Shown: positions 1-63,371 of the stretch, piece by piece
Numbering within the stretch: the first letter of the stretch is position 1
How the letters are laid out: every line of letters starts with the position of its first letter
Source: Clostridia bacterium
GTDB taxonomy: Bacteria; Bacillota; Clostridia; Christensenellales; Borkfalkiaceae
Reading direction: 5' to 3'
Length of the DNA: 63,371 nt
Assembly (NCBI GenBank): GCA_017471945.1
Contig: JAFURH010000039.1
Coordinates: 1 to 63,371, forward strand
Position numbers and translations under genes: made by a program
The notes under the pieces: model-generated
What the model was told of the DNA's origin: nothing
Seen by the model: the letters and a program-made list of their open reading frames with translations, nothing else
The model's database searches: none

Positions 1-46
1 ATGCCGCCAGCGTTCATCCTGAGCCAGAATCAAACTCTTAAGTTTA
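1..46 (-). rRNA. 16S rRNA gene, 5' end only (partial)
   Basis: Read on the minus strand, bases 38-19 are the universal 16S 5' signature (AGAGTTTGAT then CTGGCTCAG), followed by the conserved GATGAACGCTGGCGGC. The mature 5' end should lie about 8 nt upstream, near base 46; this boundary is estimated. The rest of the gene is outside the window to the left. Confidence 0.95.
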
Positions 47-292
47 ATTGTTTAAAGTCGCTACCTTTCGGTAACAACGGCTCTAACGATTTTTATTTCT
101 TGTCATTATCTTTGCTGACTTGCTTTCAAGGTTACTTTTTTCAAGTACTTCTTGATTTTCTAAATTAACGGAAATTACCTTTCATTTGCACTATTGTCAA
201 ATAAATCTCATTTCTTTCTTATTCTATTTTTAATCTGCTTTTACCTCGGCTACAGCCTCGGTTTGCTATCCCCTCGCGGCGACAGCTTGTAT
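47..292 (-). other. rRNA operon leader
   Basis: About 240 nt of transcribed leader lies between the proximal rRNA promoter and the start of 16S. It is A/T-rich with one small hairpin (CTCGGCTACAGCCGAG, 246-261). No boxA could be assigned with confidence and no coding sequence is seen. Confidence 0.6.
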
Positions 293-322
293 ATCATATC
301 ACAAGTCGATCGCCTTTGTCAA
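293..322 (-). promoter_or_regulatory. rRNA operon proximal promoter
   Basis: On the minus strand a perfect -35 TTGACA (317-322) and a -10 TATGAT (293-298) are separated by 18 bp, followed by the leader and the 16S 5' end. Confidence 0.8.
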
Positions 323-427
323 GCAAAAAATTCAACTTTTTTAAAAAATTTTTAAAAATTTTAAACTTTTTTCGTCGCAGGGGGGTTTTGCCGTTTGCGA
401 CGGCGCTTTCTGAAAGACAGCTTGACT

Positions 428-456
428 ATCTTACCACAATCAAAAGGGAATGTCAA
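428..456 (-). promoter_or_regulatory. rRNA operon distal promoter
   Basis: A second minus-strand promoter lies about 135 bp upstream: -35 TTGACA (451-456), 17 bp spacer, -10 TAAGAT (428-433), with A/T tracts upstream that could act as an UP element. Tandem promoters are usual for rRNA operons. Confidence 0.7.
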
Positions 457-525
457 ATATTTTTTCAAGGTTTTTTCATCTTTTTTTAAATTTTTTTCAC
501 TTTTTTTATCGAAAGCGGGTTTTTC

Positions 526-555
526 TTGACTTTTCCCCTCTTTCCGTGCTACAAT
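526..555 (+). promoter_or_regulatory. promoter of the small membrane protein gene
   Basis: -35 TTGACT (526-531), 18 bp, -10 TACAAT (550-555); a GGAG ribosome-binding site follows before the start at 586. It diverges from the rRNA promoters. Confidence 0.65.
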
Positions 556-585
556 AAGGGAAAATAAAGACTTTCGGAGAGTACT

Positions 586-819
586 ATGTATTTAAAGCTT
601 CAAATTATTTTCACGATTTTATCGGCGATCTTCGTTGCGGGAGTTTTCCCGCTCGGCATTTTGATCGACTGGAACGCCGCGATCGTTTCGGCGCTCGCCG
701 CCTTTCTCTTTTTCAGCCTTATGTACGTCTGCAAGCAAAAAAACAAGTCCTTGCACCCCGAGGACTACGAAGAGCCCGAATCGAGTGAAGCCCCCGACGA
801 GGAAAAAAAGGACGAATAA
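586..819 (+). CDS. small membrane protein with acidic tail, function unknown
   Basis: 77 residues. Two hydrophobic segments (about residues 5-25 and 30-48) are joined by a short turn containing DWN, followed by a lysine patch and a strongly acidic C-terminus (EEPESSEAPDEEKKDE). The topology suggests a two-helix inner-membrane protein with the tail in the cytoplasm. Its own promoter, a GGAG site and a downstream terminator make it a stand-alone gene. I recognise no family; it diverges from the rRNA operon and converges on tmk. Confidence 0.75.
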   Translation: MYLKLQIIFTILSAIFVAGVFPLGILIDWNAAIVSALAAFLFFSLMYVCKQKNKSLHPEDYEEPESSEAPDEEKKDE

Positions 820-822
820 GCT

Positions 823-850
823 AAGCGACCGTTTTTGCGGTCGCTTTATT
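823..850 (+). terminator. terminator after the small membrane protein
   Basis: AAGCGACC pairs with GGTCGCTT (823-846) around a T-rich loop, followed by a weak U-tract. Confidence 0.6.
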
Positions 851-885
851 ATATTATATATATGTCGCGCGAGCGCGCGCGTAAG

Positions 886-919
886 GAAAAACAGGGAAGC
901 CGAGCTTCCCTGTTTTTAA
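886..919. terminator. bidirectional terminator, tmk end
   Basis: AAAACAGGGAAGC pairs with GCTTCCCTGTTTT around CGA; U-tracts exist on both strands. It overlaps the tmk stop codon. Confidence 0.8.
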
Positions 920-1542
920 ATACAACCGTTTTCTTTTAAAATTTTCAAGACTTCTTCGAAAATTCCCTGCGGCGTTTTTTTGCCGTCTACGCGCTTAATG
1001 CGTTCGGGATATTTTTCGGCAAGCTCTTTATACCCGCCGTACACCTTTTGATGGAACGCCGTTCCCGCCTGTTCGAGCCTGTCGTTTTCGTCCGCGCCGT
1101 TCTTGCGACGGAACGCGTCCTCGGGGGATAAGTCGATGAAAACCGTGACGTCGGGGAGGTATTTTTCGAGCGCGAACGCGTTGATCTTCGACACGAACTC
1201 CACGCCCAGCCCGCGCGCGTACGCTTGATAGGCAAGGGAAGAATCCACGTAGCGGTCGCAGATCACGAGCTTACCCTCGGACAAAGCGGGTTCTACGCGA
1301 TCGCGAAGATGTTGCGCGCGCGCCGCCGCGTATAAAAGGGCTTCGCACTCGTCCGTCATTTCGGAATTTTTACCGTTCAAAAGAATTTCGCGGATACTTT
1401 CGGAAATTTTCCCGCCGCCCGGCTCGCGCGTGAAGATATGCGGTACGCCCGATTTTTCAAGATAGTCGCTCAAAAGGCGGAGCTGGGTGCTTTTTCCGCA
1501 ACCGTCGCAGCCCTCGAACGTGATAAATTTACCTCTTTGCAT
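916..1542 (-). CDS. tmk: thymidylate kinase
   Basis: 208 residues, normal length for bacterial TMP kinase. Phosphorylates dTMP to dTDP with ATP in dTTP synthesis, in the cytoplasm. The P-loop EGCDGCGKST is at residues 10-19, the DRY motif (CDRYVDSSLAYQ) at 95-106, and a lid with RKNG near 145. The start has a GGAG site at suitable spacing. The preceding decarboxylase stop overlaps the start by one base (TAATG), so the two are translationally coupled. In Bacillus tmk sits beside yaaO and, two genes on, holB and yaaT; here holB and ricT are about 30 kb away. Confidence 0.97.
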   Translation of the reverse strand: MQRGKFITFEGCDGCGKSTQLRLLSDYLEKSGVPHIFTREPGGGKISESIREILLNGKNSEMTDECEALLYAAARAQHLRDRVEPALSEGKLVICDRYVDSSLAYQAYARGLGVEFVSKINAFALEKYLPDVTVFIDLSPEDAFRRKNGADENDRLEQAGTAFHQKVYGGYKELAEKYPERIKRVDGKKTPQGIFEEVLKILKENGCI

Positions 1543-2783
1543 TATTCGTTCTCCTCATTCGTTTGGTATACGCAGAGCTTTCCTTCTTTTACTCCGAACA
1601 GATTATCCGCCGTTTGCAACAGTCGGATTTTTTCTCGGGTGATTTTTTCCCCGCAAAGCAACAGCGGGGTGCAGGGCGGGAACAAACCGCAAGGCTTCGC
1701 GCAAATTCTGCCTTCCGCCGCCGCGATCTCTACCCATTCCGTTGCGCCCGTTTTTTCAAAAAAGAGGGGGGCAGGGGTGGGTTGAACGGTTTTTTCTGCG
1801 TACGGTAGATATTTTTTAAGCGTCTTTTTCAAAACGCGGAATTGCTTTTTCGTCGTGGCGGGGGAAAGATAGAACACGACGTTTTTCCCGTCGCAAAATT
1901 CCGCAAAAATTCCGTCCGCTTCGAGCATTTTTTCCACCTCGAACGCCCGCTTGCCTATTTTAAAGCATACCTTCGTCCAGTCGCCGCCGAAAGACAAACT
2001 TTCGGGGTATTCCGAAAACAGCCGCATTACTTCCGCTTCCAACCGTTCGTTGCGAGGAAATTTCACGGCGTATTCGACGGAAGCCATAATCGGATAAGAA
2101 GGGCTCGTCGTGCGGAAGATATCCACGCCCTCGGCGAGCTTTTCGGAAAGCTCTGCCGTTCGCGCGCTCACCACCGCGCCTTGCGTATAGGCGGGCAGAC
2201 TTTTATGTACCCCGTCCACCCACAAATCGGCGTACGTTCCCGCGTAAATTCCCTTTTCAAAATGTAAATGACCGCCGTGCGCGCCGTCGATCAAGAGAAG
2301 CTTTCCCGACTCCCGACAAGCTTTTGCGATCGCGGGCAGGTCGGGGATATTTCCGTAATAATCGGGCGAAGTTAAAAACACCGCGTCCGCATTCGGGCTG
2401 TTTTCGGGCAAGACTTCAAGCCCCAACAGCTTACAGCCGTTCAACGCGCTTTTATGCGACTGATTAGAAAGCGCGATCGAGCGCACACCCGATTCTCTCG
2501 CCGCGTACAGCATAGAAAGCACGCCCGAGGTGCTTCCGTCGGTGAGGATAAAAGAAGCGTTCGCGCCTAAAATCGCCGCGATCTCCTCTTGCGCGCGTTT
2601 CAAAACGCCGCGAGGGGCGGATAAATTATCCGAAAAGGAAAGCTCGGTGATATCCCATTTTCCTTTTTTATGCCCGGGAGTATGAAAGGATACGTGCCGT
2701 TTCCTCGCCGCGCGAAAGAGCATTGAATAGATTTTGCAATCCTTTAAAATTTTCGTATTCAAACGGAAGGGATTTGCGTTCAT
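1542..2783 (-). CDS. Orn/Lys/Arg decarboxylase-family PLP protein (YaaO-like)
   Basis: 413 residues of the fold-type I PLP family that includes lysine, ornithine and arginine decarboxylases. Visible motifs: HTPGHKKG (residues 34-41), TDGSTSG (81-87), SNQSHKSALNG (106-116), the cofactor aspartate region LLIDGAHGGH (163-172) and the PLP lysine in DGVHKSLPAYTQG (Lys194). It is shorter than classical decarboxylases because the C-terminal region is reduced. The substrate cannot be read from sequence. Linkage to tmk matches the yaaO-tmk pair of Bacillus. The start codon lies inside a copy of the 20-bp repeat (2781-2802), whose G-run is the only available ribosome-binding sequence. Confidence 0.88.
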   Translation of the reverse strand: MNANPFRLNTKILKDCKIYSMLFRAARKRHVSFHTPGHKKGKWDITELSFSDNLSAPRGVLKRAQEEIAAILGANASFILTDGSTSGVLSMLYAARESGVRSIALSNQSHKSALNGCKLLGLEVLPENSPNADAVFLTSPDYYGNIPDLPAIAKACRESGKLLLIDGAHGGHLHFEKGIYAGTYADLWVDGVHKSLPAYTQGAVVSARTAELSEKLAEGVDIFRTTSPSYPIMASVEYAVKFPRNERLEAEVMRLFSEYPESLSFGGDWTKVCFKIGKRAFEVEKMLEADGIFAEFCDGKNVVFYLSPATTKKQFRVLKKTLKKYLPYAEKTVQPTPAPLFFEKTGATEWVEIAAAEGRICAKPCGLFPPCTPLLLCGEKITREKIRLLQTADNLFGVKEGKLCVYQTNEENE

Positions 2784-2802
2784 CTCGACCCTGCCCCCGT
2801 CT
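2781..2802 (-). repeat. 20-bp interspersed repeat, copy 1 (intergenic)
   Basis: Minus-strand GACGGGGGCAGGGTCGAGAT joins the stop codon of the upstream gene (2802-2804) to the ATG of the decarboxylase (2781-2783). Confidence 0.85.
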
Positions 2803-3842
2803 TACGCCCCTTCTGCGGGTTGCAGCTCCGTGCAATACCGCTCGACGAGCGAGTTCACGTAAAGGATCGTTTCGTATTGGAATTGCTTTTCCATTCCCGC
2901 CGTCGTCAAAAACACGAGGTTCATATTAAGCGCCGTAGAAACGAAAACAGTCTTTTCGGGATCGTTCGAATCGTTCGCGCTGCGCTCGTCCGCATAATAC
3001 ACCTCTTCTTTGAGCTGACCCATCGTTTCCTCGTTCGGACACATATTCAGCGTGGTGATACTGCGGGTATACGTTTCGGTGATTTTTACTTCATTCTTTT
3101 GGAGCGCGATATAGCCTTTATCCAAATAGGAGAGGAACTTTATAAGCCCGTCGCGGTATTTTTCAAGGCGTTCGTATTCCTTTTCGATCCCTTTTTTGAT
3201 CTCGCCATCAGATTGGAAACGCTTGTCGTCGTTCTTTTTGATACGCTTTTTAAAATCCTTTTCCACCTTCTCTTTATCGAGTTCGCCCGTTTGATAATCC
3301 CCGCCGTAGTAGCCGTTCACGTACTCGGTCATACGCGTGATAAACCCTTTCTGCGCGACGTTGCCTTCCGCGTCCAGCGTATCTTCCAAGCTCAACGCAT
3401 AAATATAATACCCTCGAAGGAAGGTTTCCAAATAGGTATAATACTGCTTTTCGTCCGAGCCTTCTACCGTATAAGATGCGGAAGGATTCTTCGCGTGCGC
3501 CGCAAAAAGCAGATCGCCTTCATCCGTCTGCAAACGGGTGTCGAGAAGGGTGTTGACCATATCGTCGCCCCCCGTGGTGGTATCAACGGTGGTAAGCTCG
3601 ATCACTTCGTGCGAAAAAACGCCGTCTTTGAACGTTTGATAATACCGTTCGGAAAACTTACCCGTGAGCGTCGAGCCCTTATAGTTCATTACCGTAAACT
3701 GCTGCGCCGCCGTGATCCGCGTCGCCGTCATCGTGAAGATCAGCGACCACACGATAATCGCCACTACGACGAATCCGATAATTTTCAACCAGTCGTAGGA
3801 AAGCAGCTGACTTAATCTTTTTTTGGTTATTCTTGCGTCCAT
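2802..3842 (-). CDS. membrane-anchored extracytoplasmic protein, unknown family
   Basis: 346 residues. A short basic N-terminus is followed by one transmembrane helix (about residues 19-40, IIGFVVVAIIVWSLIFTM). The remaining 300 residues are hydrophilic and probably face outward. A highly charged stretch (about 190-230, rich in K, E and D) looks coiled-coil or helical. There are no catalytic motifs or lipobox. An AGGAG site precedes the ATG. It ends 18 nt before the decarboxylase-tmk pair and is probably co-transcribed. I do not recognise a family. Confidence 0.75.
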   Translation of the reverse strand: MDARITKKRLSQLLSYDWLKIIGFVVVAIIVWSLIFTMTATRITAAQQFTVMNYKGSTLTGKFSERYYQTFKDGVFSHEVIELTTVDTTTGGDDMVNTLLDTRLQTDEGDLLFAAHAKNPSASYTVEGSDEKQYYTYLETFLRGYYIYALSLEDTLDAEGNVAQKGFITRMTEYVNGYYGGDYQTGELDKEKVEKDFKKRIKKNDDKRFQSDGEIKKGIEKEYERLEKYRDGLIKFLSYLDKGYIALQKNEVKITETYTRSITTLNMCPNEETMGQLKEEVYYADERSANDSNDPEKTVFVSTALNMNLVFLTTAGMEKQFQYETILYVNSLVERYCTELQPAEGA

Positions 3843-3968
3843 TTTCCCTTATTTCTCCTGTTCGGGAAGTATTCAAGGCGGGCAAGCCGTACCCGTCCTT
3901 CCTTATTTTATCACGCGCGCGTGAAAGGCGCGTGTCCGTTTTGCGTTGATTTCAAGTGTAATTTGCAA

Positions 3969-4011
3969 AACGCGCCGACCCGCCTTTTCGTCAAGGCAAA
4001 TCGGCGTGTTA
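3969..4011 (-). terminator. terminator-like hairpin after lysS
   Basis: AACACGCCGA pairs with TCGGCGCGTT with an inner GCC/GGC extension; on the minus strand it is followed by TTTTGC. The U-tract is weak, so it may also be an RNA-end stabiliser. Confidence 0.5.
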
Positions 4012-4016
4012 CGAAA

Positions 4017-5519
4017 TTATTTTTTGGGTTTCATCGTGGGGAAGAGGATTACGTCGCGGATCGTCGAGCTGTCGGTAAGCAGCATAACGAAACGGTCGAA
4101 CCCGAGCCCCAGCCCGCCCGTAGGCGGCAAACCGTATTCGAGCGCGTTGATAAAGTCCTCGTCGATCTGCGCGTCGTTGTTGCCTTTCGCGCGCTTTGCG
4201 TCCACCTGCTTTTGCATACGCTGTTTTTGATCGATCGGGTCGTTGAGCTCGGAGAACGCGTTGCCGTATTCGTGACCGCAAATGAAGTATTCAAAACGTT
4301 CCGTGAACGCGGGGTCGGACGGCTTGCGTTTTGCAAGCGGCGAATTTTCCACGGGATAATCGTAGATGATCGTGGGTTGGATCAGCTTGTCCTCAACGAA
4401 CGCGTCGAAAAGCTCGATCAACACCCAACCTTTCGTGGCGTTTTCGTGTTCGAGTTCCACGCCGAGCGCCTTTGCCGCCGCGCGCGCGTCCTCGTCCGTT
4501 TCCCAAGCGGTATAATCCGCGCCCGAATATTTCTTCACGGCTTCCGCCATCGTCATTCTCGTCCACTCGCCCATATTGATGGGAGTGCCTTGATAGGTGA
4601 TTTCCAGCGTACCGCAAACGTTTTTCGTGACCGTTTTATAAAGGTCCTCGATCATATCCATCATTTCGATATAATCGCTGTACGCCTCGTACATTTCGAT
4701 CGTGGTGAATTCGGGGTTATGGTAAGCGTCCATACCCTCGTTTCGGAAAATACGCCCGACTTCGTACACGCGGTCCATACCGCCGACGATCAAGCGCTTC
4801 AAGAAAAGCTCCGTTTCGATACGCATATACATATCGAGATCGAGCGCGTTATGGTGCGTTTTGAAAGGTCTTGCGTCCGCGCCGATTTCAAGCGGCAACA
4901 GCGTGGGCGTATCCACTTCCAAATACCCGCGGTTATCGAGATACGCGCGAATTTCCTTCAAGATCTTCGAGCGAACGCGGAAAGTGTCGCGCACGTCCTT
5001 GTTCATAATCAGATCGAGGTGGCGCAAGCGGTATTTCATATCCACGTTTTGAAGCCCGTTATATTTTTCGGGCAGGGGAAGAAGGGATTTCGAGAGCAAC
5101 GTGAGCTCGGTGACGTGTACGGAAATTTCTCCCGTCTGCGTTTTGAACACGAAGCCTTTGAGCCCGAAAATATCCCCGATATCGTAGTCCTTTTTATAGG
5201 ACGCGTAGTTTTCCTCGCCGATATCCTGACGGGTCACGTAGATCTGGATCGTGCCGCTCTTGTCCGCGATATGCGAAAAGGACGCCTTGCCCATAATACG
5301 GCGAGACATCATTCTGCCCGCGATCGCGACCGTTTTGCCCTCGAACTTTTCGAAGTTGGATTTGATCTCCTCGGAATGGGCGTCTACGGGGTATTTCACC
5401 TGCTCGTAGGGATTTTTGCCCTCCGAAACGAGCTTTTGCAATTTTTCACGGCGGATCTTCGCCTGCTCGATGAGCTGTTCTTCTTCCTGTACCTGAGTGT
5501 TTACGGTGTTTTCCTGCAT
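4017..5519 (-). CDS. lysS: lysyl-tRNA synthetase, class II
   Basis: Charges tRNA-Lys with lysine using ATP. With the chosen ATG at 5517-5519 it is 500 residues, the usual size; an in-frame TTG 8 codons upstream is less likely because AGAGG sits correctly before the ATG. An N-terminal helix and OB-fold anticodon domain (about residues 50-150, GRMMSRRIMGKASFSHI) precede the class II core: motif 1 (FLDNRGYLEVDTP type, near 185-200), motif 2 (RIFRNEGMDAYHNPEFT) and motif 3 (GLGLGFDRFVMLLT) near the C-terminus. It lies 42 nt downstream of greA, the common greA-lysS operon. Confidence 0.97.
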   Translation of the reverse strand: MQENTVNTQVQEEEQLIEQAKIRREKLQKLVSEGKNPYEQVKYPVDAHSEEIKSNFEKFEGKTVAIAGRMMSRRIMGKASFSHIADKSGTIQIYVTRQDIGEENYASYKKDYDIGDIFGLKGFVFKTQTGEISVHVTELTLLSKSLLPLPEKYNGLQNVDMKYRLRHLDLIMNKDVRDTFRVRSKILKEIRAYLDNRGYLEVDTPTLLPLEIGADARPFKTHHNALDLDMYMRIETELFLKRLIVGGMDRVYEVGRIFRNEGMDAYHNPEFTTIEMYEAYSDYIEMMDMIEDLYKTVTKNVCGTLEITYQGTPINMGEWTRMTMAEAVKKYSGADYTAWETDEDARAAAKALGVELEHENATKGWVLIELFDAFVEDKLIQPTIIYDYPVENSPLAKRKPSDPAFTERFEYFICGHEYGNAFSELNDPIDQKQRMQKQVDAKRAKGNNDAQIDEDFINALEYGLPPTGGLGLGFDRFVMLLTDSSTIRDVILFPTMKPKK

Positions 5520-5560
5520 TTTGTAAAACCTCTTTTCGTGCAATACTTCTTTATTCTGGA

Positions 5561-6028
5561 TTATTCTATGGATTCGATTTTAAGCTCGTAAGCTCCTTCG
5601 GGCGCTTGCACGGTGACGACCGTCCCCGCCTTCTGCCCCAAAAGCGCCTTGCCGACGGGGGATTCGTTGGAGATCTTGTTGAGCATCGCGTTGGCTTCCG
5701 TCGTACCCGTGATCTCGTATACGTCGTATTCCTCCATATCGATATCGTACACTTTTACTTTCGAACCGATATGCACGGTGGACTTATCGTCCGATTCCTC
5801 GACGATGGTTGCGTTCTTGATCTTATAATCAAGCTCTACGATCTCGCCTTCGTTCGCCGCCTGCTCGTTGCGCGCCGCGTCGTATTCCGCGTTCTCGGAC
5901 AAATCGCCGTGGCTTCTCGCCTCTGCGATACGGTCCACGATCTCCTGACGCTTCACCGTCTGCAAATATTTAAGCCTTGCGACCGCCTCGTTGTACCCCT
6001 TTCTCGTCATATAAAAAACTTCCGACAT
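5561..6028 (-). CDS. greA: transcription elongation factor GreA
   Basis: 155 residues starting at the ATG at 6026-6028, which follows a very strong GAGGAGGAG site; the upstream in-frame extension is leader. GreA enters the RNA polymerase secondary channel and stimulates cleavage of backtracked transcripts. The N-terminal coiled coil carries the DLSENAEYDAARNEQ tip motif with the acidic residues that act in the polymerase active site; the C-terminal FKBP-like domain contains NKISNESPVGKALLGQKAGT. It is the first gene of a greA-lysS operon with a long 175-nt leader. Confidence 0.97.
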   Translation of the reverse strand: MSEVFYMTRKGYNEAVARLKYLQTVKRQEIVDRIAEARSHGDLSENAEYDAARNEQAANEGEIVELDYKIKNATIVEESDDKSTVHIGSKVKVYDIDMEEYDVYEITGTTEANAMLNKISNESPVGKALLGQKAGTVVTVQAPEGAYELKIESIE

Positions 6029-6111
6029 ATTACTCCTCCTCGCCCCGCTCGGTTTTCTTTTATTTGCGTTTTTACCGCGTTTCAATCCAAAACGAACCCC
6101 CTTAAAACACG

Positions 6112-6133
6112 AAAAAAACCGCTCTCTTTGCGG
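6112..6133 (-). terminator. possible attenuator hairpin in the greA leader
   Basis: On the minus strand CCGC-AAAGAGA-GCGG is followed by a run of seven T, within the 5' UTR between the greA promoter and its ribosome-binding site. An upstream CCGTGT/ACACGG pair (about 6149-6188) may fold first. Confidence 0.45.
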
Positions 6134-6209
6134 AACGTTAAAAATCAAACCGTGTATTCCCCCGTAAAAGTACTGCGGAAAAACACGGCTTTTCTATTCA
6201 AGCTTTATC

Positions 6210-6238
6210 ATTATACCCGTTTTTCAAGGTTTTGTCAA
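6210..6238 (-). promoter_or_regulatory. greA promoter
   Basis: Minus-strand TTGACA (6233-6238), 17 bp, TATAAT (6210-6215): a perfect consensus promoter, leaving a leader of about 175 nt before greA. Confidence 0.85.
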
Positions 6239-6285
6239 TGAATTTTCTCACCTTTCGGGGAGTTCTCGCGAAAAATTTTGTCAAA

Positions 6286-7455
6286 TTATCTGATTTCTTT
6301 GATAAACGCGGCGGTTCTGTCGAACGCTTCCGATAAAGAATTCATCGAAACGGCGTAGGAAATACGCACGTTGTTTTTCCCGAACTGCCCGAACGCGCTT
6401 CCCGGCACCACGGCCACTTTTCGGCTTTTCAAAAGCCCGTTCGCGAACGCCTCGCCGTCCAAACCCGTTTTCACAACGGAAGGAAACGCGTAAAACGCGC
6501 CCTGCGGCACGAAACAATCCAATCCGATCTCCTTTAAGGAATGAAGCACGAACTTACGGCGTTTATCGTAGGACTCGCGCATTTCCGCAACCGTCGCAAA
6601 ATCGTCGGAAAAGCCGTCCTTTAACGCTTCCACCGCCGCGTACTGACTCATTACGGGCGCGCAGAGCATACCGTATTGATGGATCTTAAACATCGCGTCG
6701 TCGATCTCGGGCGGCGCGCAAACGAAGCCCAAACGCCAACCCGTCATCGCAAACGCCTTGGAAAAGCCGCCGATATGCACGGTGCGCTCCTTCATTCCCG
6801 GTACTTGCGCGATCGAAAAATGCTTTTTGCCGTAGGTGAGCTCGGCGTAGATCTCGTCGGTGATCACGAGCAGGTCGCGGCGGATCAAAACCTCCGCGAT
6901 CGCTTCTACCTGTTCTTTGGTCATAATCGCGCCCGTGGGGTTGTTGGGATAGGTTAAAATGATCGCCTTGGTCTTCTTTGTGATCGCCTTTTCCAAAAGG
7001 GCGGGCGTGAGCGCGAAATTATCCTCTTCGCGGCACTCCACGGCGACGGGTTTTCCGTCGGACATCGACACCAAAGGCGCGTAAGACACGTAGGCAGGGT
7101 CGGGAATAAGGATCTCGTCGCCCCGTTCTACGCAGGCGCGAAGGGCAAGGTCGATCGCCTCGCTCCCGCCGACGGTCACGATAATATTTTTAGGGGAATA
7201 TTCGAGGGAAAACCGCTCGAAAAGATAGCGGGAAATCAGCTCCAAAAGGGCGGGCAGACCGCGGTTGCCCGTATACTGGGTATAGCCTTTTTGAAGGGCG
7301 GTGATCGCCGCCGCACGCACCCGCCACGGCGTGACGAAATCGGGTTCGCCCACGCCGAGGGAGATCGCGCCTTTTTCCGATTGCACGATATCGAAAAATT
7401 TTCTGATCCCGCTCGGCTCTAATAAAGAAGCCTTTTGATTGACGAACTTTCTCAT
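6286..7455 (-). CDS. class I/II aminotransferase, probably aspartate-type
   Basis: 389 residues, fold-type I PLP aminotransferase of the AspC/PatA group. Motifs in order: GVGEPDF (residues 34-40), YTQYTGNRGLPALLE, NPTGAIMT with the cofactor-binding Asn, ITDEIYAELTYG, and the PLP lysine motif GGFSKAFAMTGWRLGF; the substrate-carboxylate Arg lies in NNVRISYAVS near the end. It catalyses amino-group transfer between an amino acid and a 2-oxo acid; the substrate is not certain. It follows an Lrp-type regulator by 10 nt, an arrangement common in clostridia, which suggests amino-acid-responsive control. Confidence 0.9.
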   Translation of the reverse strand: MRKFVNQKASLLEPSGIRKFFDIVQSEKGAISLGVGEPDFVTPWRVRAAAITALQKGYTQYTGNRGLPALLELISRYLFERFSLEYSPKNIIVTVGGSEAIDLALRACVERGDEILIPDPAYVSYAPLVSMSDGKPVAVECREEDNFALTPALLEKAITKKTKAIILTYPNNPTGAIMTKEQVEAIAEVLIRRDLLVITDEIYAELTYGKKHFSIAQVPGMKERTVHIGGFSKAFAMTGWRLGFVCAPPEIDDAMFKIHQYGMLCAPVMSQYAAVEALKDGFSDDFATVAEMRESYDKRRKFVLHSLKEIGLDCFVPQGAFYAFPSVVKTGLDGEAFANGLLKSRKVAVVPGSAFGQFGKNNVRISYAVSMNSLSEAFDRTAAFIKEIR

Positions 7456-7465
7456 AAAAATCGCC

Positions 7466-7957
7466 TTACGCCTGCACCGAAATGCGGTTATCCGCGTTTT
7501 CGCGCTCGGTAAGCGCGCCTTCGATCTTATACTTTTTCAAGATAAAATGGGTCGCCGTGCTCAAAACCCCGTCGAAGGTGGAAATACGTTCGGAAACGAA
7601 CCGCGCGACCTTTTGCAAGGACGCGTCCTCGATAAATACCGCCAAATCGTACGCGCCGCTCATTAAATATACGCCCTTGACTTCGGGGAAGTCGGCGATC
7701 TGTTTGGCGATCCCGTCGAATCCCTCGGCTTTTTTAGGCGTGACTTTGACTTCAATGAGCGCCTCCACGAGCGCTTCTTCCGCGAGTTCGCTATTGACGA
7801 TCGCGGTGTATTTAACGAGCAGACCGCTCTCTTCCATACCGCGGATACATTCTTTGACGGACGCCTCGTCCACCGAAAGCATCGCCGCGATCTTATCCGC
7901 GGACATTCTCGCGTCCTCGGTAAGCAAACTTAAAATTTCCTTTTCCATAACCGTCAT
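7466..7957 (-). CDS. Lrp/AsnC-family transcriptional regulator
   Basis: 163 residues from the ATG at 7955-7957 (GGAGGAG site in front). The N-terminal winged HTH spans about residues 4-55 (EKEILSLLTEDARMSADKIAAML). The C-terminal RAM/ACT-like domain (about 65-145) includes PEVKGVYLMSGAYDLAVFI and the GVLSTATHFILKKYK end strand. Such proteins form dimers and octamers and sense amino acids. It is the first gene of a two-gene operon with the aminotransferase and probably regulates it and itself. Confidence 0.9.
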   Translation of the reverse strand: MTVMEKEILSLLTEDARMSADKIAAMLSVDEASVKECIRGMEESGLLVKYTAIVNSELAEEALVEALIEVKVTPKKAEGFDGIAKQIADFPEVKGVYLMSGAYDLAVFIEDASLQKVARFVSERISTFDGVLSTATHFILKKYKIEGALTERENADNRISVQA

Positions 7958-8003
7958 TTTTCTTTCTCCTCCAAAGTTAAGAGTCAAGGCGCGTTCCCTG
8001 CGC

Positions 8004-8258
8004 TCAATATAAATTCTCCAAGAACAGACAATCGTAGCCGAGCGGTTCGACGAAATCCCTGCCCGAAAATTTTACGTGGTTGAATTTCGCGAAATTGAAA
8101 ATATGCGTTTTCGTCAAAACGGGGGTCGGTACGTCGAACTTTCCGCAAATGTCCGTTAAATAATCGAAAAAATGCGAGTAGGTCAGCTTTTCGGGGTTCT
8201 CGTATACGAACTGCCGTTTGATCTTTCCTTCCGTCATTAATTTAGCCCAGATTCTCAT
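8004..8258 (-). CDS. conserved-type small protein, unknown function
   Basis: 84 residues from the ATG at 8256-8258 (MRIWAKLM...). A compact mixed alpha/beta soluble protein, rich in aromatic residues (YENPEKLTYSHFFDYLTDI, FNFAKFNHVKF). No catalytic motif is recognised. No ribosome-binding site is present; a consensus -10 TATAAT ends 9 nt before the ATG, so the mRNA would be almost leaderless. It ends 46 nt before the Lrp gene and may be read through into it. Confidence 0.7.
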   Translation of the reverse strand: MRIWAKLMTEGKIKRQFVYENPEKLTYSHFFDYLTDICGKFDVPTPVLTKTHIFNFAKFNHVKFSGRDFVEPLGYDCLFLENLY

Positions 8259-8267
8259 AATACTAAC

Positions 8268-8296
8268 ATTATACACAAAAAGCAGAAAAATTGCAA
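8268..8296 (-). promoter_or_regulatory. near-leaderless promoter for the small protein at 8004-8258
   Basis: Minus-strand TTGCAA (8291-8296), 17 bp, TATAAT (8268-8273). The start codon A is 10 nt after the -10. The -35 lies in the stem of the upstream terminator. Confidence 0.7.
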
Positions 8297-8316
8297 GCGA
8301 CGAACGCCCGCTTGCA
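8281..8316 (-). terminator. terminator after the ABC permease gene
   Basis: TTGCAAGCG pairs with CGCTTGCAA on the minus strand, followed by TTTTT. One stem arm doubles as the -35 of the next gene. Confidence 0.75.
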
Positions 8317-8366
8317 ATTTTTTCTTGGGGTTTTTCCGCGTAAAACGCGGATTTTTTTCGTTTCCG

Positions 8367-9503
8367 TCAGGACCCCGAAACGATTTTTTCGCTGTCGAAC
8401 ATTTTCGCAAGGAGCAACGAAAGCCCCGTCGCGTAAAGGAGATTCGCGCCGATCGTCACCAGAACGTTCAACGCCGAACCCGAAAGGGAGAACACGTCGC
8501 TCATCGCAAGCGCGCTGTTGTAGATAGGGATCAGATGCCAATACCATTCTCCACCGCCGCCGAACATCGTCGCCACGCCCATCACGACCACGACGAGCGT
8601 AAGAGGTCCGACCATACTCGTCGCCTCTTTCACGCTGTTTGCGAGCGTAGAAACTACGGAAATGATCGCTACGATCAACAGCACAGAGGAGATCACCACG
8701 CCGAGCAACATCATATAATCGCCGAACCCGTATGCGCTTAATCCCGAACCGCCCAGATCGCCCATAAGTTTCGGCAGGGATAGCGTCAAGCCCAAAAAGC
8801 TGCAAAAACCGCTCAAAACGGAAAGAATACTAAGCGAAACGATCTTTCCTAACGCAATATAGCTACGCTTTACGGGCGTTACGAGCATCGTGGCAAACGT
8901 GCCGCGTTCCTTTTCCCCCGCGATGGATTCGGGCGCGATCGACGCGCAACCCGAAAACAAAAACACGAGTACGAGCATAGGCCCGATAGAGGAGAAGAGC
9001 ATCGCCGTCATATCCTCGTCCTTGACGAGATCGAAGGGGAGAGTGGTAAATTTCGGCGAGTCGAACTGTTTGGCGGAGATGAGCGCGCCGATCAAGCCGT
9101 ACGCCGCCGAAGATTCCGTTTTCGCCGTATTGTAATAGACGGCGATCCCCGTTCCTTCCCCGCCCGAAAACTCGAAAGCAGGGGTAAATTCCAGATACAG
9201 ATCGGCTTCTTGTTCCTCGATCTTGGTCTTGATCTTTTCCGCTTCGTCCGCCTCGATCTCCACGATCTTCCAGCGTTCGTCGTCCAACCCCAGCTCCTCG
9301 GCAAACCCCGCGGGGGCGTTGAGCGTATAGAGTTTATACGAATAATCCTCGTCTACGGCGGTCAGAGAATCTATCAATCCGCCGCCGATCAGGGAATAGA
9401 CCGCGTAGATAAGTATCCCGGGCAAAAACAGCGCCATCAACAGCCGTTTATCGTGGAAAAACCGCGAAAGTTCTTTTTTTACGATCGTCCAAAAGCTCTT
9501 CAT
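8367..9503 (-). CDS. ABC transporter permease, NatB-like (ABC-2 type)
   Basis: 378 residues. One N-terminal transmembrane helix (about 22-42), a 140-residue extracytoplasmic domain, then about five helices between residues 170 and 365, the ABC-2 layout of the NatB sodium-efflux permease and related exporters. The cytoplasmic ESIAGEKERGTFATMLVTPVKR segment (about residues 192-214) is the family signature where the permease contacts the ATPase. It overlaps the ATPase gene by 4 nt. Exported substrate unknown; sodium or a drug are possibilities from family membership only. Confidence 0.85.
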   Translation of the reverse strand: MKSFWTIVKKELSRFFHDKRLLMALFLPGILIYAVYSLIGGGLIDSLTAVDEDYSYKLYTLNAPAGFAEELGLDDERWKIVEIEADEAEKIKTKIEEQEADLYLEFTPAFEFSGGEGTGIAVYYNTAKTESSAAYGLIGALISAKQFDSPKFTTLPFDLVKDEDMTAMLFSSIGPMLVLVFLFSGCASIAPESIAGEKERGTFATMLVTPVKRSYIALGKIVSLSILSVLSGFCSFLGLTLSLPKLMGDLGGSGLSAYGFGDYMMLLGVVISSVLLIVAIISVVSTLANSVKEATSMVGPLTLVVVVMGVATMFGGGGEWYWHLIPIYNSALAMSDVFSLSGSALNVLVTIGANLLYATGLSLLLAKMFDSEKIVSGS

Positions 9504-10306
9504 TCTTTACCTCCTTTGCGCGCGGCGTATAAATCAAAGAACACCTCTTCGAGGTTCTTCTCTTTCGTAAGCTCTTTTACGTTTCCTTCCAGCGACATTT
9601 TGCCGTCGATAATCACGCCGACGCGGTCGCAGATCTTCTCCACGAGCGAAAAGATATGCGTGGATAAAAGAATGGTTTTTCCGCGTTGTTTGAGTTCTAA
9701 TAAAAAGTCGGTCACCGCTTTCGCGGTCAGAACGTCGAGTCCGTTGGTCGGCTCGTCGAAGATGATAAATTCGGGGTCGTGTACGAGGGAAATCGCGATC
9801 GATACCTTCTGTTTCATACCCGTGGACAGATCGGCGATCTTGGTTTCGGCAAACTCTCCGATCCCGAAACGGGTAAACAGATCGAGCTTGCGCTTTTCCC
9901 TGTCCGCCTCGCTCACGCCGTGCAACGCGCTGAAAAAATCAAACATATAATTCGGTGTGAAAAACTCGTCGGGCTTTAATTCGCTCGTCAAAAACCCGAG
10001 CTTGGAGCGCGCCTTATCGGGTTCTTTCAAAACGCTGTATCCGTTGACTTCCGCGTCCCCCTCGTCGGGTTTGATAAGGGTCGCAAGCATACGCAAAGTC
10101 GTCGTCTTACCCGCGCCGTTCGGACCGAGTAAGCCGTAGATCTCCCCGCGCCTTGCGGCGAAAGAAAGTCCGTCCACGGCGGTTTTCAGTCCCGTGACGC
10201 TCTTTTCGAGTTTTTTCTGTTTTCGCGAGAGTTTAAAGGTCTTTTTCAGATCGCGCGCGACGAGCACGTTTTCTGCGTTTTCTTCCAAGTCAAATACTTC
10301 GTCCAT
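9500..10306 (-). CDS. ABC transporter ATP-binding protein, NatA-like
   Basis: 268 residues. Walker A LLGPNGAGKTTTLRML (about residues 59-74), ABC signature LSTGMKQKVSIA, Walker B FIIFDEPTNGLD, and the switch histidine in ILLSTHIF. It couples ATP hydrolysis to the permease encoded next, with a 4-nt overlap. A basic N-terminal stretch (LKKTFKLSRKQKKLEKSVTGLK) is typical of the NatA/YhaQ type. It is the first gene of a two-gene operon with its own promoter. Confidence 0.9.
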   Translation of the reverse strand: MDEVFDLEENAENVLVARDLKKTFKLSRKQKKLEKSVTGLKTAVDGLSFAARRGEIYGLLGPNGAGKTTTLRMLATLIKPDEGDAEVNGYSVLKEPDKARSKLGFLTSELKPDEFFTPNYMFDFFSALHGVSEADREKRKLDLFTRFGIGEFAETKIADLSTGMKQKVSIAISLVHDPEFIIFDEPTNGLDVLTAKAVTDFLLELKQRGKTILLSTHIFSLVEKICDRVGVIIDGKMSLEGNVKELTKEKNLEEVFFDLYAARKGGKE

Positions 10307-10344
10307 ACCCTTTCTCCTTTTTATTTTCGCTCTTAATATAGCTT

Positions 10345-10373
10345 AGTATAGCACAATCCAATCCCGCCGTCAA
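10345..10373 (-). promoter_or_regulatory. natAB promoter
   Basis: Minus-strand TTGACG (10368-10373), 17 bp, TATACT (10345-10350); AAGGAG ribosome site before the ATG at 10306. Confidence 0.75.
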
Positions 10374-10470
10374 GCGTTCACCCCCCCCCTGAAAATAGTT
10401 GGTATATCGCAAAAAATTTTTTCATATAGTAGAGTATGCCCCGAAGCCGACGGGAAATCGGAGTCGTTAA

Positions 10471-10585
10471 GAATCAAGGGGCGTTGCCGCGGGGACGAAA
10501 AGCTTGCGCTTTTCTTTTAAAAGTCCTTTCCTACGGGGCTTCGCCCCTGCACCCCACGAGGTACTGAGTGCTTTGACCTCCCGTT
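10471..10585. repeat. hairpin-array element (family 1), copy A, truncated
   Basis: Retains the first-position hairpin start (CAAGGGGCGTTGCC), the AAAAGC/GCTTTT core hairpin, GGGGC-TTC-GCCCC and the GTACTGAGTGCT relic of the penultimate hairpin. Several core hairpins are missing. Confidence 0.75.
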
Positions 10586-10680
10586 TATTCCCTCGTGAAA
10601 CAAATCTGACAAACAAAGACAAAAATCCCCTCGCGCTTTGAAATTCCGACCGAGCGGGTTCGATATGATAGAGGTAGTTA

Positions 10681-11475
10681 ATGCTGATAGTCTGTTTACG
10701 CGTAAAAAAGCTCTTGAAAACGTTGGCGATCACACTCGCAGCCGTCGCGATCACCGTCGCGATCGTCGCGGCGAACGTCTATTCCGTGCAAAAGATCAAC
10801 GCCGGCAAAGAAAGCGTTGCGGCGGGTAGCGCAAGAGTCTTGCCGATCTATTCCGTCGCCACCGACGAAAAAAAGGTCGCCATTTCCTTCGACTGCGCTT
10901 GGGGCGTGGAATATACCGATAAGCTCCTCGAAATAATGCAAGCGAACGGGATTCGTTGCACCTTCTTCGCCGTCGAGTTCTGGGTGGAAAAATACCCCGA
11001 GTACGCGAAAAAGATCGTCGAAGCGGGACACGAGCTGGGCACGCACAGCCGCACCCACCCGTATATGAGCAAGCTTTCCAAAGCGGAGATCGAGGACGAA
11101 CTCAAAACCTCGTCGGCTGCGATCGAGCGGGTGACGGGACAGAAAGTAACGCTTTTTCGCCCCCCGTACGGGGACTATAACGACACGCTCGTGAATACGG
11201 CGAAGTCGCTCGGGCTTTATACCATTCAATGGGACGTGGATTCTTTGGACTGGAAAAACCTGTCCGCAACGGAAATTTCGCTTAGAATCGTCAACGGCGC
11301 GAAAAACGGGTCGATCATTCTTTGTCACAACAACGGTCTGCATACGGCGGAGGCCCTGCCGATGATCTTTGCCACGCTCCAAAACCGCGGGTTCGAATTC
11401 GTGCCCATCGGGGAATTGATCTATAAGGATAACTATACCATCGACGCGACGGGAAAACAACATAAAAACGGCTGA
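10681..11475 (+). CDS. polysaccharide deacetylase, PdaB/YbaN-like
   Basis: 264 residues. One N-terminal transmembrane/signal helix (about 10-34), then a NodB-homology deacetylase domain (about 60-250). Motif 1 is SFDCAWG rather than TFDDG, as in sporulation-type PdaB proteins; motif 2 GHELGTHSRTHP supplies metal histidines; RPPYGDYN is motif 3; DVDSLDW is motif 4; the catalytic-His motif is ILCHNN. It removes acetyl groups from peptidoglycan amino sugars outside the membrane, and PdaB members act in spore cortex maturation. The substrate assignment is inferred. A GAGG site precedes the ATG. Confidence 0.88.
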   Translation: MLIVCLRVKKLLKTLAITLAAVAITVAIVAANVYSVQKINAGKESVAAGSARVLPIYSVATDEKKVAISFDCAWGVEYTDKLLEIMQANGIRCTFFAVEFWVEKYPEYAKKIVEAGHELGTHSRTHPYMSKLSKAEIEDELKTSSAAIERVTGQKVTLFRPPYGDYNDTLVNTAKSLGLYTIQWDVDSLDWKNLSATEISLRIVNGAKNGSIILCHNNGLHTAEALPMIFATLQNRGFEFVPIGELIYKDNYTIDATGKQHKNG

Positions 11476-11530
11476 AACGCGCAGCCGAACTTATCACGAA
11501 AACGAAAAAAATTAACGACGGAGGTCAATT

Positions 11531-12235
11531 ATGAATTACTCAACGGAAAAAAACAACAAAGTGTATTTAATGGGCGAGATCGTCAGCGACGCGACCTTTT
11601 CGCACGAGGTGTACGGCGAGGGCTTTTACGAATTTTACGTAAAGGTGATGCGCCTTTCGGGACAGGCGGATATTTTGCCCGTCACCGTGTCCGAACGGCT
11701 GATCCAAGGCGCGCTTTTGGGCAAGGGCAGAACGATTTGCGCGGTCGGGCAGTTTCGAAGCTATAATAAGCTCGAAAACGGGAAATCGCGGCTGATGCTC
11801 ACGGTGTTCGTGCGCGAGCTTTTGGACGAAACGCCCGACAAAAACCCGAACAATATCCTTTTGAGCGGCTATATCTGTAAGCCGCCCGTCTACCGCACCA
11901 CCCCCTTCAACCGCGAGATCGCGGACGTGCTGATCGCAGTCAATCGCGCTTACAATAAATCCGATTATATCCCCTGTATCGCGTGGGGCAGAAACGCGCG
12001 GTTCGTCAAAAACCTTTGCGTGGGGGATAAGGTCGCCATTTCGGGGCGCATCCAGAGCCGCGAATACCAAAAACGCTATTCGGACGCGGATATCCGCACG
12101 ATGACGGCGTACGAGGTATCCGTTTCCAAACTCGCGGCGTTCGAGGCGGGAGAGGAGTTCGATATCGAAAGCGAATTCGACCTGTATACGCTGCCGAAAG
12201 CGGACGTTGCGCCCGTCACCGATAATATCGGCTGA
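11531..12235 (+). CDS. single-stranded DNA-binding protein with two OB folds
   Basis: 234 residues, longer than classical SSB (about 150). Two successive OB-type halves are visible: residues 8-98 (KVYLMGEIVSDATFSHEV... up to VFVRELLD) and 106-195 (NILLSGYICKPPVYRTTPFNREIADVLIAV... KVAISGRIQSREYQKR). The second half carries the PVYRTTPFNREIADVLIAVNR strand typical of primosomal/SSB family members. No acidic DDDIPF-type tail is seen. Clostridia have such tandem-SSB proteins in addition to the essential SSB; role in DNA binding inferred. GGAGGT site before the start. Confidence 0.8.
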   Translation: MNYSTEKNNKVYLMGEIVSDATFSHEVYGEGFYEFYVKVMRLSGQADILPVTVSERLIQGALLGKGRTICAVGQFRSYNKLENGKSRLMLTVFVRELLDETPDKNPNNILLSGYICKPPVYRTTPFNREIADVLIAVNRAYNKSDYIPCIAWGRNARFVKNLCVGDKVAISGRIQSREYQKRYSDADIRTMTAYEVSVSKLAAFEAGEEFDIESEFDLYTLPKADVAPVTDNIG

Positions 12236-12264
12236 GAAAGAACGAAAAAACGACGAAAAACTTC

Positions 12265-12300
12265 CGTTTTCGAGAAAAATCGAGGACGGAATTTTTATTT
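12265..12300 (+). terminator. terminator after the SSB-like gene
   Basis: TTCCGT/ACGGAA with an inner TCG/CGA pair, followed by ATTTTTATTTTT. Confidence 0.75.
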
Positions 12301-12370
12301 TTCCGTTCTTATTCCCGTATTCCGCGCATATAGTTAAATATAGCCGATAACAACCAAAAGGAGAAACAAT

Positions 12371-13342
12371 ATGAACGAAGAAATCGAATACGCCGAAATG
12401 CTTGAAATTCCCGTTTCCACCGTAAACGTAATTCCAAAATCGCGCAAAAAACGCCGCCCGACGGCAAAAAAACGCACGCAAACGCCGAACGCCGAGCCCG
12501 AGAGGACCGATCTCAAAGATTCGTTGATCGCGCAGATCAACGACAAGGTCGCCCCGCCCGAAACGGGCGCGGAGCTCGCGGCGGAAACGAGCGTTCCTTC
12601 CCCCGAGCAGCCCCTTGAAAGTCTCATAAACTACGAAACGCCCGAAGTGCGCGCAGACGCGCTCGAAAGCGAATATTCCGACCGTATCGACACGGTACGC
12701 CTGCTTTCTTCCGCAGGTAAGAGAAAAAGACGGCTCGCCCACCAAAGCGAAACCCTCCCCGTAAACGGAGAAATGGAAAACGAAGCACCCGTGTACGAGA
12801 CGAACGGGCGTTCCCGCGCCGCAAAGATCGTGCTCGGCACGGAGTTCGCCCTCGCCTGCGCCCTGTCCGCGACCATCTTTTTGACCAACGTGTTTATGCC
12901 CAACAGCGGTATCAACACCTTCTTTAACGGGTTAAACAAAACGGAAGTAAAAGGGGACTCGCGCACCTACGCCGACTTTACTCTTTCTTCCGTCGTATCC
13001 ACCCTTTCGGAAACCGAGCTTGCGCTCTCGGATGCGGGCGTGCTGTCCTTTACCGACGAATGTATGGTCTACCCCGCGGCGGACGGCAAGGTCGCCGAAG
13101 TTGCAGTCGGCGAGGACGGAACGTATATCGTCAAGATCTCTCATTCCGATTCCTTTACGGGCGTTTTCGAGGGGTTGAGCCAAGTCTATTACGCCGTCGG
13201 CGACGACGTGAAAGCCAACGTGCCTATGGGCTTTTCCAAGGGCGAGAGAGAAGTGCAGGTGACGATGTATTCGGAAGGCGAGCTTTTGAACTGTTTCCAG
13301 ATGACGGAGGAAGGCTGCCTCGCGTGGGTGGAAAAGGAATAA
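12371..13342 (+). CDS. SpoIVFA-like membrane protein with degenerate M23 domain
   Basis: 323 residues. A long charged N-terminal region (1-145, with KKRRPTAKKR), one transmembrane helix (about 150-175, IVLGTEFALACALSATIFL), then an outer domain (about 235-320) with the beta-rich LytM/M23 pattern (VYPAADGKVAEVAVGEDGTYIVKISHSD... FEGLSQVYYAVGDDVKANVPMGF) but without the HxxxD and HxH zinc residues. SpoIVFA in Bacillus has this layout and holds and inhibits SpoIVFB in the forespore outer membrane. The stop codon abuts the spoIVFB start (TAAATG). The identification rests on layout and synteny. Confidence 0.75.
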   Translation: MNEEIEYAEMLEIPVSTVNVIPKSRKKRRPTAKKRTQTPNAEPERTDLKDSLIAQINDKVAPPETGAELAAETSVPSPEQPLESLINYETPEVRADALESEYSDRIDTVRLLSSAGKRKRRLAHQSETLPVNGEMENEAPVYETNGRSRAAKIVLGTEFALACALSATIFLTNVFMPNSGINTFFNGLNKTEVKGDSRTYADFTLSSVVSTLSETELALSDAGVLSFTDECMVYPAADGKVAEVAVGEDGTYIVKISHSDSFTGVFEGLSQVYYAVGDDVKANVPMGFSKGEREVQVTMYSEGELLNCFQMTEEGCLAWVEKE

Positions 13343-14263
13343 ATGCGCGCGCGCACGAGGCGGAAGCGGCGGGTCGCCCGCCGCTTTTCCGTTCATCCCT
13401 TATTTTTCCTCGTCGGGATCTGGTTTTGCTTTATCGGCAAGCTTCCGCTCTTTTTAATGAGCGCGCTCGTCGCTCTTCAACACGAGTGCGCGCACGCGTT
13501 CGCCGCCGCTCGGCTCGGCTACCGCTTGAACCGCGTGGTGTTGATGCCCTACGGCGCGGTGATCGACGGGGATTTGAAAAAGCTGTCCTTTAAAGACGAA
13601 TTTACCGTCGCGATCTGGGGACCGCTCGCCAACCTTTTGACGGCGGGGTTTTTCGTTGCGCTCTGGTGGTTATATCCCACCGCCTACGCCTTCACGGACA
13701 CCGCGTGTTACACCTCTCTTTCCGTCGCGCTCGTCAATCTTTTGCCCGCATACCCCTTGGACGGGGGAAGGATTTTAAAGAGCGCGCTCGTCACGGCGTT
13801 CGAAAACGCGGGAAAAGCGCCCGTCAAAGCGGAAAAATACGCGGGAAATATCTGTCGCGGGATCACGTTTTTTCTGTCTGCGCTACTGCTCGCGCTCTTT
13901 ATCGTATTCGCGGCGCAAGGGAAGATCAACGCCACGCTTCTCTTATTCGCGCTATTCCTTTTATTCGGCGGGATCGGAAACGGCAAGGAAGGGGCGGCGA
14001 TCTACGGAAAACTGGATTTTTCCTTCCGCGACGCCTTCGAGCGCGGCGCGGAGATCAAACGCTACGCCGTGAGCGCGTCGGGCACGGTCAAGGACGCGTT
14101 GCGTTTTTTATCCAAGGGCAACTACCTCGTGCTGGAGCTGTACGGCGACGACGAGAGGTATTTGGGGACGATCACGCAAAACCGACTTTTTGAAGCGTTC
14201 GAGCGCGAAAGCCTGTACGCGCCGCTCGGAAAACTTCTGGAAAATACGCAAAAAAGCGGCTAA
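13343..14263 (+). CDS. spoIVFB: site-2 protease family, SpoIVFB-like (M50)
   Basis: 306 residues. Multi-pass intramembrane metalloprotease. The zinc motif HECAH is at about residues 48-52 in a membrane segment, and the second metal ligand is in LLPAYPLDGGRIL (about 134-146). About six hydrophobic segments lie before residue 215; the C-terminal cytosolic domain (about 220-306) resembles the CBS region of SpoIVFB. In sporulation it cleaves pro-sigma-K in the mother cell. It starts directly after the SpoIVFA-like gene, and rng-rplU-rpmA follow, matching the spoIVF-rplU-rpmA neighbourhood of firmicutes. Confidence 0.88.
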   Translation: MRARTRRKRRVARRFSVHPLFFLVGIWFCFIGKLPLFLMSALVALQHECAHAFAAARLGYRLNRVVLMPYGAVIDGDLKKLSFKDEFTVAIWGPLANLLTAGFFVALWWLYPTAYAFTDTACYTSLSVALVNLLPAYPLDGGRILKSALVTAFENAGKAPVKAEKYAGNICRGITFFLSALLLALFIVFAAQGKINATLLLFALFLLFGGIGNGKEGAAIYGKLDFSFRDAFERGAEIKRYAVSASGTVKDALRFLSKGNYLVLELYGDDERYLGTITQNRLFEAFERESLYAPLGKLLENTQKSG

Positions 14264-14265
14264 AA

Positions 14266-14290
14266 ACCCCTTTTTGGGTTGTTTTTGGGC
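14266..14290 (+). terminator. terminator after spoIVFB
   Basis: AACCC-CTTTTT-GGGTT followed by GTTTTT, immediately after the stop codon. Confidence 0.65.
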
Positions 14291-14321
14291 ATTTTTTTCG
14301 GATTTTCTCCCTCAAAACTCC

Positions 14322-14350
14322 TTGCCAAAACGATTTTCGTGTGGTATACT
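14322..14350 (+). promoter_or_regulatory. rng promoter
   Basis: TTGCCA (14322-14327), 17 bp, TATACT (14345-14350) with a TGGTATACT extended -10 context. Confidence 0.7.
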
Positions 14351-14439
14351 GAAAAGGTGTGGAATACTTACCGTGCAACAAAGTCCGACAGTCGCGATAG
14401 GTTACGAAAAAAATTTTTGGGAAGAATCTGAGAAACGGA

Positions 14440-15942
14440 ATGAAAAAGGAATGGTTTTTCGACTGCTACTGCGGACAGCAGTTTGCCGCGCTGATGGAAG
14501 ACGGCAAGCTCGCGGAGTTTATCGCGGAAAAAAAGCAGAACGGCGTACTCGTCGGCAATATTTATAAAGGAAAGGTGACGAATATCCTTTCGGGTATGAA
14601 CGCGGCGTTTATCAACTGCGGGCTCGCGCGAAATTGCTACCTTTCAATGGAAGAAGCGTACACGGACTATACCAAATACGACGGGAAAATGGGCTCTGCG
14701 CCCACCTTAAAAAACTTAAAAGAAGGGGACGAAATTCTCGTCCAGATCGCAAAGCCCCCGCGCGGGGCGAAGGGCGCGAAGGTCACCACCAACCTCTCGT
14801 TCGTAGGGAAACGTATGATCTATCTGCCCAACACCGATTTTTTGGGGATCTCCCGCAAGATCACCGACGAAACGGTGCGCGAAGAGCTTTTAGAGCGGGC
14901 GAACAAAATGCGCGAACACGCGGGCGAGGGATATATCGTACGCACGCAAGCGCCTTTTGCAAATCATAAACAACTCAAAGCGGAAGCGGCGTATTTGAAA
15001 AAACTCCACCGCTTAATGCAAGAAACGGCGAAAACCGCCGCGGTAGGCGATCTTTTATATAGCGACGACGACCTGCCCGCACGGGTAATGCGCGACAGCT
15101 TGGGCGACGAGATCACCGCGATGCGGGTGGGAAGCGAGGACTTATATAAAAAGCTTTTAAAGCTCGTACGTCTGCGCGGAGATATCCCCGAACGCAAGCT
15201 GATTTTGCACGGCGGCAACCGCTCTATGATGCGGGAATACGGTATTTTTTCGCTCGCCTTGGAGGCGGCGCAACCCACCGTCGCGCTCGAAAACGGCGGC
15301 TATCTCGTGATCGATCACACCGAGGCGCTCACCGTCGTGGACGTGAACTCGGGGGGCTGTATCGGCGATAAAAATTTAGAGGATACCGTGTTCAAGGTCA
15401 ACCTTTTGGCGGCGCGGGAGATCGCAAGGCAGGTACGGCTGCGTAATATCGGCGGGATCATCGTGGTTGACTTTATCGATATGGTGAACGAGGAACACAA
15501 AGCGGCGGTCACCGAAGAGCTGGAACGCCACCTCGAACGGGATAAAGCCAAGTGCAAGGTGCTCCCTATGAGCGAGCTTTGCTTAACGCAATTCACCCGC
15601 AAGCGGGTGGGCAACGAGCTGATCGAATACCTCGTGAAGCCCTGCCCATACTGCGCGGGCAACGGGCACGTGACGGGGGACGTATTCGTTTTGGCGGGAA
15701 TACGCGACGATCTTTTGGACTGTTTCGCGGGCGGCAACCGCGCGGCGATCGTGCATTTGAACGAAAAGATCGCGCACAAGATCCTCGAAGAAGAGGTATT
15801 CACGGAAGAACTGAAAACGCATTGGAAGGACAAGCGGGTCTACCTCGTTCCGCACAAGACCTACCGCGACGATTATTTCACCGTCCGCGGCGACAATTCG
15901 AGTATTTTGACCCTTCCCGACAACGCGAAACTGTTATATTAA
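14440..15942 (+). CDS. rng: ribonuclease G/E family endoribonuclease
   Basis: 500 residues, RNase G size (no long C-terminal scaffold as in RNase E). The N-terminal S1 domain (about 36-120) begins GNIYKGKVTNILSGMNAAFINCG. The DNase I-like catalytic part includes VDVNSGG (metal-binding Asp near residue 304) and GGIIVVDFIDM (second Asp near 347). The CPYCAGNGHV zinc-link motif near 404 holds the dimer. It cleaves single-stranded RNA in rRNA maturation and mRNA decay. The ribosome site is weak (GAGAAACGGA). Confidence 0.93.
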   Translation: MKKEWFFDCYCGQQFAALMEDGKLAEFIAEKKQNGVLVGNIYKGKVTNILSGMNAAFINCGLARNCYLSMEEAYTDYTKYDGKMGSAPTLKNLKEGDEILVQIAKPPRGAKGAKVTTNLSFVGKRMIYLPNTDFLGISRKITDETVREELLERANKMREHAGEGYIVRTQAPFANHKQLKAEAAYLKKLHRLMQETAKTAAVGDLLYSDDDLPARVMRDSLGDEITAMRVGSEDLYKKLLKLVRLRGDIPERKLILHGGNRSMMREYGIFSLALEAAQPTVALENGGYLVIDHTEALTVVDVNSGGCIGDKNLEDTVFKVNLLAAREIARQVRLRNIGGIIVVDFIDMVNEEHKAAVTEELERHLERDKAKCKVLPMSELCLTQFTRKRVGNELIEYLVKPCPYCAGNGHVTGDVFVLAGIRDDLLDCFAGGNRAAIVHLNEKIAHKILEEEVFTEELKTHWKDKRVYLVPHKTYRDDYFTVRGDNSSILTLPDNAKLLY

Positions 15943-15946
15943 ACAC

Positions 15947-15985
15947 AAAACGCAGACGAGCTTTTCGTCTGCGTTTTTTATTGAA
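15947..15985. terminator. strong bidirectional terminator
   Basis: AAAACGCAGACGA pairs with TCGTCTGCGTTTT around a GCTTT loop, with T-runs on both sides. It separates rng from the convergent gene at 16011. Confidence 0.9.
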
Positions 15986-16010
15986 ACGACCGTACCGTGT
16001 ACGAGTTGAA

Positions 16011-16454
16011 TCACAAATATTCCTTTAATTTTCTCTCGAATCCCTCTTCGAGTTCGATAAATTCGTTTAACAGCGCCCACACCTCGTCGTCGCCGACCTC
16101 GGAAGCGTCGCTCGCGCTGGATTTTAAAGCGGTGATCCCCATCACCGTGCCTTGCACCATCATTTCCGCGATATGGCTGCGGCTTCCGTCCTTCATCGCG
16201 TTCATTTTGATCGACCCCCACATCATCGCCTTTTTGATAGGGTTAGGTTCTTTGAGCTCGATCCCCTTATTCTTTGCGATCACGGACGCGCGCGCCGAAA
16301 TACGCTCGTATTCCTCGTGCTGGCGCAAAATTTCCTGCTTTAATTCCTCGTCGCCCGTTTCGGGCAAGATATTCGAAATAGACTGCAACGCAAGCTGACT
16401 GTTTCGGTAGATCTCCGCGAGGATCTCCTCGCTTTTTTTATAGTTTTTTTCCAT
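16011..16454 (-). CDS. helical protein of unknown function
   Basis: 147 residues, almost entirely helical by composition, with long amphipathic stretches at residues 1-65 (EEILAEIYRNSQLALQSISNIL, EELKQEILRQHEEYERIS) and an Ala/Met-rich middle (IKMNAMKDGSRSHIAEMMVQGTVMGI). The pattern resembles ferritin-like four-helix bundles found in clostridial genomes, but no E/H metal motif is complete, so I give no function. A strong AAGGAGG site precedes the ATG. Convergent with rng. Confidence 0.75.
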   Translation of the reverse strand: MEKNYKKSEEILAEIYRNSQLALQSISNILPETGDEELKQEILRQHEEYERISARASVIAKNKGIELKEPNPIKKAMMWGSIKMNAMKDGSRSHIAEMMVQGTVMGITALKSSASDASEVGDDEVWALLNEFIELEEGFERKLKEYL

Positions 16455-16565
16455 AAAACCCTCCTTTTTCCTTATTATCTTCCAAAAAAGAAGGTTTCAT
16501 ACTAAGCCTACGGGACTTTTCCTCCAAATTTTCCCGAAAAATCTGAAAAAATCCTTCAAAAACGG

Positions 16566-16595
16566 TTGACGAACCCTTTTTAAATGTGGTATAGT
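16566..16595 (+). promoter_or_regulatory. rplU-rpmA promoter
   Basis: TTGACG (16566-16571), 18 bp, TATAGT (16590-16595) with a TGG extended -10. Confidence 0.75.
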
Positions 16596-16601
16596 AATAG
16601 T

Positions 16602-16690
16602 CGAGCCGATAGAAACGGGCTATTTTAAGCTGTCTTTTTTAGAAAAGGCACGCCTTGGAATTTCTTCGAGACTGGAAAGAGGAGGTAAAA
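16602..16690 (+). ncRNA. possible ribosomal protein L21 leader
   Basis: The 95-nt 5' UTR of rplU contains a GAGCC/GGGCT-type hairpin and a GAAAAGGC...GCCTTGGAATTTC segment ending in the GGAGGT ribosome site. Firmicute rplU genes commonly carry a structured L21 leader that binds the protein. I judged this by position and pairing only; a covariance-model hit would decide. Confidence 0.4.
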
Positions 16691-16696
16691 AATCTT

Positions 16697-17002
16697 ATGT
16701 ACGCTATCATCGATAACGGGAACAAGCAATACAAGGTTGCGGAAGGCGACGTTGTAAGAGTGGAAAAGCTCGCTGCAAAAGAAGGCGAAGAAGTTTGCTT
16801 CAAAGTCCTTATGGTTTCCGACGATAACGGGATCAAAACGGGCGCGGAAGTTGCGTCTGCGAAGGTCACGGCAACCGTCGTAAAGCAGGACAAAGCGAAG
16901 AAGATCATCGTTTTCAAGTATAAAGCGAAGAAGAACGAACGTAAGAAGCAGGGTCACAGACAGCCCTTCACCGCAGTTAAGATCGAAAAGATCACGCTGT
17001 AA
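16697..17002 (+). CDS. rplU: 50S ribosomal protein L21
   Basis: 101 residues, starting at the ATG at 16697 with GGAGGT in front; an in-frame upstream extension is untranslated leader. The sequence [18 protein letters not shown] and the C-terminal basic stretch [21 protein letters not shown] are diagnostic. Binds 23S rRNA. It lies 48 nt before rpmA. The prp (ysxB) gene that usually separates the two in firmicutes is absent. Confidence 0.97.
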
Positions 17003-17050
17003 GCTCTCGCCCGAAAGGCGATCAAAAATTCGAAATAAGGAGAAATAAAA

Positions 17051-17338
17051 ATGATTTTTATCAGTTTATTCGCTCATAAAAAAGGTACGGGTTCCTCCCA
17101 CAACGGGCGCGACAGCGAAGCGAAAAGACTCGGTTGCAAGAGAAGCGACGGTCAAAGCGTTCTCGCGGGCAATATTCTCGTTCGCCAGAGAGGTACGAAG
17201 ATCCATCCCGGTACGAACGTAGGCATCGGCAAAGACGACACGCTTTTTGCGTTGGTTGACGGCGTCGTTCGCTACGAAAGAATGGGCAAAGACAAGAAAA
17301 AAGCAAGCGTTTATCCCGTAGAAGCAAAAGCGGAATAA
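17051..17338 (+). CDS. rpmA: 50S ribosomal protein L27 with cleavable N-terminal extension
   Basis: 95 residues. The mature L27 N-terminus [21 protein letters not shown] reaches toward the peptidyl-transferase centre. It is preceded by MIFISLF, matching the firmicute extension that ends in FF/LF-A and must be removed by the cysteine protease Prp before L27 works. The remainder ([29 protein letters not shown]) is standard. Prp is not encoded between rplU and rpmA, nor elsewhere in this window. obgE, which usually follows, is also absent. Confidence 0.97.
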
Positions 17339-17353
17339 GCCAAACCAAAAAAC

Positions 17354-17392
17354 CAAAAGGTTTACCGAATCCGGTAAACCTTTTTTTCGTTA
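17354..17392 (+). terminator. terminator of the rplU-rpmA operon
   Basis: AAAGGTTTACCG pairs with CGGTAAACCTTT, followed by a T-run; strong intrinsic terminator. Confidence 0.9.
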
Positions 17393-17396
17393 ATTT

Positions 17397-17548
17397 TTTC
17401 ACTTCGTGAAAAGTGAAGTTTGACTTACAGTCAAGTGAAATTTTTGCTAACGCAAAAGTGAATTTGCTTCGCAGTTGCGGTAAGATTTTTACCATAACTT
17501 GCGCCACAGGCGCAAAGTTCACTTTCGGCATAAGCCGAAAAATTCACT
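17397..17548. repeat. GTGAA-linked hairpin array (family 2), copy 1
   Basis: A string of small hairpins (TTCAC-TTC-GTGAA; TTGACT-TAC-AGTCAA; TTTTGC-TAAC-GCAAAA; GGTAA-GATTT-TTACC; TTGCGCC-ACA-GGCGCAA; TTTCGGC-ATAA-GCCGAAA) separated by GTGAA or TTCAC linkers. It shares a 65-bp segment, inverted, with the copy at 37.8 kb. Its right end supplies the stop codon of rqcH. Confidence 0.85.
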
Positions 17549-19286
17549 CTTTTTTCCTTTTATCCTCGTGCGCCGTCGGCGTTGCAAGCGCGGTTTTATA
17601 ATCCGTATACGTCACGAACCCCGCCTTTGCTTTGCTCGGCTTTTTCACGAACTTTTTCAAGCAATAATCCACGGGAATTTTATCCCCGCCCCGTCCGTCC
17701 GAATAATACGCGCAAACTTCGGCGGCGAACTTCACCACTTCGTCGGGTACTTTTCTCCCGTCCGTCGCCACGATCACGTGCGAGGAATGGTATTTTTGGG
17801 TATGCAACCAAAGATCGTTTGGCTCGGCGAGTCGCAAAAGCCTATCGTTTTGCAGGTTGTTCCGCCCCGCAAAAATGCGGAAGCCCCCGAATTCAAAGGC
17901 GCGGAAGGGAATTTCCTCTTTCTTTCTCCCGTCTTTCTTTTGAGGCGGCAGTTTCAAAAGCCCTGCGAGCGCGAGCTCCGCTTCGATCTCCTTTAAATCC
18001 TCTTCCGTTTCCGAAAGCGCGATCGAGGAGAGAACGCTATCCAGATACTCCGCTTCTCCAAGCTCCGTTTTCAATCGCGGCTCTAAGATCTCCTTCGCGC
18101 GTTTTTGTTTGTTATACGCCTTGAAATATTTCTGCGCGTTTTGGGCAGGCGAAAGGGTATCGTCCAGCTCGATTTTCAGCGTTTCATCTCCCCCCGTATA
18201 CCAGTTTTCCACCTCAACGCGTTTCATACCCTTTTCCACTCGATACAAATTCGCCGTTAAAAGCTCGCCCTTGACGCGGTTCTCTTCCGCGCCGTCCGCT
18301 TCGCGGAGCTTTTCCCGCGTTTCGCGGATATGCTTTTCGAGCTTCTTTTTCTGCGCCTTCGCCGCGCTTTCCAGCTTCCGCTTTTTGCCCTCAAAGCCTT
18401 TCTTGGTTTCCCGCGCCGTGTAGAATTCGTCCTCCGCCTTGCAAAGCGAGGGCATCATTCTCCCGCCCTTTACGTAGAAATCAAAGTAATCCACCGCCTT
18501 GCCGTTCGAATCGAACAGAATACAAGGCGACGAGGGATACTGCAAGCAAAAATCCCGAAGGAAGGGGGGCAGGGTCGAGATGAACTCGGTTTTAAGCGTA
18601 AATTCGTCCGTAAATATCCCCTGTTTTTCTAGGAATATCCCCACCGCTTCCCGCGCGGTGCTCGGCGCAAATCCCGCGAGGTTTTCGAACAAAAACTGTC
18701 CAAGCGTTTGCTTATCGCAACCCTCGCGAAGCGCGAAAAAAGGCGCAAGGCGTTCGCGCACGGCGTTTTCGTCCAAGGGCGAAGCCTTTTCCTGCGGAGC
18801 GGGATATTCGTATTTTGCGCCCGCAAACAACACGCGCCGTAGATCGCTTTCGAGCGTCGTGGTTTTCAGCGCGCCGAGAATACTCGCCCCCTCCGTAAGG
18901 ACGATATTGGAATACTTCCCCATCAACTCGCACCGAAGCACGCGCTCGCACTCGGAAAAATCGCTTGAACAATGGAGCGTGATCTCGATAATGCGCTCGA
19001 ATTCGTGCTGGCGCACGGATAAAATTTCCGCGCCCTGCAAATGCTTGCGAAGCAGCATACAAAAATTCGGCGCTTTAAGCGCGGGCGGTTTTTCGACCGC
19101 AGACAAACAAACGCGCGCGTTCGAAGCGTTTGCGCTCAGAATAAGTTTCACCGTCGATTTTCCGGTGTATATAATAAAGGTAAGCTCGTCCTTATCGACC
19201 TGCGAGATTCGATTGATCTTCCCGCCGACCAAAAAGGTATTCAGTTCCCGCGCCAAGCGTCGGATATGATAAGCGTCCTGCGGCAT
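17544..19286 (-). CDS. rqcH: NFACT-family ribosome quality-control protein RqcH
   Basis: 580 residues from the ATG at 19284-19286, which follows AAAGGAGG. The NFACT-N domain begins MPQDAYHIRRLARELNTFLVGGKINRI. A helix-hairpin-helix region follows, then coiled coils (about 310-420, KKKLEKHIRETREKLREAD), and the NFACT-R domain (about 470-570) with AGRNNLQNDRLLRLAEPNDLWLHTQKYHSSHVIV. RqcH binds stalled 50S-peptidyl-tRNA and adds C-terminal alanine tails; older annotation was fibronectin-binding protein. The last codons and stop lie in repeat family 2, and one 20-bp repeat is embedded in the gene, read as ISTLPP. Confidence 0.93.
   Translation of the reverse strand: MPQDAYHIRRLARELNTFLVGGKINRISQVDKDELTFIIYTGKSTVKLILSANASNARVCLSAVEKPPALKAPNFCMLLRKHLQGAEILSVRQHEFERIIEITLHCSSDFSECERVLRCELMGKYSNIVLTEGASILGALKTTTLESDLRRVLFAGAKYEYPAPQEKASPLDENAVRERLAPFFALREGCDKQTLGQFLFENLAGFAPSTAREAVGIFLEKQGIFTDEFTLKTEFISTLPPFLRDFCLQYPSSPCILFDSNGKAVDYFDFYVKGGRMMPSLCKAEDEFYTARETKKGFEGKKRKLESAAKAQKKKLEKHIRETREKLREADGAEENRVKGELLTANLYRVEKGMKRVEVENWYTGGDETLKIELDDTLSPAQNAQKYFKAYNKQKRAKEILEPRLKTELGEAEYLDSVLSSIALSETEEDLKEIEAELALAGLLKLPPQKKDGRKKEEIPFRAFEFGGFRIFAGRNNLQNDRLLRLAEPNDLWLHTQKYHSSHVIVATDGRKVPDEVVKFAAEVCAYYSDGRGGDKIPVDYCLKKFVKKPSKAKAGFVTYTDYKTALATPTAHEDKRKKE
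18565..18584 (+). repeat. 20-bp interspersed repeat, copy 2 (antisense within rqcH)
   Basis: GGGGGCAGGGTCGAGATGAA, identical to copies 1 and 3 over the shared bases. On the coding strand it gives FISTLPP. Confidence 0.85.
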
Positions 19287-19798
19287 ACGCGCCTCCTTTG
19301 TTAAGGTATATTGCCTAAATAAATTTTGGAAGTTCGGAAACTCCCTAATAAGGGTCAAGGGGATTATCCCCTTGCGGATTGTAAAGGCAGAGCCTTTACG
19401 ACCCTCTGTCAAGAGCCGCCGTCAGGCGGAAGAAAGTACCCATAATAGGAAAACGAAGCTTTCCGTCCCCGCGGCAACGCCGCGTATTCGCCTCACGGCG
19501 AAAGACGCAACCTATCGGTTGCTTTTAGGAGTCGGAGAACGGAGGGGCTTCGCCCCTTCCAACCCCACGAGGAACTGAGTTCCTCGACTTCCCGTAAGGG
19601 ACAACGCCCCTTACCCCTTTTTAGGGGGCTTTTCCAAGAATTTTTCGTCCTTTCAATAAATTATAGCGTAAATTTCGAAATTTGTAAACAAAAACGCTTT
19701 CTTTTCTTTGATAAATATGGTAAAATGTAGCTTGCGGGATAAAAAATTTCCCGCGCAAGCACAAAAAACAGTAAATATTATTCAGGAGAACGAATACT
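19287..19798. other. intergenic region rqcH-tig
   Basis: 511 bp between divergent genes. It contains hairpin-array copy B (19327-19626) and then about 170 bp of A/T-rich DNA ending in the tig leader. A -10 TAAAAT at 19721 is present without a clear -35. A GCGGGA/TCCCGC pair (19734-19757) flanks a T-poor loop in the leader. Confidence 0.55.
19327..19626 (+). repeat. hairpin-array element (family 1), copy B, full length
   Basis: All ten hairpin positions in order: AAGGGG-ATTAT-CCCCTT; GTAAAGGC-AGA-GCCTTTAC; CCGCC-GTCA-GGCGG; GGAAA-ACGAAGC-TTTCC; CGCGGC-AAC-GCCGCG; CGCC-TCAC-GGCG; GCAACC-TATC-GGTTGC; AGGGGC-TTC-GCCCCT; GAGGAACT-GA-GTTCCTC; AGGG-GTAAGGGACAACGCCCCT. Confidence 0.92.
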
Positions 19799-21103
19799 AT
19801 GAAGTACACCACCAAAGCGGCGGAAAAAAGCGCCGTTAAAATCACCATCAAGTTCGACGGCGAAGAATGGAAGGCGGCGCTCAATAAAGCTTACCTTCAA
19901 AATAAAAACAGATTTGCCGTCAACGGATTCCGTAAGGGCAAAGCGCCCAGAAACGTGATCGAACACGCGTACGGCAAAGGCGTGTTCTACGAAGACGCGC
20001 TCAACCTCCTTTTCAACGAGAACTACGGCACGATCCTCGACAAGAACGCGAAGAAATTCACCGTCGTCGGCGATCCCGAGCTCTCCGTGGAAAAGCTCGA
20101 AGAGGATGAAATCGTCCTCGCAGCGGTCGTACCCGTGAAACCGGAGGTAAAAATTTCCTCTTATAAAGGTATGAAAATCCAAGAGTTCGCGTATACTGTT
20201 AAGGACGAGGAAATCGACGCGGAGGTCACCCGCCTTCTCGAAAGAAACGCGCGCAAGGTCGCAGTCGAAGGCAGAGCGGCTGAAAACGGCGATATCGCGA
20301 ATATCGACTTCGTCGGTACGGTTGACGGCGTGAAGTTCGACGGCGGCGAAGCGCAGGGCTTCGATCTTACCCTCGGTAGCGGTCAGTTTATCCCCGGCTT
20401 CGAAGAACAGGTCGTGGGAATGAATATCGGCGAGGAAAAGGACGTAAACGTCACCTTCCCCGAAAACTATCAAGCGGCGGAGCTCAAAGGCAAAGACGCC
20501 GTGTTCGCGGTCAAGCTCAACTCCTTGCAGGGCAAAGAGCTTCCCGAACTCACCGACGAATTTATCAAGGACGCTACGGGCAGCGAAACGATCGAGGAAT
20601 ACAAGGCAAAAACCAAGGAACGCCTTGAAAAGCAAGCGGAACGCAGAGCCAACGACGCGACGGAGAACAGCATCTTAGACGCGATCGCGGCGAACACGGA
20701 AGTGGAGATCCCGCAAGCAATGATCGAAAGAGAGATCGACGGGCTCGTGCAAAAGTTCGAATATCAGTTGATGTATCAGGGCTTGAAGCTTCAAGAGTAC
20801 CTTGATTTCCTCAAAGTCACGAACGCTGATTTCAGAAAGCAGTATCAAGAACAGGCTACGAAGAACGTGAAGAGCCAGCTCATCATTTCCGAGCTGATCA
20901 AAGCGGAAAATATCGAGGCGACGGAAGAAGAAGTAGACGCGAAGGTCGCAGAGCAAGCGGCGTCCGTCGAAAAATCCGTCGAGGAATACAAGAAGGGTAT
21001 GGATCCCCGTCAGTTCGACTACATCCGCAGCGATATCGTGATCACGAAGCTCTTTAAGTTCCTCAAAGAAAACAACGAAATGTACGTGGAGGAATCCAAA
21101 TAA
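19799..21103 (+). CDS. tig: trigger factor
   Basis: 434 residues, standard length. The N-terminal ribosome-binding domain (1-115) has the signature [26 protein letters not shown] (FRKGKxP loop near residue 45). The FKBP-type prolyl isomerase domain spans about 150-245 ([39 protein letters not shown]). The C-terminal helical chaperone arms follow. It binds nascent chains at the ribosome exit. The stop overlaps the clpP start by one base (TAATG), so tig-clpP are coupled, with clpX downstream: the classical tig-clpP-clpX order. Confidence 0.97.
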
Positions 21104-21696
21104 TGGAAGAAAGAAACGTTCTCGTTCCCTACGTGGTAGAACGTACTTCGACGGGCGAACGCTCGTATGATTTATACTCCCGCTTACTCGAAGATCGCAT
21201 TATCTTTTTAAGCGGGGAGATCAACGACGCAGTTGCCAACACCGTCGTGGCGCAGCTGATCTACCTCGAAGGCAAAGACCCGACGAAGGATATCAATTTA
21301 TATATCAACTCCCCCGGCGGGTCGGTCACGGCGGGTATGGCGATCTACGACACGATGAACTATATCAAGTGCGACGTATCGACGATCTGCATCGGGCTTG
21401 CCGCGAGTATGGGCGCGTTCCTTTTATCGAGCGGCGCGCGAGGCAAGCGCTACGCGCTCCCCAACTCGGAAATTATGATCCACCAGCCCTTGGGCGGCGC
21501 GCAAGGTCAAGCGAGCGACATTAAGATCCAAGCGGAGCATATTTTGCGCACGAAAGCGAAAATGAACCGTATTTTGTCCGAGAACACGGGCAGAGATCTC
21601 GCCACGATCGAACGCGATACGGACAGAGATAACTATATGTCCGCGGAAGAAGCGCGTATCTACGGTTTGATCGACAGGGTATTTATCAGAAGATAA
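21103..21696 (+). CDS. clpP: ATP-dependent Clp protease proteolytic subunit
   Basis: 197 residues. Catalytic Ser in [11 protein letters not shown] (about residue 97), His in [16 protein letters not shown] (about 122), and Asp in the [21 protein letters not shown] segment (about 171). Forms the double-heptamer chamber that degrades unfolded substrates supplied by ClpX. No propeptide is apparent beyond the short N-terminus. Translationally coupled to tig and followed by clpX after 84 nt. Confidence 0.97.
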
Positions 21697-21780
21697 TCCC
21701 CTGCCCCGACCAAGGCAATACACCCGACGCGCAAAGCCCACGCTTTGCGCGCTATATTTTTAAAAAACGGAGAACAGTAA

Positions 21781-23022
21781 ATGGCAAACAACGAACAGCA
21801 TTGTTCCTTTTGCGGAAAGTCCAAGGCGCAATCCAAAAGCCTGATCGCAGGGCCGGACGGCGTGTTTATCTGCGACGATTGCGTGGAGATCTGCAAGTCG
21901 ATGATCGACGAAATGCAGGACTCGCCCTCTGCGGATGCCCAAGTGCCTTTAAAAAAACCCGCCGAACTCAAAGAGGAACTCGATAAATATATCGTCGGTC
22001 AGGACAAAGCAAAGCGCGTTCTGTCCGTCGCGGTCTATAATCATTATAAACGCATCAACGCCCTCAAAGGCGCGTCTAAAAAGGACGACGACGGCGTGGA
22101 GATCGAAAAGAGCAACGTGCTCTTGTTAGGTCCTACGGGCAGCGGTAAAACCCTGCTCGCAAGAACGCTCGCAAAGATCCTCAACGTACCGTTCGCTACC
22201 GCGGACGCAACTACGCTTACCGAAGCGGGTTACGTCGGCGAGGACGTCGAAAATATCCTGTTAAAGCTCATTCAAAACGCCGATTACGACGTGGAAAGAG
22301 CGCAACGCGGTATTATTTATATCGACGAGATCGACAAGATTTCCCGAAAGAGCGAAAACGTTTCCATCACCCGCGACGTTTCGGGCGAAGGGGTACAGCA
22401 AGCGCTTCTTAAAATTATCGAAAGCACGGTGGCTTCCGTGCCCCCGCAGGGCGGCAGAAAGCACCCCAACCAAGAATGTCTGCGCCTCGATACTACGAAT
22501 ATCCTCTTTATTTGCGGCGGGGCGTTCGTGGGGCTGGATAAGATCGTATCTTCGAGAAAGGATGATACCACGCTCGGCTTCGGCGGTAAAGTCAAGCTCG
22601 GCGAAAACGAGGCGGACTATTCCGTTTTGGACGACGTGAAGCCCCAAGACCTCACGAAATTCGGGCTTATCCCCGAATTCGTCGGCAGACTTCCTATCGT
22701 GGTCAACCTCGACCCGCTCGGCGAGGACGCGCTCGTGAAGATCCTCACCGAACCCAAGAACGCGATCATTAAACAGTATCAAAAACTGATCGGGTTCGAC
22801 GGCGTGAAGCTCACGATCGAGGACGAGGCGGTACGCGAGATCGCACAGACGGCGATCCGTTTAAAGACGGGCGCGCGCGGGCTTCGGACGATCATTGAAG
22901 GGGTAATGACGGAAGTGATGTATAAGATCCCTTCGGAAGAGAACGTAGAAGAAGTGATCGTGACGAAAGAATGTCTGACGGACGGCAAAGCGCCGACGAT
23001 CGTTTACAAGCAAACGGCGTAA
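21781..23022 (+). CDS. clpX: ATP-dependent Clp protease ATPase subunit ClpX
   Basis: 413 residues. The N-terminal zinc domain [10 protein letters not shown]...CDDCVEIC (Cys at about 10, 13, 32, 35) recognises substrates. Walker A is [15 protein letters not shown] (about 115-129), Walker [13 protein letters not shown] (about 178-189); the pore loop GYVGEDVE, the ClpP-binding IGF-type loop region (LIGFD near 337) and sensor 2 [10 protein letters not shown] are present. It unfolds tagged proteins into ClpP. An AACGGAGAACAG leader gives the ribosome site. Confidence 0.97.
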
Positions 23023-23037
23023 GGATAGAAAACCTCC

Positions 23038-23320
23038 TCGCGGTTGACGGGAAGTCGAGAAACTCAGTTTCTCGTGGGGTGCAGGGGCAAAGCCCCGCAT
23101 TTATCGGACTTAGAAAAGCAAAACGAAGTTTTGCGCCTTTCGCCGTGAGGCGATCACGCGGCATAGCCGCGGGGACGAAAAGCTTGCGCTTTTCTTTTAC
23201 GGGTACTTGATTCCGCCTAACGGCGGCTCTTGACAGAGAGTCGTAAAGGCTCTGCCTTTACAATCCGCAAGGGGATTATCCCCTTGACCCTTATTAGGGC
23301 GTTTCTGGACTTCCAAACTT
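23038..23320 (-). repeat. hairpin-array element (family 1), copy C, full length, reversed
   Basis: Complete copy in the opposite orientation to copy B: from CGAGAAACT-CA-GTTTCTCG through GCAAAAC-GAA-GTTTTGC, CGCGGC-ATA-GCCGCG and GCCTTTAC to AAGGGGATTATCCCCTT. It fills the 339-bp gap between clpX and the next gene. Confidence 0.92.
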
Positions 23321-23336
23321 AACCTTATACTAAAAC

Positions 23337-23365
23337 AAAAAAGTGGCTTAATAGCCACTTTTTTA
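23337..23365. terminator. bidirectional terminator
   Basis: AAAAAAGTGGCT pairs with AGCCACTTTTTT around TAAT; it overlaps the stop codon of the minus-strand membrane protein gene. Confidence 0.85.
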
Positions 23366-23785
23366 TTGCTCTTCCTCTTCTTCATAATTATCCAAAATCA
23401 TAAACAGAAAATACAATACGACCGCTAAAAGCAACGGAATGAAAAAACAGGAGGAAGTTTTCGCGTTACCCATTATTCCAAAAAAAGTACAACAAAACGT
23501 TCCTATCAAGAAAAAAATCAACGCTTTACGCATACTTATTCTCATTCCTTTTAATTCTCCCTCAAACATTGAATTGAAACAAAAATAAGTACTTACTATA
23601 TTACAAACAAAAAAGGAAAGCACTACTATATTGCAATTTGACAATCCTACACTTAAATAATTGAAAATCGTTTTTTCGTCGTAAAAAGGCAAGAAAAAAC
23701 TAACTATTAAACTAATCAATAAAGCCGTATTGATTATTATCAATTTAACAAACGCCCAAAAATATTTTCTCATCGCTTTACTCAT
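23363..23785 (-). CDS. small four-helix membrane protein, unknown function
   Basis: 140 residues with four predicted transmembrane helices (about 10-30, 48-68, 86-104, 112-132) and a poly-Glu tail (DNYEEEEEQ). AT-rich relative to neighbours. A GGAG site lies about 12 nt before the ATG. It diverges from a small Cro/CI-type regulator, and the two share a palindromic promoter region, so the regulator probably controls both. No family recognised. The pair sits between two hairpin-array copies and separates clpX from the lon-engB group. Confidence 0.7.
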   Translation of the reverse strand: MSKAMRKYFWAFVKLIIINTALLISLIVSFFLPFYDEKTIFNYLSVGLSNCNIVVLSFFVCNIVSTYFCFNSMFEGELKGMRISMRKALIFFLIGTFCCTFFGIMGNAKTSSCFFIPLLLAVVLYFLFMILDNYEEEEEQ

Positions 23786-23818
23786 ACTTAAAATATCTCC
23801 ATAGATATATTTTTATAA

Positions 23819-23842
23819 AGTATATCATAATTATGATATAAT
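23819..23842. promoter_or_regulatory. divergent promoters sharing a perfect 20-bp palindrome
   Basis: TATATCATAATTATGATATA (23821-23840) is a perfect inverted repeat. It contains an extended -10 on each strand: plus TGATATAAT (-10 at 23837-23842) and minus TGATATACT (-10 at 23819-23824). A second inverted repeat, ATATCT-CCAT-AGATAT, is at 23793-23808. These are likely operators of the adjacent regulator. Confidence 0.75.
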
Positions 23843-23849
23843 GTCAAGT

Positions 23850-24062
23850 ATGATAAAGGTAACTCTTTCAGAAAATTTAAAATTATTAATGAAAGAAAAT
23901 TCTCTTACGCAAGAGCAACTCTCTAAGCGCATCGGAATATCCCAAAGCGCTATCAGCGCGTGGCTCGCGGGGAAGAAAGAACCGAAAATAATTAGCTTAT
24001 GGAAGCTTGCCGACGAGTTTAACATAACCATCGACGAACTTTTAGGCAGAGAATCCTTTTAA
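23850..24062 (+). CDS. small Cro/CI (XRE)-family regulator
   Basis: 70 residues from the ATG at 23850-23852; a nearer upstream ATG at 23841 lies inside the -10 and cannot be used. The whole protein is one HTH domain: LSENLKLLMKENSLTQEQLSKRIGISQSAISAWLAGKKEPKIISLWKLADEFNITIDELLG. The recognition helix is near SQSAISAWLAG. The predicted transcription start coincides with the ATG, so the mRNA is leaderless. It probably represses the shared palindromic promoter. Ends with a strong terminator. Confidence 0.88.
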   Translation: MIKVTLSENLKLLMKENSLTQEQLSKRIGISQSAISAWLAGKKEPKIISLWKLADEFNITIDELLGRESF

Positions 24063-24067
24063 CGAAA

Positions 24068-24105
24068 CGAAAAAAGAAGCGACTTGATCAAGTCGCTTCT
24101 TTTTT
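24068..24105. terminator. strong bidirectional terminator
   Basis: AAAAAAGAAGCGACTTG pairs with CAAGTCGCTTCTTTTTT around AT; near-perfect palindrome after the regulator gene. Confidence 0.92.
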
Positions 24106-24111
24106 ATTACT

Positions 24112-24238
24112 CGCAATCTTCGATTGCCTATACGCCTTTCGGCGTAAGGGCGCAACCTATCGGTTGCTTGTTGGGGGCATAGGACGCGAGGGCTCTGCCC
24201 TCAACCTCCCGCAAGGGGCAACGCCCCTTGACCCTTAC
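24112..24238 (+). repeat. hairpin-array element (family 1), copy D, partial
   Basis: Starts inside the core: GCAATC-TTC-GATTGC (a different stem at the position that is CGCGGC/GCCGCG elsewhere), CGCC-TTTC-GGCG, GCAACC-TATC-GGTTGC, GAGGGC-TCT-GCCCTC, then AGGGGC-AAC-GCCCCT. The penultimate hairpin is missing. Confidence 0.85.
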
Positions 24239-24242
24239 TTTC

Positions 24243-24794
24243 TTAGAGTCTGTTGTATTTATTAAGTACTGCGTCTACGGTAGAGTCGCTCGTCACGATA
24301 TTGTAGTGATCTGTACCGTGCGAATCGATCGTCACGTTGAACACCAAAACTTCGTTTTCTTTCATTCCCGCAGGACGGTTTACAGGCTGTAAAACCGCGT
24401 AGAACTTACCTGCGTATACGACTACGCCGTATTCTTTAAATACGACTTCCGAACCGTCGTTTGCATACAACGTAAGTCTGCTCGTACCGTCGAATTTCAC
24501 GCCGTCGCCGATGCCCTTGTTGATCGCGCTCGAAGACGCGCTGTTGCCCTTGATCTTACCGCTCATCTTTTTAGAAAAATTCTTCACGGTTTTACCAAGA
24601 CGTCTTGCCCCTTCGCCTGCTGCGCTCAAAATCTTCAAAACCAAACCGAGCGCGCCTAACGCAACCGCCGCAACCGCGATCAAAACGCCCGCGATCATAA
24701 TCCCTTGCACGTCGCTAAAAATGCCCGCAACGACGAACGCAACCACGCCCACGATAATTAGTTTGAGCCAATGTTCCTTCAACTTATCTACCAT
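24243..24794 (-). CDS. two-helix membrane protein with C-terminal DUF1292-like domain
   Basis: 183 residues from the ATG at 24792-24794 (GGGAGGAG site). Two hydrophobic helices (about 10-32 and 33-57) are followed by a basic linker (RRLGKTVKNFSKKMSGKIKG). The C-terminal domain (about 110-183) has the pattern of DUF1292/YrzB proteins: SEVVFKEYGVVVYAGKFYAVLQPVN... NEVLVFNV ... VDAVLNKYNRL. Most DUF1292 proteins are small and soluble; here the domain is anchored to the membrane. Function unknown. It has its own promoter. Confidence 0.7.
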   Translation of the reverse strand: MVDKLKEHWLKLIIVGVVAFVVAGIFSDVQGIMIAGVLIAVAAVALGALGLVLKILSAAGEGARRLGKTVKNFSKKMSGKIKGNSASSSAINKGIGDGVKFDGTSRLTLYANDGSEVVFKEYGVVVYAGKFYAVLQPVNRPAGMKENEVLVFNVTIDSHGTDHYNIVTSDSTVDAVLNKYNRL

Positions 24795-24841
24795 AAATTT
24801 CTCCTCCCGCGTTTCAAAACGCAATTTTATTTACTTCTATT

Positions 24842-24871
24842 ATTATACTATGAAAGAGTATGTTTTGTCAA
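24842..24871 (-). promoter_or_regulatory. promoter of the DUF1292-like gene
   Basis: Minus-strand TTGACA (24866-24871), 18 bp, TATAAT (24842-24847). Confidence 0.8.
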
Positions 24872-24920
24872 GAATTTGAACGCAACTTTTGTAAAGGTTT
24901 TTAACCCTGACGCCAAAATT

Positions 24921-25658
24921 TTAATCCGCGTAGGCGCCGGTCACCGCCTCGTAGTCCTCTTTCGTGATCTCGCCCGCCTCCAAAAGGGTTTCCGCGTACG
25001 ATCTTTCCCGCGTTTTGCCGAAATATTCGTCCGTTTTCCCGTTTCTGATCAGCTTCAAAAGCCAAGTAAAGAAAATACGAAGATCCGCGCCCAGTCCGCC
25101 GCGAAGCGCGTAACGCTTATCCGAAGCGAGCATTTCCGCATAGTCGGTATCCTGATCGCCCGAAACGACGAGGGGATTGATCAGCCCCGCACGGCATACA
25201 AACCGCGCTTCGTCCTCTTCGTCGAGGAATTCCGCGTCCACCTCCGAAATCGGCTTTACGCCGATAAAGGCAAGCCGTCCGCAAAGGATATCCACAAGGG
25301 CGGGAAGTTTATAAAACCCCGTCTTTTTAAGAAATTTCCCGTACGACCCGAGGGTATCGCCGTCCTCGTCCTCGTAGCGGAAGGTGCGACGATACGCCGT
25401 CTTTCCCTTTTTGCCGACGAAGGGCGTTTTTTGGAGAAGTGAAAGCCCAACGCCCGCCCGTTTTTTAAAGCTTTTCCCGCGCAAAACGATCACGAGGAAA
25501 AACGGGGAAGTCACGATCAGACAGATCAGCGCGGCGAAAAAATCGATCACGCGCTTAAAAAACCAACGGTAGGTGATCGCCACGACGGCGATAAACGCCG
25601 CGATATCGAATAAAACGAACGCCAACACGCCGTACCATTCGCTCAAAAATTCTTTCAT
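24921..25658 (-). CDS. bacterial sugar transferase (undecaprenyl-phosphate glycosyl-1-phosphate type)
   Basis: 245 residues. One N-terminal helix (about 10-30) and a second near 36-58 precede the catalytic domain. Family features: KRVIDFFAALICLIVTSPFFLVIVL, then KKTGFYKLPALVDILCGRLAFIGVKP, the degenerate equivalent of the D/E-LP-QL-N-VL-GDMS-VGPRP motif of WbaP/PglC enzymes. It would start exopolysaccharide repeat synthesis by moving sugar-1-phosphate to undecaprenyl phosphate. The motif is divergent (GRLAFIGVKP for GDMSLVGPRP), so activity is unproven. It overlaps engB by 4 nt and is separated from the other polysaccharide genes by lon. Confidence 0.75.
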   Translation of the reverse strand: MKEFLSEWYGVLAFVLFDIAAFIAVVAITYRWFFKRVIDFFAALICLIVTSPFFLVIVLRGKSFKKRAGVGLSLLQKTPFVGKKGKTAYRRTFRYEDEDGDTLGSYGKFLKKTGFYKLPALVDILCGRLAFIGVKPISEVDAEFLDEEDEARFVCRAGLINPLVVSGDQDTDYAEMLASDKRYALRGGLGADLRIFFTWLLKLIRNGKTDEYFGKTRERSYAETLLEAGEITKEDYEAVTGAYAD

Positions 25659-26302
25659 TCTTCGCCTCCGTCCCCGTCCGTTTCGTCAAATTCGCCGTTT
25701 TGCTTGCGTTCGGCGGTCTCTATAATTTCGCCGATTTTTTGGAGTATTTTTTCTTTTCCGAAGCCCGTTTCGCTGCTTGTTGCGATCAGGTTTCCTTCCC
25801 CTAAGTAGGTTTTGGCGGCGATCGTTTTGATCTGCTCTTTGAGCTTCATTTTCGAAAGCTTGTCCGCCTTGGTCAACACGAGGGTAAAGGGCAGGATATG
25901 ATAGTGCAGAAATTCGAGCATCTGCCCGTCGTCCTCGGTGGGATTATGACGCGAGTCCGCGAGCATAAACACGTGCGCGATATTCTCTTTATTCTTAAAA
26001 AAATCGTCGAGCGTTTTCGCCCATTTCTGTTTTTCGGCTTTGGAAACCCGCGCAAAACCGTACCCTGGCAGGTCGGCAAGGATAAAATCCCCGAAATCGA
26101 AATAATTCACGAGCCGCGTTCTGCCCGGCTCGCTACTCGTTTTCGCAAGCTTTTTACGGTTCGCGAGCATATTGATAAACGAGCTTTTCCCGACGTTGGA
26201 TTTCCCGCACACGGCGATCATCGGTTTTTCGGGCGTGATAAACTGCTTCGCCGTCGCCGCGCTGGTAATAAACGTCGCGTTTTTGATTACGACCTCTTTC
26301 AT
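25655..26302 (-). CDS. engB: ribosome biogenesis GTPase YsxC/EngB
   Basis: 215 residues. TRAFAC-class GTPase needed for 50S assembly. G1 GKSNVGKSSFINML (about 34-47), G2 region TSSEPGRTRLVNYF, G3 DLPGYGFA (about 77-84), G4 TKADKL (about 146-151), G5 TSSETGFG. The acidic tail (GEFDETDGDGGEE) is longer than usual. AAGGAG precedes the ATG. In firmicutes it directly follows lon; here hairpin-array copy E is inserted between them. Confidence 0.95.
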   Translation of the reverse strand: MKEVVIKNATFITSAATAKQFITPEKPMIAVCGKSNVGKSSFINMLANRKKLAKTSSEPGRTRLVNYFDFGDFILADLPGYGFARVSKAEKQKWAKTLDDFFKNKENIAHVFMLADSRHNPTEDDGQMLEFLHYHILPFTLVLTKADKLSKMKLKEQIKTIAAKTYLGEGNLIATSSETGFGKEKILQKIGEIIETAERKQNGEFDETDGDGGEE

Positions 26303-26321
26303 TTTCTCTCTCCTTTATATA

Positions 26322-26603
26322 GTAAGGGTCGAGGGGATAATCCCCTCGCGGATTGTAAAGGCAGAGCCTTTACGACCCTCTGTCAAGAGCCGCCGTTAGG
26401 CGGAACAAGTACCCATAAAAGAAAAACGCAAGCTTTTCGTCCCCGCGGCTATGCCGCGTGATCGCCTCACGGCGAAAGGCGCAAAACTGCGTTTTGCTTT
26501 ATTGAGTCCGAGAACGCGGGGCGTTGCCCCACACCCCACCAGAAACTGAGTTTCTGGACTTCCAACCGTAGGGGCAACGCCCCTTGACCTTTGGCTCTTA
26601 GTC
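26322..26603 (+). repeat. hairpin-array element (family 1), copy E, full length
   Basis: All ten positions. First stem GAGGGG-ATAAT-CCCCTC, seventh GCAAAAC-TGC-GTTTTGC, eighth GGGGC-GTT-GCCCC, ninth CCAGAAACT-GA-GTTTCTGG. It fills the 309-bp gap between engB and lon, two co-oriented minus-strand genes. Confidence 0.92.
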
Positions 26604-26611
26604 CTTAGTTC

Positions 26612-29044
26612 TCAACACCGCACGCCGTCGTGCGAGCCAACTTCGGAAAGGGGAAGCACGGGCGGTTTTTTGGGCGTTCTACGCGAAGATTTACCCCCGT
26701 CCGCGGGCTTTTCCGCTTCTCGAAGCGCCAAACGGAACACTTCTTCTACGCCCGTTACGGGTACGAACGCAATATCTTTTCTCACCGATTCGGGGATCTC
26801 TTCGATATCTTTTTTGTTTTCCGCGGGCATAATCACCGTCTTGATCCCGATCCGCCTCGCGGCAAGGGATTTTTCCTTTAACCCGCCGATCGGCAACACC
26901 TTTCCGCGCAAGGTGATCTCGCCCGTCATCGCGACATCTCTGCGGACCTTTCTGCCCGTGAACGCCGACAGGATCGCCGTCGCCATCGTTACGCCCGCGC
27001 TCGGCCCGTCCTTCGGGGTCGCGCCTTCGGGCACGTGGATATGCAGGTCGTTTTCTTCAAACGCTTGCTTGTTGATTCGGTATTCTTCCGCGTGCGCGCG
27101 GATATACGTGAGCGCGGCTTGCGCGGATTCTTTCATTACGTCGCCGAGCTTGCCCGTGAGTTTCACTTCACCTTTCCCGGGTACTAAGCAAGCCTCCACC
27201 GTCAAGGTCGTACCGCCGACCGCCGTCCACGCAAGACCCGTAACCGCGCCGACCTCTTCTTCTTTTCTCACCTCGTCGCCCGTAAAGCGGGGCGCGCCGA
27301 GAATTTCCAGCACCCGTTTTCTGTCTACTTTTTCAAACGGCTTGTCCTTTTCGTCCGCGTGCAACACGGCTATTTTTCGGATCACCGTACCGATCGTGCG
27401 CTCTAACGTTCTCACCCCTGCCTCGCGGGTATATCCCTCGATCACCGCGCGAAGTCCGTCCGCGGTGAACTTCGCTTGCCCGTCCGTAAGCCTGTTGGCT
27501 TTGAGCTGTTTGGGAACGAGGTAGCGCTTGGCGATCTCCGTCTTTTCTTCGAGCGTGTAGCCCGAAACTTCAATGATCTCCATACGGTCGCGCAAGGGGG
27601 CAGGTATGGTTTCAAGGCTGTTTGCCGTGGTCACGAAGAGCACCTTGCTGAGATCGTACGGCACTTCCAAATACCGATCGCGGAAGGTGTCGTTCTGTTC
27701 GGGATCGAGCACCTCCAAAAGCGCCGACGCGGGGTCGCCGCGCATATCCGACGAGATCTTGTCGATCTCGTCCAAAAGGAACACGGGATTGACCGTGCCC
27801 GCGTTTTTCATAGCGTAGATCACCCGCCCGGGCATCGCGCCGATATAGGTGCGGCGGTGTCCGCGGATCTCCGCTTCGTCCTTCACCCCGCCCAGGCTCA
27901 TACGCACGAATTTCCGATTCAACGCGCGCGCGATCGAACGCGCGATACTCGTTTTGCCCACCCCCGGGGGGCCGACGAAGCACAAAACGGGCGCTTTCAT
28001 TTCCCCCGTGAGCTTTAACACGGCGAGGTATTCGGTGATGCGTTCTTTGATCTTATCCAACCCGTAGTGATCGGCTTCGAGGATCTTCACGCAATCGGCA
28101 AGCTTTTGGGTGTCCTCGGTTTTTTCCGTCCAGGCAAGCTCCAAGATCTGATCGAGGTAGCCCGTGATCACGGTATACTCGGGCGAAGTGGAATTCATTT
28201 TCGAAAGCCTGTCGATTTCTTTTAAACATTTTTTCTCGACCTCTTCGGGCAGTCCTTTCGCCTTGATCTTTTCGCGGTATTCGTCCTCTTCTTTCCCGTC
28301 CTCGCCAAGCTCGGAATGAATGGCTTTGAGCTGTTCGCGCAGGAAATATTCCTTTTGCGATTTATCGATATTTTTTCTGACGGTCGTCGCGATCTTCTTT
28401 TCGATCTTGGAAATTTCCAGCTCGTCGTTCAAGCACCGCTCGAACAGCTTCAATCTCTCGACCGTCCTGCGTTCTTCCAAAATCGCCTGTTTGATATCCA
28501 TTCTCACGCGCATAGCCGCCAAGATACAATCGATATACTCGTCTGCGTCCTGACAGTTTTCGTACTTTGCATACGTTTCCTTAGCGATCTTCCCGTCGGC
28601 GAGCAACACGTCCTTGACGAGCGCTTTTGCCGCGCGCAGATACGCTTCTTCGAGCACCTCGTCGCCGTGCACGGGGGCAAGCTCGTCGCAAACGGCGTAA
28701 AAACACCCGTCCTCAGCGGACACCGTCCGCGCTTTCGCGCGATACAAGCCCTCGGCGCTCACGCGCACGACCCCGCCGGGGAGTTGGGCGATCTGTTTGA
28801 TTTTCGCCACGCACCCGACCGAGTACAGATCGGACGGCACGATTTCGTCCTTTTCGGTAACCTTTTGCGTGCAGATAAAGAGCAGTCTTTCCGCCGAAGC
28901 AGAAGCGCGTTCGACGGCTTTCAAGGTCATTTGTCTACCGACCTCGAAAGAGATGGTAACGCGCGGAAAGGCGACCTTACCCCGAAGGGGCACGGTCGGC
29001 AAAATATTCGTTCTTAAAATTTCTTTTTCCATAATTTTTTCCAT
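26612..29044 (-). CDS. lon: ATP-dependent protease Lon
   Basis: 810 residues from the ATG at 29042-29044 (another ATG four codons on is possible; no strong ribosome site). The N-terminal substrate domain (about 10-200) is followed by the AAA+ module: Walker A GPPGVGKTSIARSIA (about 356-370), Walker B VFLLDEID. The C-terminal protease has PKDGPSAGVTMATA with catalytic Ser (about residue 685) and GGLKEKSLAA with catalytic Lys (about 728). It degrades misfolded and regulatory proteins. The last 35 residues (KPADGGKSSRRTPKKPPVLP...) form a basic, Pro-rich tail not typical of Lon. Confidence 0.96.
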   Translation of the reverse strand: MEKIMEKEILRTNILPTVPLRGKVAFPRVTISFEVGRQMTLKAVERASASAERLLFICTQKVTEKDEIVPSDLYSVGCVAKIKQIAQLPGGVVRVSAEGLYRAKARTVSAEDGCFYAVCDELAPVHGDEVLEEAYLRAAKALVKDVLLADGKIAKETYAKYENCQDADEYIDCILAAMRVRMDIKQAILEERRTVERLKLFERCLNDELEISKIEKKIATTVRKNIDKSQKEYFLREQLKAIHSELGEDGKEEDEYREKIKAKGLPEEVEKKCLKEIDRLSKMNSTSPEYTVITGYLDQILELAWTEKTEDTQKLADCVKILEADHYGLDKIKERITEYLAVLKLTGEMKAPVLCFVGPPGVGKTSIARSIARALNRKFVRMSLGGVKDEAEIRGHRRTYIGAMPGRVIYAMKNAGTVNPVFLLDEIDKISSDMRGDPASALLEVLDPEQNDTFRDRYLEVPYDLSKVLFVTTANSLETIPAPLRDRMEIIEVSGYTLEEKTEIAKRYLVPKQLKANRLTDGQAKFTADGLRAVIEGYTREAGVRTLERTIGTVIRKIAVLHADEKDKPFEKVDRKRVLEILGAPRFTGDEVRKEEEVGAVTGLAWTAVGGTTLTVEACLVPGKGEVKLTGKLGDVMKESAQAALTYIRAHAEEYRINKQAFEENDLHIHVPEGATPKDGPSAGVTMATAILSAFTGRKVRRDVAMTGEITLRGKVLPIGGLKEKSLAARRIGIKTVIMPAENKKDIEEIPESVRKDIAFVPVTGVEEVFRLALREAEKPADGGKSSRRTPKKPPVLPLSEVGSHDGVRC

Positions 29045-29089
29045 ATATTTATTATTACCCAAAACCCGTCCGTTTCAAACAGGCGAATA

Positions 29090-29368
29090 CCCAAGGGTCG
29101 AGGGAAGTATTCCCTCGCTGTGACGGGAAGTCCAGAAACTCAGTTTCTGGCGGGTGTGGGCGGAGCCCACGAAAACAATGCCCAAAATAAGCAAAACGCA
29201 GTTTTGCGCCTTTCGCCGTGAGGCGAATTCGCGGCGTTGCCGCGGCGACGAAAAGCCAATGCTTTGCTTATAGGAGTCCGAGAATGCGGGGCGTTGCCCC
29301 TGCACCCCACCAGAAACTGAGTTTCTGGACTTCCGACCATAGGGGCAACGCCCCTTGACCCTTGCTTT
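29090..29368. repeat. hairpin-array element (family 1), copy F, composite
   Basis: The ninth-position hairpin CCAGAAACT/AGTTTCTGG occurs at both ends in opposite orientation; the core (GCAAAAC-GCA-GTTTTGC, CGCC-GTGA-GGCG, CGCGGC-GTT-GCCGCG, AAGC-CAAT-GCTT) is reversed relative to the right arm. First hairpin GAGGGAA-GTA-TTCCCTC. Located between lon and a terminator. Confidence 0.9.
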
Positions 29369-29395
29369 CTATTTCCAAAGGCAATCGCTACTGAA

Positions 29396-29424
29396 AAACC
29401 TGTCCTCGCGGACAGGTTTTTTTC
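29396..29424. terminator. terminator of the polysaccharide kinase operon
   Basis: AAAACCTGTCC-TCGC-GGACAGGTTTT with T/A runs on both flanks, adjacent to the stop codon at 29426. Confidence 0.85.
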
Positions 29425-29425
29425 C

Positions 29426-30238
29426 TTACTCGGTTTTTGGTTCGGAATCGGAAGGCTTTTTCGCCGCGCCGTAGCCGTAATGCTCGTAGTGATAATAATT
29501 CTTGCGTTTCGTCTTTTTTCCGCCTTTATAGTCGTTGACGACGATACCTAAAATATTCACTTTCGCAAACGCCAGCTTGTTGAGCGCGTTCGCCATATCC
29601 GATACGTAAGACGCAAGATGTCTGCAAACGAGCGCCGCGCCGTCTACTATGGGCGCAAGCGCCAACGAGTCGGCAACCAATAAAACGGGGGGCGTGTCGT
29701 AGATCACGTAGTCGAATTTCGCTTTAAGAGTGTCCGAAAGCTCTTTCATTTTCGCGCTCTCTAAAATTTCGTAAGGGCGCGGCGAAACCGTTCCGCAAGG
29801 GATAATATATAAGTTTTCGTTATAGTTTGAAGGCTGGCAAACCTCGTCTAACGTCGCTTGTCCCGAAAGATAATCGGAAAGTCCGGGAACGTTTTTCAAG
29901 GCGAAGGATTTTCCCACGCGGCCTTTTCTGATATCCGCGTCCACAAGCACTACTTTCGCGTCCGATTGCGCGAACATCAAAGCAAGGTTGGAAGCCACCG
30001 TCGTTTTCCCGTCCTCGGGGAACGCCGAAGTCATCATAAACGCAACGCCTTCGTCGCCTTTTTTCGCCACCGATACGGAAATCGCCGCTTTCAAAGCGCG
30101 GAAGGACTCCGTGAGCGCGAAGGGGCTGTCCTCGTTTAAAAGATAGGTCGGGGCTTCGGGCAACGCCGCGCCGCCTACTTTTTTCAATCTTTTACTACGC
30201 ATATTTTCGGAAATCTTGGAAAAAATACCCATTTTCAC
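29426..30238 (-). CDS. bacterial tyrosine kinase, CpsD/CapB family
   Basis: 270 residues. P-loop BY-kinase: Walker A SAFPEDGKTTVASNLA (about 91-106), Walker A' VVLVDADIRKGR, Walker B DYVIYDTPPVLLVAD. The C-terminus is the Tyr cluster YYHYEHYGYGAA (about 247-258), which becomes phosphorylated. It partners with the membrane activator encoded just upstream and controls capsule or exopolysaccharide chain length. Start could be Met1 or Met3; the 4-nt overlap with the partner gene favours coupled translation. Confidence 0.9.
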   Translation of the reverse strand: MKMGIFSKISENMRSKRLKKVGGAALPEAPTYLLNEDSPFALTESFRALKAAISVSVAKKGDEGVAFMMTSAFPEDGKTTVASNLALMFAQSDAKVVLVDADIRKGRVGKSFALKNVPGLSDYLSGQATLDEVCQPSNYNENLYIIPCGTVSPRPYEILESAKMKELSDTLKAKFDYVIYDTPPVLLVADSLALAPIVDGAALVCRHLASYVSDMANALNKLAFAKVNILGIVVNDYKGGKKTKRKNYYHYEHYGYGAAKKPSDSEPKTE

Positions 30239-31104
30239 ACCTCCGCCTTCGCGTCTTTTTCTTTTTTGTCGATGGACGGCAACACGCCGAGCACGGGTAC
30301 GCCCAAACGCTTGGATACGCTCTCGTAATGGCGAAGCCTGTTATCCATTCTGTGCGCGATCACCACCACGATACAAGAGACCAAAAGCGCCGCCGCACCT
30401 AAAAGTATCGCGAACTTGATCGCTTGATCTTTCGCGTACCCCGCGTTGGTTAAATGCACTTCGTCGAGCACCGTCGTTTTCACGCAGTTGGTAAAATCGT
30501 AGCCGCTGGGAACGACCATATATTTTTCCACGTATTCGGGCACTTTGATCTCGACCGCACGCAACAGCTCTTCGGCAAACGCCTTATTCGCTTTCCCCGT
30601 CACGGAAATTTTTACGTAGATAAAACTCTTGGAAAGGCTGGATTCCCCGTCTTCCGTCGTCTTGGTATACGAGAAGGACACCGCGTCGTTGATTTTTCTG
30701 AGGAACGCCGCGTATCTTTGATTGATCGAGCCGTCCGCGTTCAAAATCTCCACCGCGGGCTTACTCGGCATTTCCTGCATAAGCTGCGCGGAAAAGGTCT
30801 CCGAAGAAAGCAGTTCGATCATATTTTTCATCACGTGCTCGCCGTACGCGCCGTACACGCCGTATTGACTTTCCGAATCGGGCGTTTCGCCTTCTTCGGG
30901 GTTTTTATCGGGATTTACGTAGAACACGGGGCTTACGCCGTAAGTATACACGTCTTTCGAATCCAAATACCCGTACAATCCGCCCGCAGTCGCGCCAAGC
31001 ACGAGCACCAAAAGCAGAATGAGGATCTTAGACCAAAGCGCACGGAAAATATCGCCGAGGCTGAATTCCTCGTCCGCTTGGAAATCTTGCTTCATTTCTT
31101 CCAT
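30235..31104 (-). CDS. Wzz/CapA-type chain-length determinant and kinase activator
   Basis: 289 residues. Two transmembrane helices (about 30-52 and 230-250) flank an outer coiled-coil domain, the Wzz layout. The C-terminal cytoplasmic tail (RMDNRLRHYESVSKRLGVPVLGVLPSIDKKEK) is the segment that activates the CpsD kinase encoded next. An N-terminal SLGDIFRALWSKILILLLV segment is typical. It is the first gene of the two-gene unit, with a consensus promoter 76 nt upstream. No glycosyltransferases follow, so this is a small, split polysaccharide locus. Confidence 0.88.
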   Translation of the reverse strand: MEEMKQDFQADEEFSLGDIFRALWSKILILLLVLVLGATAGGLYGYLDSKDVYTYGVSPVFYVNPDKNPEEGETPDSESQYGVYGAYGEHVMKNMIELLSSETFSAQLMQEMPSKPAVEILNADGSINQRYAAFLRKINDAVSFSYTKTTEDGESSLSKSFIYVKISVTGKANKAFAEELLRAVEIKVPEYVEKYMVVPSGYDFTNCVKTTVLDEVHLTNAGYAKDQAIKFAILLGAAALLVSCIVVVIAHRMDNRLRHYESVSKRLGVPVLGVLPSIDKKEKDAKAEV

Positions 31105-31179
31105 CTCATCTCTTCCTCTTTTCGAATTATTTTTCTTTCCGAGTCTAAAACTTCCCCACTCTCGGAAGGTTCTTTACAT

Positions 31180-31208
31180 ATTATATCACTTTCGAGAAAT
31201 ACTGTCAA
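31180..31208 (-). promoter_or_regulatory. promoter of the Wzz-kinase operon
   Basis: Minus-strand TTGACA (31203-31208), 17 bp, TATAAT (31180-31185): perfect consensus. Confidence 0.85.
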
Positions 31209-31250
31209 GTTGAAAGAACGCGTTTTTTTAATTTACTTAAACAAGAACAG

Positions 31251-31279
31251 TTGCTATTTTTTGTGAATTATGCTATAAT
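31251..31279 (+). promoter_or_regulatory. holB promoter
   Basis: TTGCTA (31251-31256), 17 bp, TATAAT (31274-31279); it diverges from the Wzz promoter 43 bp away. Confidence 0.8.
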
Positions 31280-31310
31280 ATTTTTTAAGAAGCTATCGGG
31301 AGGGCGAAAT

Positions 31311-32315
31311 ATGCAAACGCTTTTAAAAGAAACGAACGCATATCGGCTGTTAAAAGCCGAGCGCGATAAAAACCGTTTGCATCACGCCTATCTTCTCTTG
31401 CTCGACGATAAACGCAACCTTCGCGAAGCGGTGAAAATATTTGCAAAGCTCCTGTTTTTCTGCGAAGAAGCGGATACTCCCGAAAGGGCGAGGATATCCT
31501 CTTTGATCGACGGGGAAGTGTTTTCCGATTCTCTCGTGTTTCCGAAAACGGACAAAAAATTCACCGTCGCGGAAACGGAAGATATCTTGGAAGAAATTTC
31601 CTTAAAGCCGATAGAGGGCGGAAAAAAAGTTTTTCTCGTAGCCGATTTTGCCGAAGCGACGGCACAAGCGCAGAATAAACTTTTAAAGGTTCTGGAAGAA
31701 CCGCCCGAAAACGTGTTTTTTCTCTTGGGCGCAACGAGCTCTTATCCCGTTCTTTCCACCGTGCTCTCGCGTACGGAAAAGCTGGAAATTTTACCGTTCA
31801 CGGAAACGCAAGTCGGCGATTGCCTTCGGCGGTTATATAAGGACAAGCCTTTTACTCAAAGGGAACTTACGCTTTCCGCGGCGGCTTCGTCGGGGAGCGT
31901 GGGCACGGCGCAAAATATCCTCGACGGGGGGTATTATAAAGACCTGACTCAAAAGGCGTTCGAGCTTTGCTCGGCGGGGCTTTCTACCCTTCCGATCGCG
32001 GTGAAAAAGGCTTCGGATATCAAATATAAAAAGGAATTTTTGTCCTTTTTAAAGCTCGTATTCCGCGACGCGTTTTTATATAAAGCGGAAACGAAAGATT
32101 CGTCTTTTCGCTCGGTCGGGGAAAAATATTTCGTTCTTCCGACGGAACGGGACAAGGTCCGCGCAGTATCGGAAAACTATTCTTTATCCGCTTTATTATA
32201 CGCGCAGGAAGCTTTGACGGAAGCGGAAAAGGAAGTGTTTTTCAACGCGAATTTCCCGCAATGCATCGAGATCGCGCTTTCGAAAATTCTTTGGAAAAAC
32301 AAGTCTGTTTTATAA
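31311..32315 (+). CDS. holB: DNA polymerase III delta' subunit
   Basis: 334 residues from the ATG at 31311 (GGGAGG in front). Clamp-loader AAA+ fold with a degenerate P-loop, usual for delta': HHAYLLLLDDKRNLREAVKIFAKLL replaces the Walker A. The SRC-like motif is VLSTVLSRTEKLEILPFTETQV (about 162-183), preceded by AQAQNKLLKVLEEPPENVFFLLGAT, the family signature near residues 124-146. The zinc cysteines of other delta' proteins are missing. Followed 69 nt later by ricT, the Bacillus holB-yaaT pair; tmk, usually just upstream, is 30 kb away. Confidence 0.9.
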   Translation: MQTLLKETNAYRLLKAERDKNRLHHAYLLLLDDKRNLREAVKIFAKLLFFCEEADTPERARISSLIDGEVFSDSLVFPKTDKKFTVAETEDILEEISLKPIEGGKKVFLVADFAEATAQAQNKLLKVLEEPPENVFFLLGATSSYPVLSTVLSRTEKLEILPFTETQVGDCLRRLYKDKPFTQRELTLSAAASSGSVGTAQNILDGGYYKDLTQKAFELCSAGLSTLPIAVKKASDIKYKKEFLSFLKLVFRDAFLYKAETKDSSFRSVGEKYFVLPTERDKVRAVSENYSLSALLYAQEALTEAEKEVFFNANFPQCIEIALSKILWKNKSVL

Positions 32316-32384
32316 TTCAACGCATACCTGGGTGGGTCGTTTTCCTACTCTTCACGTAAAAAACTCAAAAGGATTCTTTTATAT

Positions 32385-33245
32385 ATGGTACAAGTAGTCG
32401 TAATCAAATTCAAATCGGGCGGTAAGCTCTACTATTTCTCTCCGAAAAAGGGGGAAATCTACGAGCGGAATATGCCCGTTATCGTAGAAACGTCGAGAGG
32501 TCTTGAATACGCTTGGGTGGCTTATCCCGAACGTTCCGTTCCCGACGAAGAGGTCGTACAGCCCTTAAAACCGATCGTGCGGATCGCGACGGAAAAGGAC
32601 AGGGAATTTTACGCCGCCTGTCAAGAAAAAAAGCCCTCTGCTATGCAGACTTGCCGGGAAAAGATCGCGGCGCGGGGCTTGGAAATGAAGCTCGTAGACT
32701 GCGAATTCGCGTTCGACGGAAGCAAGATCGTATTCTTCTTCACGTCCGCGGGCAGAGTGGATTTTCGCGAGCTAGTAAAAGACTTGGCTTCGGCGTTTAA
32801 AACCCGCATCGAGCTCCGCCAAGTCGGTACGCGCGACGAAACGAAATACCTCGGCGGTCTTGCGCCGTGCGGGCGCATTTGTTGCTGCGCGGGGAATATG
32901 CCCGAATTTAAAAAAGTCAGCATCAAAATGGCGAAAACGCAAGGCTTATCGTTAAACCCGGGCAAGATCAGCGGACTTTGCGGACGGTTGATGTGCTGTT
33001 TGAGCTACGAAAGCGATTATTACGCGGAGGCGTACAAAAAGATGCCCAAGCTCGGCTCGGAAGTCGGCACGCCCGAAGGCAGGGGCACGGTCGCTTCGGT
33101 TAATATGCTGAAAATGCAGGTCAAAGTCAAGATCGACGACAAGAACGGCGGACTTATCTTCAAGGACTTCCCGTTAGAGGACGTCAAATTCAAAAAAGGC
33201 AACCAACCCCAAAAAGACGAGGACGACGAAGCCGACGAAGAATAA
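32385..33245 (+). CDS. ricT: PSP1-domain protein RicT (YaaT)
   Basis: 286 residues. The PSP1 C-terminal domain (about 60-145) includes DCEFAFDGSKIVFFFTSAGRVDFRELVKDLA. The cysteine motifs CGRICCCAG (about 161-169) and CGRLMCCLSYE (about 197-207) supply iron-sulfur ligands of the Ric (Y-complex) proteins. In Bacillus RicT with RicA and RicF promotes RNase Y cleavage and affects competence and sporulation. The C-terminus is acidic (DEDDEADEE). An AAAAGGA site precedes the ATG. Confidence 0.9.
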   Translation: MVQVVVIKFKSGGKLYYFSPKKGEIYERNMPVIVETSRGLEYAWVAYPERSVPDEEVVQPLKPIVRIATEKDREFYAACQEKKPSAMQTCREKIAARGLEMKLVDCEFAFDGSKIVFFFTSAGRVDFRELVKDLASAFKTRIELRQVGTRDETKYLGGLAPCGRICCCAGNMPEFKKVSIKMAKTQGLSLNPGKISGLCGRLMCCLSYESDYYAEAYKKMPKLGSEVGTPEGRGTVASVNMLKMQVKVKIDDKNGGLIFKDFPLEDVKFKKGNQPQKDEDDEADEE

Positions 33246-33249
33246 CGTA

Positions 33250-33284
33250 AAAAATCCCGTTCCTGACGACGGGATTTTTTTGAT
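33250..33284 (+). terminator. terminator of holB-ricT
   Basis: AAAAATCCCGT pairs with ACGGGATTTTT, followed by more T; strong intrinsic terminator. Confidence 0.9.
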
Positions 33285-33296
33285 AGTTTAAAAAAA

Positions 33297-33556
33297 TTAA
33301 GGTCAAGGGGCGTTGCCCCTTGCGGATTGTAAAGGCAGAGCCTTTACGACCCTCTGTCAAGAGCCGCCGTTAGGCGGAATCAAGTACCCATAAAAGAAAA
33401 GCGCAAGCTTTTCGTCTCCGCGGCTATGCCGCGTGCTCGCCTCACGGCGAAAGACGCAACCTATCGGTTGCTTATTTTGGGCATTGTATTCGTGGGCTCT
33501 GCCCACACCCGCGAGGGGATTATCCCCTCGACCCTTACTTAGTTTCTGGACTTCCT
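33297..33556 (+). repeat. hairpin-array element (family 1), copy G
   Basis: Positions 1-8 in forward order (AAGGGG-CGTTG-CCCCTT ... GTGGGC-TCT-GCCCAC), ending with GAGGGG-ATTAT-CCCCTC in place of the usual right end. It occupies the gap between the convergent ricT and rsmG genes. Confidence 0.9.
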
Positions 33557-33560
33557 GTTT

Positions 33561-34256
33561 TTACAGCGGCGCTTTGCGTTCCTTGCCTTGACCTCTTGGG
33601 TATTTCGGCGGCGTGGGCTTTACCTTTTCGATCACCGCCAACGTGCGCTCGCCGTAGCTTTCGGGCAACGAGTATTCCAAAACACTTTTCGTTTTCGCGC
33701 CCAAGATCTTATACGCGCTTTCCGCTTCCTTGATCTCCGTTCTGTCCCCGCCTTTATAAGCGATAAACGAGCCGCCGACCTTCACAAACGGTAGGCAGTA
33801 TTCCGACAACGTATTCATTCTCGCCACCGCCCGCGCCGTTACGTGATCGAAGCGTTCGCGGAAAGATTTTTCCTTCGCCGCGTCCTCCGCCCGAAGATTA
33901 TAAATATTCATTTTCGAAAAACCTAATTTATCCACAACGACCTTTAAAAATTCGCATTTTTTTCCGACGCTTTCAAAAAGGGAAAAACTAAGGTCCTCTC
34001 TTAAAATTTTAAGTACCACGGAAGGAAACCCCGCGCCCGAGCCGATCTCCGCAACGCAAGCGTTTTTGGAAAACAAAAATTCTCCTGCCGCGCTGTCTAA
34101 AAAATGTTTATAAAACACTTCCTTTTCTTCCGTAATCGCGGTGAGATTATATTTTGCGTTATATTCGAGCAAAAGCGCGCGGAAAGCCTCGAAAAGCTCT
34201 TTTTTCTCTCCTCGTATTAAATTTTTATACCCTATTAGTCTTTCGTTCATATCCAT
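33561..34256 (-). CDS. rsmG: 16S rRNA (guanine-527-N7)-methyltransferase RsmG
   Basis: 231 residues. SAM-dependent methyltransferase; motif I VAEIGSGAGFPSVVLKIL (about 72-89), FESVGKKCEFLKVVV, and the RsmG-specific ARAVARMNTLSEYCLPFVKVGGSFIAYKGG (about 144-173). It methylates G527 of 16S rRNA. In many firmicutes it lies close to oriC with noc/parB. The consensus -10 is exactly positioned so that transcription would begin at the A of its ATG, so the mRNA appears leaderless. The C-terminus is basic (RGQGKERKAPL). Confidence 0.95.
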   Translation of the reverse strand: MDMNERLIGYKNLIRGEKKELFEAFRALLLEYNAKYNLTAITEEKEVFYKHFLDSAAGEFLFSKNACVAEIGSGAGFPSVVLKILREDLSFSLFESVGKKCEFLKVVVDKLGFSKMNIYNLRAEDAAKEKSFRERFDHVTARAVARMNTLSEYCLPFVKVGGSFIAYKGGDRTEIKEAESAYKILGAKTKSVLEYSLPESYGERTLAVIEKVKPTPPKYPRGQGKERKAPL

Positions 34257-34262
34257 ACCGTT

Positions 34263-34291
34263 ATTATAGCATATCTTTTCAAAGATAGCAA
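34263..34291 (-). promoter_or_regulatory. leaderless rsmG promoter
   Basis: Minus-strand TTGCTA (34286-34291), 17 bp, TATAAT (34263-34268). The ATG (34254-34256) begins 7 nt after the -10. Confidence 0.8.
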
Positions 34292-34327
34292 TCGTTTTCC
34301 ACTTTCTTTTCGGGAAAGTTCATAACT

Positions 34328-34560
34328 TTATCCACCTGTGGACAACTTTTGTGGACAAGTCGATTAAATTTATTTTTATACATTATTTTTTAATATTTAT
34401 TCAAATAAAGAAAAAATGACGAAACGAATTCTTTCCACTTTTCCACAATCTTTCCACTTTTCTATCCACCGAAAAAGTAAGGGTTATAAACAGCGTTTTG
34501 GGTATCGATTTTATCATACGTGAAAAGGGATTCGACAAATTTCGCGCTCGGTTATCAACA
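34328..34560. other. DnaA-box cluster 1 with AT-rich tract, candidate origin
   Basis: DnaA-box-like 9-mers: TTATCCACC (34328), TGTGGACAA (34337 and 34350), TTTTCCACA (34439), CTATCCACC (34462), TTATAAACA (34484), TTATCAACA (34552), all 1-2 mismatches from TTATCCACA. A strongly A/T-rich tract (34363-34412) lies between the boxes and could be the unwinding element. rsmG runs left and dnaN right. dnaA is not adjacent. Confidence 0.65.
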
Positions 34561-34642
34561 ATTCCACCGCCCCTACTAATACTACTATTATAATTCTTTT
34601 TAAATATAATAAAGACGGGAGCAAGCTTCCCGAAACCAAATC

Positions 34643-34950
34643 AAGGGTCAAGGGAAGTATTCCCTTAGCGGGAAGTCGAGAAACTCAGTAAGGGTCGAGG
34701 GGATAATCCCCTCGCGGGTGTGGGCAGAGCCCACGAACACGGACTCATTAAAGCAAAACAAAGTTTTGCGCCTTTCGCCGTGAGGCGAGCACGCGGCATA
34801 GCCGCGGAGACGAAAAGCTCACGCTTTTCTTTTAGGAGTCCGAGAATGCGGGGCGTTGCCCCTGCACCCCACAAGGAACTGAGTTCCTTGACTTCCCGAT
34901 ATAGGGGTAAACCTCGACCCTTACTGAGTTCCTTGACCTCCAAATTTTAA
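34643..34950. repeat. hairpin-array element (family 1), copy H, composite
   Basis: Two first-position hairpins (AAGGGAA-GTA-TTCCCTT and GAGGGG-ATAAT-CCCCTC), a truncated ninth hairpin, then the reversed core (GCAAAAC-AAA-GTTTTGC, CGCC-GTGA-GGCG, CGCGGC-ATA-GCCGCG, AAAAGC-TCAC-GCTTTT) and a forward right arm with AAGGAACT-GA-GTTCCTT. Confidence 0.9.
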
Positions 34951-34980
34951 TTATTCTTAAAAAACCCTGTCAGTAGGTTC

Positions 34981-35008
34981 TTGACAAATTCAAAAAGCGT
35001 GGTATAAT
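34981..35008 (+). promoter_or_regulatory. leaderless promoter of the SLOG-family gene
   Basis: TTGACA (34981-34986), 16 bp, TATAAT (35003-35008). The ATG begins 8 nt after the -10 (35016); no ribosome site is possible. Confidence 0.8.
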
Positions 35009-35015
35009 AATAACT

Positions 35016-35516
35016 ATGAAAAGTATTCCCGAACAATTAAAAATACATTCTACTCCGATTGCTTTAAAAGCCTGCGCGTTCACGGGACATAGGGAAATAG
35101 GCGAGGACCTTACGAGAGATTCCGTCAAAACCGCTATCGAAAATCTGATAAAAAAAGGTGTGAAAACCTTTTATAACGGCGCGGCAAAAGGGTTTGATCT
35201 TTTGAGTGCAGAGTGCGTTTTGGAACTGAAAAATACCTATCCCGATCTTAAATTGGTGCTCTGTATTCCCTATTACGGACAAGAAAAAGCGTACCTTGAA
35301 GAAGATAAAGAACGATATAAAACGTTGACGGAAAACTGCGATGAAAAAATCTTACTTTCCGAACGGTATTATAAAGGCTGTTTGCAAATGCGAAACCGAT
35401 ATATGTGCGACCGTTCGGACGCGCTAATCGCGTATTTGAAAAAAAATACGGGCGGTACGGCGTATACCGTGAAGTATTTTCAAAAAAACCGAAAAGGGGA
35501 AATAGTGTTTTTGTGA
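35016..35516 (+). CDS. SLOG-family protein, DUF1273/YpsA-like
   Basis: 166 residues. Rossmann-like SLOG fold: CAFTGHRE (about residues 21-28), FYNGAAKGFDLLSAE (about 53-67) with the nucleotide-binding glycine loop, LVLCIPYYGQEKAY, and RNRYMCDRSDALIAYLKKNTGGTAYTVKYFQK. YpsA-like SLOG proteins are proposed to bind nucleotide or ADP-ribose-type ligands; the function is not settled. The mRNA is predicted leaderless. It sits between the candidate origin and dnaN, where dnaA would be expected in many firmicutes. Confidence 0.85.
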   Translation: MKSIPEQLKIHSTPIALKACAFTGHREIGEDLTRDSVKTAIENLIKKGVKTFYNGAAKGFDLLSAECVLELKNTYPDLKLVLCIPYYGQEKAYLEEDKERYKTLTENCDEKILLSERYYKGCLQMRNRYMCDRSDALIAYLKKNTGGTAYTVKYFQKNRKGEIVFL

Positions 35517-35559
35517 GGGAACTTTTCTTAAAATTTCCCTTAATATTCCTTTTAATCGG

Positions 35560-35588
35560 TTGCAAAAAAGGGAAAAATATGGTACAAT
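35560..35588 (+). promoter_or_regulatory. dnaN promoter
   Basis: TTGCAA (35560-35565), 17 bp, TACAAT (35583-35588); AAGGAG site before the ATG at 35634. Confidence 0.75.
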
Positions 35589-35633
35589 AAAAAGGTAATT
35601 TAAATTCAACGAAACCCTAAGGAGAAAAGTGCT

Positions 35634-36749
35634 ATGAAATTTATTTGCGAAGGAATTATCATCTCCGACGCGGCAATCACCGTTTCCAAAGCTTGCTCGG
35701 CGAAAACGACCAATCCCGTGCTCGAATGTATTAAGATTTCCGCGAAAAACGACGAGCTTACCCTCACCGCTTACGACGGCGAGATCTCGATCGAACAAAA
35801 GATAAAAGCAGAGGTTTTAGAGGAAGGCGAAGTTTGTGTAAACGGGAAATTTTTCTCCGATTTCGTAGGGAAAATTTCCGATAACGAAGTCGTCATTTCC
35901 GAAAACGAAAAAGGCATCAAGATCGGCTACGGCGATAACGAAACGTTTATGCAGGTGCTCCCTGCCGAGCAGTTCCCCAAAGTGGGCGGTGAACGCGGCG
36001 AGGAGTATTTCGAGCTCAAAGAATCCGAGTTTAAAAATCTGATCGCGAAAACCGCGTTTTGCTGCGCGACCGACGAGAGCAGACCTATTTTAAAAGGCTG
36101 TTTATTGGAAGCGAAAGAAGGTAAACTTTACGCGACCGCGCTCGACGGGTTCAGAATGGCGGTTTCCGAATGTGAAACGGCGGGCGGCAGCGGGGATATG
36201 AAGATCGTGTGCCCTGCAAGAACGCTCGTGGAAATTTCGCGTATGATGGAAGGCGGAGACGATCTTATCCGTCTTTACGTGAATAAAAATATGATGTCTT
36301 TGCAGATAAAAGAAACGCTTTTGAATTCGAGATTATACGTCGGCGAGTTCGTGAGAAAGGAAAATATCTATCCCGTGGAGTTCACCACGGAAGTCACCCT
36401 TTTAAAGGACGAGCTGATCCGTTCCATCGAAAGAGCTTCCATCGTCATTCGCGGGGATAAAAACAACCTCGTTTTGTTCGATATCAAAGCGAGCGGACTT
36501 ATGATCACAGCAAATTCCGAAATGGGGAATTTTGCGGAAAGCGTTTCCGCCGTGCTTTCGGGGAAAGAACTTAAAATCGCGATGAACGGAAAATATATCC
36601 TCGACGCGCTGAAAGTGCTCGACGAGGACAAAGTAAAGCTTTCCTTCAATACCTCAATCTCCCCTTTCACCGTCGAAAACGAAACGGACAAAACCAGCTC
36701 GTATCTCGTGTTGCCCGTAAGGACGAGCGCACAGCAAAACGGCGATTGA
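35634..36749 (+). CDS. dnaN: DNA polymerase III beta subunit (sliding clamp)
   Basis: 371 residues, normal length; three similar clamp domains of about 120 residues. Recognisable segments: TTNPVLECIKISAKNDELTLTAYDGEISIEQ in domain 1, ATDESRPILKGCLLEAKEGKLYATALDGFRMAV in domain 2, and the C-terminal strand KTSSYLVLPVR. It forms the ring that tethers polymerase to DNA. Transcribed from its own promoter without an upstream dnaA, an unusual detail for an origin region. Confidence 0.97.
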   Translation: MKFICEGIIISDAAITVSKACSAKTTNPVLECIKISAKNDELTLTAYDGEISIEQKIKAEVLEEGEVCVNGKFFSDFVGKISDNEVVISENEKGIKIGYGDNETFMQVLPAEQFPKVGGERGEEYFELKESEFKNLIAKTAFCCATDESRPILKGCLLEAKEGKLYATALDGFRMAVSECETAGGSGDMKIVCPARTLVEISRMMEGGDDLIRLYVNKNMMSLQIKETLLNSRLYVGEFVRKENIYPVEFTTEVTLLKDELIRSIERASIVIRGDKNNLVLFDIKASGLMITANSEMGNFAESVSAVLSGKELKIAMNGKYILDALKVLDEDKVKLSFNTSISPFTVENETDKTSSYLVLPVRTSAQQNGD

Positions 36750-36805
36750 TTTGTTAAAGAAAAGTAAAAATTAAGGAAAAGAACCTTAAAAAGCTTTAAA
36801 ATCGC

Positions 36806-36834
36806 TTGACGATAACAAGGAATTGAGTTATAAT
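36806..36834 (+). promoter_or_regulatory. rpmH-rnpA promoter
   Basis: TTGACG (36806-36811), 17 bp, TATAAT (36829-36834). Confidence 0.85.
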
Positions 36835-36924
36835 AACTTAGCGCGAATCTGCGGACAAGCGGTTTGAGCGAAAAATAACGAGAAAATAAAACGGGAAAAG
36901 ACCGTAAAATTTAGGAGAAAAGAA

Positions 36925-37059
36925 ATGAAAAGAACTTACCAACCCAAAAAAAGACAGAGAAGTAAAGTACACGGTTTCAGAAAGAGAATGGCGACGACTG
37001 CCGGAAGAAAGGTTCTTAAAAGACGCAGAGATAAAGGCAGAAAGAGATTGACCCACTAA
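36925..37059 (+). CDS. rpmH: 50S ribosomal protein L34
   Basis: 44 residues, the usual size. Reads [18 protein letters not shown] and then [20 protein letters not shown] to RKRLTH; every part is diagnostic for L34. AGGAG precedes the ATG. It begins the rpmH-rnpA-yidD-yidC-jag series that lies next to the replication origin in most bacteria. Confidence 0.98.
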
Positions 37060-37106
37060 TCGGAAAAATCCGCTTTAAAAACGGTGAGATAAAAAACGAC
37101 GAAGTT

Positions 37107-37137
37107 CCTTTCCTTGAAAAAATTTTTTAAGGAAAGG
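37107..37137 (+). other. hairpin between rpmH and rnpA
   Basis: CCTTTCCTT pairs with AAGGAAAGG, with an inner AAAAAATTTTTT that can extend the stem. There is no U-tract after it, so a processing site or mRNA stabiliser is more likely than a terminator. Confidence 0.55.
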
Positions 37138-37188
37138 ATTTGAATTTATTCTCTTTCCGCATCCGAAATCATAAGGAGGAAAGCAAGA

Positions 37189-37506
37189 ATGCAATACGCA
37201 AGGCTTAAAAAACAAGCGGATTTTCAAAAGCTTTTTTCCTCCGGGAAAAGAGGCTTTTCCCCGTCTCTCACCCTTTTATACCGCCCGCACGCAGAACTTA
37301 GAATGGGCATCTCGATCGGGAAAAAACACGGCAAAGCGGTGGTGAGAAACCGAATTAAAAGGCTGATTCGGGAAGCGTTCCGCGAAGTCGAAGGAGAAAT
37401 CAAAGGCACGTATTCTATCGTTTTAGTACCGAAGATCAGGGAAGAATATTCCTTTACTAAATTCAAAGACGATCTCAGATGGATAATACGCAAAGAAAAG
37501 CTTTAA
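37189..37506 (+). CDS. rnpA: ribonuclease P protein component
   Basis: 105 residues. The RNR motif region KKHGKAVVRNRIKRLIREAFRE (about residues 46-67) is diagnostic, and the N-terminal ARLKKQADFQKLFSSGKR is typical. The protein helps the RNase P RNA bind precursor tRNA. AAGGAGG precedes the ATG. Its 3' end may overlap the reading frame of yidD if that gene starts early. Confidence 0.97.
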   Translation: MQYARLKKQADFQKLFSSGKRGFSPSLTLLYRPHAELRMGISIGKKHGKAVVRNRIKRLIREAFREVEGEIKGTYSIVLVPKIREEYSFTKFKDDLRWIIRKEKL

Positions 37507-37592
37507 ATTTCGGTTTTTTCCGCTCTTTACTGCGGGAAAATTTCCGATATCTGAGAAAGAAAGTGTTTAAACCTTATCTAAGGGGTTTTTGT

Positions 37593-37808
37593 ATGCGCGC
37601 GATCTTGTTTTATCAGCGCCGACTTTCAAAGCATACTTGTCTTTACCGCCCCACCTGCTCGCAGTATACCCTCGAAAGCATCAATAATAACGGCGTGATT
37701 TTGGGGATTTTATTAGGGGCGTTTAGAATACTTCGGTGTAATCCCTTTTCCAAAGGCGGATACGACCCCGCGCCCGAACGGTTCGGGTGGAAAAAATGGG
37801 TGATTTAA
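37593..37808 (+). CDS. yidD: membrane protein insertion efficiency factor YidD
   Basis: 71 residues from the ATG at 37593, behind an AAGGGG site; this matches the family length. An in-frame ATG at 37479 would add 38 residues overlapping rnpA. Motifs: FYQRRLSKHTCLYRPTCSQYTLESI and FRILRCNPFSKGGYDPAP, the three-cysteine YidD signature. YidD is a peripheral membrane protein that helps YidC insert proteins. It lies between rnpA and yidC as in most bacteria. Confidence 0.93.
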   Translation: MRAILFYQRRLSKHTCLYRPTCSQYTLESINNNGVILGILLGAFRILRCNPFSKGGYDPAPERFGWKKWVI

Positions 37809-37814
37809 GAAAAG

Positions 37815-37998
37815 AGTGAAGTTTTTCACTCCGTGAAAAGTGAGTTTTAATAAATTAAGTGAATTTTTCACCCAAAGGGTAAAAGTGAACTTTGCGCCGA
37901 TGGCGCAAGTAGAGGTATAAAGTTTTACCGCAACTGCGAAGCAAATTCACTTTCGCGAAGCGAAAAATTAACTTTTGCGAAAGCAAAAAATTAACTTT
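37815..37998. repeat. GTGAA-linked hairpin array (family 2), copy 2
   Basis: Hairpins TTTTCAC-TCC-GTGAAAA, TTTTCACCC-AAA-GGGTAAAA, TTGCGCC-GAT-GGCGCAA, TTTCGC-GAA-GCGAAA and TTTTGC-GAAA-GCAAAA, separated by GTGAA, TTCAC or TTAAC linkers. The segment from GAATTTGCTTCGCAGTTGCG onward is shared, inverted, with the copy at 17.4 kb. It fills the gap between yidD and yidC. Confidence 0.85.
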
Positions 37999-38025
37999 AA
38001 ATATAATATTTGGAAATAACAAAGA

Positions 38026-39450
38026 ATGCAATTATTTAATTTGATGGCGGAAACCATCACGATCTACGGGGAAACTTTTAACGTTTCCATCAACTGGATA
38101 GGGAAAATCATTCGCTGGCTCGTTAACGGCGCGGGCGTCGGCTTTGGTATTATTCTCTTTACCCTGATTTTGAAGCTGATCGTCCTTCCTTTCGATATCA
38201 AGCAACGCACCTCGATGCGCAAGCAGAATATCAAAATGAAAGAAAATAAGGATAAAATGGAAAAGCTGCAAAAGCAGTACGCGAACGACAAGGAGATGTA
38301 TAACCAAAAGCTGATGGAAATGTATAAGGAAAACGGCATTTCTATGTTTTCCTCTTGCCTTCCTATGATCTTGTCGCTCGTCATCTTTATCGTCGCGATC
38401 AACGCGTTTAATTCCTATTCTCAATACGCCGCGATCGAGAACTATAATTTGATGGTAAACGCGTATACCACGCAGCTGACCGACTATACGGCGGAGATCA
38501 AAAACGAAAATATCACCGTCGGAAGCGACGAAAACGGCAACGAATACTACCTCGTGGACGAGGATAAAGAAGGCGTTTATATTTCCATTCGGGTGAAATA
38601 CGACGAGGCGTATAAAGAAGATCCCGCCGCTTATATTTCCACGCTCGACAATATGAGCGAGATCAAGGAATTTTTGGTGAAAGAGGACGCGACCTACGCG
38701 GCGTTTAAAGACGAGGTAGATTCTCTCCTCGAAAAGAATAAAGAAAATACGGAATATACCAAAGGCGTGGCTTGCAAGAAAGTTCTCCAAGAGCGAGCGC
38801 AGGAAGCCGTTGAAAAGGAATACGACGAAGAAGTTTCGGGAAAAATGAGCTTCCTTTGGATCAAGAATATATGGCAGACGGACGCGGCGTACGCAAGCCC
38901 CGTTTTGAGCTTTTCGAAGTTCAAAGAGGCGGCGAAGCAGGAAGATTTCGTCAATTCGAAAGATAAAGAGATCAGCTTTTCGACTGTCAATAAGAATACG
39001 GACGCGTATAAAAAGGCGACGTATAACGAGGTCACGGCGAATTTGTCCGCCCATAAAAACGAGGCGAACGGGTATTTCGTTTTGATCGTGCTTTCGATCG
39101 GTACGATCCTTTTGCAACAATGGATCTCGATGCGTTCGCAAAAGGAACAGAATCAATTCTCGTCCGTAGACGGACAAGGCGCGTCCCAACAGAAAATGAC
39201 GATGATCATTATGACGGTGATGTTCGCGATCTTCTCGTTTATGTACAGCGCGGCGTTCTCCATTTATATGATCGTGGGGAACTTGTGGTCGCTGGCGGAA
39301 ACGGTTTCGATCAACAAGATCGTGGACGTGGTCGAAGCGAAAAAAGAAGAAAAGGCGATGCAGGCGAAATACAACAAGCGTTTCCCCGGTCGCGCCGCCG
39401 AGGATAAAAACGGCAAAAAGAAAGAGAAAAAGAACGAAAAAAGAAAATAA
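38026..39450 (+). CDS. yidC: membrane protein insertase YidC/Oxa1, with enlarged loop
   Basis: 474 residues against about 260-280 for typical firmicute YidC. The core is clear: TM1 with FGIILFTLILKLIVLPFDIKQ (Lys50 at the position of the catalytic groove Arg), a cytoplasmic coiled-coil hairpin (about 62-105), TM2 (about 110-128, SSCLPMILSLVIFIVAI), and C-terminal helices from about 346 on (FVLIVLSIGTILLQQW, IIMTVMFAIFSFMYSAAF, LYMIVGNLW-like). Between them lies a hydrophilic region of about 215 residues (130-345), ending with SFLWIKNIWQTD, a relic of the normal FLWFDL loop. No lipobox is seen. The ribosome site is weak. Confidence 0.93.
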   Translation: MQLFNLMAETITIYGETFNVSINWIGKIIRWLVNGAGVGFGIILFTLILKLIVLPFDIKQRTSMRKQNIKMKENKDKMEKLQKQYANDKEMYNQKLMEMYKENGISMFSSCLPMILSLVIFIVAINAFNSYSQYAAIENYNLMVNAYTTQLTDYTAEIKNENITVGSDENGNEYYLVDEDKEGVYISIRVKYDEAYKEDPAAYISTLDNMSEIKEFLVKEDATYAAFKDEVDSLLEKNKENTEYTKGVACKKVLQERAQEAVEKEYDEEVSGKMSFLWIKNIWQTDAAYASPVLSFSKFKEAAKQEDFVNSKDKEISFSTVNKNTDAYKKATYNEVTANLSAHKNEANGYFVLIVLSIGTILLQQWISMRSQKEQNQFSSVDGQGASQQKMTMIIMTVMFAIFSFMYSAAFSIYMIVGNLWSLAETVSINKIVDVVEAKKEEKAMQAKYNKRFPGRAAEDKNGKKKEKKNEKRK

Positions 39451-39481
39451 CCCTCTATAAGGGATTTGGAGATTTCAGAAA

Positions 39482-40447
39482 ATGAACTACACGGAATTTA
39501 CGGGAAAGACGGTGGAAGAAGCTGTTGAAAACGGACTCAAAGAGCTTGGCATCACGCGTGAAAACGCGGATATCCGTATTTTGGAAGAAGGCAAGAAAAA
39601 GCTGTTCGGGTCGGTGAAGGCACGCGTGGAGATCGCGGCTAAAAATGCGGAAACGGCGACGGAAACGATCGAAAAGGAAGAAACCCAAACGGAAACGGTC
39701 GAAGAAAAGATCGTTGAATCGGCGGCAAACTCCACGGAAGGAATGACGGACGGCGAACGCGCGGTCGCGTTTTTGGACGGGCTTTTCGAAATTCTCCATA
39801 TCACGGCGTGTACGGAGCTGGTTTCCGAAGGCGATAAGATCGAGATCAACGTCACGGCGGCGAACACGACTTCCATTATCGGTAAGCGCGGCGCGACGCT
39901 CGACGCGGTGCAAACGCTTGCGGGCGCGGTGGCGAACACGGGCAGAGACGATTATAAACGCGTGGTCGTAGACTGCGAAAACTACCGTGAAAACCGCGAA
40001 GCGACCTTGAAAAAGCTCGCGGAAAACCTTGCGGCGAAGGCGACGAGATTGGAAAAGAAGATCAAGCTCGAACCGATGAATCCTTACGAAAGACGCATTA
40101 TTCATTCCGCACTTTCTCAGATCGAAGGGGTGTCCACGCAAAGCGAAGGCAAAGAGCCTAATCGTTATATCGTGGTGATTCCCGACAATCTTGCCGATCC
40201 CGAAGCGCCTGCGCTTTCCGCGCGTAACGACAGAGATCGCGGCGGCAGAGGCGGTCATTCCTCGCGCGGCGGATACGGTCGCGGCGGGTACGACAAAAAG
40301 CCCTATAATCGCGGCGGGTACAATAAGAAGCCGTATAACAACCGTCGTCGTGAAGGCGGTTCGAGTGAACAGACGGGCGGCACGACGATGAAAAAATCCG
40401 ATTTCTTCGGCACGTTTTTGGGAAACAGCAAAGATAATCAAGACTAA
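39482..40447 (+). CDS. jag: RNA-binding protein Jag/KhpB with RGG-like C-terminal tail
   Basis: 321 residues. Jag-N domain (1-52, ending GSVKARVEIA), a Glu/Thr-rich linker, KH domain (about 95-165, with IIGKRGATLDAVQTLAG) and R3H domain (about 170-235, RIIHSALSQIEGVSTQSEGKEPNRYIVV). The last 75 residues are unusual: GGRGGHSSRGGYGRGG, KPYNRGGYNKKPYNNRRREGG, an RGG/YNR-rich disordered tail. KhpB binds RNA with KhpA and affects cell elongation. The position after yidC is conserved. A GGAG site precedes the ATG. Confidence 0.93.
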   Translation: MNYTEFTGKTVEEAVENGLKELGITRENADIRILEEGKKKLFGSVKARVEIAAKNAETATETIEKEETQTETVEEKIVESAANSTEGMTDGERAVAFLDGLFEILHITACTELVSEGDKIEINVTAANTTSIIGKRGATLDAVQTLAGAVANTGRDDYKRVVVDCENYRENREATLKKLAENLAAKATRLEKKIKLEPMNPYERRIIHSALSQIEGVSTQSEGKEPNRYIVVIPDNLADPEAPALSARNDRDRGGRGGHSSRGGYGRGGYDKKPYNRGGYNKKPYNNRRREGGSSEQTGGTTMKKSDFFGTFLGNSKDNQD

Positions 40448-40702
40448 ACGGGATAGGAAATCCAAAAACTCAGTTTTTGGCGGATTGTAAAGGCAGAGCC
40501 TTTACGACCCTCTGTCAAGAGTCGCCGTAAGGCGAAAGAAAGTACCCTTAATAGGAAAACGAAGTTTTCCGTTCCTTTCGCCGTTGGCGATTGTGCAATC
40601 AAAGATTGCAAGATAACGCAACCTACGGTTGCTTAATTAAGTCCGATTATGCGGGGCGTTGCCCCTGCACCCTACAAGGGGATAATCCCCTTGACCCTTT
40701 AT
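40447..40702 (+). repeat. hairpin-array element (family 1), copy I
   Basis: Starts with CCAAAAACT-CA-GTTTTTGG, then positions 2-8 forward. Variant stems include GCAATC-AAA-GATTGC at position 5 and GCAACC-TAC-GGTTGC at position 7. It ends with AAGGGG-ATAAT-CCCCTT. Between jag and queT. Confidence 0.9.
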
Positions 40703-40717
40703 AAGAAATAAAAAATA

Positions 40718-40757
40718 CGGAAGGTTTTCGGCAAACACTTCCGAATAAAAAAACCGA
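40718..40757 (+). ncRNA. preQ1-I riboswitch (translational)
   Basis: Stem CGGAAG (40718-40723) pairs with CTTCCG (40738-40743) around a 14-nt loop. The A-rich tail AATAAAAAAA leads to CCGA (40754-40757), which pairs with TCGG in the loop (40728-40731) to form the H-type pseudoknot of preQ1 class I aptamers. The GAGG ribosome site (40756-40759) of the next gene overlaps the pseudoknot, so ligand binding should block translation. The downstream gene is a QueT-type transporter, which supports the call. Confidence 0.82.
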
Positions 40758-40768
40758 GGTACAATTTT

Positions 40769-41296
40769 ATGCAAAAACTCTTTACGACCAAGCGGCTTTG
40801 CCGCGCGGGAGTTATCGCGGCTTTATACGTTGCGCTCACCTACGCCTTCGGCGGGTTATCCTTCGGCGGGTTTTTACAGATCCGACCGGCGGAAGCGCTT
40901 TGTATATTGCCTCTTTTTTATATCGAAGCGATTCCCGCGCTGTACGTGGGCTGTATGCTCTCCAACCTCACTTCCCCCTTTTTTCTTTACGACGTGTTTT
41001 TAGGCTCGCTTGCAACTCTTCTCGCGGCGATACTCTCGTACCTGGTAGGGGTATTTTTGAAAAAGCGGGGCTGGAAGCTCTTTCTCGGCGGGCTGTTTCC
41101 CGTGCTCGTGAACGCGTTCGTGATCCCGCTGATTATCGTGTTTTTATGCGGGGATACGGGGGGGAAAGAAACGCTCGTGGGCGCGTACTTTTTCTTCGTT
41201 GGTTCAATGCTCGTCACGCAGTCGCTTTGGGTGTACGGCTTAGGGATACCCCTGTATTTTGCGATTGAAAGATCAGAAAAACAACTCCGCGAATAA
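40769..41296 (+). CDS. queT: QueT-family queuosine precursor transporter
   Basis: 175 residues, about five membrane helices, substrate-binding (S) component of the ECF-transporter type. Family features: ALYVALTYAFGGLSFGGFLQIRPAEALCILPLF (about 18-50), with the FLQIRPAEAL motif, and GCMLSNLTSPFFLYDVFLGSLATLLAAILSYL. It probably imports preQ1 or a related queuosine precursor, in agreement with the preQ1 riboswitch in front. It has no linked ECF A/T genes here and would share the general module. Confidence 0.9.
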   Translation: MQKLFTTKRLCRAGVIAALYVALTYAFGGLSFGGFLQIRPAEALCILPLFYIEAIPALYVGCMLSNLTSPFFLYDVFLGSLATLLAAILSYLVGVFLKKRGWKLFLGGLFPVLVNAFVIPLIIVFLCGDTGGKETLVGAYFFFVGSMLVTQSLWVYGLGIPLYFAIERSEKQLRE

Positions 41297-41313
41297 AGCG
41301 GAGTTGTTTTTTT
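41281..41313 (+). terminator. queT terminator
   Basis: CAACTCCGC pairs with GCGGAGTTG around the stop codon, followed by TTTTTTT. Confidence 0.88.
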
Positions 41314-41335
41314 ACCTAATTTGGAAATCGTATAA

Positions 41336-41602
41336 TCAGGGTCAAGGGGCGTTGCCCCTTGCGGATTGTAAAGGCAGAGCCTTTACGACCCTCTGTTAAG
41401 AGCCGCCGTTAGGCGGAATTGATGCTAAAATAAGAAACCGACGGGTTGCGCCTTTCGCCGTGAGGCGATCACGCGGCACAGCCGCGGAGACGAAAAGCTA
41501 ACGCTTTTCTTATTTGGGTACTTTTTTTCGTGGGCTCTGCCCACACCCGCCGAAAACTGAGTTTTCGGACTTTCCAGATAGGGCAACGCCCCTTGATTCT
41601 GC
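41336..41602. repeat. hairpin-array element (family 1), copy J, core inverted
   Basis: Left arm positions 1-3 forward (AAGGGG-CGTTG-CCCCTT, GTAAAGGC/GCCTTTAC, CCGCC-GTTA-GGCGG). The core is reversed (AACC-GAC-GGGTT, CGCC-GTGA-GGCG, CGCGGC-ACA-GCCGCG, AAAAGC-TAAC-GCTTTT). The right arm is forward (GTGGGC-TCT-GCCCAC, CCGAAAACT-GA-GTTTTCGG). Confidence 0.92.
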
Positions 41603-41614
41603 CCTATAAAAGGG

Positions 41615-42298
41615 TTAGGAGATCACCCAAGTTAAGATATGGCTCAAAGGATTGTCGTGGAAAAGACCGCCAATGAATAACGTTTGGTCCATAAGCTCCG
41701 TGATTCCGAGTGACGAGAAAATAGACAGGATCGCAAGCACTACGCATACTAATAAACCGCCTTTGATAAAGCCGAGTACCGCCCCTAATAATGCGTTGAG
41801 CGCGCCTACGATAGGGATTAAAGAAATAACGCCGTTCAAAACCTTCACTAAAATTCTCAGAATAATTTTGCAAAGGAAGAACAAAACTACGCCGGCAATC
41901 AAACCGATAGCGAAAGACGCAATTTTGCCCCCCGTCACCATTGCAAGCGTTGTGCCGGCGGGAACGCTTTTACTTGCAAATTCGTCCACGAGCGCGTCTG
42001 CGATAAAGCTCGGCACGGAAACTTCTTTTAACGCTTCCTTAATGCCCGTTGCCGAAATGTCGATATTAAAGCCCGCAACGTCTTCCAGTTTGTTCGTGAT
42101 CGCTTTGTCGATTACCCCTTCTAAGCCGAATAAACCGCCCGTTAGATCCGCGAATTGATCGGCGAGTGAGAATGCCACGACGAGCGCGATAATCGTCGTC
42201 AAAAATCCAAAAAGACCGCCGATAAAGCCTTTCTTTGCCCCGCCGAGGGTGAAAAACAGCAGCAGTACGACGGCAACGACGTCTAAAATATAAGCCAT
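41615..42298 (-). CDS. CvpA-family membrane protein
   Basis: 227 residues with four membrane segments (about 5-22, 30-48, 120-145, 165-190), the CvpA pattern including LDVVAVVLLLFFTLGGAKKGFIGG at the N-terminus and NALLGAVLGFIKGGLLVCVVLAIL near residues 165-190. CvpA proteins affect colicin V production in Escherichia coli and cell-envelope homeostasis elsewhere; the molecular role is unknown. An extra Ala/Glu-rich outer region (about 55-118) is longer than usual. AGGAGG precedes the start. Confidence 0.82.
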   Translation of the reverse strand: MAYILDVVAVVLLLFFTLGGAKKGFIGGLFGFLTTIIALVVAFSLADQFADLTGGLFGLEGVIDKAITNKLEDVAGFNIDISATGIKEALKEVSVPSFIADALVDEFASKSVPAGTTLAMVTGGKIASFAIGLIAGVVLFFLCKIILRILVKVLNGVISLIPIVGALNALLGAVLGFIKGGLLVCVVLAILSIFSSLGITELMDQTLFIGGLFHDNPLSHILTWVIS

Positions 42299-42395
42299 AA
42301 AAACCTCCTGAAAAGTGTGTTCGATATACTATATCCGTCTTGCTTGGGATTTATTCCTCGCGCGGGCGGGTATGAATTTTTTTTGAACTGTTTTT

Positions 42396-42424
42396 ATTAT
42401 AACATATTTTTTCGGATTGTTCAA
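42396..42424 (-). promoter_or_regulatory. cvpA promoter
   Basis: Minus-strand TTGAAC (42419-42424), 17 bp, TATAAT (42396-42401); about 90 nt of leader follows. Confidence 0.75.
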
Positions 42425-42514
42425 GTATTTTAACAAAAAATTTTAAGGAAGTATGAAATATAAGAAAAAAGGCAATCATTGACGAGGAAGATTTTAAAAA
42501 AGCGAGGGAAAGAG

Positions 42515-43111
42515 ATGGAGTACGCGTTTAACGTCTATAATAAATTCGCCGCGGACGGCGCGGCGATGTCCGTGCAGAAATTTTTGAGCGCGGCTTGGCA
42601 GCGCAGACAAGAAAGAGAGCAAACGGACGGGGCAGGTACGCGTTTAACGGGGTTGAACTCCTCTCCCGTCGTCGTGTGCGTAGGCAGCGATCTTGCGATC
42701 GGGGACTGCTTAGGTCCGATCACGGGCTCGATGTTGAAGCGAAAAACGCAAGGTCTTTCGACGTTTATCTACGGTACGCTCTCCGCGCCCGTGACGGCAA
42801 AAGAAATCAGATATATGCGGAAATTTTTAAAGGAAACGCATCCGAAAACGCCCGTGATCGCGGTGGACGCCGCCGTCGGCGGGGAAGGCGATATCGGACT
42901 CATCAAAATTTCCGATTCCCCTTTGCGCCCCGGCGCGGGCGCGAATAAAAACCTCGGCACGGTCGGGGATCTTTCGGTGATGGGGATCGTCGCGGAAAAG
43001 TCGGTGGCGAATTACGCGCTCTTGAACCAAACGCGGCTCAATCTCGTTTATAAAATGTCGGAAATCATCTCCGACGCGCTCGCGAATTTATTATATGAAA
43101 AACGCGTATAA
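42515..43111 (+). CDS. yyaC: spore protease YyaC
   Basis: 198 residues from the ATG at 42515 (GAGGGAAAGAG in front). Hydrogenase-maturation/GPR-like peptidase fold: VVVCVGSDLAIGDCLGPITGSMLKRK (about 53-78) with the metal-type Asp, VIAVDAAVGGEGDIGLIKISDSPLRPGAGANKNLGTVGDLSVMGIV (about 112-158). YyaC is conserved in spore formers and lies near the origin beside parB in Bacillus. Its substrate is not established. It ends just before DnaA-box cluster 2. Confidence 0.9.
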   Translation: MEYAFNVYNKFAADGAAMSVQKFLSAAWQRRQEREQTDGAGTRLTGLNSSPVVVCVGSDLAIGDCLGPITGSMLKRKTQGLSTFIYGTLSAPVTAKEIRYMRKFLKETHPKTPVIAVDAAVGGEGDIGLIKISDSPLRPGAGANKNLGTVGDLSVMGIVAEKSVANYALLNQTRLNLVYKMSEIISDALANLLYEKRV

Positions 43112-43176
43112 AAAGTTATAAATTTATAATTGAATATTCTTTGCAAAACGAAAAAACGGGGGTCTGCCACGCTGCT

Positions 43177-43460
43177 TGTGGACAAACTCCCGTTTTCCAC
43201 AAGTAAAAAATCAAAATTGTGGATAAAAACCCGCGCGAATCCCGTCGCAACGGGTCGGATATTGGATTTTTATGGAAAAAAGGGTCGAAATTTCAAAAAA
43301 TTGTGGATAACCTATCCTCAAAGGCGCTTGTGGAGAAGTATTTTTTGAATAATTTATGTGGATAAGTGAGTAAAATGTGGAAAAAACAACGGATTTTTCA
43401 AGTAAAACCCCCGCTTTTTGGGCTTAGTTATCCCCAAACGTTTGTTTTGGTTGTGGATAA
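43177..43460. other. DnaA-box cluster 2, dense, with perfect boxes
   Basis: Perfect boxes (TGTGGATAA, the complement of TTATCCACA) at 43218, 43302, 43357 and 43452. One-mismatch boxes at 43177 (TGTGGACAA), 43193 (TTTTCCACA), 43329 (TGTGGAGAA), 43376 (TGTGGAAAA) and 43428 (TTATCCCCA). Nine sites in 284 bp. The 398-bp gap (43112-43510) has no gene; A/T-rich DNA lies at 43105-43140. Confidence 0.75.
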
Positions 43461-43510
43461 GTGGAGAAAATTCCGATTATGCAGGCTTGCATATTTGCAT
43501 TTTCGGGGGA

Positions 43511-44248
43511 TCATTCCCCTTGTTTTTCGGTCATAAATTTCCAGTAGCGAACGGGCATATACGCTTTCATTTGTCGGGTATTTTTGCGCTCGGGGATCGC
43601 CACTTGATTATAGTATTGCTTCCAAAGGCGGGAAAACCCGTCCTCTTGTTCGGTCAAGATGAGTTCGGCGTTTTTGGGCGTGGCGCACAGCCGCCAAGTT
43701 CGTCCGTCGTAGATACCCGCGACGTGGCGTTTGGTATCGTGAATGACGAACGCGACCGTTTTGAATCGGGAAACGAAATGCGGCATTAAAAGATCGACGA
43801 TATCGTGATCGGGCGCGCAAGGGGCGTAAAATACCCCGCCTTGGGTTTCCTGAAACCGCAAAAAGCCTTTTAAGTTGTGGGTTTCCGCGCCGACCTTTTG
43901 TTGCAATTCGATCGCGCGGCGGGCGACGGGCTCGGACAGCCGTTCGCGGACGGGTACGCCGCCTTGCACGAGCAATCGGATATATTCGAACGCGATCTGT
44001 TCCTTTTCGTCGGAGAACGAGCGCAAGATACAATCGATTTCATACGGCGCGCGGGAATCGAGCGCGGCGAGTTTTTTGACCACGCGCGCGGCTTTCGCAG
44101 GGTCGGGGGTAACGTCGTGCCAAGAATCGCCGAGTCCCGTTTGGATATTCGGTTGAGAAAACAGGTAGGCGTTCCCGTCCTTCCACGCTTCGAACACCGC
44201 CGTGAAAAAACATTCGGGACTACCGTCAACGTAATATAAATTGCGCAT
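43511..44248 (-). CDS. TIGR03915-family protein, partner of the radical SAM repair protein
   Basis: 245 residues, matching the uncharacterised family found next to a TIGR03916 radical SAM protein. Conserved-looking features: YYVDGSPECFFTAVFEAW at the start, a middle helical part, ETHNLKGFLRFQETQGGVFYAPCAPDHDIVDLLMPHFVSRF (about 125-165) and MPVRYWKFMTE at the C-terminus. The family is proposed to act in DNA modification or repair; no activity is known to me. AAGGAGC precedes the ATG. It and its partner are separated by hairpin-array copy K. Confidence 0.85.
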   Translation of the reverse strand: MRNLYYVDGSPECFFTAVFEAWKDGNAYLFSQPNIQTGLGDSWHDVTPDPAKAARVVKKLAALDSRAPYEIDCILRSFSDEKEQIAFEYIRLLVQGGVPVRERLSEPVARRAIELQQKVGAETHNLKGFLRFQETQGGVFYAPCAPDHDIVDLLMPHFVSRFKTVAFVIHDTKRHVAGIYDGRTWRLCATPKNAELILTEQEDGFSRLWKQYYNQVAIPERKNTRQMKAYMPVRYWKFMTEKQGE

Positions 44249-44269
44249 AGGAGCTCCTTAGGGGGGGGG

Positions 44270-44514
44270 ACGGTAAGGGTCAAGGGGCGTTGCCCCTTGC
44301 GGGTGTGGGCAGAGCCCACGAATACGGACTCATTAAAGCAAAACGCAGTTTTGCTTCCTTCGCCGAGAGGCGATCACGCGGCACAGCCGCGGGGACGGAA
44401 AACTTCGTTTCCCTTTTAGGGGTACTTAATTCCGCCTAACGGCGGCGACTGCCGTCGAGGCGCGGGGCGTTGCCCCACACCCCACGAGAAACTCAGTTTC
44501 TCGACTTCCGTTTA
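44270..44514. repeat. hairpin-array element (family 1), copy K, rearranged
   Basis: Order: AAGGGG-CGTTG-CCCCTT, GTGGGC-AGA-GCCCAC, GCAAAAC-GCA-GTTTTGC, CGCC-GAGA-GGCG, CGCGGC-ACA-GCCGCG, GGAAAAC-TTC-GTTTCC, CCGCC-TAA-GGCGG, GGGGC-GTT-GCCCC, GAGAAACT-CA-GTTTCTC. The core and third hairpin are reversed. It lies inside the two-gene repair operon. Confidence 0.9.
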
Positions 44515-44525
44515 AGAGTATTTTT

Positions 44526-45857
44526 TTACAGCTGCCCCGTAAGTACGGCGAGGGCGTTTTGCGGTGTGGAACGGAGTAGGAATTTTTCCGCGTCTGCGGG
44601 CGGGAGCAGACCTTGGTCGAAAAGGTTGAGCTGTTCGGCTGAGTCCGTGCGCTCCGCGAGCATTAAACGGAATTTGACCGTTTCGGGATCGTCCGAACCG
44701 AAAAATTTCCCCGCGCACGTGATGAAATGCTTCGCGCGCTTTAATACGATCCGCATTTTTTGCAGGTGTTCGAAGGTGAGCGTGGCGTGCTTTCTCGCGC
44801 TTACGATCTTATACGCGCCCTTCGCACCGATTCCCGGCACGCGCAACAGCTCTTCTACGCTCGCTTTGTTCACTTCCACGGGGAAAAATTGCATATTTTT
44901 CAGCGCCCACGCGCACTTGGGGTCGTACTCCGTCGGTAGGTTTTCGTCCTCGGGCAAGATCTCTTCGGACGTGAAGCCGTAAAACCGCAACAGCCAGTCC
45001 GCCTGATACAAGCGGTGTTCGCGCAACAGCCCCGCCGTTTTGTCTGGCAGAAGCGGGTCTTGCACGACGGGGATATACGAGGAATAGTATACCCGCTTTA
45101 AATCGAATTTCCGATACATCGCTTGCGTGAGCCGCAAAATTTTTCCGTCCGTTTCGGGCGAAGCGCCTACGATCATCTGCGTGGTCTGCCCCGCGGGCAG
45201 GTATCTGCCTAAGCCTTTCATCTCGACCCTGCCCCCGCCTTTTTTGCGTTCGGCAAGGTACTGCGCCCGCCCTGCGGTCAGCTCGCCCATCGGCGTGAAA
45301 ATGCTTTTTTTCGTCTTTTGCGGGGCTAAGAGTTTCAGGCTTTCTTCGGAAGGGAGTTCGACGTTGTAGCTCATTCTGTCCACGAGGTTTGCCGCCTTTT
45401 GCGTTAAGAGCTTGTCGGCGTGCGGTATCCCTTTTAAATGGATATAGCCGTTGAATTTATAGACCGTCCGAAGCAGAAGCACCGTCTTATATAAAAGCTC
45501 CATCGTGTAGTCGGGGTTACGGACGACCGCCGACGAGAGGAAAAGACCTTCTATGTAATTCCGCCGATAAAACCCCACGGTAAGTTCGCAGATCTCTTCG
45601 GGCGTGAGGCTCGCGCGCGGCACGTCCGCGCTACGGCGGTTGGGACAATATTTGCAGTCGAAAACGCAGTCGTTGCTCATTAAGATTTTAAGCAGGGAAA
45701 TGCACCGCCCGTCGGCGGCAAACGAATGACAGATCCCCGCAAACGCCGCGTTGCCTAAGCCGTCCGCGGTATTTTTCCGCTTGGATCCCGACGAGGAACA
45801 GGACACGTCGTACTTCGCGCCGTCCGTTAAAATTTTCAATCTGTTTTCGTCGATCAT
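44526..45857 (-). CDS. putative DNA modification/repair radical SAM protein (TIGR03916)
   Basis: 443 residues from the ATG at 45855-45857 (GGAGGGGG in front). The radical SAM cluster motif is CVFDCKYC (about residues 64-71), followed by a TIM-barrel with VELPSEESLKLLAPQKTKKS. A helix-hairpin-helix DNA-binding motif is near the C-terminus (LLRVPGIGAKGAYKIVSARKH, about 335-355). The SAM cluster plus HhH suggests action on DNA. A 20-bp repeat is inserted in frame near residue 210, read as GGGRVEMKG. It is upstream of its TIGR03915 partner. Confidence 0.88.
   Translation of the reverse strand: MIDENRLKILTDGAKYDVSCSSSGSKRKNTADGLGNAAFAGICHSFAADGRCISLLKILMSNDCVFDCKYCPNRRSADVPRASLTPEEICELTVGFYRRNYIEGLFLSSAVVRNPDYTMELLYKTVLLLRTVYKFNGYIHLKGIPHADKLLTQKAANLVDRMSYNVELPSEESLKLLAPQKTKKSIFTPMGELTAGRAQYLAERKKGGGRVEMKGLGRYLPAGQTTQMIVGASPETDGKILRLTQAMYRKFDLKRVYYSSYIPVVQDPLLPDKTAGLLREHRLYQADWLLRFYGFTSEEILPEDENLPTEYDPKCAWALKNMQFFPVEVNKASVEELLRVPGIGAKGAYKIVSARKHATLTFEHLQKMRIVLKRAKHFITCAGKFFGSDDPETVKFRLMLAERTDSAEQLNLFDQGLLPPADAEKFLLRSTPQNALAVLTGQL
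45217..45239 (-). repeat. 20-bp interspersed repeat, copy 3 (within the radical SAM gene)
   Basis: Minus-strand GGGGGCAGGGTCGAGATGAA, in the sense of the gene, read as G-G-R-V-E-M-K between ERKKG and GLGRYLP. Confidence 0.85.
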
Positions 45858-46187
45858 TTTCCCCCTCCGCCTTTGAGTATCTCTTATTTTACCACCTTTC
45901 TTTATAAAAGTCAAACAAATGTTCGCATTTTTTAAAAGATTTTTTAAGCGGACGGCGAGTGAGGGGATTGGCGCGCTACGCGCGCAACGACGGGGCGCAA
46001 CGACGGGGCGGAGAAGGTCGAATTAAGGCAGGTTTGTGAAGATTTTGTAAATATTCTGTACACGGGTCGGAAACGCTTGTAAAAGAAAAAAAATTATGGT
46101 AAAATAAAAGCCGTGAAACAATTTGCGGTTAAAAAGACTGCGGGTTGTTTATAAATAAAAAAGAATTTTTATAGAAGGAGTTTTGTT
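45858..46187. other. divergent intergenic region before ftsH
   Basis: 330 bp. Minus-strand promoter TTGACT-17-TAAAAT (45886-45914) for the radical SAM gene and plus-strand TTGTAA-17-TAAAAT (46077-46105) for ftsH. Between them is a GC-rich island (45950-46015) with the hairpin GCGCGC-TAC-GCGCGC and a direct duplication of GCGCAACGACGGGG. Confidence 0.65.
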
Positions 46188-48143
46188 TTGAATAGAAAAT
46201 CAAAGACGATAATGTGGATCGTCATTGCCGTGATCGCCGTGATTTTGGTCAGCATTTTAATGTCCGATATTATCGGCGCCGGTACGGAAATCGGGATAAA
46301 CGAATTTATCGCGAAGATCAAGAGCGGGGAGATCACCACCGTGTATATCGACGCGTACGAAGCGACGGGCACGGCGGCAGGCGGGAAACAGTATACTGCA
46401 ATCATTTCCAGTATTTACGATATGTCGGGCTACGAGAGCTTTATCAATTTGCTCGGCGGACCCGAGTCCCCGGTCGTCAACAGTATTTCCATCGAGCTTA
46501 CCGACCCCAACGCGGGCAGTATCTGGTCGAGCCTGTTCCCTCTTATCGGCGTGGTGCTTGTGGCGCTCGTGTTCTGGTTTATTATGCGTTCTGCCGTCGG
46601 CGGCGGTGGAAAGGCTATGAATATCGGCAAAACCAAGGCGCACGTGCAGAGCAACTTAAAGGTCCGCTTTGCCGACGTGGCGGGCGCGGAAGAGGAAAAG
46701 GAAGAATTGCAGGAAGTCGTGGAGTTCTTGAAATCCCCGAAAAAATTCTCCGACCTCGGCGCGCGTATCCCTTCGGGCGTGTTGCTCGTAGGCCCTCCGG
46801 GCACGGGTAAGACGTTGTTTGCCAAAGCCGTAGCGGGCGAAGCGGGCGTGCCCTTCTTCTCCGTTTCGGGTTCGGATTTCGTAGAAATGTACGTGGGCGT
46901 GGGCGCGTCGCGCGTGCGCGATCTGTTCGATATGGCGAAAAAGAACCAGCCCTGTATCATCTTCGTGGACGAGATCGACGCGGTAGGCAGACGGCGCGGT
47001 GCGGGTCTTGGCGGCGGTCACGACGAACGCGAGCAGACCTTGAACCAGATCCTCGTACAGATGGACGGCTTCGAGTCCAACGAAGGCATTATCGTGATGG
47101 CGGCGACCAACCGTGCGGACATTCTCGACCCCGCGCTTCTCCGTCCCGGTCGATTCGACAGACAGATCAACGTGAACCTTCCCGACGTGAAGGGGCGCGA
47201 ACAGATCTTGAAGGTCCACGCGAGAAACAAACCCATCGCACCCGACGTCAATTTCAAGACGGTGGCGCGTATCACGGCGGGATTTTCGGGCGCGGAGCTT
47301 GCCAACCTTTTGAACGAAGCGGCGATTTTGGCGGCGCGCGCCGGCAAAAAGCTGATCGGAAATTTAGAGCTTTACGACGGTATCAACAAAGTGTTGATGG
47401 GCCCGCAGAAGAAGAGCCGCGTGGTCACCGAATCGGATAAACGCTGTACGGCGTATCACGAAGCGGGTCACGCCGTGCTCGCGTGTCTTTGCAAGCATTG
47501 CGATCCCGTGCACGAGGTTTCCATCATTCCCCGCGGCAGAGCGGCGGGCTACACGATGACGAGGCCGGAAACGGACGACAACGACGTTTCGTATAATAAA
47601 CTCATCGACAATATCTGTATGAGCCTTGGCGGGCGAGTTGCGGAAGAGCTTGTCATTAAAGATATTACGACGGGCGCGAGCGCGGACTTACAGCACGTTT
47701 CGAGCATAGCGAGAAGAATGGTCACGCAATGGGGTATGAGCGAGAAGCTCGGGCTCGTGGCGTACGATTCCGACCAGCCCGTGTTTATGGGTATGGAATA
47801 CGGACATTCCGAGCGCACGTATTCGCAAGAAACGGCGAACGCGATCGACGACGAGATCCGTCGGCTGATCTCCTCGGCGCACGAGCGCGCGAGAAAGCTG
47901 TTGACGGAGAACCGTTCGATCCTCGACAATATGTCGCGCGTACTCGTAGAGAAAGAAACCATCTACACCGAAGAGGTCGCAATGCTTATGAAAGGCGCGA
48001 GCTATAAAGAGGTGATCGAGGCGATGGAAGGAAAAGAGAACGAACGCCGCGAAAACCCGTTCAAGACGGCGACCGAGCCTTCGCCCGAGCATATCGTGAA
48101 GGAATCGGAAGAAAAAGAAGCTACGGAAGAAAATAAAGACTAA
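46188..48143 (+). CDS. ftsH: ATP-dependent zinc metalloprotease FtsH
   Basis: 651 residues, starting at a TTG (46188) that lies 7 nt after AAGGAG; no ATG fits. Two membrane helices (about 8-27 and 110-132) flank a small outer domain. AAA+ module: Walker [16 protein letters not shown] (about 203-217), Walker [12 protein letters not shown] (about 261-271), SRH region [20 protein letters not shown]. Protease: HEAGH (about 425-429) and the third zinc ligand Asp in [12 protein letters not shown] (about 501-512). Acidic C-terminal tail. It degrades membrane and soluble proteins. Confidence 0.97.
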
Positions 48144-48153
48144 AAAGCGCACG

Positions 48154-48184
48154 AAAGCTCCCCGAATCTTTTAAGGGGAGCTTT
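48154..48184 (+). terminator. terminator-like hairpin after ftsH
   Basis: AAAGCTCCCC pairs with GGGGAGCTTT; the U-tract is short. Confidence 0.65.
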
Positions 48185-48192
48185 GCCTTAAA

Positions 48193-48485
48193 AGGGCAAC
48201 GGATAGGAAGTCCAGAAACTCAGTTTCTGGCGGATTGTAAAGGCAGAGCCTTTACGGCCCTCTGTCAAGAGCCGCCGATAGGCGGAATAAAGTACCCATA
48301 ATAGGAAAACGAAGTTTTCCGTTTCTTTCGCCTTTGGCGATTTTGCGGCTACGCCGCAAGATAGCGCAAAACTGCGTTTTGCTTTCCTAAGTCCGATAAA
48401 TGCGGGGCTTTGCCCCTGCGCCCCACCAGAAACTGAGTTTCTGGACTTCCCGTCACTACGAGGGGATAATCCCCTCGACCCTTAT
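48193..48485 (+). repeat. hairpin-array element (family 1), copy L
   Basis: Begins with CCAGAAACT-CA-GTTTCTGG, positions 2-9 forward (CCGCC-GATA-GGCGG, GGAAAAC-GAA-GTTTTCC, TGCGGC-TAC-GCCGCA, CGCC-TTT-GGCG, GCAAAAC-TGC-GTTTTGC, GGGGC-TTT-GCCCC, CCAGAAACT-GA-GTTTCTGG), ends with GAGGGG-ATAAT-CCCCTC. Between ftsH and parB. Confidence 0.92.
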
Positions 48486-48519
48486 TGGGAAATTCCTATA
48501 AGTCATAAAGGAGAAAAGA

Positions 48520-49356
48520 ATGAGAAAGACGAAAAAGAACCGTCCGATAAGCCTCGATTACGAGGAGAAAACTATCCCTGTTCGGCTCGTGGATTGCCCG
48601 CGCGAGCCCGCCGACTACGAGGAAAAGGAATTGCGCACCAAAGCGGCGTATTTTTTATTAAACGGGCTACCCGTGTACGCGGTGAACGCCGTGGAGGGCA
48701 GGTATAAACTGCTCGCCGCAGAACGGGAATTTTGCGCGGCGATCGCCGCGGGATATACCGAAATTACCGCCCGCGTGTACCGCTTTGGAGAAAAACACGC
48801 GGAAATCTTTTCCCTGACCGAACGATTGAAAACGGAATCGCTCGGCGCGATGGAAGAGGCGTACTTAATGGAAAGGCTCGTCAAAGAGTATAAGCTCACG
48901 CAAGACGAGGTTGCGAATCTGATCGGGAAATCCCGCCCCGCCGTCGCAAACACGTTACGGCTTTTAACGCTCGCCCCCGAGGTGGTCGGTTTGGTGGAAA
49001 GCGGAAAGCTTTCGGCGGGTCACGCCCGCGCTTTGGTGAAGGTGGATAAGGACAAGCAGTACGCGTTCGCGCAGGAAGCGTTGAAGCGGGAATATTCGGT
49101 GAGGGAAATGGAACGCGCGGTGAAGGCGTTTTTGACCCCGCCTGAGATTTTAAAGCAGGAGCGCGACGCCCTGAAAGCGGCGAAAAGCGAGGAGCTCAAA
49201 GCGTTCGTAGAGCGTATGCGCGCGGTGTTCAGGACGAAGGTTTCGTTGATCGGGAACGACAAAAAGGGTCGAATTTATATCGATTATTATTCGGCGGAGG
49301 ATTTATACAGGATCGAAGAATACCTCGACGTTTTGGAACGCTTCGGCGAGGAATAA
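48520..49356 (+). CDS. divergent ParB/Spo0J-family protein
   Basis: 278 residues. The ParB-like N-domain is shortened, and its CTP-binding box is altered: YKLLAAEREFCAAIAAG (about 62-78) aligns with the canonical YxLIAGERRWRAAxxAG, so GERR becomes AERE. The HTH (about 107-133, LTQDEVANLIGKSRPAVANTLRLL) and the following helices are typical of ParB/Noc. The C-terminal dimerisation part (about 230-278) is present. ParB binds parS and helps chromosome segregation. No parA neighbour is seen. A parS-like site is 4.7 kb downstream. AAGGAG precedes the start. Confidence 0.85.
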   Translation: MRKTKKNRPISLDYEEKTIPVRLVDCPREPADYEEKELRTKAAYFLLNGLPVYAVNAVEGRYKLLAAEREFCAAIAAGYTEITARVYRFGEKHAEIFSLTERLKTESLGAMEEAYLMERLVKEYKLTQDEVANLIGKSRPAVANTLRLLTLAPEVVGLVESGKLSAGHARALVKVDKDKQYAFAQEALKREYSVREMERAVKAFLTPPEILKQERDALKAAKSEELKAFVERMRAVFRTKVSLIGNDKKGRIYIDYYSAEDLYRIEEYLDVLERFGEE

Positions 49357-49379
49357 CGCAAGCGCCCTTTGACTTTTTC

Positions 49380-49405
49380 GGTCATTGCGAACGAAGTGAA
49401 ACGCA
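49380..49405. repeat. short CATTGCGAAC-type sequence
   Basis: GTCATTGCGAACGAAGTGAA resembles the TCATTGCGAGCGAAGCGAAG-type short repeat seen in many unrelated bacteria. Only one copy is present here, next to the parB terminator. Confidence 0.35.
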
Positions 49406-49407
49406 AA

Positions 49408-49442
49408 CAAAAAGCGTAAGCAAGTAGCCTACGCTTTTTTAT
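49408..49442 (+). terminator. parB terminator
   Basis: AAAAAGCGTA pairs with TACGCTTTTT around AGCAAGTAGCC; it overlaps the end of the convergent gene. Confidence 0.75.
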
Positions 49443-49707
49443 TGTGGCGTTCACGTTTTTTGTTGACGAAGTAGAGCGCAAAGTCTACGCTTACGACTAA
49501 AAAGTTCAGGATATAAAGAGCGAGGACGTAATTCGCTTGTCCCGAAAGGATCTTGCCGAAGATCCCCGCGATATACCCCACAAGGATCGCCGCGATAAAA
49601 ACGACGCTTTTGCCTTTCGTCGATTTCGAGGTCCAGCTTTTATACACCGAGATGGGCCACGAGATCCCGAAACAGATCAACATAATACATTCTAAAATAC
49701 CTGCCAT
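49429..49707 (-). CDS. PQ-loop (SemiSWEET-like) small membrane protein
   Basis: 92 residues from the ATG at 49705-49707 (GGAG in front). Three membrane helices (about 3-20, 32-52, 58-80), the SemiSWEET layout. The PQ-loop-like motif is GISWPISVYKSWTSKSTKGKSVVF (about 14-37), with Pro and the S-x-x-G signature, although Q is replaced. SemiSWEETs dimerise to form sugar transporters; the substrate is unknown. Basic C-terminus. It diverges from a LysR regulator with overlapping promoters. Confidence 0.75.
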   Translation of the reverse strand: MAGILECIMLICFGISWPISVYKSWTSKSTKGKSVVFIAAILVGYIAGIFGKILSGQANYVLALYILNFLVVSVDFALYFVNKKRERHNKKA

Positions 49708-49740
49708 TTTTCTTTTACTCCTTTTTTTCTTTCTGATACT

Positions 49741-49768
49741 ATTATACACTTGACAAAAGATATTGTAA
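49741..49768 (-). promoter_or_regulatory. promoter of the PQ-loop gene
   Basis: Minus-strand TTACAA (49763-49768), 16 bp, TATAAT (49741-49746); it overlaps the lysR promoter, so the LysR protein probably controls both. Confidence 0.65.
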
Positions 49769-49778
49769 AATATATAAT
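49750..49778 (+). promoter_or_regulatory. promoter of the LysR-family gene
   Basis: TTGACA (49750-49755), 17 bp, TATAAT (49773-49778). Confidence 0.8.
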
Positions 49779-49821
49779 TATTAAAGAATTGATAACTGAA
49801 AGTTATGGATAAGGAAAAGAA

Positions 49822-50700
49822 ATGGATTTTTTGAAGTTAAAATATTTCCAGATCATTGCAAAACACGAGCACGTGACCAAGGCGGCGGAAGAGATCCATA
49901 TCGCGCAACCCGCGCTCACGAAAACCGTGCGGCAGCTCGAAGAGGAGTTCGGCGTACCTTTGCTTTGCAAAAAGGGAAGAAATATCGCGTTGACGGCGTA
50001 CGGGAAATTTTTAAAAGGCAAACTTGACGAGGCGTTTCCGATTTTGGAAGCGCTCCCTGCAGAGCTTGAAAAAATGAAGCTTTTGCAAAAGAATACCGTA
50101 CGTTTGAACGTGCTTGCGGCTTCCACGATCGTGACCGACGCGGTCGTAGGGTATAAAAAGAAGCACCCCGAGGTGATCTTTCAACTTATTCAAAACGAAG
50201 AAGAAACCGATTGCGACATCACGGTGACGACGGGGTTTGTCGACGCGCAGGATTCGCCCGTGTTTTTAAAACGACGCGCGTTTCGGGAGAATATTTATCT
50301 CGCCGTGCCGAAGGACTCAAAGTACGGCGCGAGGGAGCGTATCGCGCTCAAAGAAGCGCAAGGAGAAGGCTTTGTCAGTCTTGCGGGGTCGAGGCTGTTC
50401 CGCGCGCTTTGCGATCGGTTTTGTGCGTACGCGGGCTTTAAGCCCGAAACGGTGTTCGAGTCGGATTCGCCCGTGGCGATCAAAAACGTGATCGGCGCAC
50501 ACGCGGGCGTGGGGTTTTGGCCTGAGTTTTCGTGGGGAAAAACGCCGCCGTCAAACGTCGTTTTGCTTCCTATTTCCGAGCCGGTTTGCCAAAGGGAATT
50601 GATCGTGGGATTGCACGAAGGCGGGATCTCCGATTCGTCGCGGGGATTTTACGAATACCTCGTGGCGTTTATGCAAAAGAGACAAAGTTCTCAAAAATAA
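49822..50700 (+). CDS. LysR-family transcriptional regulator
   Basis: 292 residues. N-terminal winged HTH (1-60): [43 protein letters not shown] is a textbook LysR HTH. The periplasmic-binding-like effector domain spans about 90-285. The inducer cannot be read. It diverges from the PQ-loop transporter, the usual LysR arrangement, and is followed by gapA after 152 nt, so control of sugar uptake is possible but inferred. Confidence 0.92.
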
Positions 50701-50729
50701 ATATTTTTTCGCTTTTATGCAAAAAATTA

Positions 50730-50758
50730 TTGACGAAAAATAAAAAGTATGGTACAAT
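50730..50758 (+). promoter_or_regulatory. gapA promoter
   Basis: TTGACG (50730-50735), 17 bp, TACAAT (50753-50758). Confidence 0.8.
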
Positions 50759-50772
50759 AGTATTTGGAAGAA

Positions 50773-50802
50773 AACGGCAAGAGGGGGTTGTCCTTTTTTG
50801 CC
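50773..50802 (+). promoter_or_regulatory. hairpin in the gapA leader
   Basis: ACGGCAA pairs with TTGCCGT around GAGGGGGTTGTCCTTT in the 90-nt 5' UTR. There is no downstream U-tract before the GGAGG site, so mRNA stability or translation control is more likely than attenuation. Confidence 0.45.
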
Positions 50803-50852
50803 GTGCTCAAATCGGTTTAAAAAATTTTTTAATCTTTGGAGGATTTATTATT

Positions 50853-51872
50853 ATGGCAAACGTAAAAGTTGCAATCAATGGTTTCGGCCGTATCGGTCGT
50901 CTCGCATTCAGACAGATGTTCGGCGCAGAAGGCTACGAAATCGTTGCGATCAACGACCTCACCAGCCCCTCGATGCTCGCGCACCTTTTGAAGTACGACT
51001 CCGCGCAGGGTAGATACGAACACGCGGACACCGTTTCCGCTGACGACGAAGCGGGTACGATCACCGTATGCGGTAAGACGATCAGAATCTATGCGGAAAA
51101 AGACGCTGCAAACTGCCCTTGGGCGGCGAACAACGTTGACGTAGTTCTCGAATGTACGGGCTTCTACACCTCGAAAGCGAAGAGCGAAGCGCACATCAAA
51201 GCAGGCGCGAAGAAAGTCGTTATCTCCGCTCCCGCAGGTAACGACCTTAAAACCATCGTTTACAGCGTAAACGAAAAGACTTTGACGAAAGACGATCAGA
51301 TCATTTCGGCTGCTTCCTGCACCACCAACTGTCTTGCGCCTATGGCGAACACGCTCAACAAGCTCGCGGCGATCAAGAAGGGGTATATGACCACGATCCA
51401 CGCGTACACGGGCGACCAGATGGTTCTCGACGGACCTCATAGAAAGGGCGACCTTCGTCGTGCAAGAGCGGCGGCTGTGAACATCGTTCCCAACTCCACG
51501 GGTGCGGCTAAAGCGATCGGGCTCGTTATTCCCGAACTCAACGGCGTACTCGACGGTTGCGCACAGCGCGTTCCCGTTCCCACCGGTTCGCTTACCCAGC
51601 TCATCGCGATCTGCGACGGCGACATCACGGCGGCTGACGTAAACGGCGCTATGAAGGCGGCGGCTTCCGCTTCCTTCGGCTACACCGAGGAAGAAATCGT
51701 TTCGTCCGACATTATCGGTATCCGTTACGGTTCGCTCTTCGACGCTACGCAGACGAAGTGTATGCCTATGGGCGACGGCACGACGCTTGTGAAAGTGGTT
51801 TCTTGGTACGACAACGAAAACTCCTACACGAGCCAGATGGTCAGAACGATCAAATACTTCGCAGAGCTTTAA
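50853..51872 (+). CDS. gapA: glyceraldehyde-3-phosphate dehydrogenase, type I
   Basis: 339 residues from the ATG at 50853, after TTTGGAGG; the open frame extends upstream but is leader. NAD-binding [15 protein letters not shown] (about 8-22), catalytic [17 protein letters not shown] with Cys near residue 154, [27 protein letters not shown], and [15 protein letters not shown] at the end. It converts glyceraldehyde-3-phosphate to 1,3-bisphosphoglycerate in glycolysis. Stands alone with its own promoter and terminator, unlike the gap-pgk operons of many firmicutes. Confidence 0.97.
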
Positions 51873-51892
51873 TCGCTTCGAAAAAAGCAAAC

Positions 51893-51924
51893 GAAAAACC
51901 TCCGAAAATTCGGAGGTTTTTTTG
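51893..51924 (+). terminator. gapA terminator
   Basis: AAAAACCTCCGAA pairs with TTCGGAGGTTTTT, followed by TT; strong. Confidence 0.92.
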
Positions 51925-51935
51925 CGCTTAGTTAA

Positions 51936-52208
51936 GGAATAAGGGTCGAGGGGCGTTGCCCCCACGTTGGGAAGTCCAGAAACTCAGTTTCTGGCGGGTG
52001 TGGGCAGAGCCCACGAACACGGACTCAATAAAGCAAAACGCAGTTTTGCGCCTTTCGCCGTAAGGCGATCACGCGGCAAAGCCGCGGAGACGAAAAGCTT
52101 GCGCTTTTCTTTTATGAGTCCTGTTAAGAAGGGGCGCTGCCCCTTCCAACCCTGCAAGGAACTAAGTTCCTTGACTTCTAAACGGGCTTCCAAACCGACA
52201 AAGGGTAG
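51936..52208. repeat. hairpin-array element (family 1), copy M, composite
   Basis: CCAGAAACT-CA-GTTTCTGG and GTGGGC-AGA-GCCCAC reversed, reversed core (GCAAAAC-GCA-GTTTTGC, CGCC-GTAA-GGCG, CGCGGC-AAA-GCCGCG, AAAAGC-TTGC-GCTTTT), then forward right arm (AGGGGC-GCT-GCCCCT, AAGGAACT-AA-GTTCCTT). Between convergent gapA and yugP. Confidence 0.92.
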
Positions 52209-52218
52209 GGGACGGGGG

Positions 52219-52953
52219 TTAATCTCGTCTGCGCCTGCCGAACATTGCAAGCACCCAGATAAGGAAACGAAGGAAATAAACCAGCGAGGTCGCAAGCGCC
52301 GCTACGTAGGTGAGCGCCGCCGCGCGCAAGACCTTTTCCGCGCCGTGAATTTCGTCGTCGGCTAATACGTTTTCTTCTAAAAGCATCTGCTTTGCCCGAC
52401 GGCTCGCGTCGAGCTCTACGGGCAGGGTCACGAGCATAAACAGCGTGGACGCGCCGTATAACGCCACGCCGACCATCGCGACCCAAAACCCGACGTCCGC
52501 GTTCGCGTTTACGAGGAAAAGATCGAGCAACACGCCCAAAAGCACGAGCGGGAGCGCAAGGCGTGAGCCGAAGTTGGCAACGGGCACGAGCGCCGCGCGG
52601 AGTTTATAGGGCAAATAGCCCTTTTTCTTTTGCATTACGTGCCCGATCTCGTGCGCCGCCACGGCAACCGCCGCGATCGAGCTTTCCCCGTACACGCTTT
52701 CCGAAAGGTTCACGAGCTCTTTTCGGGGGTTATAGTGGTCGGTGAGCTTGCCGCGGACTCGTTCTACGGAAACGTCGTGAACGCCGCCGCGCTTTAAAAG
52801 TCGGACCGCCGTATCGTAGCCCGTCAAGCGGGAACGGTTTGACACTTCGCCGAACGCCGCGTAGGACGAGTGGACTTTTCGGCTTGCATACGCCGAGAAC
52901 ACGGCGCAAACGCCGAGGATCAATAGAAAAATAATATACGTTCTGAAATCCAT
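52219..52953 (-). CDS. zinc metallopeptidase, YugP family
   Basis: 244 residues. One N-terminal helix (about 4-24), then the metallopeptidase part with AVAAHEIGHVMQKKKGYLPYKLR (HEIGH zinc motif near residues 101-105), and three further helices (about 118-140, 150-178, 220-238). VTLPVELDASRRAKQML (about 176-192) is the family motif. A membrane-bound neutral zinc peptidase of unknown substrate. The AGGAG site is adequate. Flanked on both sides by hairpin-array copies. Confidence 0.88.
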   Translation of the reverse strand: MDFRTYIIFLLILGVCAVFSAYASRKVHSSYAAFGEVSNRSRLTGYDTAVRLLKRGGVHDVSVERVRGKLTDHYNPRKELVNLSESVYGESSIAAVAVAAHEIGHVMQKKKGYLPYKLRAALVPVANFGSRLALPLVLLGVLLDLFLVNANADVGFWVAMVGVALYGASTLFMLVTLPVELDASRRAKQMLLEENVLADDEIHGAEKVLRAAALTYVAALATSLVYFLRFLIWVLAMFGRRRRD

Positions 52954-52982
52954 AATTTTCTCCTTTTTATTATGTAGTAGAG

Positions 52983-53268
52983 TATAGGGTTAAAGGGCGT
53001 TGCCCCTACGGTGGGAAGTCCAGAAACTCAGTTTCTGGCGGGTGTGGGCAGAGCCCACGAACACGGACTCAATAAAGCAAAACGCAGTTTTGCGCCTTTC
53101 GCCGTGAGGCGAATTTGCGGCAAAGCCGCGGAGACGAAAAGCTTGCGCTTTTCTTTTATGGGTACTTGTTCCGCCTAACGGCGGCTCTTGACAGAGGGTC
53201 GTAAAGGCTCTGCCCCTGCACCCCGCGAGGGGATTATCCCCTCGACCTTTACTGAGGGTCAAAACTTC
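52983..53268 (-). repeat. hairpin-array element (family 1), copy N, reversed
   Basis: Reversed order as in copy C: CCAGAAACT-CA-GTTTCTGG, GTGGGC-AGA-GCCCAC, GCAAAAC-GCA-GTTTTGC, CGCC-GTGA-GGCG, TGCGGC-AAA-GCCGCG, AAAAGC-TTGC-GCTTTT, CCGCC-TAA-GGCGG. After GTAAAGGCTCTGCC the sequence switches to a right-arm linker (CTGCACCCCGCG), then GAGGGG-ATTAT-CCCCTC. Confidence 0.92.
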
Positions 53269-53284
53269 CCCACGGGTGGGGGAT

Positions 53285-54088
53285 TTACAGATCGATCGCG
53301 AACGGGTAGAGGGTGGATTTGGACACGCCGCGGTCTTTCGCGGCTTTTTTGAGCGCCTCCTTTTTATCGAATCCCTCGTCCATATATTTTTTGATATGCT
53401 CGCGTTCAGATAACTCGTTCAACGGGTTTTCCTTTTGCTTCGCTCCTTCGACGACGAGTACGAACTCCCCACGCGGCTCGCTCGGAAAGCCTTCCGATAA
53501 AAGGAAGGGGATACTCTCCTCGTGTAGCTTGGTGATCTCGCGCACGGCGACTGCCCGCCGATCTCCGAACACCTCGAACATCGCCTTTACGTCCTTGTTT
53601 ACGTCCTGCGGGGCGGAATGGAATAAAAGGGTCAAATCGAGGTCTTTATACTTTTCCAAAACGGCTTTTTTCTCGCCCGCCTTGTCGGGCAAAAAACCGA
53701 TAAACGCGAATTTATCCGCAGGGAGAGCCGACAAAACGAGCGCCGCCACGAACGCGCTCGCGCCCGGGATAAGGGTGTACTCTTCTCCTGCTTCCCGTAA
53801 AATTTTGCAGACGATATTGCCGGGGTCGGACACGACGGGCGTACCCGCGTCGGACACCACCGCCACGGATTTTCCTTCCCGCGAAAGCTCCAAAATCTTG
53901 TTCGCCGCTTCCGTTTCGTTGAATTTATGACAGGAATACAGCGGCTTTTTGATTTCGTACGCGTTCAAAAGTTTAAGCGTATGCCGCGTGTCCTCGCAAA
54001 AGATCACGTCCGCTTCTTTGAGCGTTTCCAAAGCGCGAAGGGTGATATCCTTTAAGTTTCCGATCGGCGTTGCTACGAAGCTGACCAT
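53285..54088 (-). CDS. rsmI: 16S rRNA (cytidine-1402-2'-O)-methyltransferase RsmI
   Basis: 267 residues. Tetrapyrrole-methylase fold: VATPIGNLKDITLRALETLKEADVIFCEDTRHTLKLL (residues 4-40), VVSDAGTPVVSDPGNIVCKIL (about 77-97), LIPGASAFVAALVLSALP. It 2'-O-methylates C1402 in the 16S decoding centre. AAGGAG precedes the ATG. It follows the tRNA/rRNA-type methyltransferase gene by 61 nt, and the parS-like site lies in that gap. In Bacillus the yabB-yabC order near the origin matches. Confidence 0.94.
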   Translation of the reverse strand: MVSFVATPIGNLKDITLRALETLKEADVIFCEDTRHTLKLLNAYEIKKPLYSCHKFNETEAANKILELSREGKSVAVVSDAGTPVVSDPGNIVCKILREAGEEYTLIPGASAFVAALVLSALPADKFAFIGFLPDKAGEKKAVLEKYKDLDLTLLFHSAPQDVNKDVKAMFEVFGDRRAVAVREITKLHEESIPFLLSEGFPSEPRGEFVLVVEGAKQKENPLNELSEREHIKKYMDEGFDKKEALKKAAKDRGVSKSTLYPFAIDL

Positions 54089-54103
54089 TTTTTTCTCCTT
54101 TAA

Positions 54104-54119
54104 TGTTTCACGGGAAACA
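54104..54119. promoter_or_regulatory. parS-like centromere site
   Basis: TGTTTCACGGGAAACA matches the ParB target TGTTTCACGTGAAACA at 15 of 16 positions. It lies in the trmN6-rsmI intergenic gap. Confidence 0.8.
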
Positions 54120-54149
54120 TTATTCGTTTTTTTGAAGGGTTGACGGGGG

Positions 54150-54836
54150 TTAATTGACGAGCGTCGGCAAAAGGGCGGTGGCGGGTTTGCCGCCTTTGAC
54201 GGCTTCGAGCAAGACCAAATAGGGTTTTGCGCCTTGCTTGCCTGCGACGAACTGAATTTTTTTTACTTCGAGGTTAAATTCTTTTAAAGTATAGCAGATC
54301 TCCGCAAGTCTGTCGGCGCGGTGCACCATATCCAGCCTACCGCCGAATTTAAGCGCGCGGGCGGCGGCGGAAGCGACTTCCCGCAGGGTAAGCGTAAGCT
54401 CTTTTCTACACACCGCTTTTTCAAAGGACTCGTTTTCCAGCCCGCCCCGCTCGTACGGGGGATTGCAAAGGATCAAGGAAAAATACTCGTGGTATTGCTT
54501 GGGGATTTCCTGCAAACGGGAGTTTTCGAAGTGGAAATTATCGAACCCGTTGAGCGCCGCCGTCTTTTTCGACAGCTCTATAAGGGGCGCTTGCATTTCG
54601 AAAAGGGTGAAGGGCGCGTTGTTAAGGAGCGCGCGGTTTAAGGCGAAAAAATGAAACCCTACGACTCCGCTTCCCGCGCAAAAGTCCGCGATCTTATCCC
54701 CCTTTTTCGCCGTCGCAAAGCGGGAGAGTAAAACGGAATCGGAAGTAAAGCGATACAGGCGCGTGTCCTGCACGATTTTAAGCCCGTCTATCATCATATC
54801 CTCCGCGACCTCCGTCGCGCCGAGCGTGATTTCCAT
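54150..54836 (-). CDS. TrmN6/YabB-type adenine-N6 methyltransferase
   Basis: 228 residues. SAM-binding DFCAGSGVVGFHFFALN (about 51-67) and the N6-adenine methyltransferase motif LILCNPPYERGG (about 117-128). The short size and the MMIDGLKIVQDTRLYRFTSDSVLLSRFA N-terminus match the YabB family (tRNA1-Val adenine37 methyltransferase in Escherichia coli). The exact tRNA target in firmicutes is inferred. First gene of an operon with rsmI. Confidence 0.88.
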   Translation of the reverse strand: MEITLGATEVAEDMMIDGLKIVQDTRLYRFTSDSVLLSRFATAKKGDKIADFCAGSGVVGFHFFALNRALLNNAPFTLFEMQAPLIELSKKTAALNGFDNFHFENSRLQEIPKQYHEYFSLILCNPPYERGGLENESFEKAVCRKELTLTLREVASAAARALKFGGRLDMVHRADRLAEICYTLKEFNLEVKKIQFVAGKQGAKPYLVLLEAVKGGKPATALLPTLVN

Positions 54837-54863
54837 TTTTTACCTCGCGTAAGCTTTTCTATT

Positions 54864-54892
54864 AGTATAGCAATTACGCGCGGATTTGTCAA
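54864..54892 (-). promoter_or_regulatory. trmN6-rsmI promoter
   Basis: Minus-strand TTGACA (54887-54892), 17 bp, TATACT (54864-54869). Confidence 0.8.
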
Positions 54893-54954
54893 TAAGATTT
54901 TTCCGTTTGCGCCCGTTTGCGAATAGTTTTTCTCCGTTTTCGCATACTTTTTCC

Positions 54955-56472
54955 GTGAACAGTTTATCCCTTTCCTTAGAGAAAAATTTATCCGAGCTTA
55001 AAAAGCTCCTTCCTTCCGAGGATATTTTTCATTACGTATTCCAAACGGAGGACGGCGTTTCTTGCGCTCTTTTATATGCCGACGGCATCGTAAATAAGCA
55101 GCTTTTGGGCGATCTCGTAGCCCGCCCGCTCTCGCGGCTGAACCTGAAAAGAGAACTCGACGAATTGCCCGAAAAACCGCAAAAGGACGGGGGCAGGGTT
55201 GAGGTGAAGCTGCAAATTATTCGCCGCGCGACCCTTTTCCCCGAACTCAAAGAAAAGCGGGAATTTCAAGACGCGGTAAAAGAAGTCCTCGACGGGAATA
55301 TCGCGCTTTTGATCGACGGTATCTCCGTGATCTTGATCGTCGGCGCGAAGTTTTTGCCCGTTCGAACGGTGATGGAGCCGCCCACGGACGTCGCGGTGAA
55401 AGGGCCGAGAGAGGGGTTTATCGAGGATATCAAGGTGAATATGGCGCTCGTGCGCAAACGCTTGAAAACGCCCGATTTAAGGTTTGAAACGGTGAAGATC
55501 GGCAAGCGCACGGACTCGTCGGTGGCGATTTGCTATCTCGACGGAATTTCCAACGCGAGCGTGAAGGACGAGGTAAAAGAAAAGCTCAAAGAGATCGAGG
55601 TGGATTGTATTCTGGATTCCTCGTATATCGCGGCGTTGATCGCGCCGCATAAACATTCCATCTTTAAACAGGTCGGCACGACGGAAAAGCCTGACGTTTT
55701 CGCGGGAAAGATCGCGGAAGGGCGGGTGGGTATACTCGTGGACGGTTCGCCGATCGCGCTCACCGTGCCGTTCGTATTGACGGAAGATTTTCAAAGCAGC
55801 GAGGATTATTTCGTGTCGCCGTTTATGGCGACGATCTTCCGCGCCATTCGATTTATCGCGCTCGTGATCGCCATTCTGCTTCCCGCCTTTTACGTTTCCG
55901 CACAGCTTTTCAAAATGCAGCTTGCCCCGATCGGGCTGATGCTTACGATTTTGTCGGGGGTCAAGGAGTTGCCCTTATCGCCGAGTCTGGAATTGATGGT
56001 CGTCCTGCTCCTTTTGGAGATCTTGAAAGAGGCGAGTATCCGAATGCCAAAATACGTGGGAATGTCGCTTTCCGTCGTCGGCGCGCTGGTGCTCGGCGAA
56101 ACGGCGGTGAACGCGGGGTTCTTATCCACGCCTACGATCATCGTCGTGGCGTTTTCCGGGATCTGCTTATACACCGTGCCCAACTTCGTGGAAACGGGGA
56201 GTATCCTACGCTGGATATTCCTGATCGTCGCGGGGAGTATCGGACCGTTCGGGGTAGTACTTGCGCTCGCGTTCGTGTTATATTATCTGCTTGCCACCGA
56301 CGCCTTTCACGCGCCCCTGCTTGCGCCTTTTTGCCCGTTCACCCCGCGGGATATGCGGGACGCGATCGCGAAATACAATATGCAGAGCCTAAGTAAACGC
56401 CCGAGCGTGTTCGGCTCGCAAAATAAAACGCGTATGCGGTTTGATGGAAAGAAAATCAAAAAGGAGAACTGA
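54955..56472 (+). CDS. spore germination protein, GerA family (A subunit)
   Basis: 505 residues from a GTG at 54955, chosen because GerA proteins begin shortly before the LEKNLSELKKLL helix; no good ribosome site is visible, so the start is uncertain. The N-terminal soluble domain (about 1-250) is followed by a membrane domain with five to six helices (about 270-455): PPTDVAVKGPREGFIEDIKVNMALVRKRLKTPDL, GRVGILVDGSPIALTVPFVLTEDFQSSEDY, ILLPAFYVSAQLF. A subunit of the nutrient-receptor complex in the spore inner membrane. A 20-bp repeat near residue 80 reads KDGGRVEVK. Confidence 0.92.
   Translation: MNSLSLSLEKNLSELKKLLPSEDIFHYVFQTEDGVSCALLYADGIVNKQLLGDLVARPLSRLNLKRELDELPEKPQKDGGRVEVKLQIIRRATLFPELKEKREFQDAVKEVLDGNIALLIDGISVILIVGAKFLPVRTVMEPPTDVAVKGPREGFIEDIKVNMALVRKRLKTPDLRFETVKIGKRTDSSVAICYLDGISNASVKDEVKEKLKEIEVDCILDSSYIAALIAPHKHSIFKQVGTTEKPDVFAGKIAEGRVGILVDGSPIALTVPFVLTEDFQSSEDYFVSPFMATIFRAIRFIALVIAILLPAFYVSAQLFKMQLAPIGLMLTILSGVKELPLSPSLELMVVLLLLEILKEASIRMPKYVGMSLSVVGALVLGETAVNAGFLSTPTIIVVAFSGICLYTVPNFVETGSILRWIFLIVAGSIGPFGVVLALAFVLYYLLATDAFHAPLLAPFCPFTPRDMRDAIAKYNMQSLSKRPSVFGSQNKTRMRFDGKKIKKEN
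55186..55209 (+). repeat. 20-bp interspersed repeat, copy 4 (within gerA)
   Basis: GGGGGCAGGGTTGAGGTGAA; two transitions relative to the other copies. Read as D-G-G-R-V-E-V-K, in a variable loop of GerA. Confidence 0.8.
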
Positions 56473-56474
56473 TT

Positions 56475-57674
56475 TTGATAAAAGCCCTTCGCGCCGTGTT
56501 TGCCCGCGGTGCAACCGATAAAAATTCCGAACTCACCTTCCGAAAGGGCGCGCCCGCGGCAAAGCCACAGGTGAATTGCCGTCAGCTTTGCTTTTTCGCG
56601 GCGTTTTTTCTGCCCGTTTCCAAGCTTTTGGAAGCGCCGTCCCTGCTCGCCCGTTACGCCGCGGGGGATCTGCTCGTGCCTGCGTTGATGCAGTATCTTT
56701 TGCAGACGCTCGCGCTCGCCTTGCTTTTGTTCGTGCTGTCGAGGCTGGATAAACCGCTTTTGCAGGCGATCGCCGATCGTTTCGGACAATGGACGGCGAA
56801 AATTATTTGCTTTTTATACGCGGCGTATTTTCTTTTTTCCGCGCTGTTGCCCCTTTTGGATTTGGAAAAATTCGTGTACGCGGCGTTCTACGACACCGCG
56901 CCGACGAGCTTCACTTTTGCGCCTTTTTTCCTGCTCAGCGCGTATTTTTGCGTGAAGGGACTGAAAGCGCTTGCAAGAAGCGCCGACCTCAGTCTGTTTT
57001 TATTCCTGTTTCCCTTTATCGCGCTGATGGCGATGAGCGTAGGGCAAACGGATTTTACCGCCGTTTTACCCGTGTTCGGCGAGCCGTTCAAAGGGGTGCT
57101 GAAAGGCTTTTCGGCCACCGCGCCGCACTTTGCCGACGTCGCGTTGTTTCTGCCGCTGTTTTGCGGGTATCGATATAAAAAAGGGGACGGGAAAAAGATC
57201 GTCGCTTCCTACTGGGCGGGCGCGGCGTTCGTGCTTTTTTTCCTCGTCGTGTTTTTGGGCCTTTTCACCACTCTCGCCCCGCGCGAACACTACGCGTTTA
57301 TCAAGGTCGCGCAGTACTTCCCCGCGCTCGGTACGGTCGGTCGCCTCGATCTGTTGTTTTCCTATTTCCTCACGGTGATCTTGTTTTTCTACGGCTGTTT
57401 GCCCGTGCTCTATACCGTGGAGTTTTTTTCGGCGGGGATAAATTCGGATAAACGGGTTTTGCCGTCCGCCGTCTTAAATCTTGCGCTTCTCGTTTTCGTG
57501 TTTTATTTCAATCAGCGCTATAACGCGGTCTATAAAATTTTCGAGAACGCGTACCCCGTGTTTTGGGCGTTCTCGGTCGTGATCCCGATCCTTTCGCTTT
57601 TCTTGTTGCTCAAAAAGCCGAAAATGAAAAAAGACGGGGGCAGGGTCGAGACGAAGGAGGCGAAAGATGCATAA
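56475..57674 (+). CDS. spore germination protein, GerB family (B subunit)
   Basis: 399 residues, starting at a TTG (56475) 6 nt after AAGGAGAA. About ten membrane helices of the APC-superfamily endospore GerB type: QLCFFAAFFLPVSKLLEAPSLLARYAAGDLLVPAL (about 38-72), then FPFIALMAMSVGQTDFTAVLPVFGEPFKGVLKG (about 178-210). Likely recognises the germinant with the A subunit. Basic, polar C-terminus KPKMKKDGGRVETKEAKDA, which is the 20-bp repeat in frame. It begins 3 nt after gerA and overlaps gerC by 8 nt. Confidence 0.88.
   Translation: MIKALRAVFARGATDKNSELTFRKGAPAAKPQVNCRQLCFFAAFFLPVSKLLEAPSLLARYAAGDLLVPALMQYLLQTLALALLLFVLSRLDKPLLQAIADRFGQWTAKIICFLYAAYFLFSALLPLLDLEKFVYAAFYDTAPTSFTFAPFFLLSAYFCVKGLKALARSADLSLFLFLFPFIALMAMSVGQTDFTAVLPVFGEPFKGVLKGFSATAPHFADVALFLPLFCGYRYKKGDGKKIVASYWAGAAFVLFFLVVFLGLFTTLAPREHYAFIKVAQYFPALGTVGRLDLLFSYFLTVILFFYGCLPVLYTVEFFSAGINSDKRVLPSAVLNLALLVFVFYFNQRYNAVYKIFENAYPVFWAFSVVIPILSLFLLLKKPKMKKDGGRVETKEAKDA
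57633..57656 (+). repeat. 20-bp interspersed repeat, copy 5 (gerB 3' end)
   Basis: GGGGGCAGGGTCGAGACGAA, read as D-G-G-R-V-E-T-K at the gerB C-terminus, immediately before the GGAGG site of gerC. Confidence 0.85.
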
Positions 57675-58914
57675 TCGGAATGCGGTACGCTATTATATTC
57701 TCCTATTCGCTTTGTTTTTCGTGATGTTTATTTCCAACGATTTCGGGTTGATCGACGTCGAAAAAACGGCGATCGTGATGGCGGTGGGGATCGATCGGGA
57801 AGAGGATACCTTTATCGTCACCTCCCAAATCGCCTTGCCCGCGGAAAGCGGACAGGGCGCGTCCAAAACCACGCAGATGGTCAGTCGCGGCAAGACGGTC
57901 GCGGAGGCGTTCGAGGAGATCAACGACAAAACGGGCTGGTATCCCAAGCTCGTGTTCTGCAAGCTGATTTTACTCGGCGAAAACGCCGTCAAAGAGAACG
58001 TGTTCGACGCGTTGGATTTTTTCCTCCGCGACGAGTACGTTTCCGAAGATTGTCTGCTCGCCGTCTGCGATGGGATCTCAAAAGATTTCTTAAACGTAAA
58101 GACCCCGACGAACGGGGTGAGTTCGGTCGCGATACAAACTATTTTATCCGCACACGCCGAACGGGTGGGCGCGGTGATGCCGAACACCTTGCGCGAGTTT
58201 TCCGCGTCCTCTTTTGGAGACAGCAAAAGCGGATATTTGCCCGTCGTGAAGATAGAAACGCCGCAAGAGAGTATCGGCGGGGAAACGGGCGAACCTCAGG
58301 ATCCTTCGGGCGGGGAAGATCAATCGGGCGGCTCGGGAGGTTCGGGTAGCTCCGGGGGCTCGACGGGCGGCTCGGGCAGTACGGGAACGCAACCCACGGA
58401 AAGCGAAAAGGTGTTTGTCGTGAGCGAAACGGCGACGTTTCGGGAAGGGAAACAGGTCGGTTTGCTCTCCAAGGAAGAAACCTTCGCGTTCGGCGCGATG
58501 AAAAGCGATTTAAAGCTCGCGCCGTATACCGTAGAAACGGACGGGGAAGCGTATACGCTCACGATCAAGCACAACGCGCCCGAGGTGAAGCTCAGTATCA
58601 CGGACGAGGGCGTGGCGCGGCTGAAAGTGTCCGTGTCCTTGACCGCGGGGATCGCGGACTTTTCCAAGGCAAAAGACGAAAATCAGATCCGCGACGTAGG
58701 CGCAGTGCCGAAAAAGGTGCTTGAAGGCGCGGGGAAAAAGCTCAAAGGCGAGATCGAAGCGACAATCAAAGCGGCAAACGCGGCGAATTGCGATCTTTTG
58801 GGCGTGACGGATATGCTGAAAAAATACGAGAACAAATATTACGACGCGTTCAAAAAAGATATCCTTTCCCGACTTTCGGTGTCGGTGAAGGTGAAATTTA
58901 AAAGTATCCGATAA
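57667..58914 (+). CDS. spore germination protein, GerC family, without lipobox
   Basis: 415 residues, ATG 9 nt after GGAGG. GerC domains are visible: IDVEKTAIVMAVGIDREEDTFIVTSQIALP (about 30-60), GKTVAEAFEEINDKTGWYPKLVFCKLILLGE (about 77-107), and the C-terminal VSLTAGIADFSKAKD... KLKGEIEATIKAANAANCDLLGVTDML. GerC proteins are normally lipoproteins with a Cys after the signal; here the N-terminal helix (YYILLFALFFVMFISNDFGLIDV) has no Cys. A Gly/Ser linker (about residues 205-242, SGGSGGSGSSGGSTGGSGS) is inserted between the two domains. Confidence 0.88.
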   Translation: MHNRNAVRYYILLFALFFVMFISNDFGLIDVEKTAIVMAVGIDREEDTFIVTSQIALPAESGQGASKTTQMVSRGKTVAEAFEEINDKTGWYPKLVFCKLILLGENAVKENVFDALDFFLRDEYVSEDCLLAVCDGISKDFLNVKTPTNGVSSVAIQTILSAHAERVGAVMPNTLREFSASSFGDSKSGYLPVVKIETPQESIGGETGEPQDPSGGEDQSGGSGGSGSSGGSTGGSGSTGTQPTESEKVFVVSETATFREGKQVGLLSKEETFAFGAMKSDLKLAPYTVETDGEAYTLTIKHNAPEVKLSITDEGVARLKVSVSLTAGIADFSKAKDENQIRDVGAVPKKVLEGAGKKLKGEIEATIKAANAANCDLLGVTDMLKKYENKYYDAFKKDILSRLSVSVKVKFKSIR

Positions 58915-58978
58915 AACCAAAGGGAAGGAATTTTGCATTAAAAACTCTCTTTTTCCGAAAATCACCCCCGAAATCCCG

Positions 58979-59028
58979 TTGACAAACTCTCGTTTATATG
59001 GTATACTGAAAATGTTGATTTGTCAACA
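58979..59028 (+). promoter_or_regulatory. marR-degV promoter with operator-like inverted repeats
   Basis: TTGACA (58979-58984), 17 bp, TATACT (59002-59007). TGTTGA-TTTG-TCAACA (59013-59028) overlaps the transcription start, and GTTGACAAA (58978) is mirrored by TTTGTCAAC (59019). These are candidate MarR binding sites. Confidence 0.78.
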
Positions 59029-59042
59029 AGGAGAAAACGAAA

Positions 59043-59501
59043 ATGCAGGAACGCTTTAAAACATTCACGGTTTTGATCGCCAAAATCAGCCGCGCGATCC
59101 GCAGGATCAAAACGGAAGAAATGGCGGAGTTCGATTTGAAGAGTCCGCACGTATCTTGTCTTTATTATTTATATAAGGAAAAGAGTCTGACGGCGAAAGA
59201 GCTTTGCGATATTTGCGACGAGGATAAGGCCGCCGTATCCCGCTCTATCGATTTTTTGGAAACGAACGGGTATATCGCCGCGCCCGACGCGGCGAAAAAA
59301 CGCTATAAAACCCCGCTCTTTCTCACGGAGAAGGGGGAACGTATCGGTGCGGAGATAGCGAAAAAAATCGACGATATCTTGGCGAAGGCGAGCGTGGGCT
59401 TGAGCGAGGAAAACCGCGAAATTTTTTATAAGAGCTTGACTCTGATCAGCGACAACCTGCAAAATATCTGCGAAAATTACGAAGGAGAAAAAAATGGTTA
59501 A
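59043..59501 (+). CDS. MarR-family transcriptional regulator
   Basis: 152 residues. Winged HTH (about 35-105): LKSPHVSCLYYLYKEKSLTAKELCDICDEDKAAVSRSIDFLETNGYI, then the wing DAAKKRYKTPLFLTEKGE, typical of MarR; flanking helices form the dimer. AAGGAG precedes the start. It overlaps degV by 8 nt and probably represses the pair through the inverted repeats in front; the ligand may be a fatty acid, an inference from the partner. Confidence 0.92.
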   Translation: MQERFKTFTVLIAKISRAIRRIKTEEMAEFDLKSPHVSCLYYLYKEKSLTAKELCDICDEDKAAVSRSIDFLETNGYIAAPDAAKKRYKTPLFLTEKGERIGAEIAKKIDDILAKASVGLSEENREIFYKSLTLISDNLQNICENYEGEKNG

Positions 59502-60339
59502 ACTTATGGTGGATTCCGCTTCGGATATCAACGCGAAGGAAGCGGAAGAACTCGGCGTGATCTTATTGCCGATGATCGTCGGATTCGGCGAAGAGGAGTA
59601 TTTAGACGGGGTAGATCTTCTGCCTACGCAATTTTACGAGAAACTTATCGAGGGCGACGAATTGCCCAAAACCAGCCAGATCAGCCCTTTCCGCTTCGAA
59701 GAGGCGTTTGAAAAGGCGACGGCGGACGGCTCGGAACTCGTCGTCGTCACGATCTCGTCCAAGCTTTCGGGTACGTACGCGGCGGCGGTGCAGGCGTCGG
59801 AGAAATTCGGCGGGAAGGTGTCCGTCGTGGACAGTATGAACGCGTGTATCGGCGAGCGGTTGCTGCTTCAATACGCGCTCAGACTTCAAAAGGAAGAAAA
59901 AACGGGCGCGGAAATCAAAGCCGAACTCGATCGCGTGAAAGAAAAAGTCAACGTGATGGCGCTCGTGAATACGCTCGAATACTTAAAAAAAGGCGGCCGC
60001 GTTTCGAAGGCGGTCGCGTTTGCGGGCGAGCTTTTGTCGATCAAGCCCGTCGTGGCTGTCGTAGAAGGGGAAGTAAAGCTGATCGGTAAAGCGCTTGGCT
60101 CGAAGAAAGGGAATAACCTTTTAAACACCCTCGTCGCGAAAAAAGGCGGGATCGATTTTTCAATGCCCTACGGCGTGGTGTGGTCGGGCTTGAACGATTC
60201 GATGCTGCAAAAATATTTAAAAGACAGCGAAGCGCTCTGGAAAGGGCAAACGGAGAACGTCCCCGCGTATTTGATCGGCAGTACGATCGGCACGCACGTA
60301 GGCCCGGGCGCGATCGGCGTGGCGTTTTTTGAAAAGTGA
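59494..60339 (+). CDS. DegV-family fatty-acid-binding protein
   Basis: 281 residues. DegV fold: VDSASDINAKEAEELGVILLPMIV (about 6-29), TSQISPFRFEEAFEKA (about 60-75), VVTISSKLSGTYAAAVQAS (about 85-103), VVDSMNACIGERLLLQYA (about 110-127), YLKKGGRVSKAVAFAGELLSIKPVV (about 163-187). The Ser and Thr residues in these loops bind a fatty-acid carboxylate, and some DegV (FakB) proteins present it to FakA kinase. FakA is not in this window. AAGGAG before the ATG. Confidence 0.93.
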   Translation: MVKLMVDSASDINAKEAEELGVILLPMIVGFGEEEYLDGVDLLPTQFYEKLIEGDELPKTSQISPFRFEEAFEKATADGSELVVVTISSKLSGTYAAAVQASEKFGGKVSVVDSMNACIGERLLLQYALRLQKEEKTGAEIKAELDRVKEKVNVMALVNTLEYLKKGGRVSKAVAFAGELLSIKPVVAVVEGEVKLIGKALGSKKGNNLLNTLVAKKGGIDFSMPYGVVWSGLNDSMLQKYLKDSEALWKGQTENVPAYLIGSTIGTHVGPGAIGVAFFEK

Positions 60340-60353
60340 AAAAAATTTTAAAA

Positions 60354-60392
60354 CGCAAAAACAGAGAGGAAATCTCCTCTCTGTTTTTGCTT
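60354..60392 (+). terminator. marR-degV terminator
   Basis: GCAAAAACAGAGAGGA pairs with TCCTCTCTGTTTTTGC around AATC; U-rich 3' arm. Confidence 0.88.
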
Positions 60393-60425
60393 GCTTTGGA
60401 TTAAGCCTTTAAATATATATTTCCC

Positions 60426-60457
60426 TTGACAAAAGTAAAAAAGGATGATAATATAAT
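60426..60457 (+). promoter_or_regulatory. promoter of the LRR lipoprotein
   Basis: TTGACA (60426-60431) with two possible -10s: GATAAT (60447, 15 bp) or TATAAT (60452, 20 bp). Spacing is not ideal for either. Confidence 0.5.
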
Positions 60458-60496
60458 AGTAGAGAAAGATGTAATCCTCTTTATAAAGGAGATCTT

Positions 60497-61852
60497 ATGA
60501 AAATGAAAAAGCGTTTACTTACTGCGTTGACAGGGCTTTGTGTTTGTCTTATGGGCGCAACGGTTTTTACCGCTTGCCAAAACGACCAAGCGACTACGCA
60601 AACGAATCAACAAGAGTCCATAGGGTTGGAATATACCTTAAATGATGACGAAAATTCCTATATGCTGACGGGGATCGGTACTTGTAAAGATACCAAAATT
60701 GTTATTCCTGCGACGTACAACGATAAAAATGTAACGGATATCGCCAGTGAAGCTTTTAAGGGCTGTGATAGCGTGACGGACGTGGTGATTCCTGATACGA
60801 TTATTTCTATCGGTCAGTCTGCGTTCGAGGAAACGCGATATTATAATAAAGAAGAAAATTGGGACAATGACGTATTGTATATAGGGAAGCATTTAATTAA
60901 AGCAAAAACTTCTTTGAGCGGCTCTTATACGATTAAGGAAGGTACGATTTGCATTGCAAGTAGTGCGTTTTATGAATGTAGTAGTTTGACGGAAGTGGTA
61001 ATTCCAAATAGCGTGGTTTCTATATCGGCTGGTGCCTTTTGGGGATGTAAGAGTTTGAAAAACGTGGTCATTCCCGATAGCGTAGTTTCAATTGGCTCTT
61101 GGGCGTTTCATTATTGCGACAGCCTTACGGATATAGTTATTCCCGATAGCGTAGTTTCTTTGGGCGGCGCTGTTTTTGATAGCTGTAAGAATTTAACGAG
61201 CGTAGTGATTGGAGACGGAGCAACTTCCATCGGAGGTCAAGCCTTTTATAATTGTTCTAATTTAAAAACGGTTAAAATAGGGAATTCTGTAAAAACCATA
61301 GAAACCGAAGCGTTTGCGCAGTGTTATAATTTAACGAGCTTGGAAATTGGTAGTAGCGTGAATTTTATCGGAATGGCAGCTTTTCTGTATTGCAATAACT
61401 TGCAGGACGTATATATTACCGATTTGGCGGCTTGGTGTAATATTCAATTTCGAGAAAATCTACTTTCGCTCGCGAAGAATTTATATCTCAACGGTCAATT
61501 GGTGTCTGAGATGATAATTCCTAAAACGGTAAAGGAAATAAGCGCCAGAGCTTTTCGTGGTTATGAGAATTTGACGAGTGTGGTAATTCCCGTTGACGTA
61601 CTTATCATCCGTGATGATGCGTTTGAGTATTGTAATAATTTGACAAGCGTATATTACGAGGGAACTCCTGAAAATTGGGGAGAAGTTCGCATTGGAATGA
61701 TGAATGAAAAATTAAAGAATGCAACGCGATATTATTATAGTGAAAATCCGCCTGGGCTTAATGAGCAAGGAACGGCGTATGACGGGAATTATTGGCATTA
61801 CGGGGAAAACGGTGAAATAATCGTATGGCTTTACGATAGCCCTGAAAATTAA
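60497..61852 (+). CDS. BspA-type leucine-rich-repeat surface lipoprotein
   Basis: 451 residues. Signal peptide KKRLLTALTGLCVCLMGATVFTAC with a probable lipobox Cys at about residue 27. Then at least ten LRR_5 (BspA-like) units of 23 residues, for example SLTEVVIPNSVVSISAGAFWGC and SLKNVVIPDSVVSIGSWAFHYC, with VVIPxSVxSIGxxAF as the core, from about residue 70 to 395. These right-handed repeats often mediate adhesion in gut and oral bacteria; ligand unknown. The C-terminus has an aromatic GNYWHYGENGEIIVWLYD segment. AT-rich and codon use differs from neighbours, a possible sign of transfer. Confidence 0.9.
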   Translation: MKMKKRLLTALTGLCVCLMGATVFTACQNDQATTQTNQQESIGLEYTLNDDENSYMLTGIGTCKDTKIVIPATYNDKNVTDIASEAFKGCDSVTDVVIPDTIISIGQSAFEETRYYNKEENWDNDVLYIGKHLIKAKTSLSGSYTIKEGTICIASSAFYECSSLTEVVIPNSVVSISAGAFWGCKSLKNVVIPDSVVSIGSWAFHYCDSLTDIVIPDSVVSLGGAVFDSCKNLTSVVIGDGATSIGGQAFYNCSNLKTVKIGNSVKTIETEAFAQCYNLTSLEIGSSVNFIGMAAFLYCNNLQDVYITDLAAWCNIQFRENLLSLAKNLYLNGQLVSEMIIPKTVKEISARAFRGYENLTSVVIPVDVLIIRDDAFEYCNNLTSVYYEGTPENWGEVRIGMMNEKLKNATRYYYSENPPGLNEQGTAYDGNYWHYGENGEIIVWLYDSPEN

Positions 61853-61865
61853 AATTGTATAAAAG

Positions 61866-61903
61866 CACCCCCCTGAAAGGTTCGCCTTTCAGGGGGGAAG
61901 TTT
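61866..61903. terminator. strong hairpin between the LRR gene and fbaA
   Basis: CCCCCCTGAAAGG pairs with CCTTTCAGGGGGG around TTCG; serves both convergent genes. Confidence 0.88.
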
Positions 61904-61917
61904 TTTAGCTTGATTTA

Positions 61918-62856
61918 TTAAAACGCTTTACCTGCCGAGCCGAGCACGTTCACGATCTTGTGCTTGACCATTTCCTTCATCAACGCGCGCGCGTCGGTAA
62001 GGTATTGACGGGGGTCGAAATGACCGGGTTGTTCCGCGAAATGCTTGCGGATCGCCGCCGTGAACGCCACGCGAAGGTCGGAGTCGATATTGATCTTGCA
62101 AACCGCCATTTGCGCCGCTTTTCTAAGCTCGGATTCGGGAATCCCGATCGCGTCGGGCATATGTCCGCCGAATTGGTTCACGATTGCAACCTTGTCCTGC
62201 GGAACGGACGAAGCGCCGTGCAGAACGATGGGGAAGCCGGGCAATCTCTTGCCGATCTCTTCCAAAATATCCAAACGGAGTTTAGGGTCTTGACCGGGCT
62301 TGAATTTGTACGCGCCGTGGCTCGTTCCGATCGCGATCGCGAGCGAGTCGATCCCCGTTCTTTGCGTGAATTCTTCCACTTCGTCGGGCGAGGTGAATTG
62401 CGCGTCCGCCGCCGCTACGTTTACGTCGTCCTCGATCCCCGCAAGCTTTCCAAGCTCGGCTTCGACGACTACGCCGTGGTCGTGCGCGTATTCGACGACT
62501 TTTTTGGTGATCGCGATATTTTCTTCCCAAGGATGGGAGGACGCGTCGATCATAACGGACGTGAATCCGCCGTCGATCGAGGCTTTGCAGATGTCGAAGT
62601 CAGCGCCGTGGTCGAGGTGCATAGCGATGGGAATATCGTTCGTTTCGACGGCAGCTTGTACGAGGTGCTTTAAATATACGGGGTTAGCGTATTTTCTCGC
62701 GCCTGCGGACACTTGCAGGATAACGGGGGATTTTTCCTCGTTCGCCGCTTCAACGATGGCTTGGATCATTTCCATATTGTTGACGTTGAAAGCGCCGATC
62801 GCGTACTTACCCGCGTAAGCTTTTTTGAACATTTCGGTCGTAGTAACCAAAGGCAT
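61918..62856 (-). CDS. fbaA: fructose-bisphosphate aldolase, class II
   Basis: 312 residues. Zinc-dependent TIM-barrel aldolase of the short class IIB type. IGAFNVNNMEMIQAIVEAA (about 19-37), MHLDHGADFDICKASIDGGFTSVMIDAS (about 78-105) with catalytic Asp and zinc His, VEAELGKLAGIEDD (about 130-143), LAIAIGTSHGAYKF and FPIVLHGASSVPQD (about 204-217) with further zinc ligands. It splits fructose-1,6-bisphosphate in glycolysis. AGGAGG-type site before the ATG (GGAGGAATAAATT). Confidence 0.97.
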   Translation of the reverse strand: MPLVTTTEMFKKAYAGKYAIGAFNVNNMEMIQAIVEAANEEKSPVILQVSAGARKYANPVYLKHLVQAAVETNDIPIAMHLDHGADFDICKASIDGGFTSVMIDASSHPWEENIAITKKVVEYAHDHGVVVEAELGKLAGIEDDVNVAAADAQFTSPDEVEEFTQRTGIDSLAIAIGTSHGAYKFKPGQDPKLRLDILEEIGKRLPGFPIVLHGASSVPQDKVAIVNQFGGHMPDAIGIPESELRKAAQMAVCKINIDSDLRVAFTAAIRKHFAEQPGHFDPRQYLTDARALMKEMVKHKIVNVLGSAGKAF

Positions 62857-62896
62857 AATTTATTCCTCCGAAGATTAAATTTTTTTCGTCGTGTTT

Positions 62897-62925
62897 ATTA
62901 TAGACTATTTTGCTTAAAAAAGCAA
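62897..62925 (-). promoter_or_regulatory. fbaA promoter
   Basis: Minus-strand TTGCTT (62920-62925), 17 bp, TATAAT (62897-62902). Confidence 0.65.
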
Positions 62926-63005
62926 ACGAAAAGAGGGCGAGGGGCAAAAATTTTTTAAAGGGCGATAGACGACCCGCGTGAGGCGTACGCGTATTATATA
63001 TATTG

Positions 63006-63034
63006 TTGACAAAAGCAAGATTTTATGATATAAT
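63006..63034 (+). promoter_or_regulatory. promoter of the truncated right-edge gene
   Basis: TTGACA (63006-63011), 17 bp, TATAAT (63029-63034): perfect consensus. Confidence 0.85.
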
Positions 63035-63090
63035 AGAAATATAGCAAAGTAGAAATATTTGGAAGAGTTTTTATCATTTGGGAGAATAAT

Positions 63091-63371
63091 ATGTATCAAG
63101 GAAAAACAAAAAAAGTATTAGCTGTTTTTGGATTTTTAATAAAAGAATATGATCTTCAATTTAAATTTCAAAGTTTTGATATGTGGCATAACTTTTATGG
63201 ATCAATGGATACTTATAGTTTTTATAATGATTTTGGTTGTTTGACATTGCATAATGCTGTTCAACGAGGAGAATGGAGCGTATATGTATCGCATCGGTTT
63301 AGTCAAAACCAATATTCTCTTATGGAACGTGAAGTTTGTTTATCGGACTATACCGATAAAAGATGTTGGAC
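63091..63371 (+). CDS. hypothetical protein, truncated by the window edge
   Basis: At least 93 residues; open to the end. Starts MYQGKTKKVLAVFGFLIKEY, rich in aromatic residues (FYGSMDTYSFYNDFG, GEWSVYVSHRF). GGGAG site and perfect promoter in front. AT-rich with codon use unlike the GC-richer neighbours (AAA, TTT, ATA frequent), which suggests acquired DNA at the right edge. No family recognised from the fragment. Confidence 0.7.
   Translation, partial: MYQGKTKKVLAVFGFLIKEYDLQFKFQSFDMWHNFYGSMDTYSFYNDFGCLTLHNAVQRGEWSVYVSHRFSQNQYSLMEREVCLSDYTDKRCW

Follow-up and report, generated by a model that had tools for sequence, protein, structure and literature searches.

INTRODUCTION

RAYT transposases are thought to move many of the tagged REP repeats of Proteobacteria. 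Published accounts of such repeats come mainly from that group, and one of them mentions Firmicutes or Clostridi- 0 times (PMC3733652). As described there, REP, BIME and REPIN sequences are short intergenic hairpins in many copies that bear a short unpaired tag at one end and form inverted doublets. According to the same source, heterodimers are preferred in most REP families, a prevalence for which Di Nocera and co-workers saw no obvious explanation, and the CGTC group has no dedicated transposase (PMC3733652). The inverted doublet is the proposed moving unit (PMC3116915), and REP sequences share with IS200/IS605 a guide tetranucleotide at the foot of the hairpin (PMC6006769). Repeats built from several foldable modules are exemplified by BOX of streptococci (PMC3049150), and repeated stem-loops have been described in Clostridia as the families Clop-1 and Clot-1 to Clot-3 (PMC2267715).

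Here we analyse arrays of short hairpins in a stretch of 63,371 nt of Clostridia DNA (the window) and in related genomes. We read them as a dispersed, non-autonomous mobile DNA repeat in the style of REP/BIME, with a probability of about 0.6.

ARCHITECTURE OF THE ARRAYS

By inspection of the whole window, all 14 arrays that a preceding sequence-only reading had placed there were found, every one of them intergenic (Table 1). They occupy ~5.4% of the window (13 spans totalling 3293 bp, plus ~130 bp for the array at 24.2 kb), less than the ~6% that had been claimed. Perfect hairpins (stem of at least 6, loop of 3–5) numbered 186 in the window compared with 59–81 across five Markov copies, and there were 10 clusters of at least four such hairpins compared with 0 in each copy. 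Nine of these clusters coincide with the 14 arrays and the tenth, at 17.36 kb, is another array; five of the 14 arrays miss this strict criterion.

In twelve arrays, two copies of the same directional hairpin unit stand tail to tail as an inverted dimer, which measures 235–299 bp from outer tag to outer tag; the other two arrays, ~130 bp each, are units that stand alone or have decayed. In the core of the unit, hairpin A carries the tag (GGTC or AGTC) at its 5' foot and is followed by a linker resembling GCGGG and then by hairpin B; in the source genus the unit goes on with a further linker, after which come hairpins E, F and G. Units hold two to six hairpins, with stems of 8–9 and loops mostly of 3. 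In 178 units, which were themselves picked by such tags, the tag read AAGTC (114), GGGTC (49) or AGGTC (15). The array sequences confirmed the proposed hairpin modules with constant linkers and, containing no spacers, agree with the statement that this is not a CRISPR; that it is not an IS was also judged right. Among the own-genome loci examined were 34 inverted dimers, and most own-genome copies examined had that form. In the source species, two units are thus mostly joined tail to tail, and the ~250 bp inverted dimer is the form dispersed between genes.

For the searches we used a query for the genus-level unit (R1), a query for the two-hairpin core (R2) and a letter-reversed decoy (R3).

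Table 1. Arrays and associated features in the window (kb labels in brackets)
Feature	Position	Strand	Description	Query matches or basis
Array 1 (10.5)	10453..10581	-	Single decayed unit: hairpins A, B, E and remnant	R1 10496-10581 minus; R2 10532-10581
Array 2 (19.3)	19350..19617	.	Inverted dimer	R1 19350-19465 plus, 19506-19592 minus
Array 3 (23.0)	23050..23314	.	Inverted dimer	R1 23050-23135 plus, 23176-23292 minus
Array 4 (24.2)	24108..24236	-	Single unit directly after terminator-like hairpin; left end placed by eye	R1 24151-24236 minus
Array 5 (26.3)	26324..26591	.	Inverted dimer	R1 26324-26439 plus, 26480-26563 minus
Array 6 (29.1)	29093..29363	.	Inverted dimer and extra outer tag hairpins	R1 29126-29208 plus, 29249-29334 minus
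Array 7 (33.3)	33299..33555	.	Inverted dimer	R1 33298-33414 plus, 33455-33536 minus
DnaA-box cluster	34328..34560	.	Replication origin candidate, outside the element	Cumulative G-C minimum in 34-35 kb bin
Array 8 (34.7)	34643..34941	.	Inverted dimer adjoining DnaA-box cluster	R1 34690-34770 plus, 34811-34896 minus
Array 9 (40.5)	40456..40699	.	Inverted dimer	R1 40456-40571 plus, 40617-40699 minus
Array 10 (41.3)	41323..41599	.	Inverted dimer	R1 41337-41450 plus, 41491-41574 minus
Array 11 (44.3)	44275..44509	.	Inverted dimer	R1 44275-44355 plus, 44396-44509 minus
Array 12 (48.2)	48206..48483	.	Inverted dimer; flanks: ftsH and its terminator / ParB-like gene	R1 48206-48321 plus, 48365-48450 minus
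Array 13 (52.0)	51941..52179	.	Inverted dimer	R1 51970-52050 plus, 52091-52179 minus
Array 14 (53.0)	52987..53249	.	Inverted dimer	R1 53014-53094 plus, 53135-53250 minus

STEM COVARIATION AND STRAND BIAS

The stem variation had been described as compensated, and both hairpin A and the core indeed covary above shuffled controls. All pairs (100%) were intact in 27 distinct hairpin A monomers, with 35 two-sided changes compared with 10.9 after shuffling and a covariation score of 0.482 compared with 0.181 (sd 0.021). The number of pairs with a two-sided change (5 vs 3.6) was as high in 43 of 500 shuffles, and further pair types (7 vs 8.3) were at shuffle level. In 20 core sequences from four families, some of them found with an RNA model that leans to pairing, pairing was 99.2%, 10 of 13 pairs showed two-sided changes (4.9 after shuffling) and the covariation score was 0.418 [shuffled: 0.196 (sd 0.019); 0 of 500 shuffles as high]; further pair types (15 vs 14.0) were again at shuffle level. 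Stems are exchanged yet kept paired, and hairpins are swapped as modules.

Among 1178 inner pairs of 284 hairpin A units we found 33 G.T, 3 A.C and 3 other mismatches (p 2e-7); 17 of the 33 G.T came from a single genome, many order-level loci had been fetched for their high rank with an RNA model, which favours G.U, and the copies share ancestry, so that this and the following mismatch p values are optimistic. The ratio was 23 to 3 for distinct hairpins only, 16 to 3 with genome G044 left out (p 0.004) and 10 to 1 for loci not chosen by the RNA model (G000, G004 and pattern-found MAGs; p 0.012). The letter-reversed control yielded 0 units. Two other counts were dropped: a looser one (280 units, 55 vs 16), for which the reversed control gave 78 matches that themselves leaned to G.T (25 vs 12), and an earlier one (172 units, 28 vs 8) with 18 control matches. 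Because the stem mismatches are G.T and not A.C, one strand seems to be selected to fold, although RNA might account for the excess as well.

A family of structured RNAs, with transcripts of their own or as elements of untranslated regions, whose hairpins act after transcription, would fit both the covariation and the tolerance of G.U on one strand. We consider it improbable, and the RNA role raised by the sequence-only reading less likely as the primary one, since orientation to genes showed no preference: of 49 one-orientation clusters, 16 were codirectional sense and 14 antisense (relative to crude ORF picks, 16 of 76 clusters having been dropped as inside called ORFs). The genes on either side of an array may be divergent, convergent or codirectional, and transcription would read both senses of most own-genome copies examined, these being inverted dimers. 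No long common sequence was seen by eye upstream of the tag, and the sites are not common to the species compared. The sequence-only reading had staked its proposal on the absence of a named Rfam family, and none of 4227 families matched the whole window at gathering score; a search of 51900–53300 only (1401 bases) gave one match at E 0.2, far under its cut-off.

HALVES OF A DIMER ARE LESS ALIKE THAN EXPECTED

The B slot was alike in 1 of 34 dimers (8.9 expected) and the D slot, a linker, in 8 of 34 (11.1 expected). Across 28 dimers the arm–arm score was 22.3, compared with 33.9 (sd 3.0) for re-paired halves, and the longest perfect arm–arm run was 8.1 compared with 11.2 (P 0.0002, likewise optimistic if few founder heterodimers spread). 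The halves are therefore biased against likeness. The inverted-dimer form with unlike halves had been absent from the sequence-only reading. As the structure under selection, a fold spanning the entire dimer, with complementary linkers forming a chain of four-way junctions, was discarded: the linker variants are unmatched and the hairpins anti-matched.

Halves that bear different modules are also compatible with a spread that needs no transposase, by template switching during replication and quasi-palindrome repair. Hairpins would stall forks and nascent strands would jump between copies, thereby correcting stems and shuffling modules. At the left of array 8 and the right of array 7, a GGGTC hairpin is fused into the loop of an AAGTC hairpin, and junctions of this kind point in the same direction, as do the array density in the candidate origin window, ~8 times that of sampled contigs, and the lack of a mobilising gene in the searches below. 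Alone, however, this process gives neither the bias of G.T over A.C on one strand, nor the conservation of a directional tag across several families, nor units that start at the tag beside unrelated flanks, and we regard it as unlikely. That the window is a candidate replication origin is a point absent from the sequence-only reading.

ABSENCE FROM ORTHOLOGOUS SITES OF RELATIVES

The suggestion that the arrays are mobile structured DNA is supported in its direction by their absence at orthologous sites of relatives. For four arrays, both flanking genes were found in one orientation at 21 relative sites, of which 0 hold an R2 match; the spacer is shorter in 19 and equally long in one (G016, 53.0 kb), and in the remaining one (G013, 51.9 kb) the flanking gene pair is not adjacent. 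A missing core match together with a shorter spacer was found in 2/2 collinear relatives for array 11 and 10/10 for array 12. At the array 14 site the core match was missing in 7/7 collinear relatives (spacer shorter in 6, equal in 1), and at the array 13 site the spacer was shorter in one of two relatives with the gene pair in one orientation. In G006, which is rearranged there, the corresponding neighbour gene of array 13 has an element past its 3' end. As the relatives have no core match and mostly a shorter spacer, we conclude that the element inserts. Target duplication is not readable, because the relatives are only ~65–88% alike over matched genes.

SPREAD AND SEARCH FOR A MOBILISER

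Of 57 genomes of the genus, 34, among them the own, had R1 matches (1–77 each), with units solitary, tandem or inverted. R2 gave matches in 29 of the 200 genomes of the order, the own one counted, and these belong to 13 families; nine genomes of 7 families had at least 13 matches, whereas the decoy R3 matched 0 of 200. The R2 consensus has GGGTC in front of hairpin A across four families. R2 matched none of the 12 genomes that represent the family's other genera, so that the distribution is patchy and does not demonstrate simple vertical inheritance of the core. In the phylum, the core was found in 17 of 299 genomes at E 1e-3 (own included), mostly as one weak match, and its presence outside the order is doubtful. 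In G142 the matches resemble hairpin A alone. Phages and plasmids gave no match to the full element; the core had none in phages and matched a single plasmid record, from Streptomyces, at 84% across 48 bases (E 2e-4). In viral contigs, 1 and 3 stretches matched two exact patterns.

RAYT was rejected as mobiliser, and the proposed role of the arrays as substrate of a REP-type transposase is unsupported: over 41 genus genomes, many of them incomplete, Y1_Tnp (PF01797) was not associated with element content (Fisher p 0.73). It exceeded its cut-off in 13 of the 41, and 10 of 13 genomes with at least 10 R1 matches had none above it. The recommended RAYT/Y1 check, as run, found 0 R2 matches in 10 Y1 loci and in a longer stretch (L070) round the broken own copy.

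The inverted ends and a weak preference for TA or RAYR next to the tag would suit a DDE transposase that targets TA and moves the arrays as miniature inverted-repeat elements, the tags serving as terminal inverted repeats; BOX and RUP are precedents (PMC3049150). Of the readings considered we hold this one the least probable. DDE_3, the sole DDE family searched (IS630-type), was present in 0 of 57 genus genomes, other species carry solitary and direct tandem units without an opposite end, and no TA adjoins the tag in the order-level relatives inspected by eye.

Counted against the mobile-repeat reading itself were the lack of a mobilising gene in the Y1 and IS630-type searches, the patchy spread, and flanks with only the weak RAYR/TA preference and no readable target duplication.

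DISCUSSION

Our best reading is a putatively new family of mobile DNA that carries a tag, resembles REP/BIME and forms its hairpins in a strand-specific way. The top-ranked literature matches listed, motif letters included in the search, held no account of such repeats in this order. The sequence-only verdict "not a simple REP" was right, although the organisation is still REP/BIME/BOX-like: these are many-copy intergenic palindromes, often in inverted pairs (34 dimers; intergenic placement in the window). The tag, however, is GGTC or AGTC and not GTAG/GTGG or CGTC/TGTC/CCTC, the unit has two to six hairpins where REP has one, and the short loops differ from those of 4–5 in the CGTC group (PMC3733652). 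No RAYT gene flanked by the repeat was found at the Y1 loci searched, and the element has no RAYT association over the 41 genus genomes. With the ends of IS200/IS605 (HUH Y1) it shares a strand-specific hairpin and a guide tetranucleotide at the 5' foot (PMC6006769), but it contains no transposase gene, and PF01797 is unrelated to its content. BOX, compared by its description, resembles it in its composite modules of fixed order and variable copy number, its foldability and its presumed non-autonomy, and differs in its hosts and in being described as boxA-boxB(n)-boxC instead of an inverted dimer of one unit (PMC3049150). The likeness to Clop-1 and Clot-1 to Clot-3 lies in the description as repeated stem-loops in Clostridia (PMC2267715).

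Folded single-stranded DNA of the element may be recognised at its tag by a putative enzyme, much as a guide tetranucleotide at the hairpin foot is by the IS200 and RAYT transposases, and that enzyme would then move or copy the strand. The halves may differ since long perfect palindromes get lost or cut (SbcCD-type). In its widest form, which we put forward tentatively and think rather doubtful, the element would be a third tagged superfamily of single-strand hairpin elements (GGTC/AGTC, two-hairpin core) across several families of one Clostridia order, moved without RAYT by a putative enzyme, with heterodimers prevailing as perfect palindromes are purged, and accumulating at the origin in at least one lineage.

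The G.T strand bias and the re-pairing of halves are two cheap genomic tests for any REP-like family; the former asks whether a defined strand is read folded, the latter why heterodimers prevail. If the mobile-repeat reading is true, a REP-like logic with another tag operates in several Clostridia families without a RAYT link, which hints at a novel hairpin-processing enzyme.

Unit architecture and unlike dimers

All 14 arrays that the sequence-only reading had claimed are present, as inspection of their sequences showed, and the clustering of hairpins in the window exceeds chance expectation. No Rfam family matched the window at gathering score. Read in one direction, the unit consists of a tag (GGAAGTC, AGGGTC or GAGGTC), hairpin A (stem 8 bp, loop 3), G[C/T]GG, hairpin B (core GGCNNNGCC), a linker (GGACTC, GTACCC or ATGCCC), a AATAAAAG-like linker and hairpins E, F and G; hairpin C follows B in part of the copies only. 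The A-to-E stretch is mostly 80–117 bp long in matches of R1, our model of the genus-level unit. Among the loci taken from the window's own genome we found 34 inverted dimers, in which two units lie tail to tail around a common centre. The arrays look like palindromes of palindromes because they contain such dimers of one unit. Another four-hairpin cluster in the window (17355–17457) has A+T-rich stems and is unlike the element.

The two halves of a dimer are rarely alike. Among the 34 dimers, slot B was the same in both halves in one (8.9 expected), slot E in two (8.8 expected), slot A in nine (15.5 expected) and slot C in 12 (19.1 expected); for slot D the difference (8 against 11.1 expected) was not significant. 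This unlikeness is partly due to arm polarity, a GCAA-type hairpin E being present on one arm and absent from the other in 28 of 31 dimers. When arms were re-paired across loci with arm class kept, the likeness score was 33.9, compared with 22.3 observed, and slot B was alike in 4.9 dimers, compared with one observed (P=0.008). We conclude that dimer halves avoid likeness, but a few founder heterodimers could mimic this pattern. According to Di Nocera and co-workers, most REP families favour heterodimers, which they suggest may protect against SbcCD (PMC3733652).

Dispersal in the genus and across the order

In the window's own genome, a 259-base query gave 60 BLAST pieces, and R1 matched at least 77 times (80 of 991 candidates scored). 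Counting this genome, 34 of 57 genus genomes had R1 matches. At the loci inspected in other species of the genus, units were solitary (G005, G032, G034) or in direct tandem (G004, with a 127 bp period, G024, G011 and G023), and in G004 they also occurred in both orientations. An exact hairpin pattern matched at least 100 stretches in named genomes; among the matches listed, all 100 titles were of uncultured Clostridia or Clostridiales MAGs and, where they name a source, it is the gut of roe deer, water deer or sheep.

Two own-genome copies carry a second repeat of ~115 bp (GACGAGCTACCCGT...CCCGAGAA) at hairpin B, partly replacing it. In G005 (locus L089) a second repeat (AATGCAAAATGC...) borders two solitary units; the repeats therefore nest. 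Dispersed copies of a short motif, around GGGGGCAGGGT or the complementary sequence, occur within two repeat families of the window, and three direct repeats with 69 bp spacing (60998–61165) perhaps belong to a gene for a repeat-containing protein.

Across the order, R1 matched 15 of 200 genomes, own genome counted. On inspection of five genomes from other families (G044, G198, G211, G095 and G170), its matches were an A+B core, for example GGGTC-hairpin-GCGGGGT-hairpin. A model of this core (R2: tag, A, GCGGG, B), for which 20 cores from four families served as seeds, matched 29 of 200 order genomes from 13 families at E 1e-4, and 23 of 162 among good genomes. With 30 candidates scored per genome, nine genomes from seven families had at least 13 R2 matches each; four of these (G142, G225, G234 and G241) lie outside the seed set, and the G142 matches resemble hairpin A alone. 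A decoy with the letters of R2 in reverse order, which retains both hairpins, matched none of the 200 order genomes and nothing in 163 kb of own sequence, window included. Direction and tag therefore count, not merely GC-rich hairpins. None of the 12 own-family genomes that belong to other genera had an R2 match, which counts against simple descent of the core. At phylum level the signal fades: 17 of 299 genomes matched at E 1e-3 (own genome counted), mostly with one weak match each, and G546 had six. In G095 (L201, L230) the core lies inside a larger tandem repeat of ~250 bp with several further hairpins.

Insertion and candidate mobilisers

We compared the arrays at 44.3, 48.2, 51.9 and 53.0 kb with 21 relative sites that have both flanking genes in one orientation. 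No R2 match was found at any of the 21, and the spacer was shorter at 19: in 10 of 10 relatives for the 48.2 kb array, 6 of 7 for the 53.0 kb array (equal in G016), 2 of 2 for the 44.3 kb array and 1 of 2 for the 51.9 kb array, the gene pair not being adjacent in the other. The element thus inserts; target duplication is not readable because the species are too distant. Elsewhere in the compared loci there were four R2 matches, three in L033 and one in L047 (1154–1400, from G006). The latter lies just past the 3′ end of the zinc-peptidase gene that borders the 51.9 kb array, in a rearranged gene order, and in that one case a shared or recurrent insertion site is possible.

Of 41 genus genomes, 13 scored above cut-off for the Y1/RAYT transposase domain PF01797, whose presence showed no relation to element content. 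The Y1/RAYT-like gene of the own genome (L028/L070, C33:889–1241) is broken: it lies in two pieces and contains a stop. The G016 copy (L029) has identical scores. The element is present and PF01797 absent in G011 (94% complete) and G061 (96%), and the IS630-type domain DDE_3 was found in 0 of 57 genus genomes; with genus genome completeness of 58–96%, gene absences are soft.

Strand marking

Mismatches were counted in hairpin A with the outer four pairs anchored and the inner pairs left free. The 1178 inner pairs of 284 units held 33 G.T, three A.C and three other mismatches (p=2e-7); distinct hairpins only gave 23 G.T and three A.C, and leaving out G044 gave 16 and three (p=0.004). The letter-reversed control yielded 0 units under this count. 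In pattern-found loci the pattern fixes the inner stem of the retrieving unit, which lowers all mismatch counts, and loci found with an RNA model are biased toward G.U. Loci chosen without an RNA model (BLAST-found loci of G000 and G004, and MAG loci found by pattern) gave 10 G.T and one A.C (p=0.012). DNA repair alone would be expected to give G.T and A.C equally, so the excess of G.T indicates that one strand is marked. In DNA as in RNA, few mismatches are as stable as G.T. The bias is therefore compatible with a folded single DNA strand or with RNA. Among 49 one-orientation clusters, 16 were sense and 14 antisense to genes, 11 convergent and 8 divergent (11 further clusters were mixed and 16 dropped). 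This absence of an orientation preference, based on crude gene calls, favours DNA over RNA.

Arrays at the replication origin

Window genes identified by Pfam domain include holB, PSP1, rsmG, dnaN, rnpA, yidC, jag and ftsH. DnaA boxes with up to one mismatch number 26 (6.7 expected), with clusters at 34.33–34.56 and 43.18–43.46 kb, and the cumulative skew minimum is at 34–35 kb. The stretch 31251–43460 is the chromosomal replication origin region. A parS-like palindrome and a ParB-like gene also occur in the window; parS-like sites with up to three mismatches were present in 19 of 100 shuffles.

Coordinates of further features in the window and in own-genome loci
Feature	Position	Remark
parS-like palindrome	54104–54119	one mismatch to TGTTTCACGTGAAACA
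ParB-like gene	48520–49356	
~115 bp second repeat	L063 about 580–705; L065 about 545–660	own genome
GGGGGCAGGGT motif	window 1752, 2779, 18550, 33730, 45217, 55174, 57621	

R2 found 26 units above 30 bits in the 14 arrays of the window, compared with 10 units in six arrays in 20 contigs taken by number (230.8 kb in total); the p value of this comparison (5e-6) is optimistic, as the window was selected for its arrays. G007, picked for matches already seen, had six matches (one weak) in 66 kb of window-ortholog contigs and none in 79 kb of five control contigs. G029 had three (one weak) in 76 kb compared with one in 54 kb of control, and G023 had one weak match in 60 kb. Array enrichment at the origin is not a genus-wide rule.

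Nature of the element

We found no description of the core in the parts of the open-access literature consulted, the Clostridium stem-loop families (PMC2267715) lying outside the sequence comparison. The element described here differs from REP/BIME elements in its tag, in having several hairpins per unit and in showing no link to a RAYT. We conclude that the arrays are a REP/BIME-like mosaic element.
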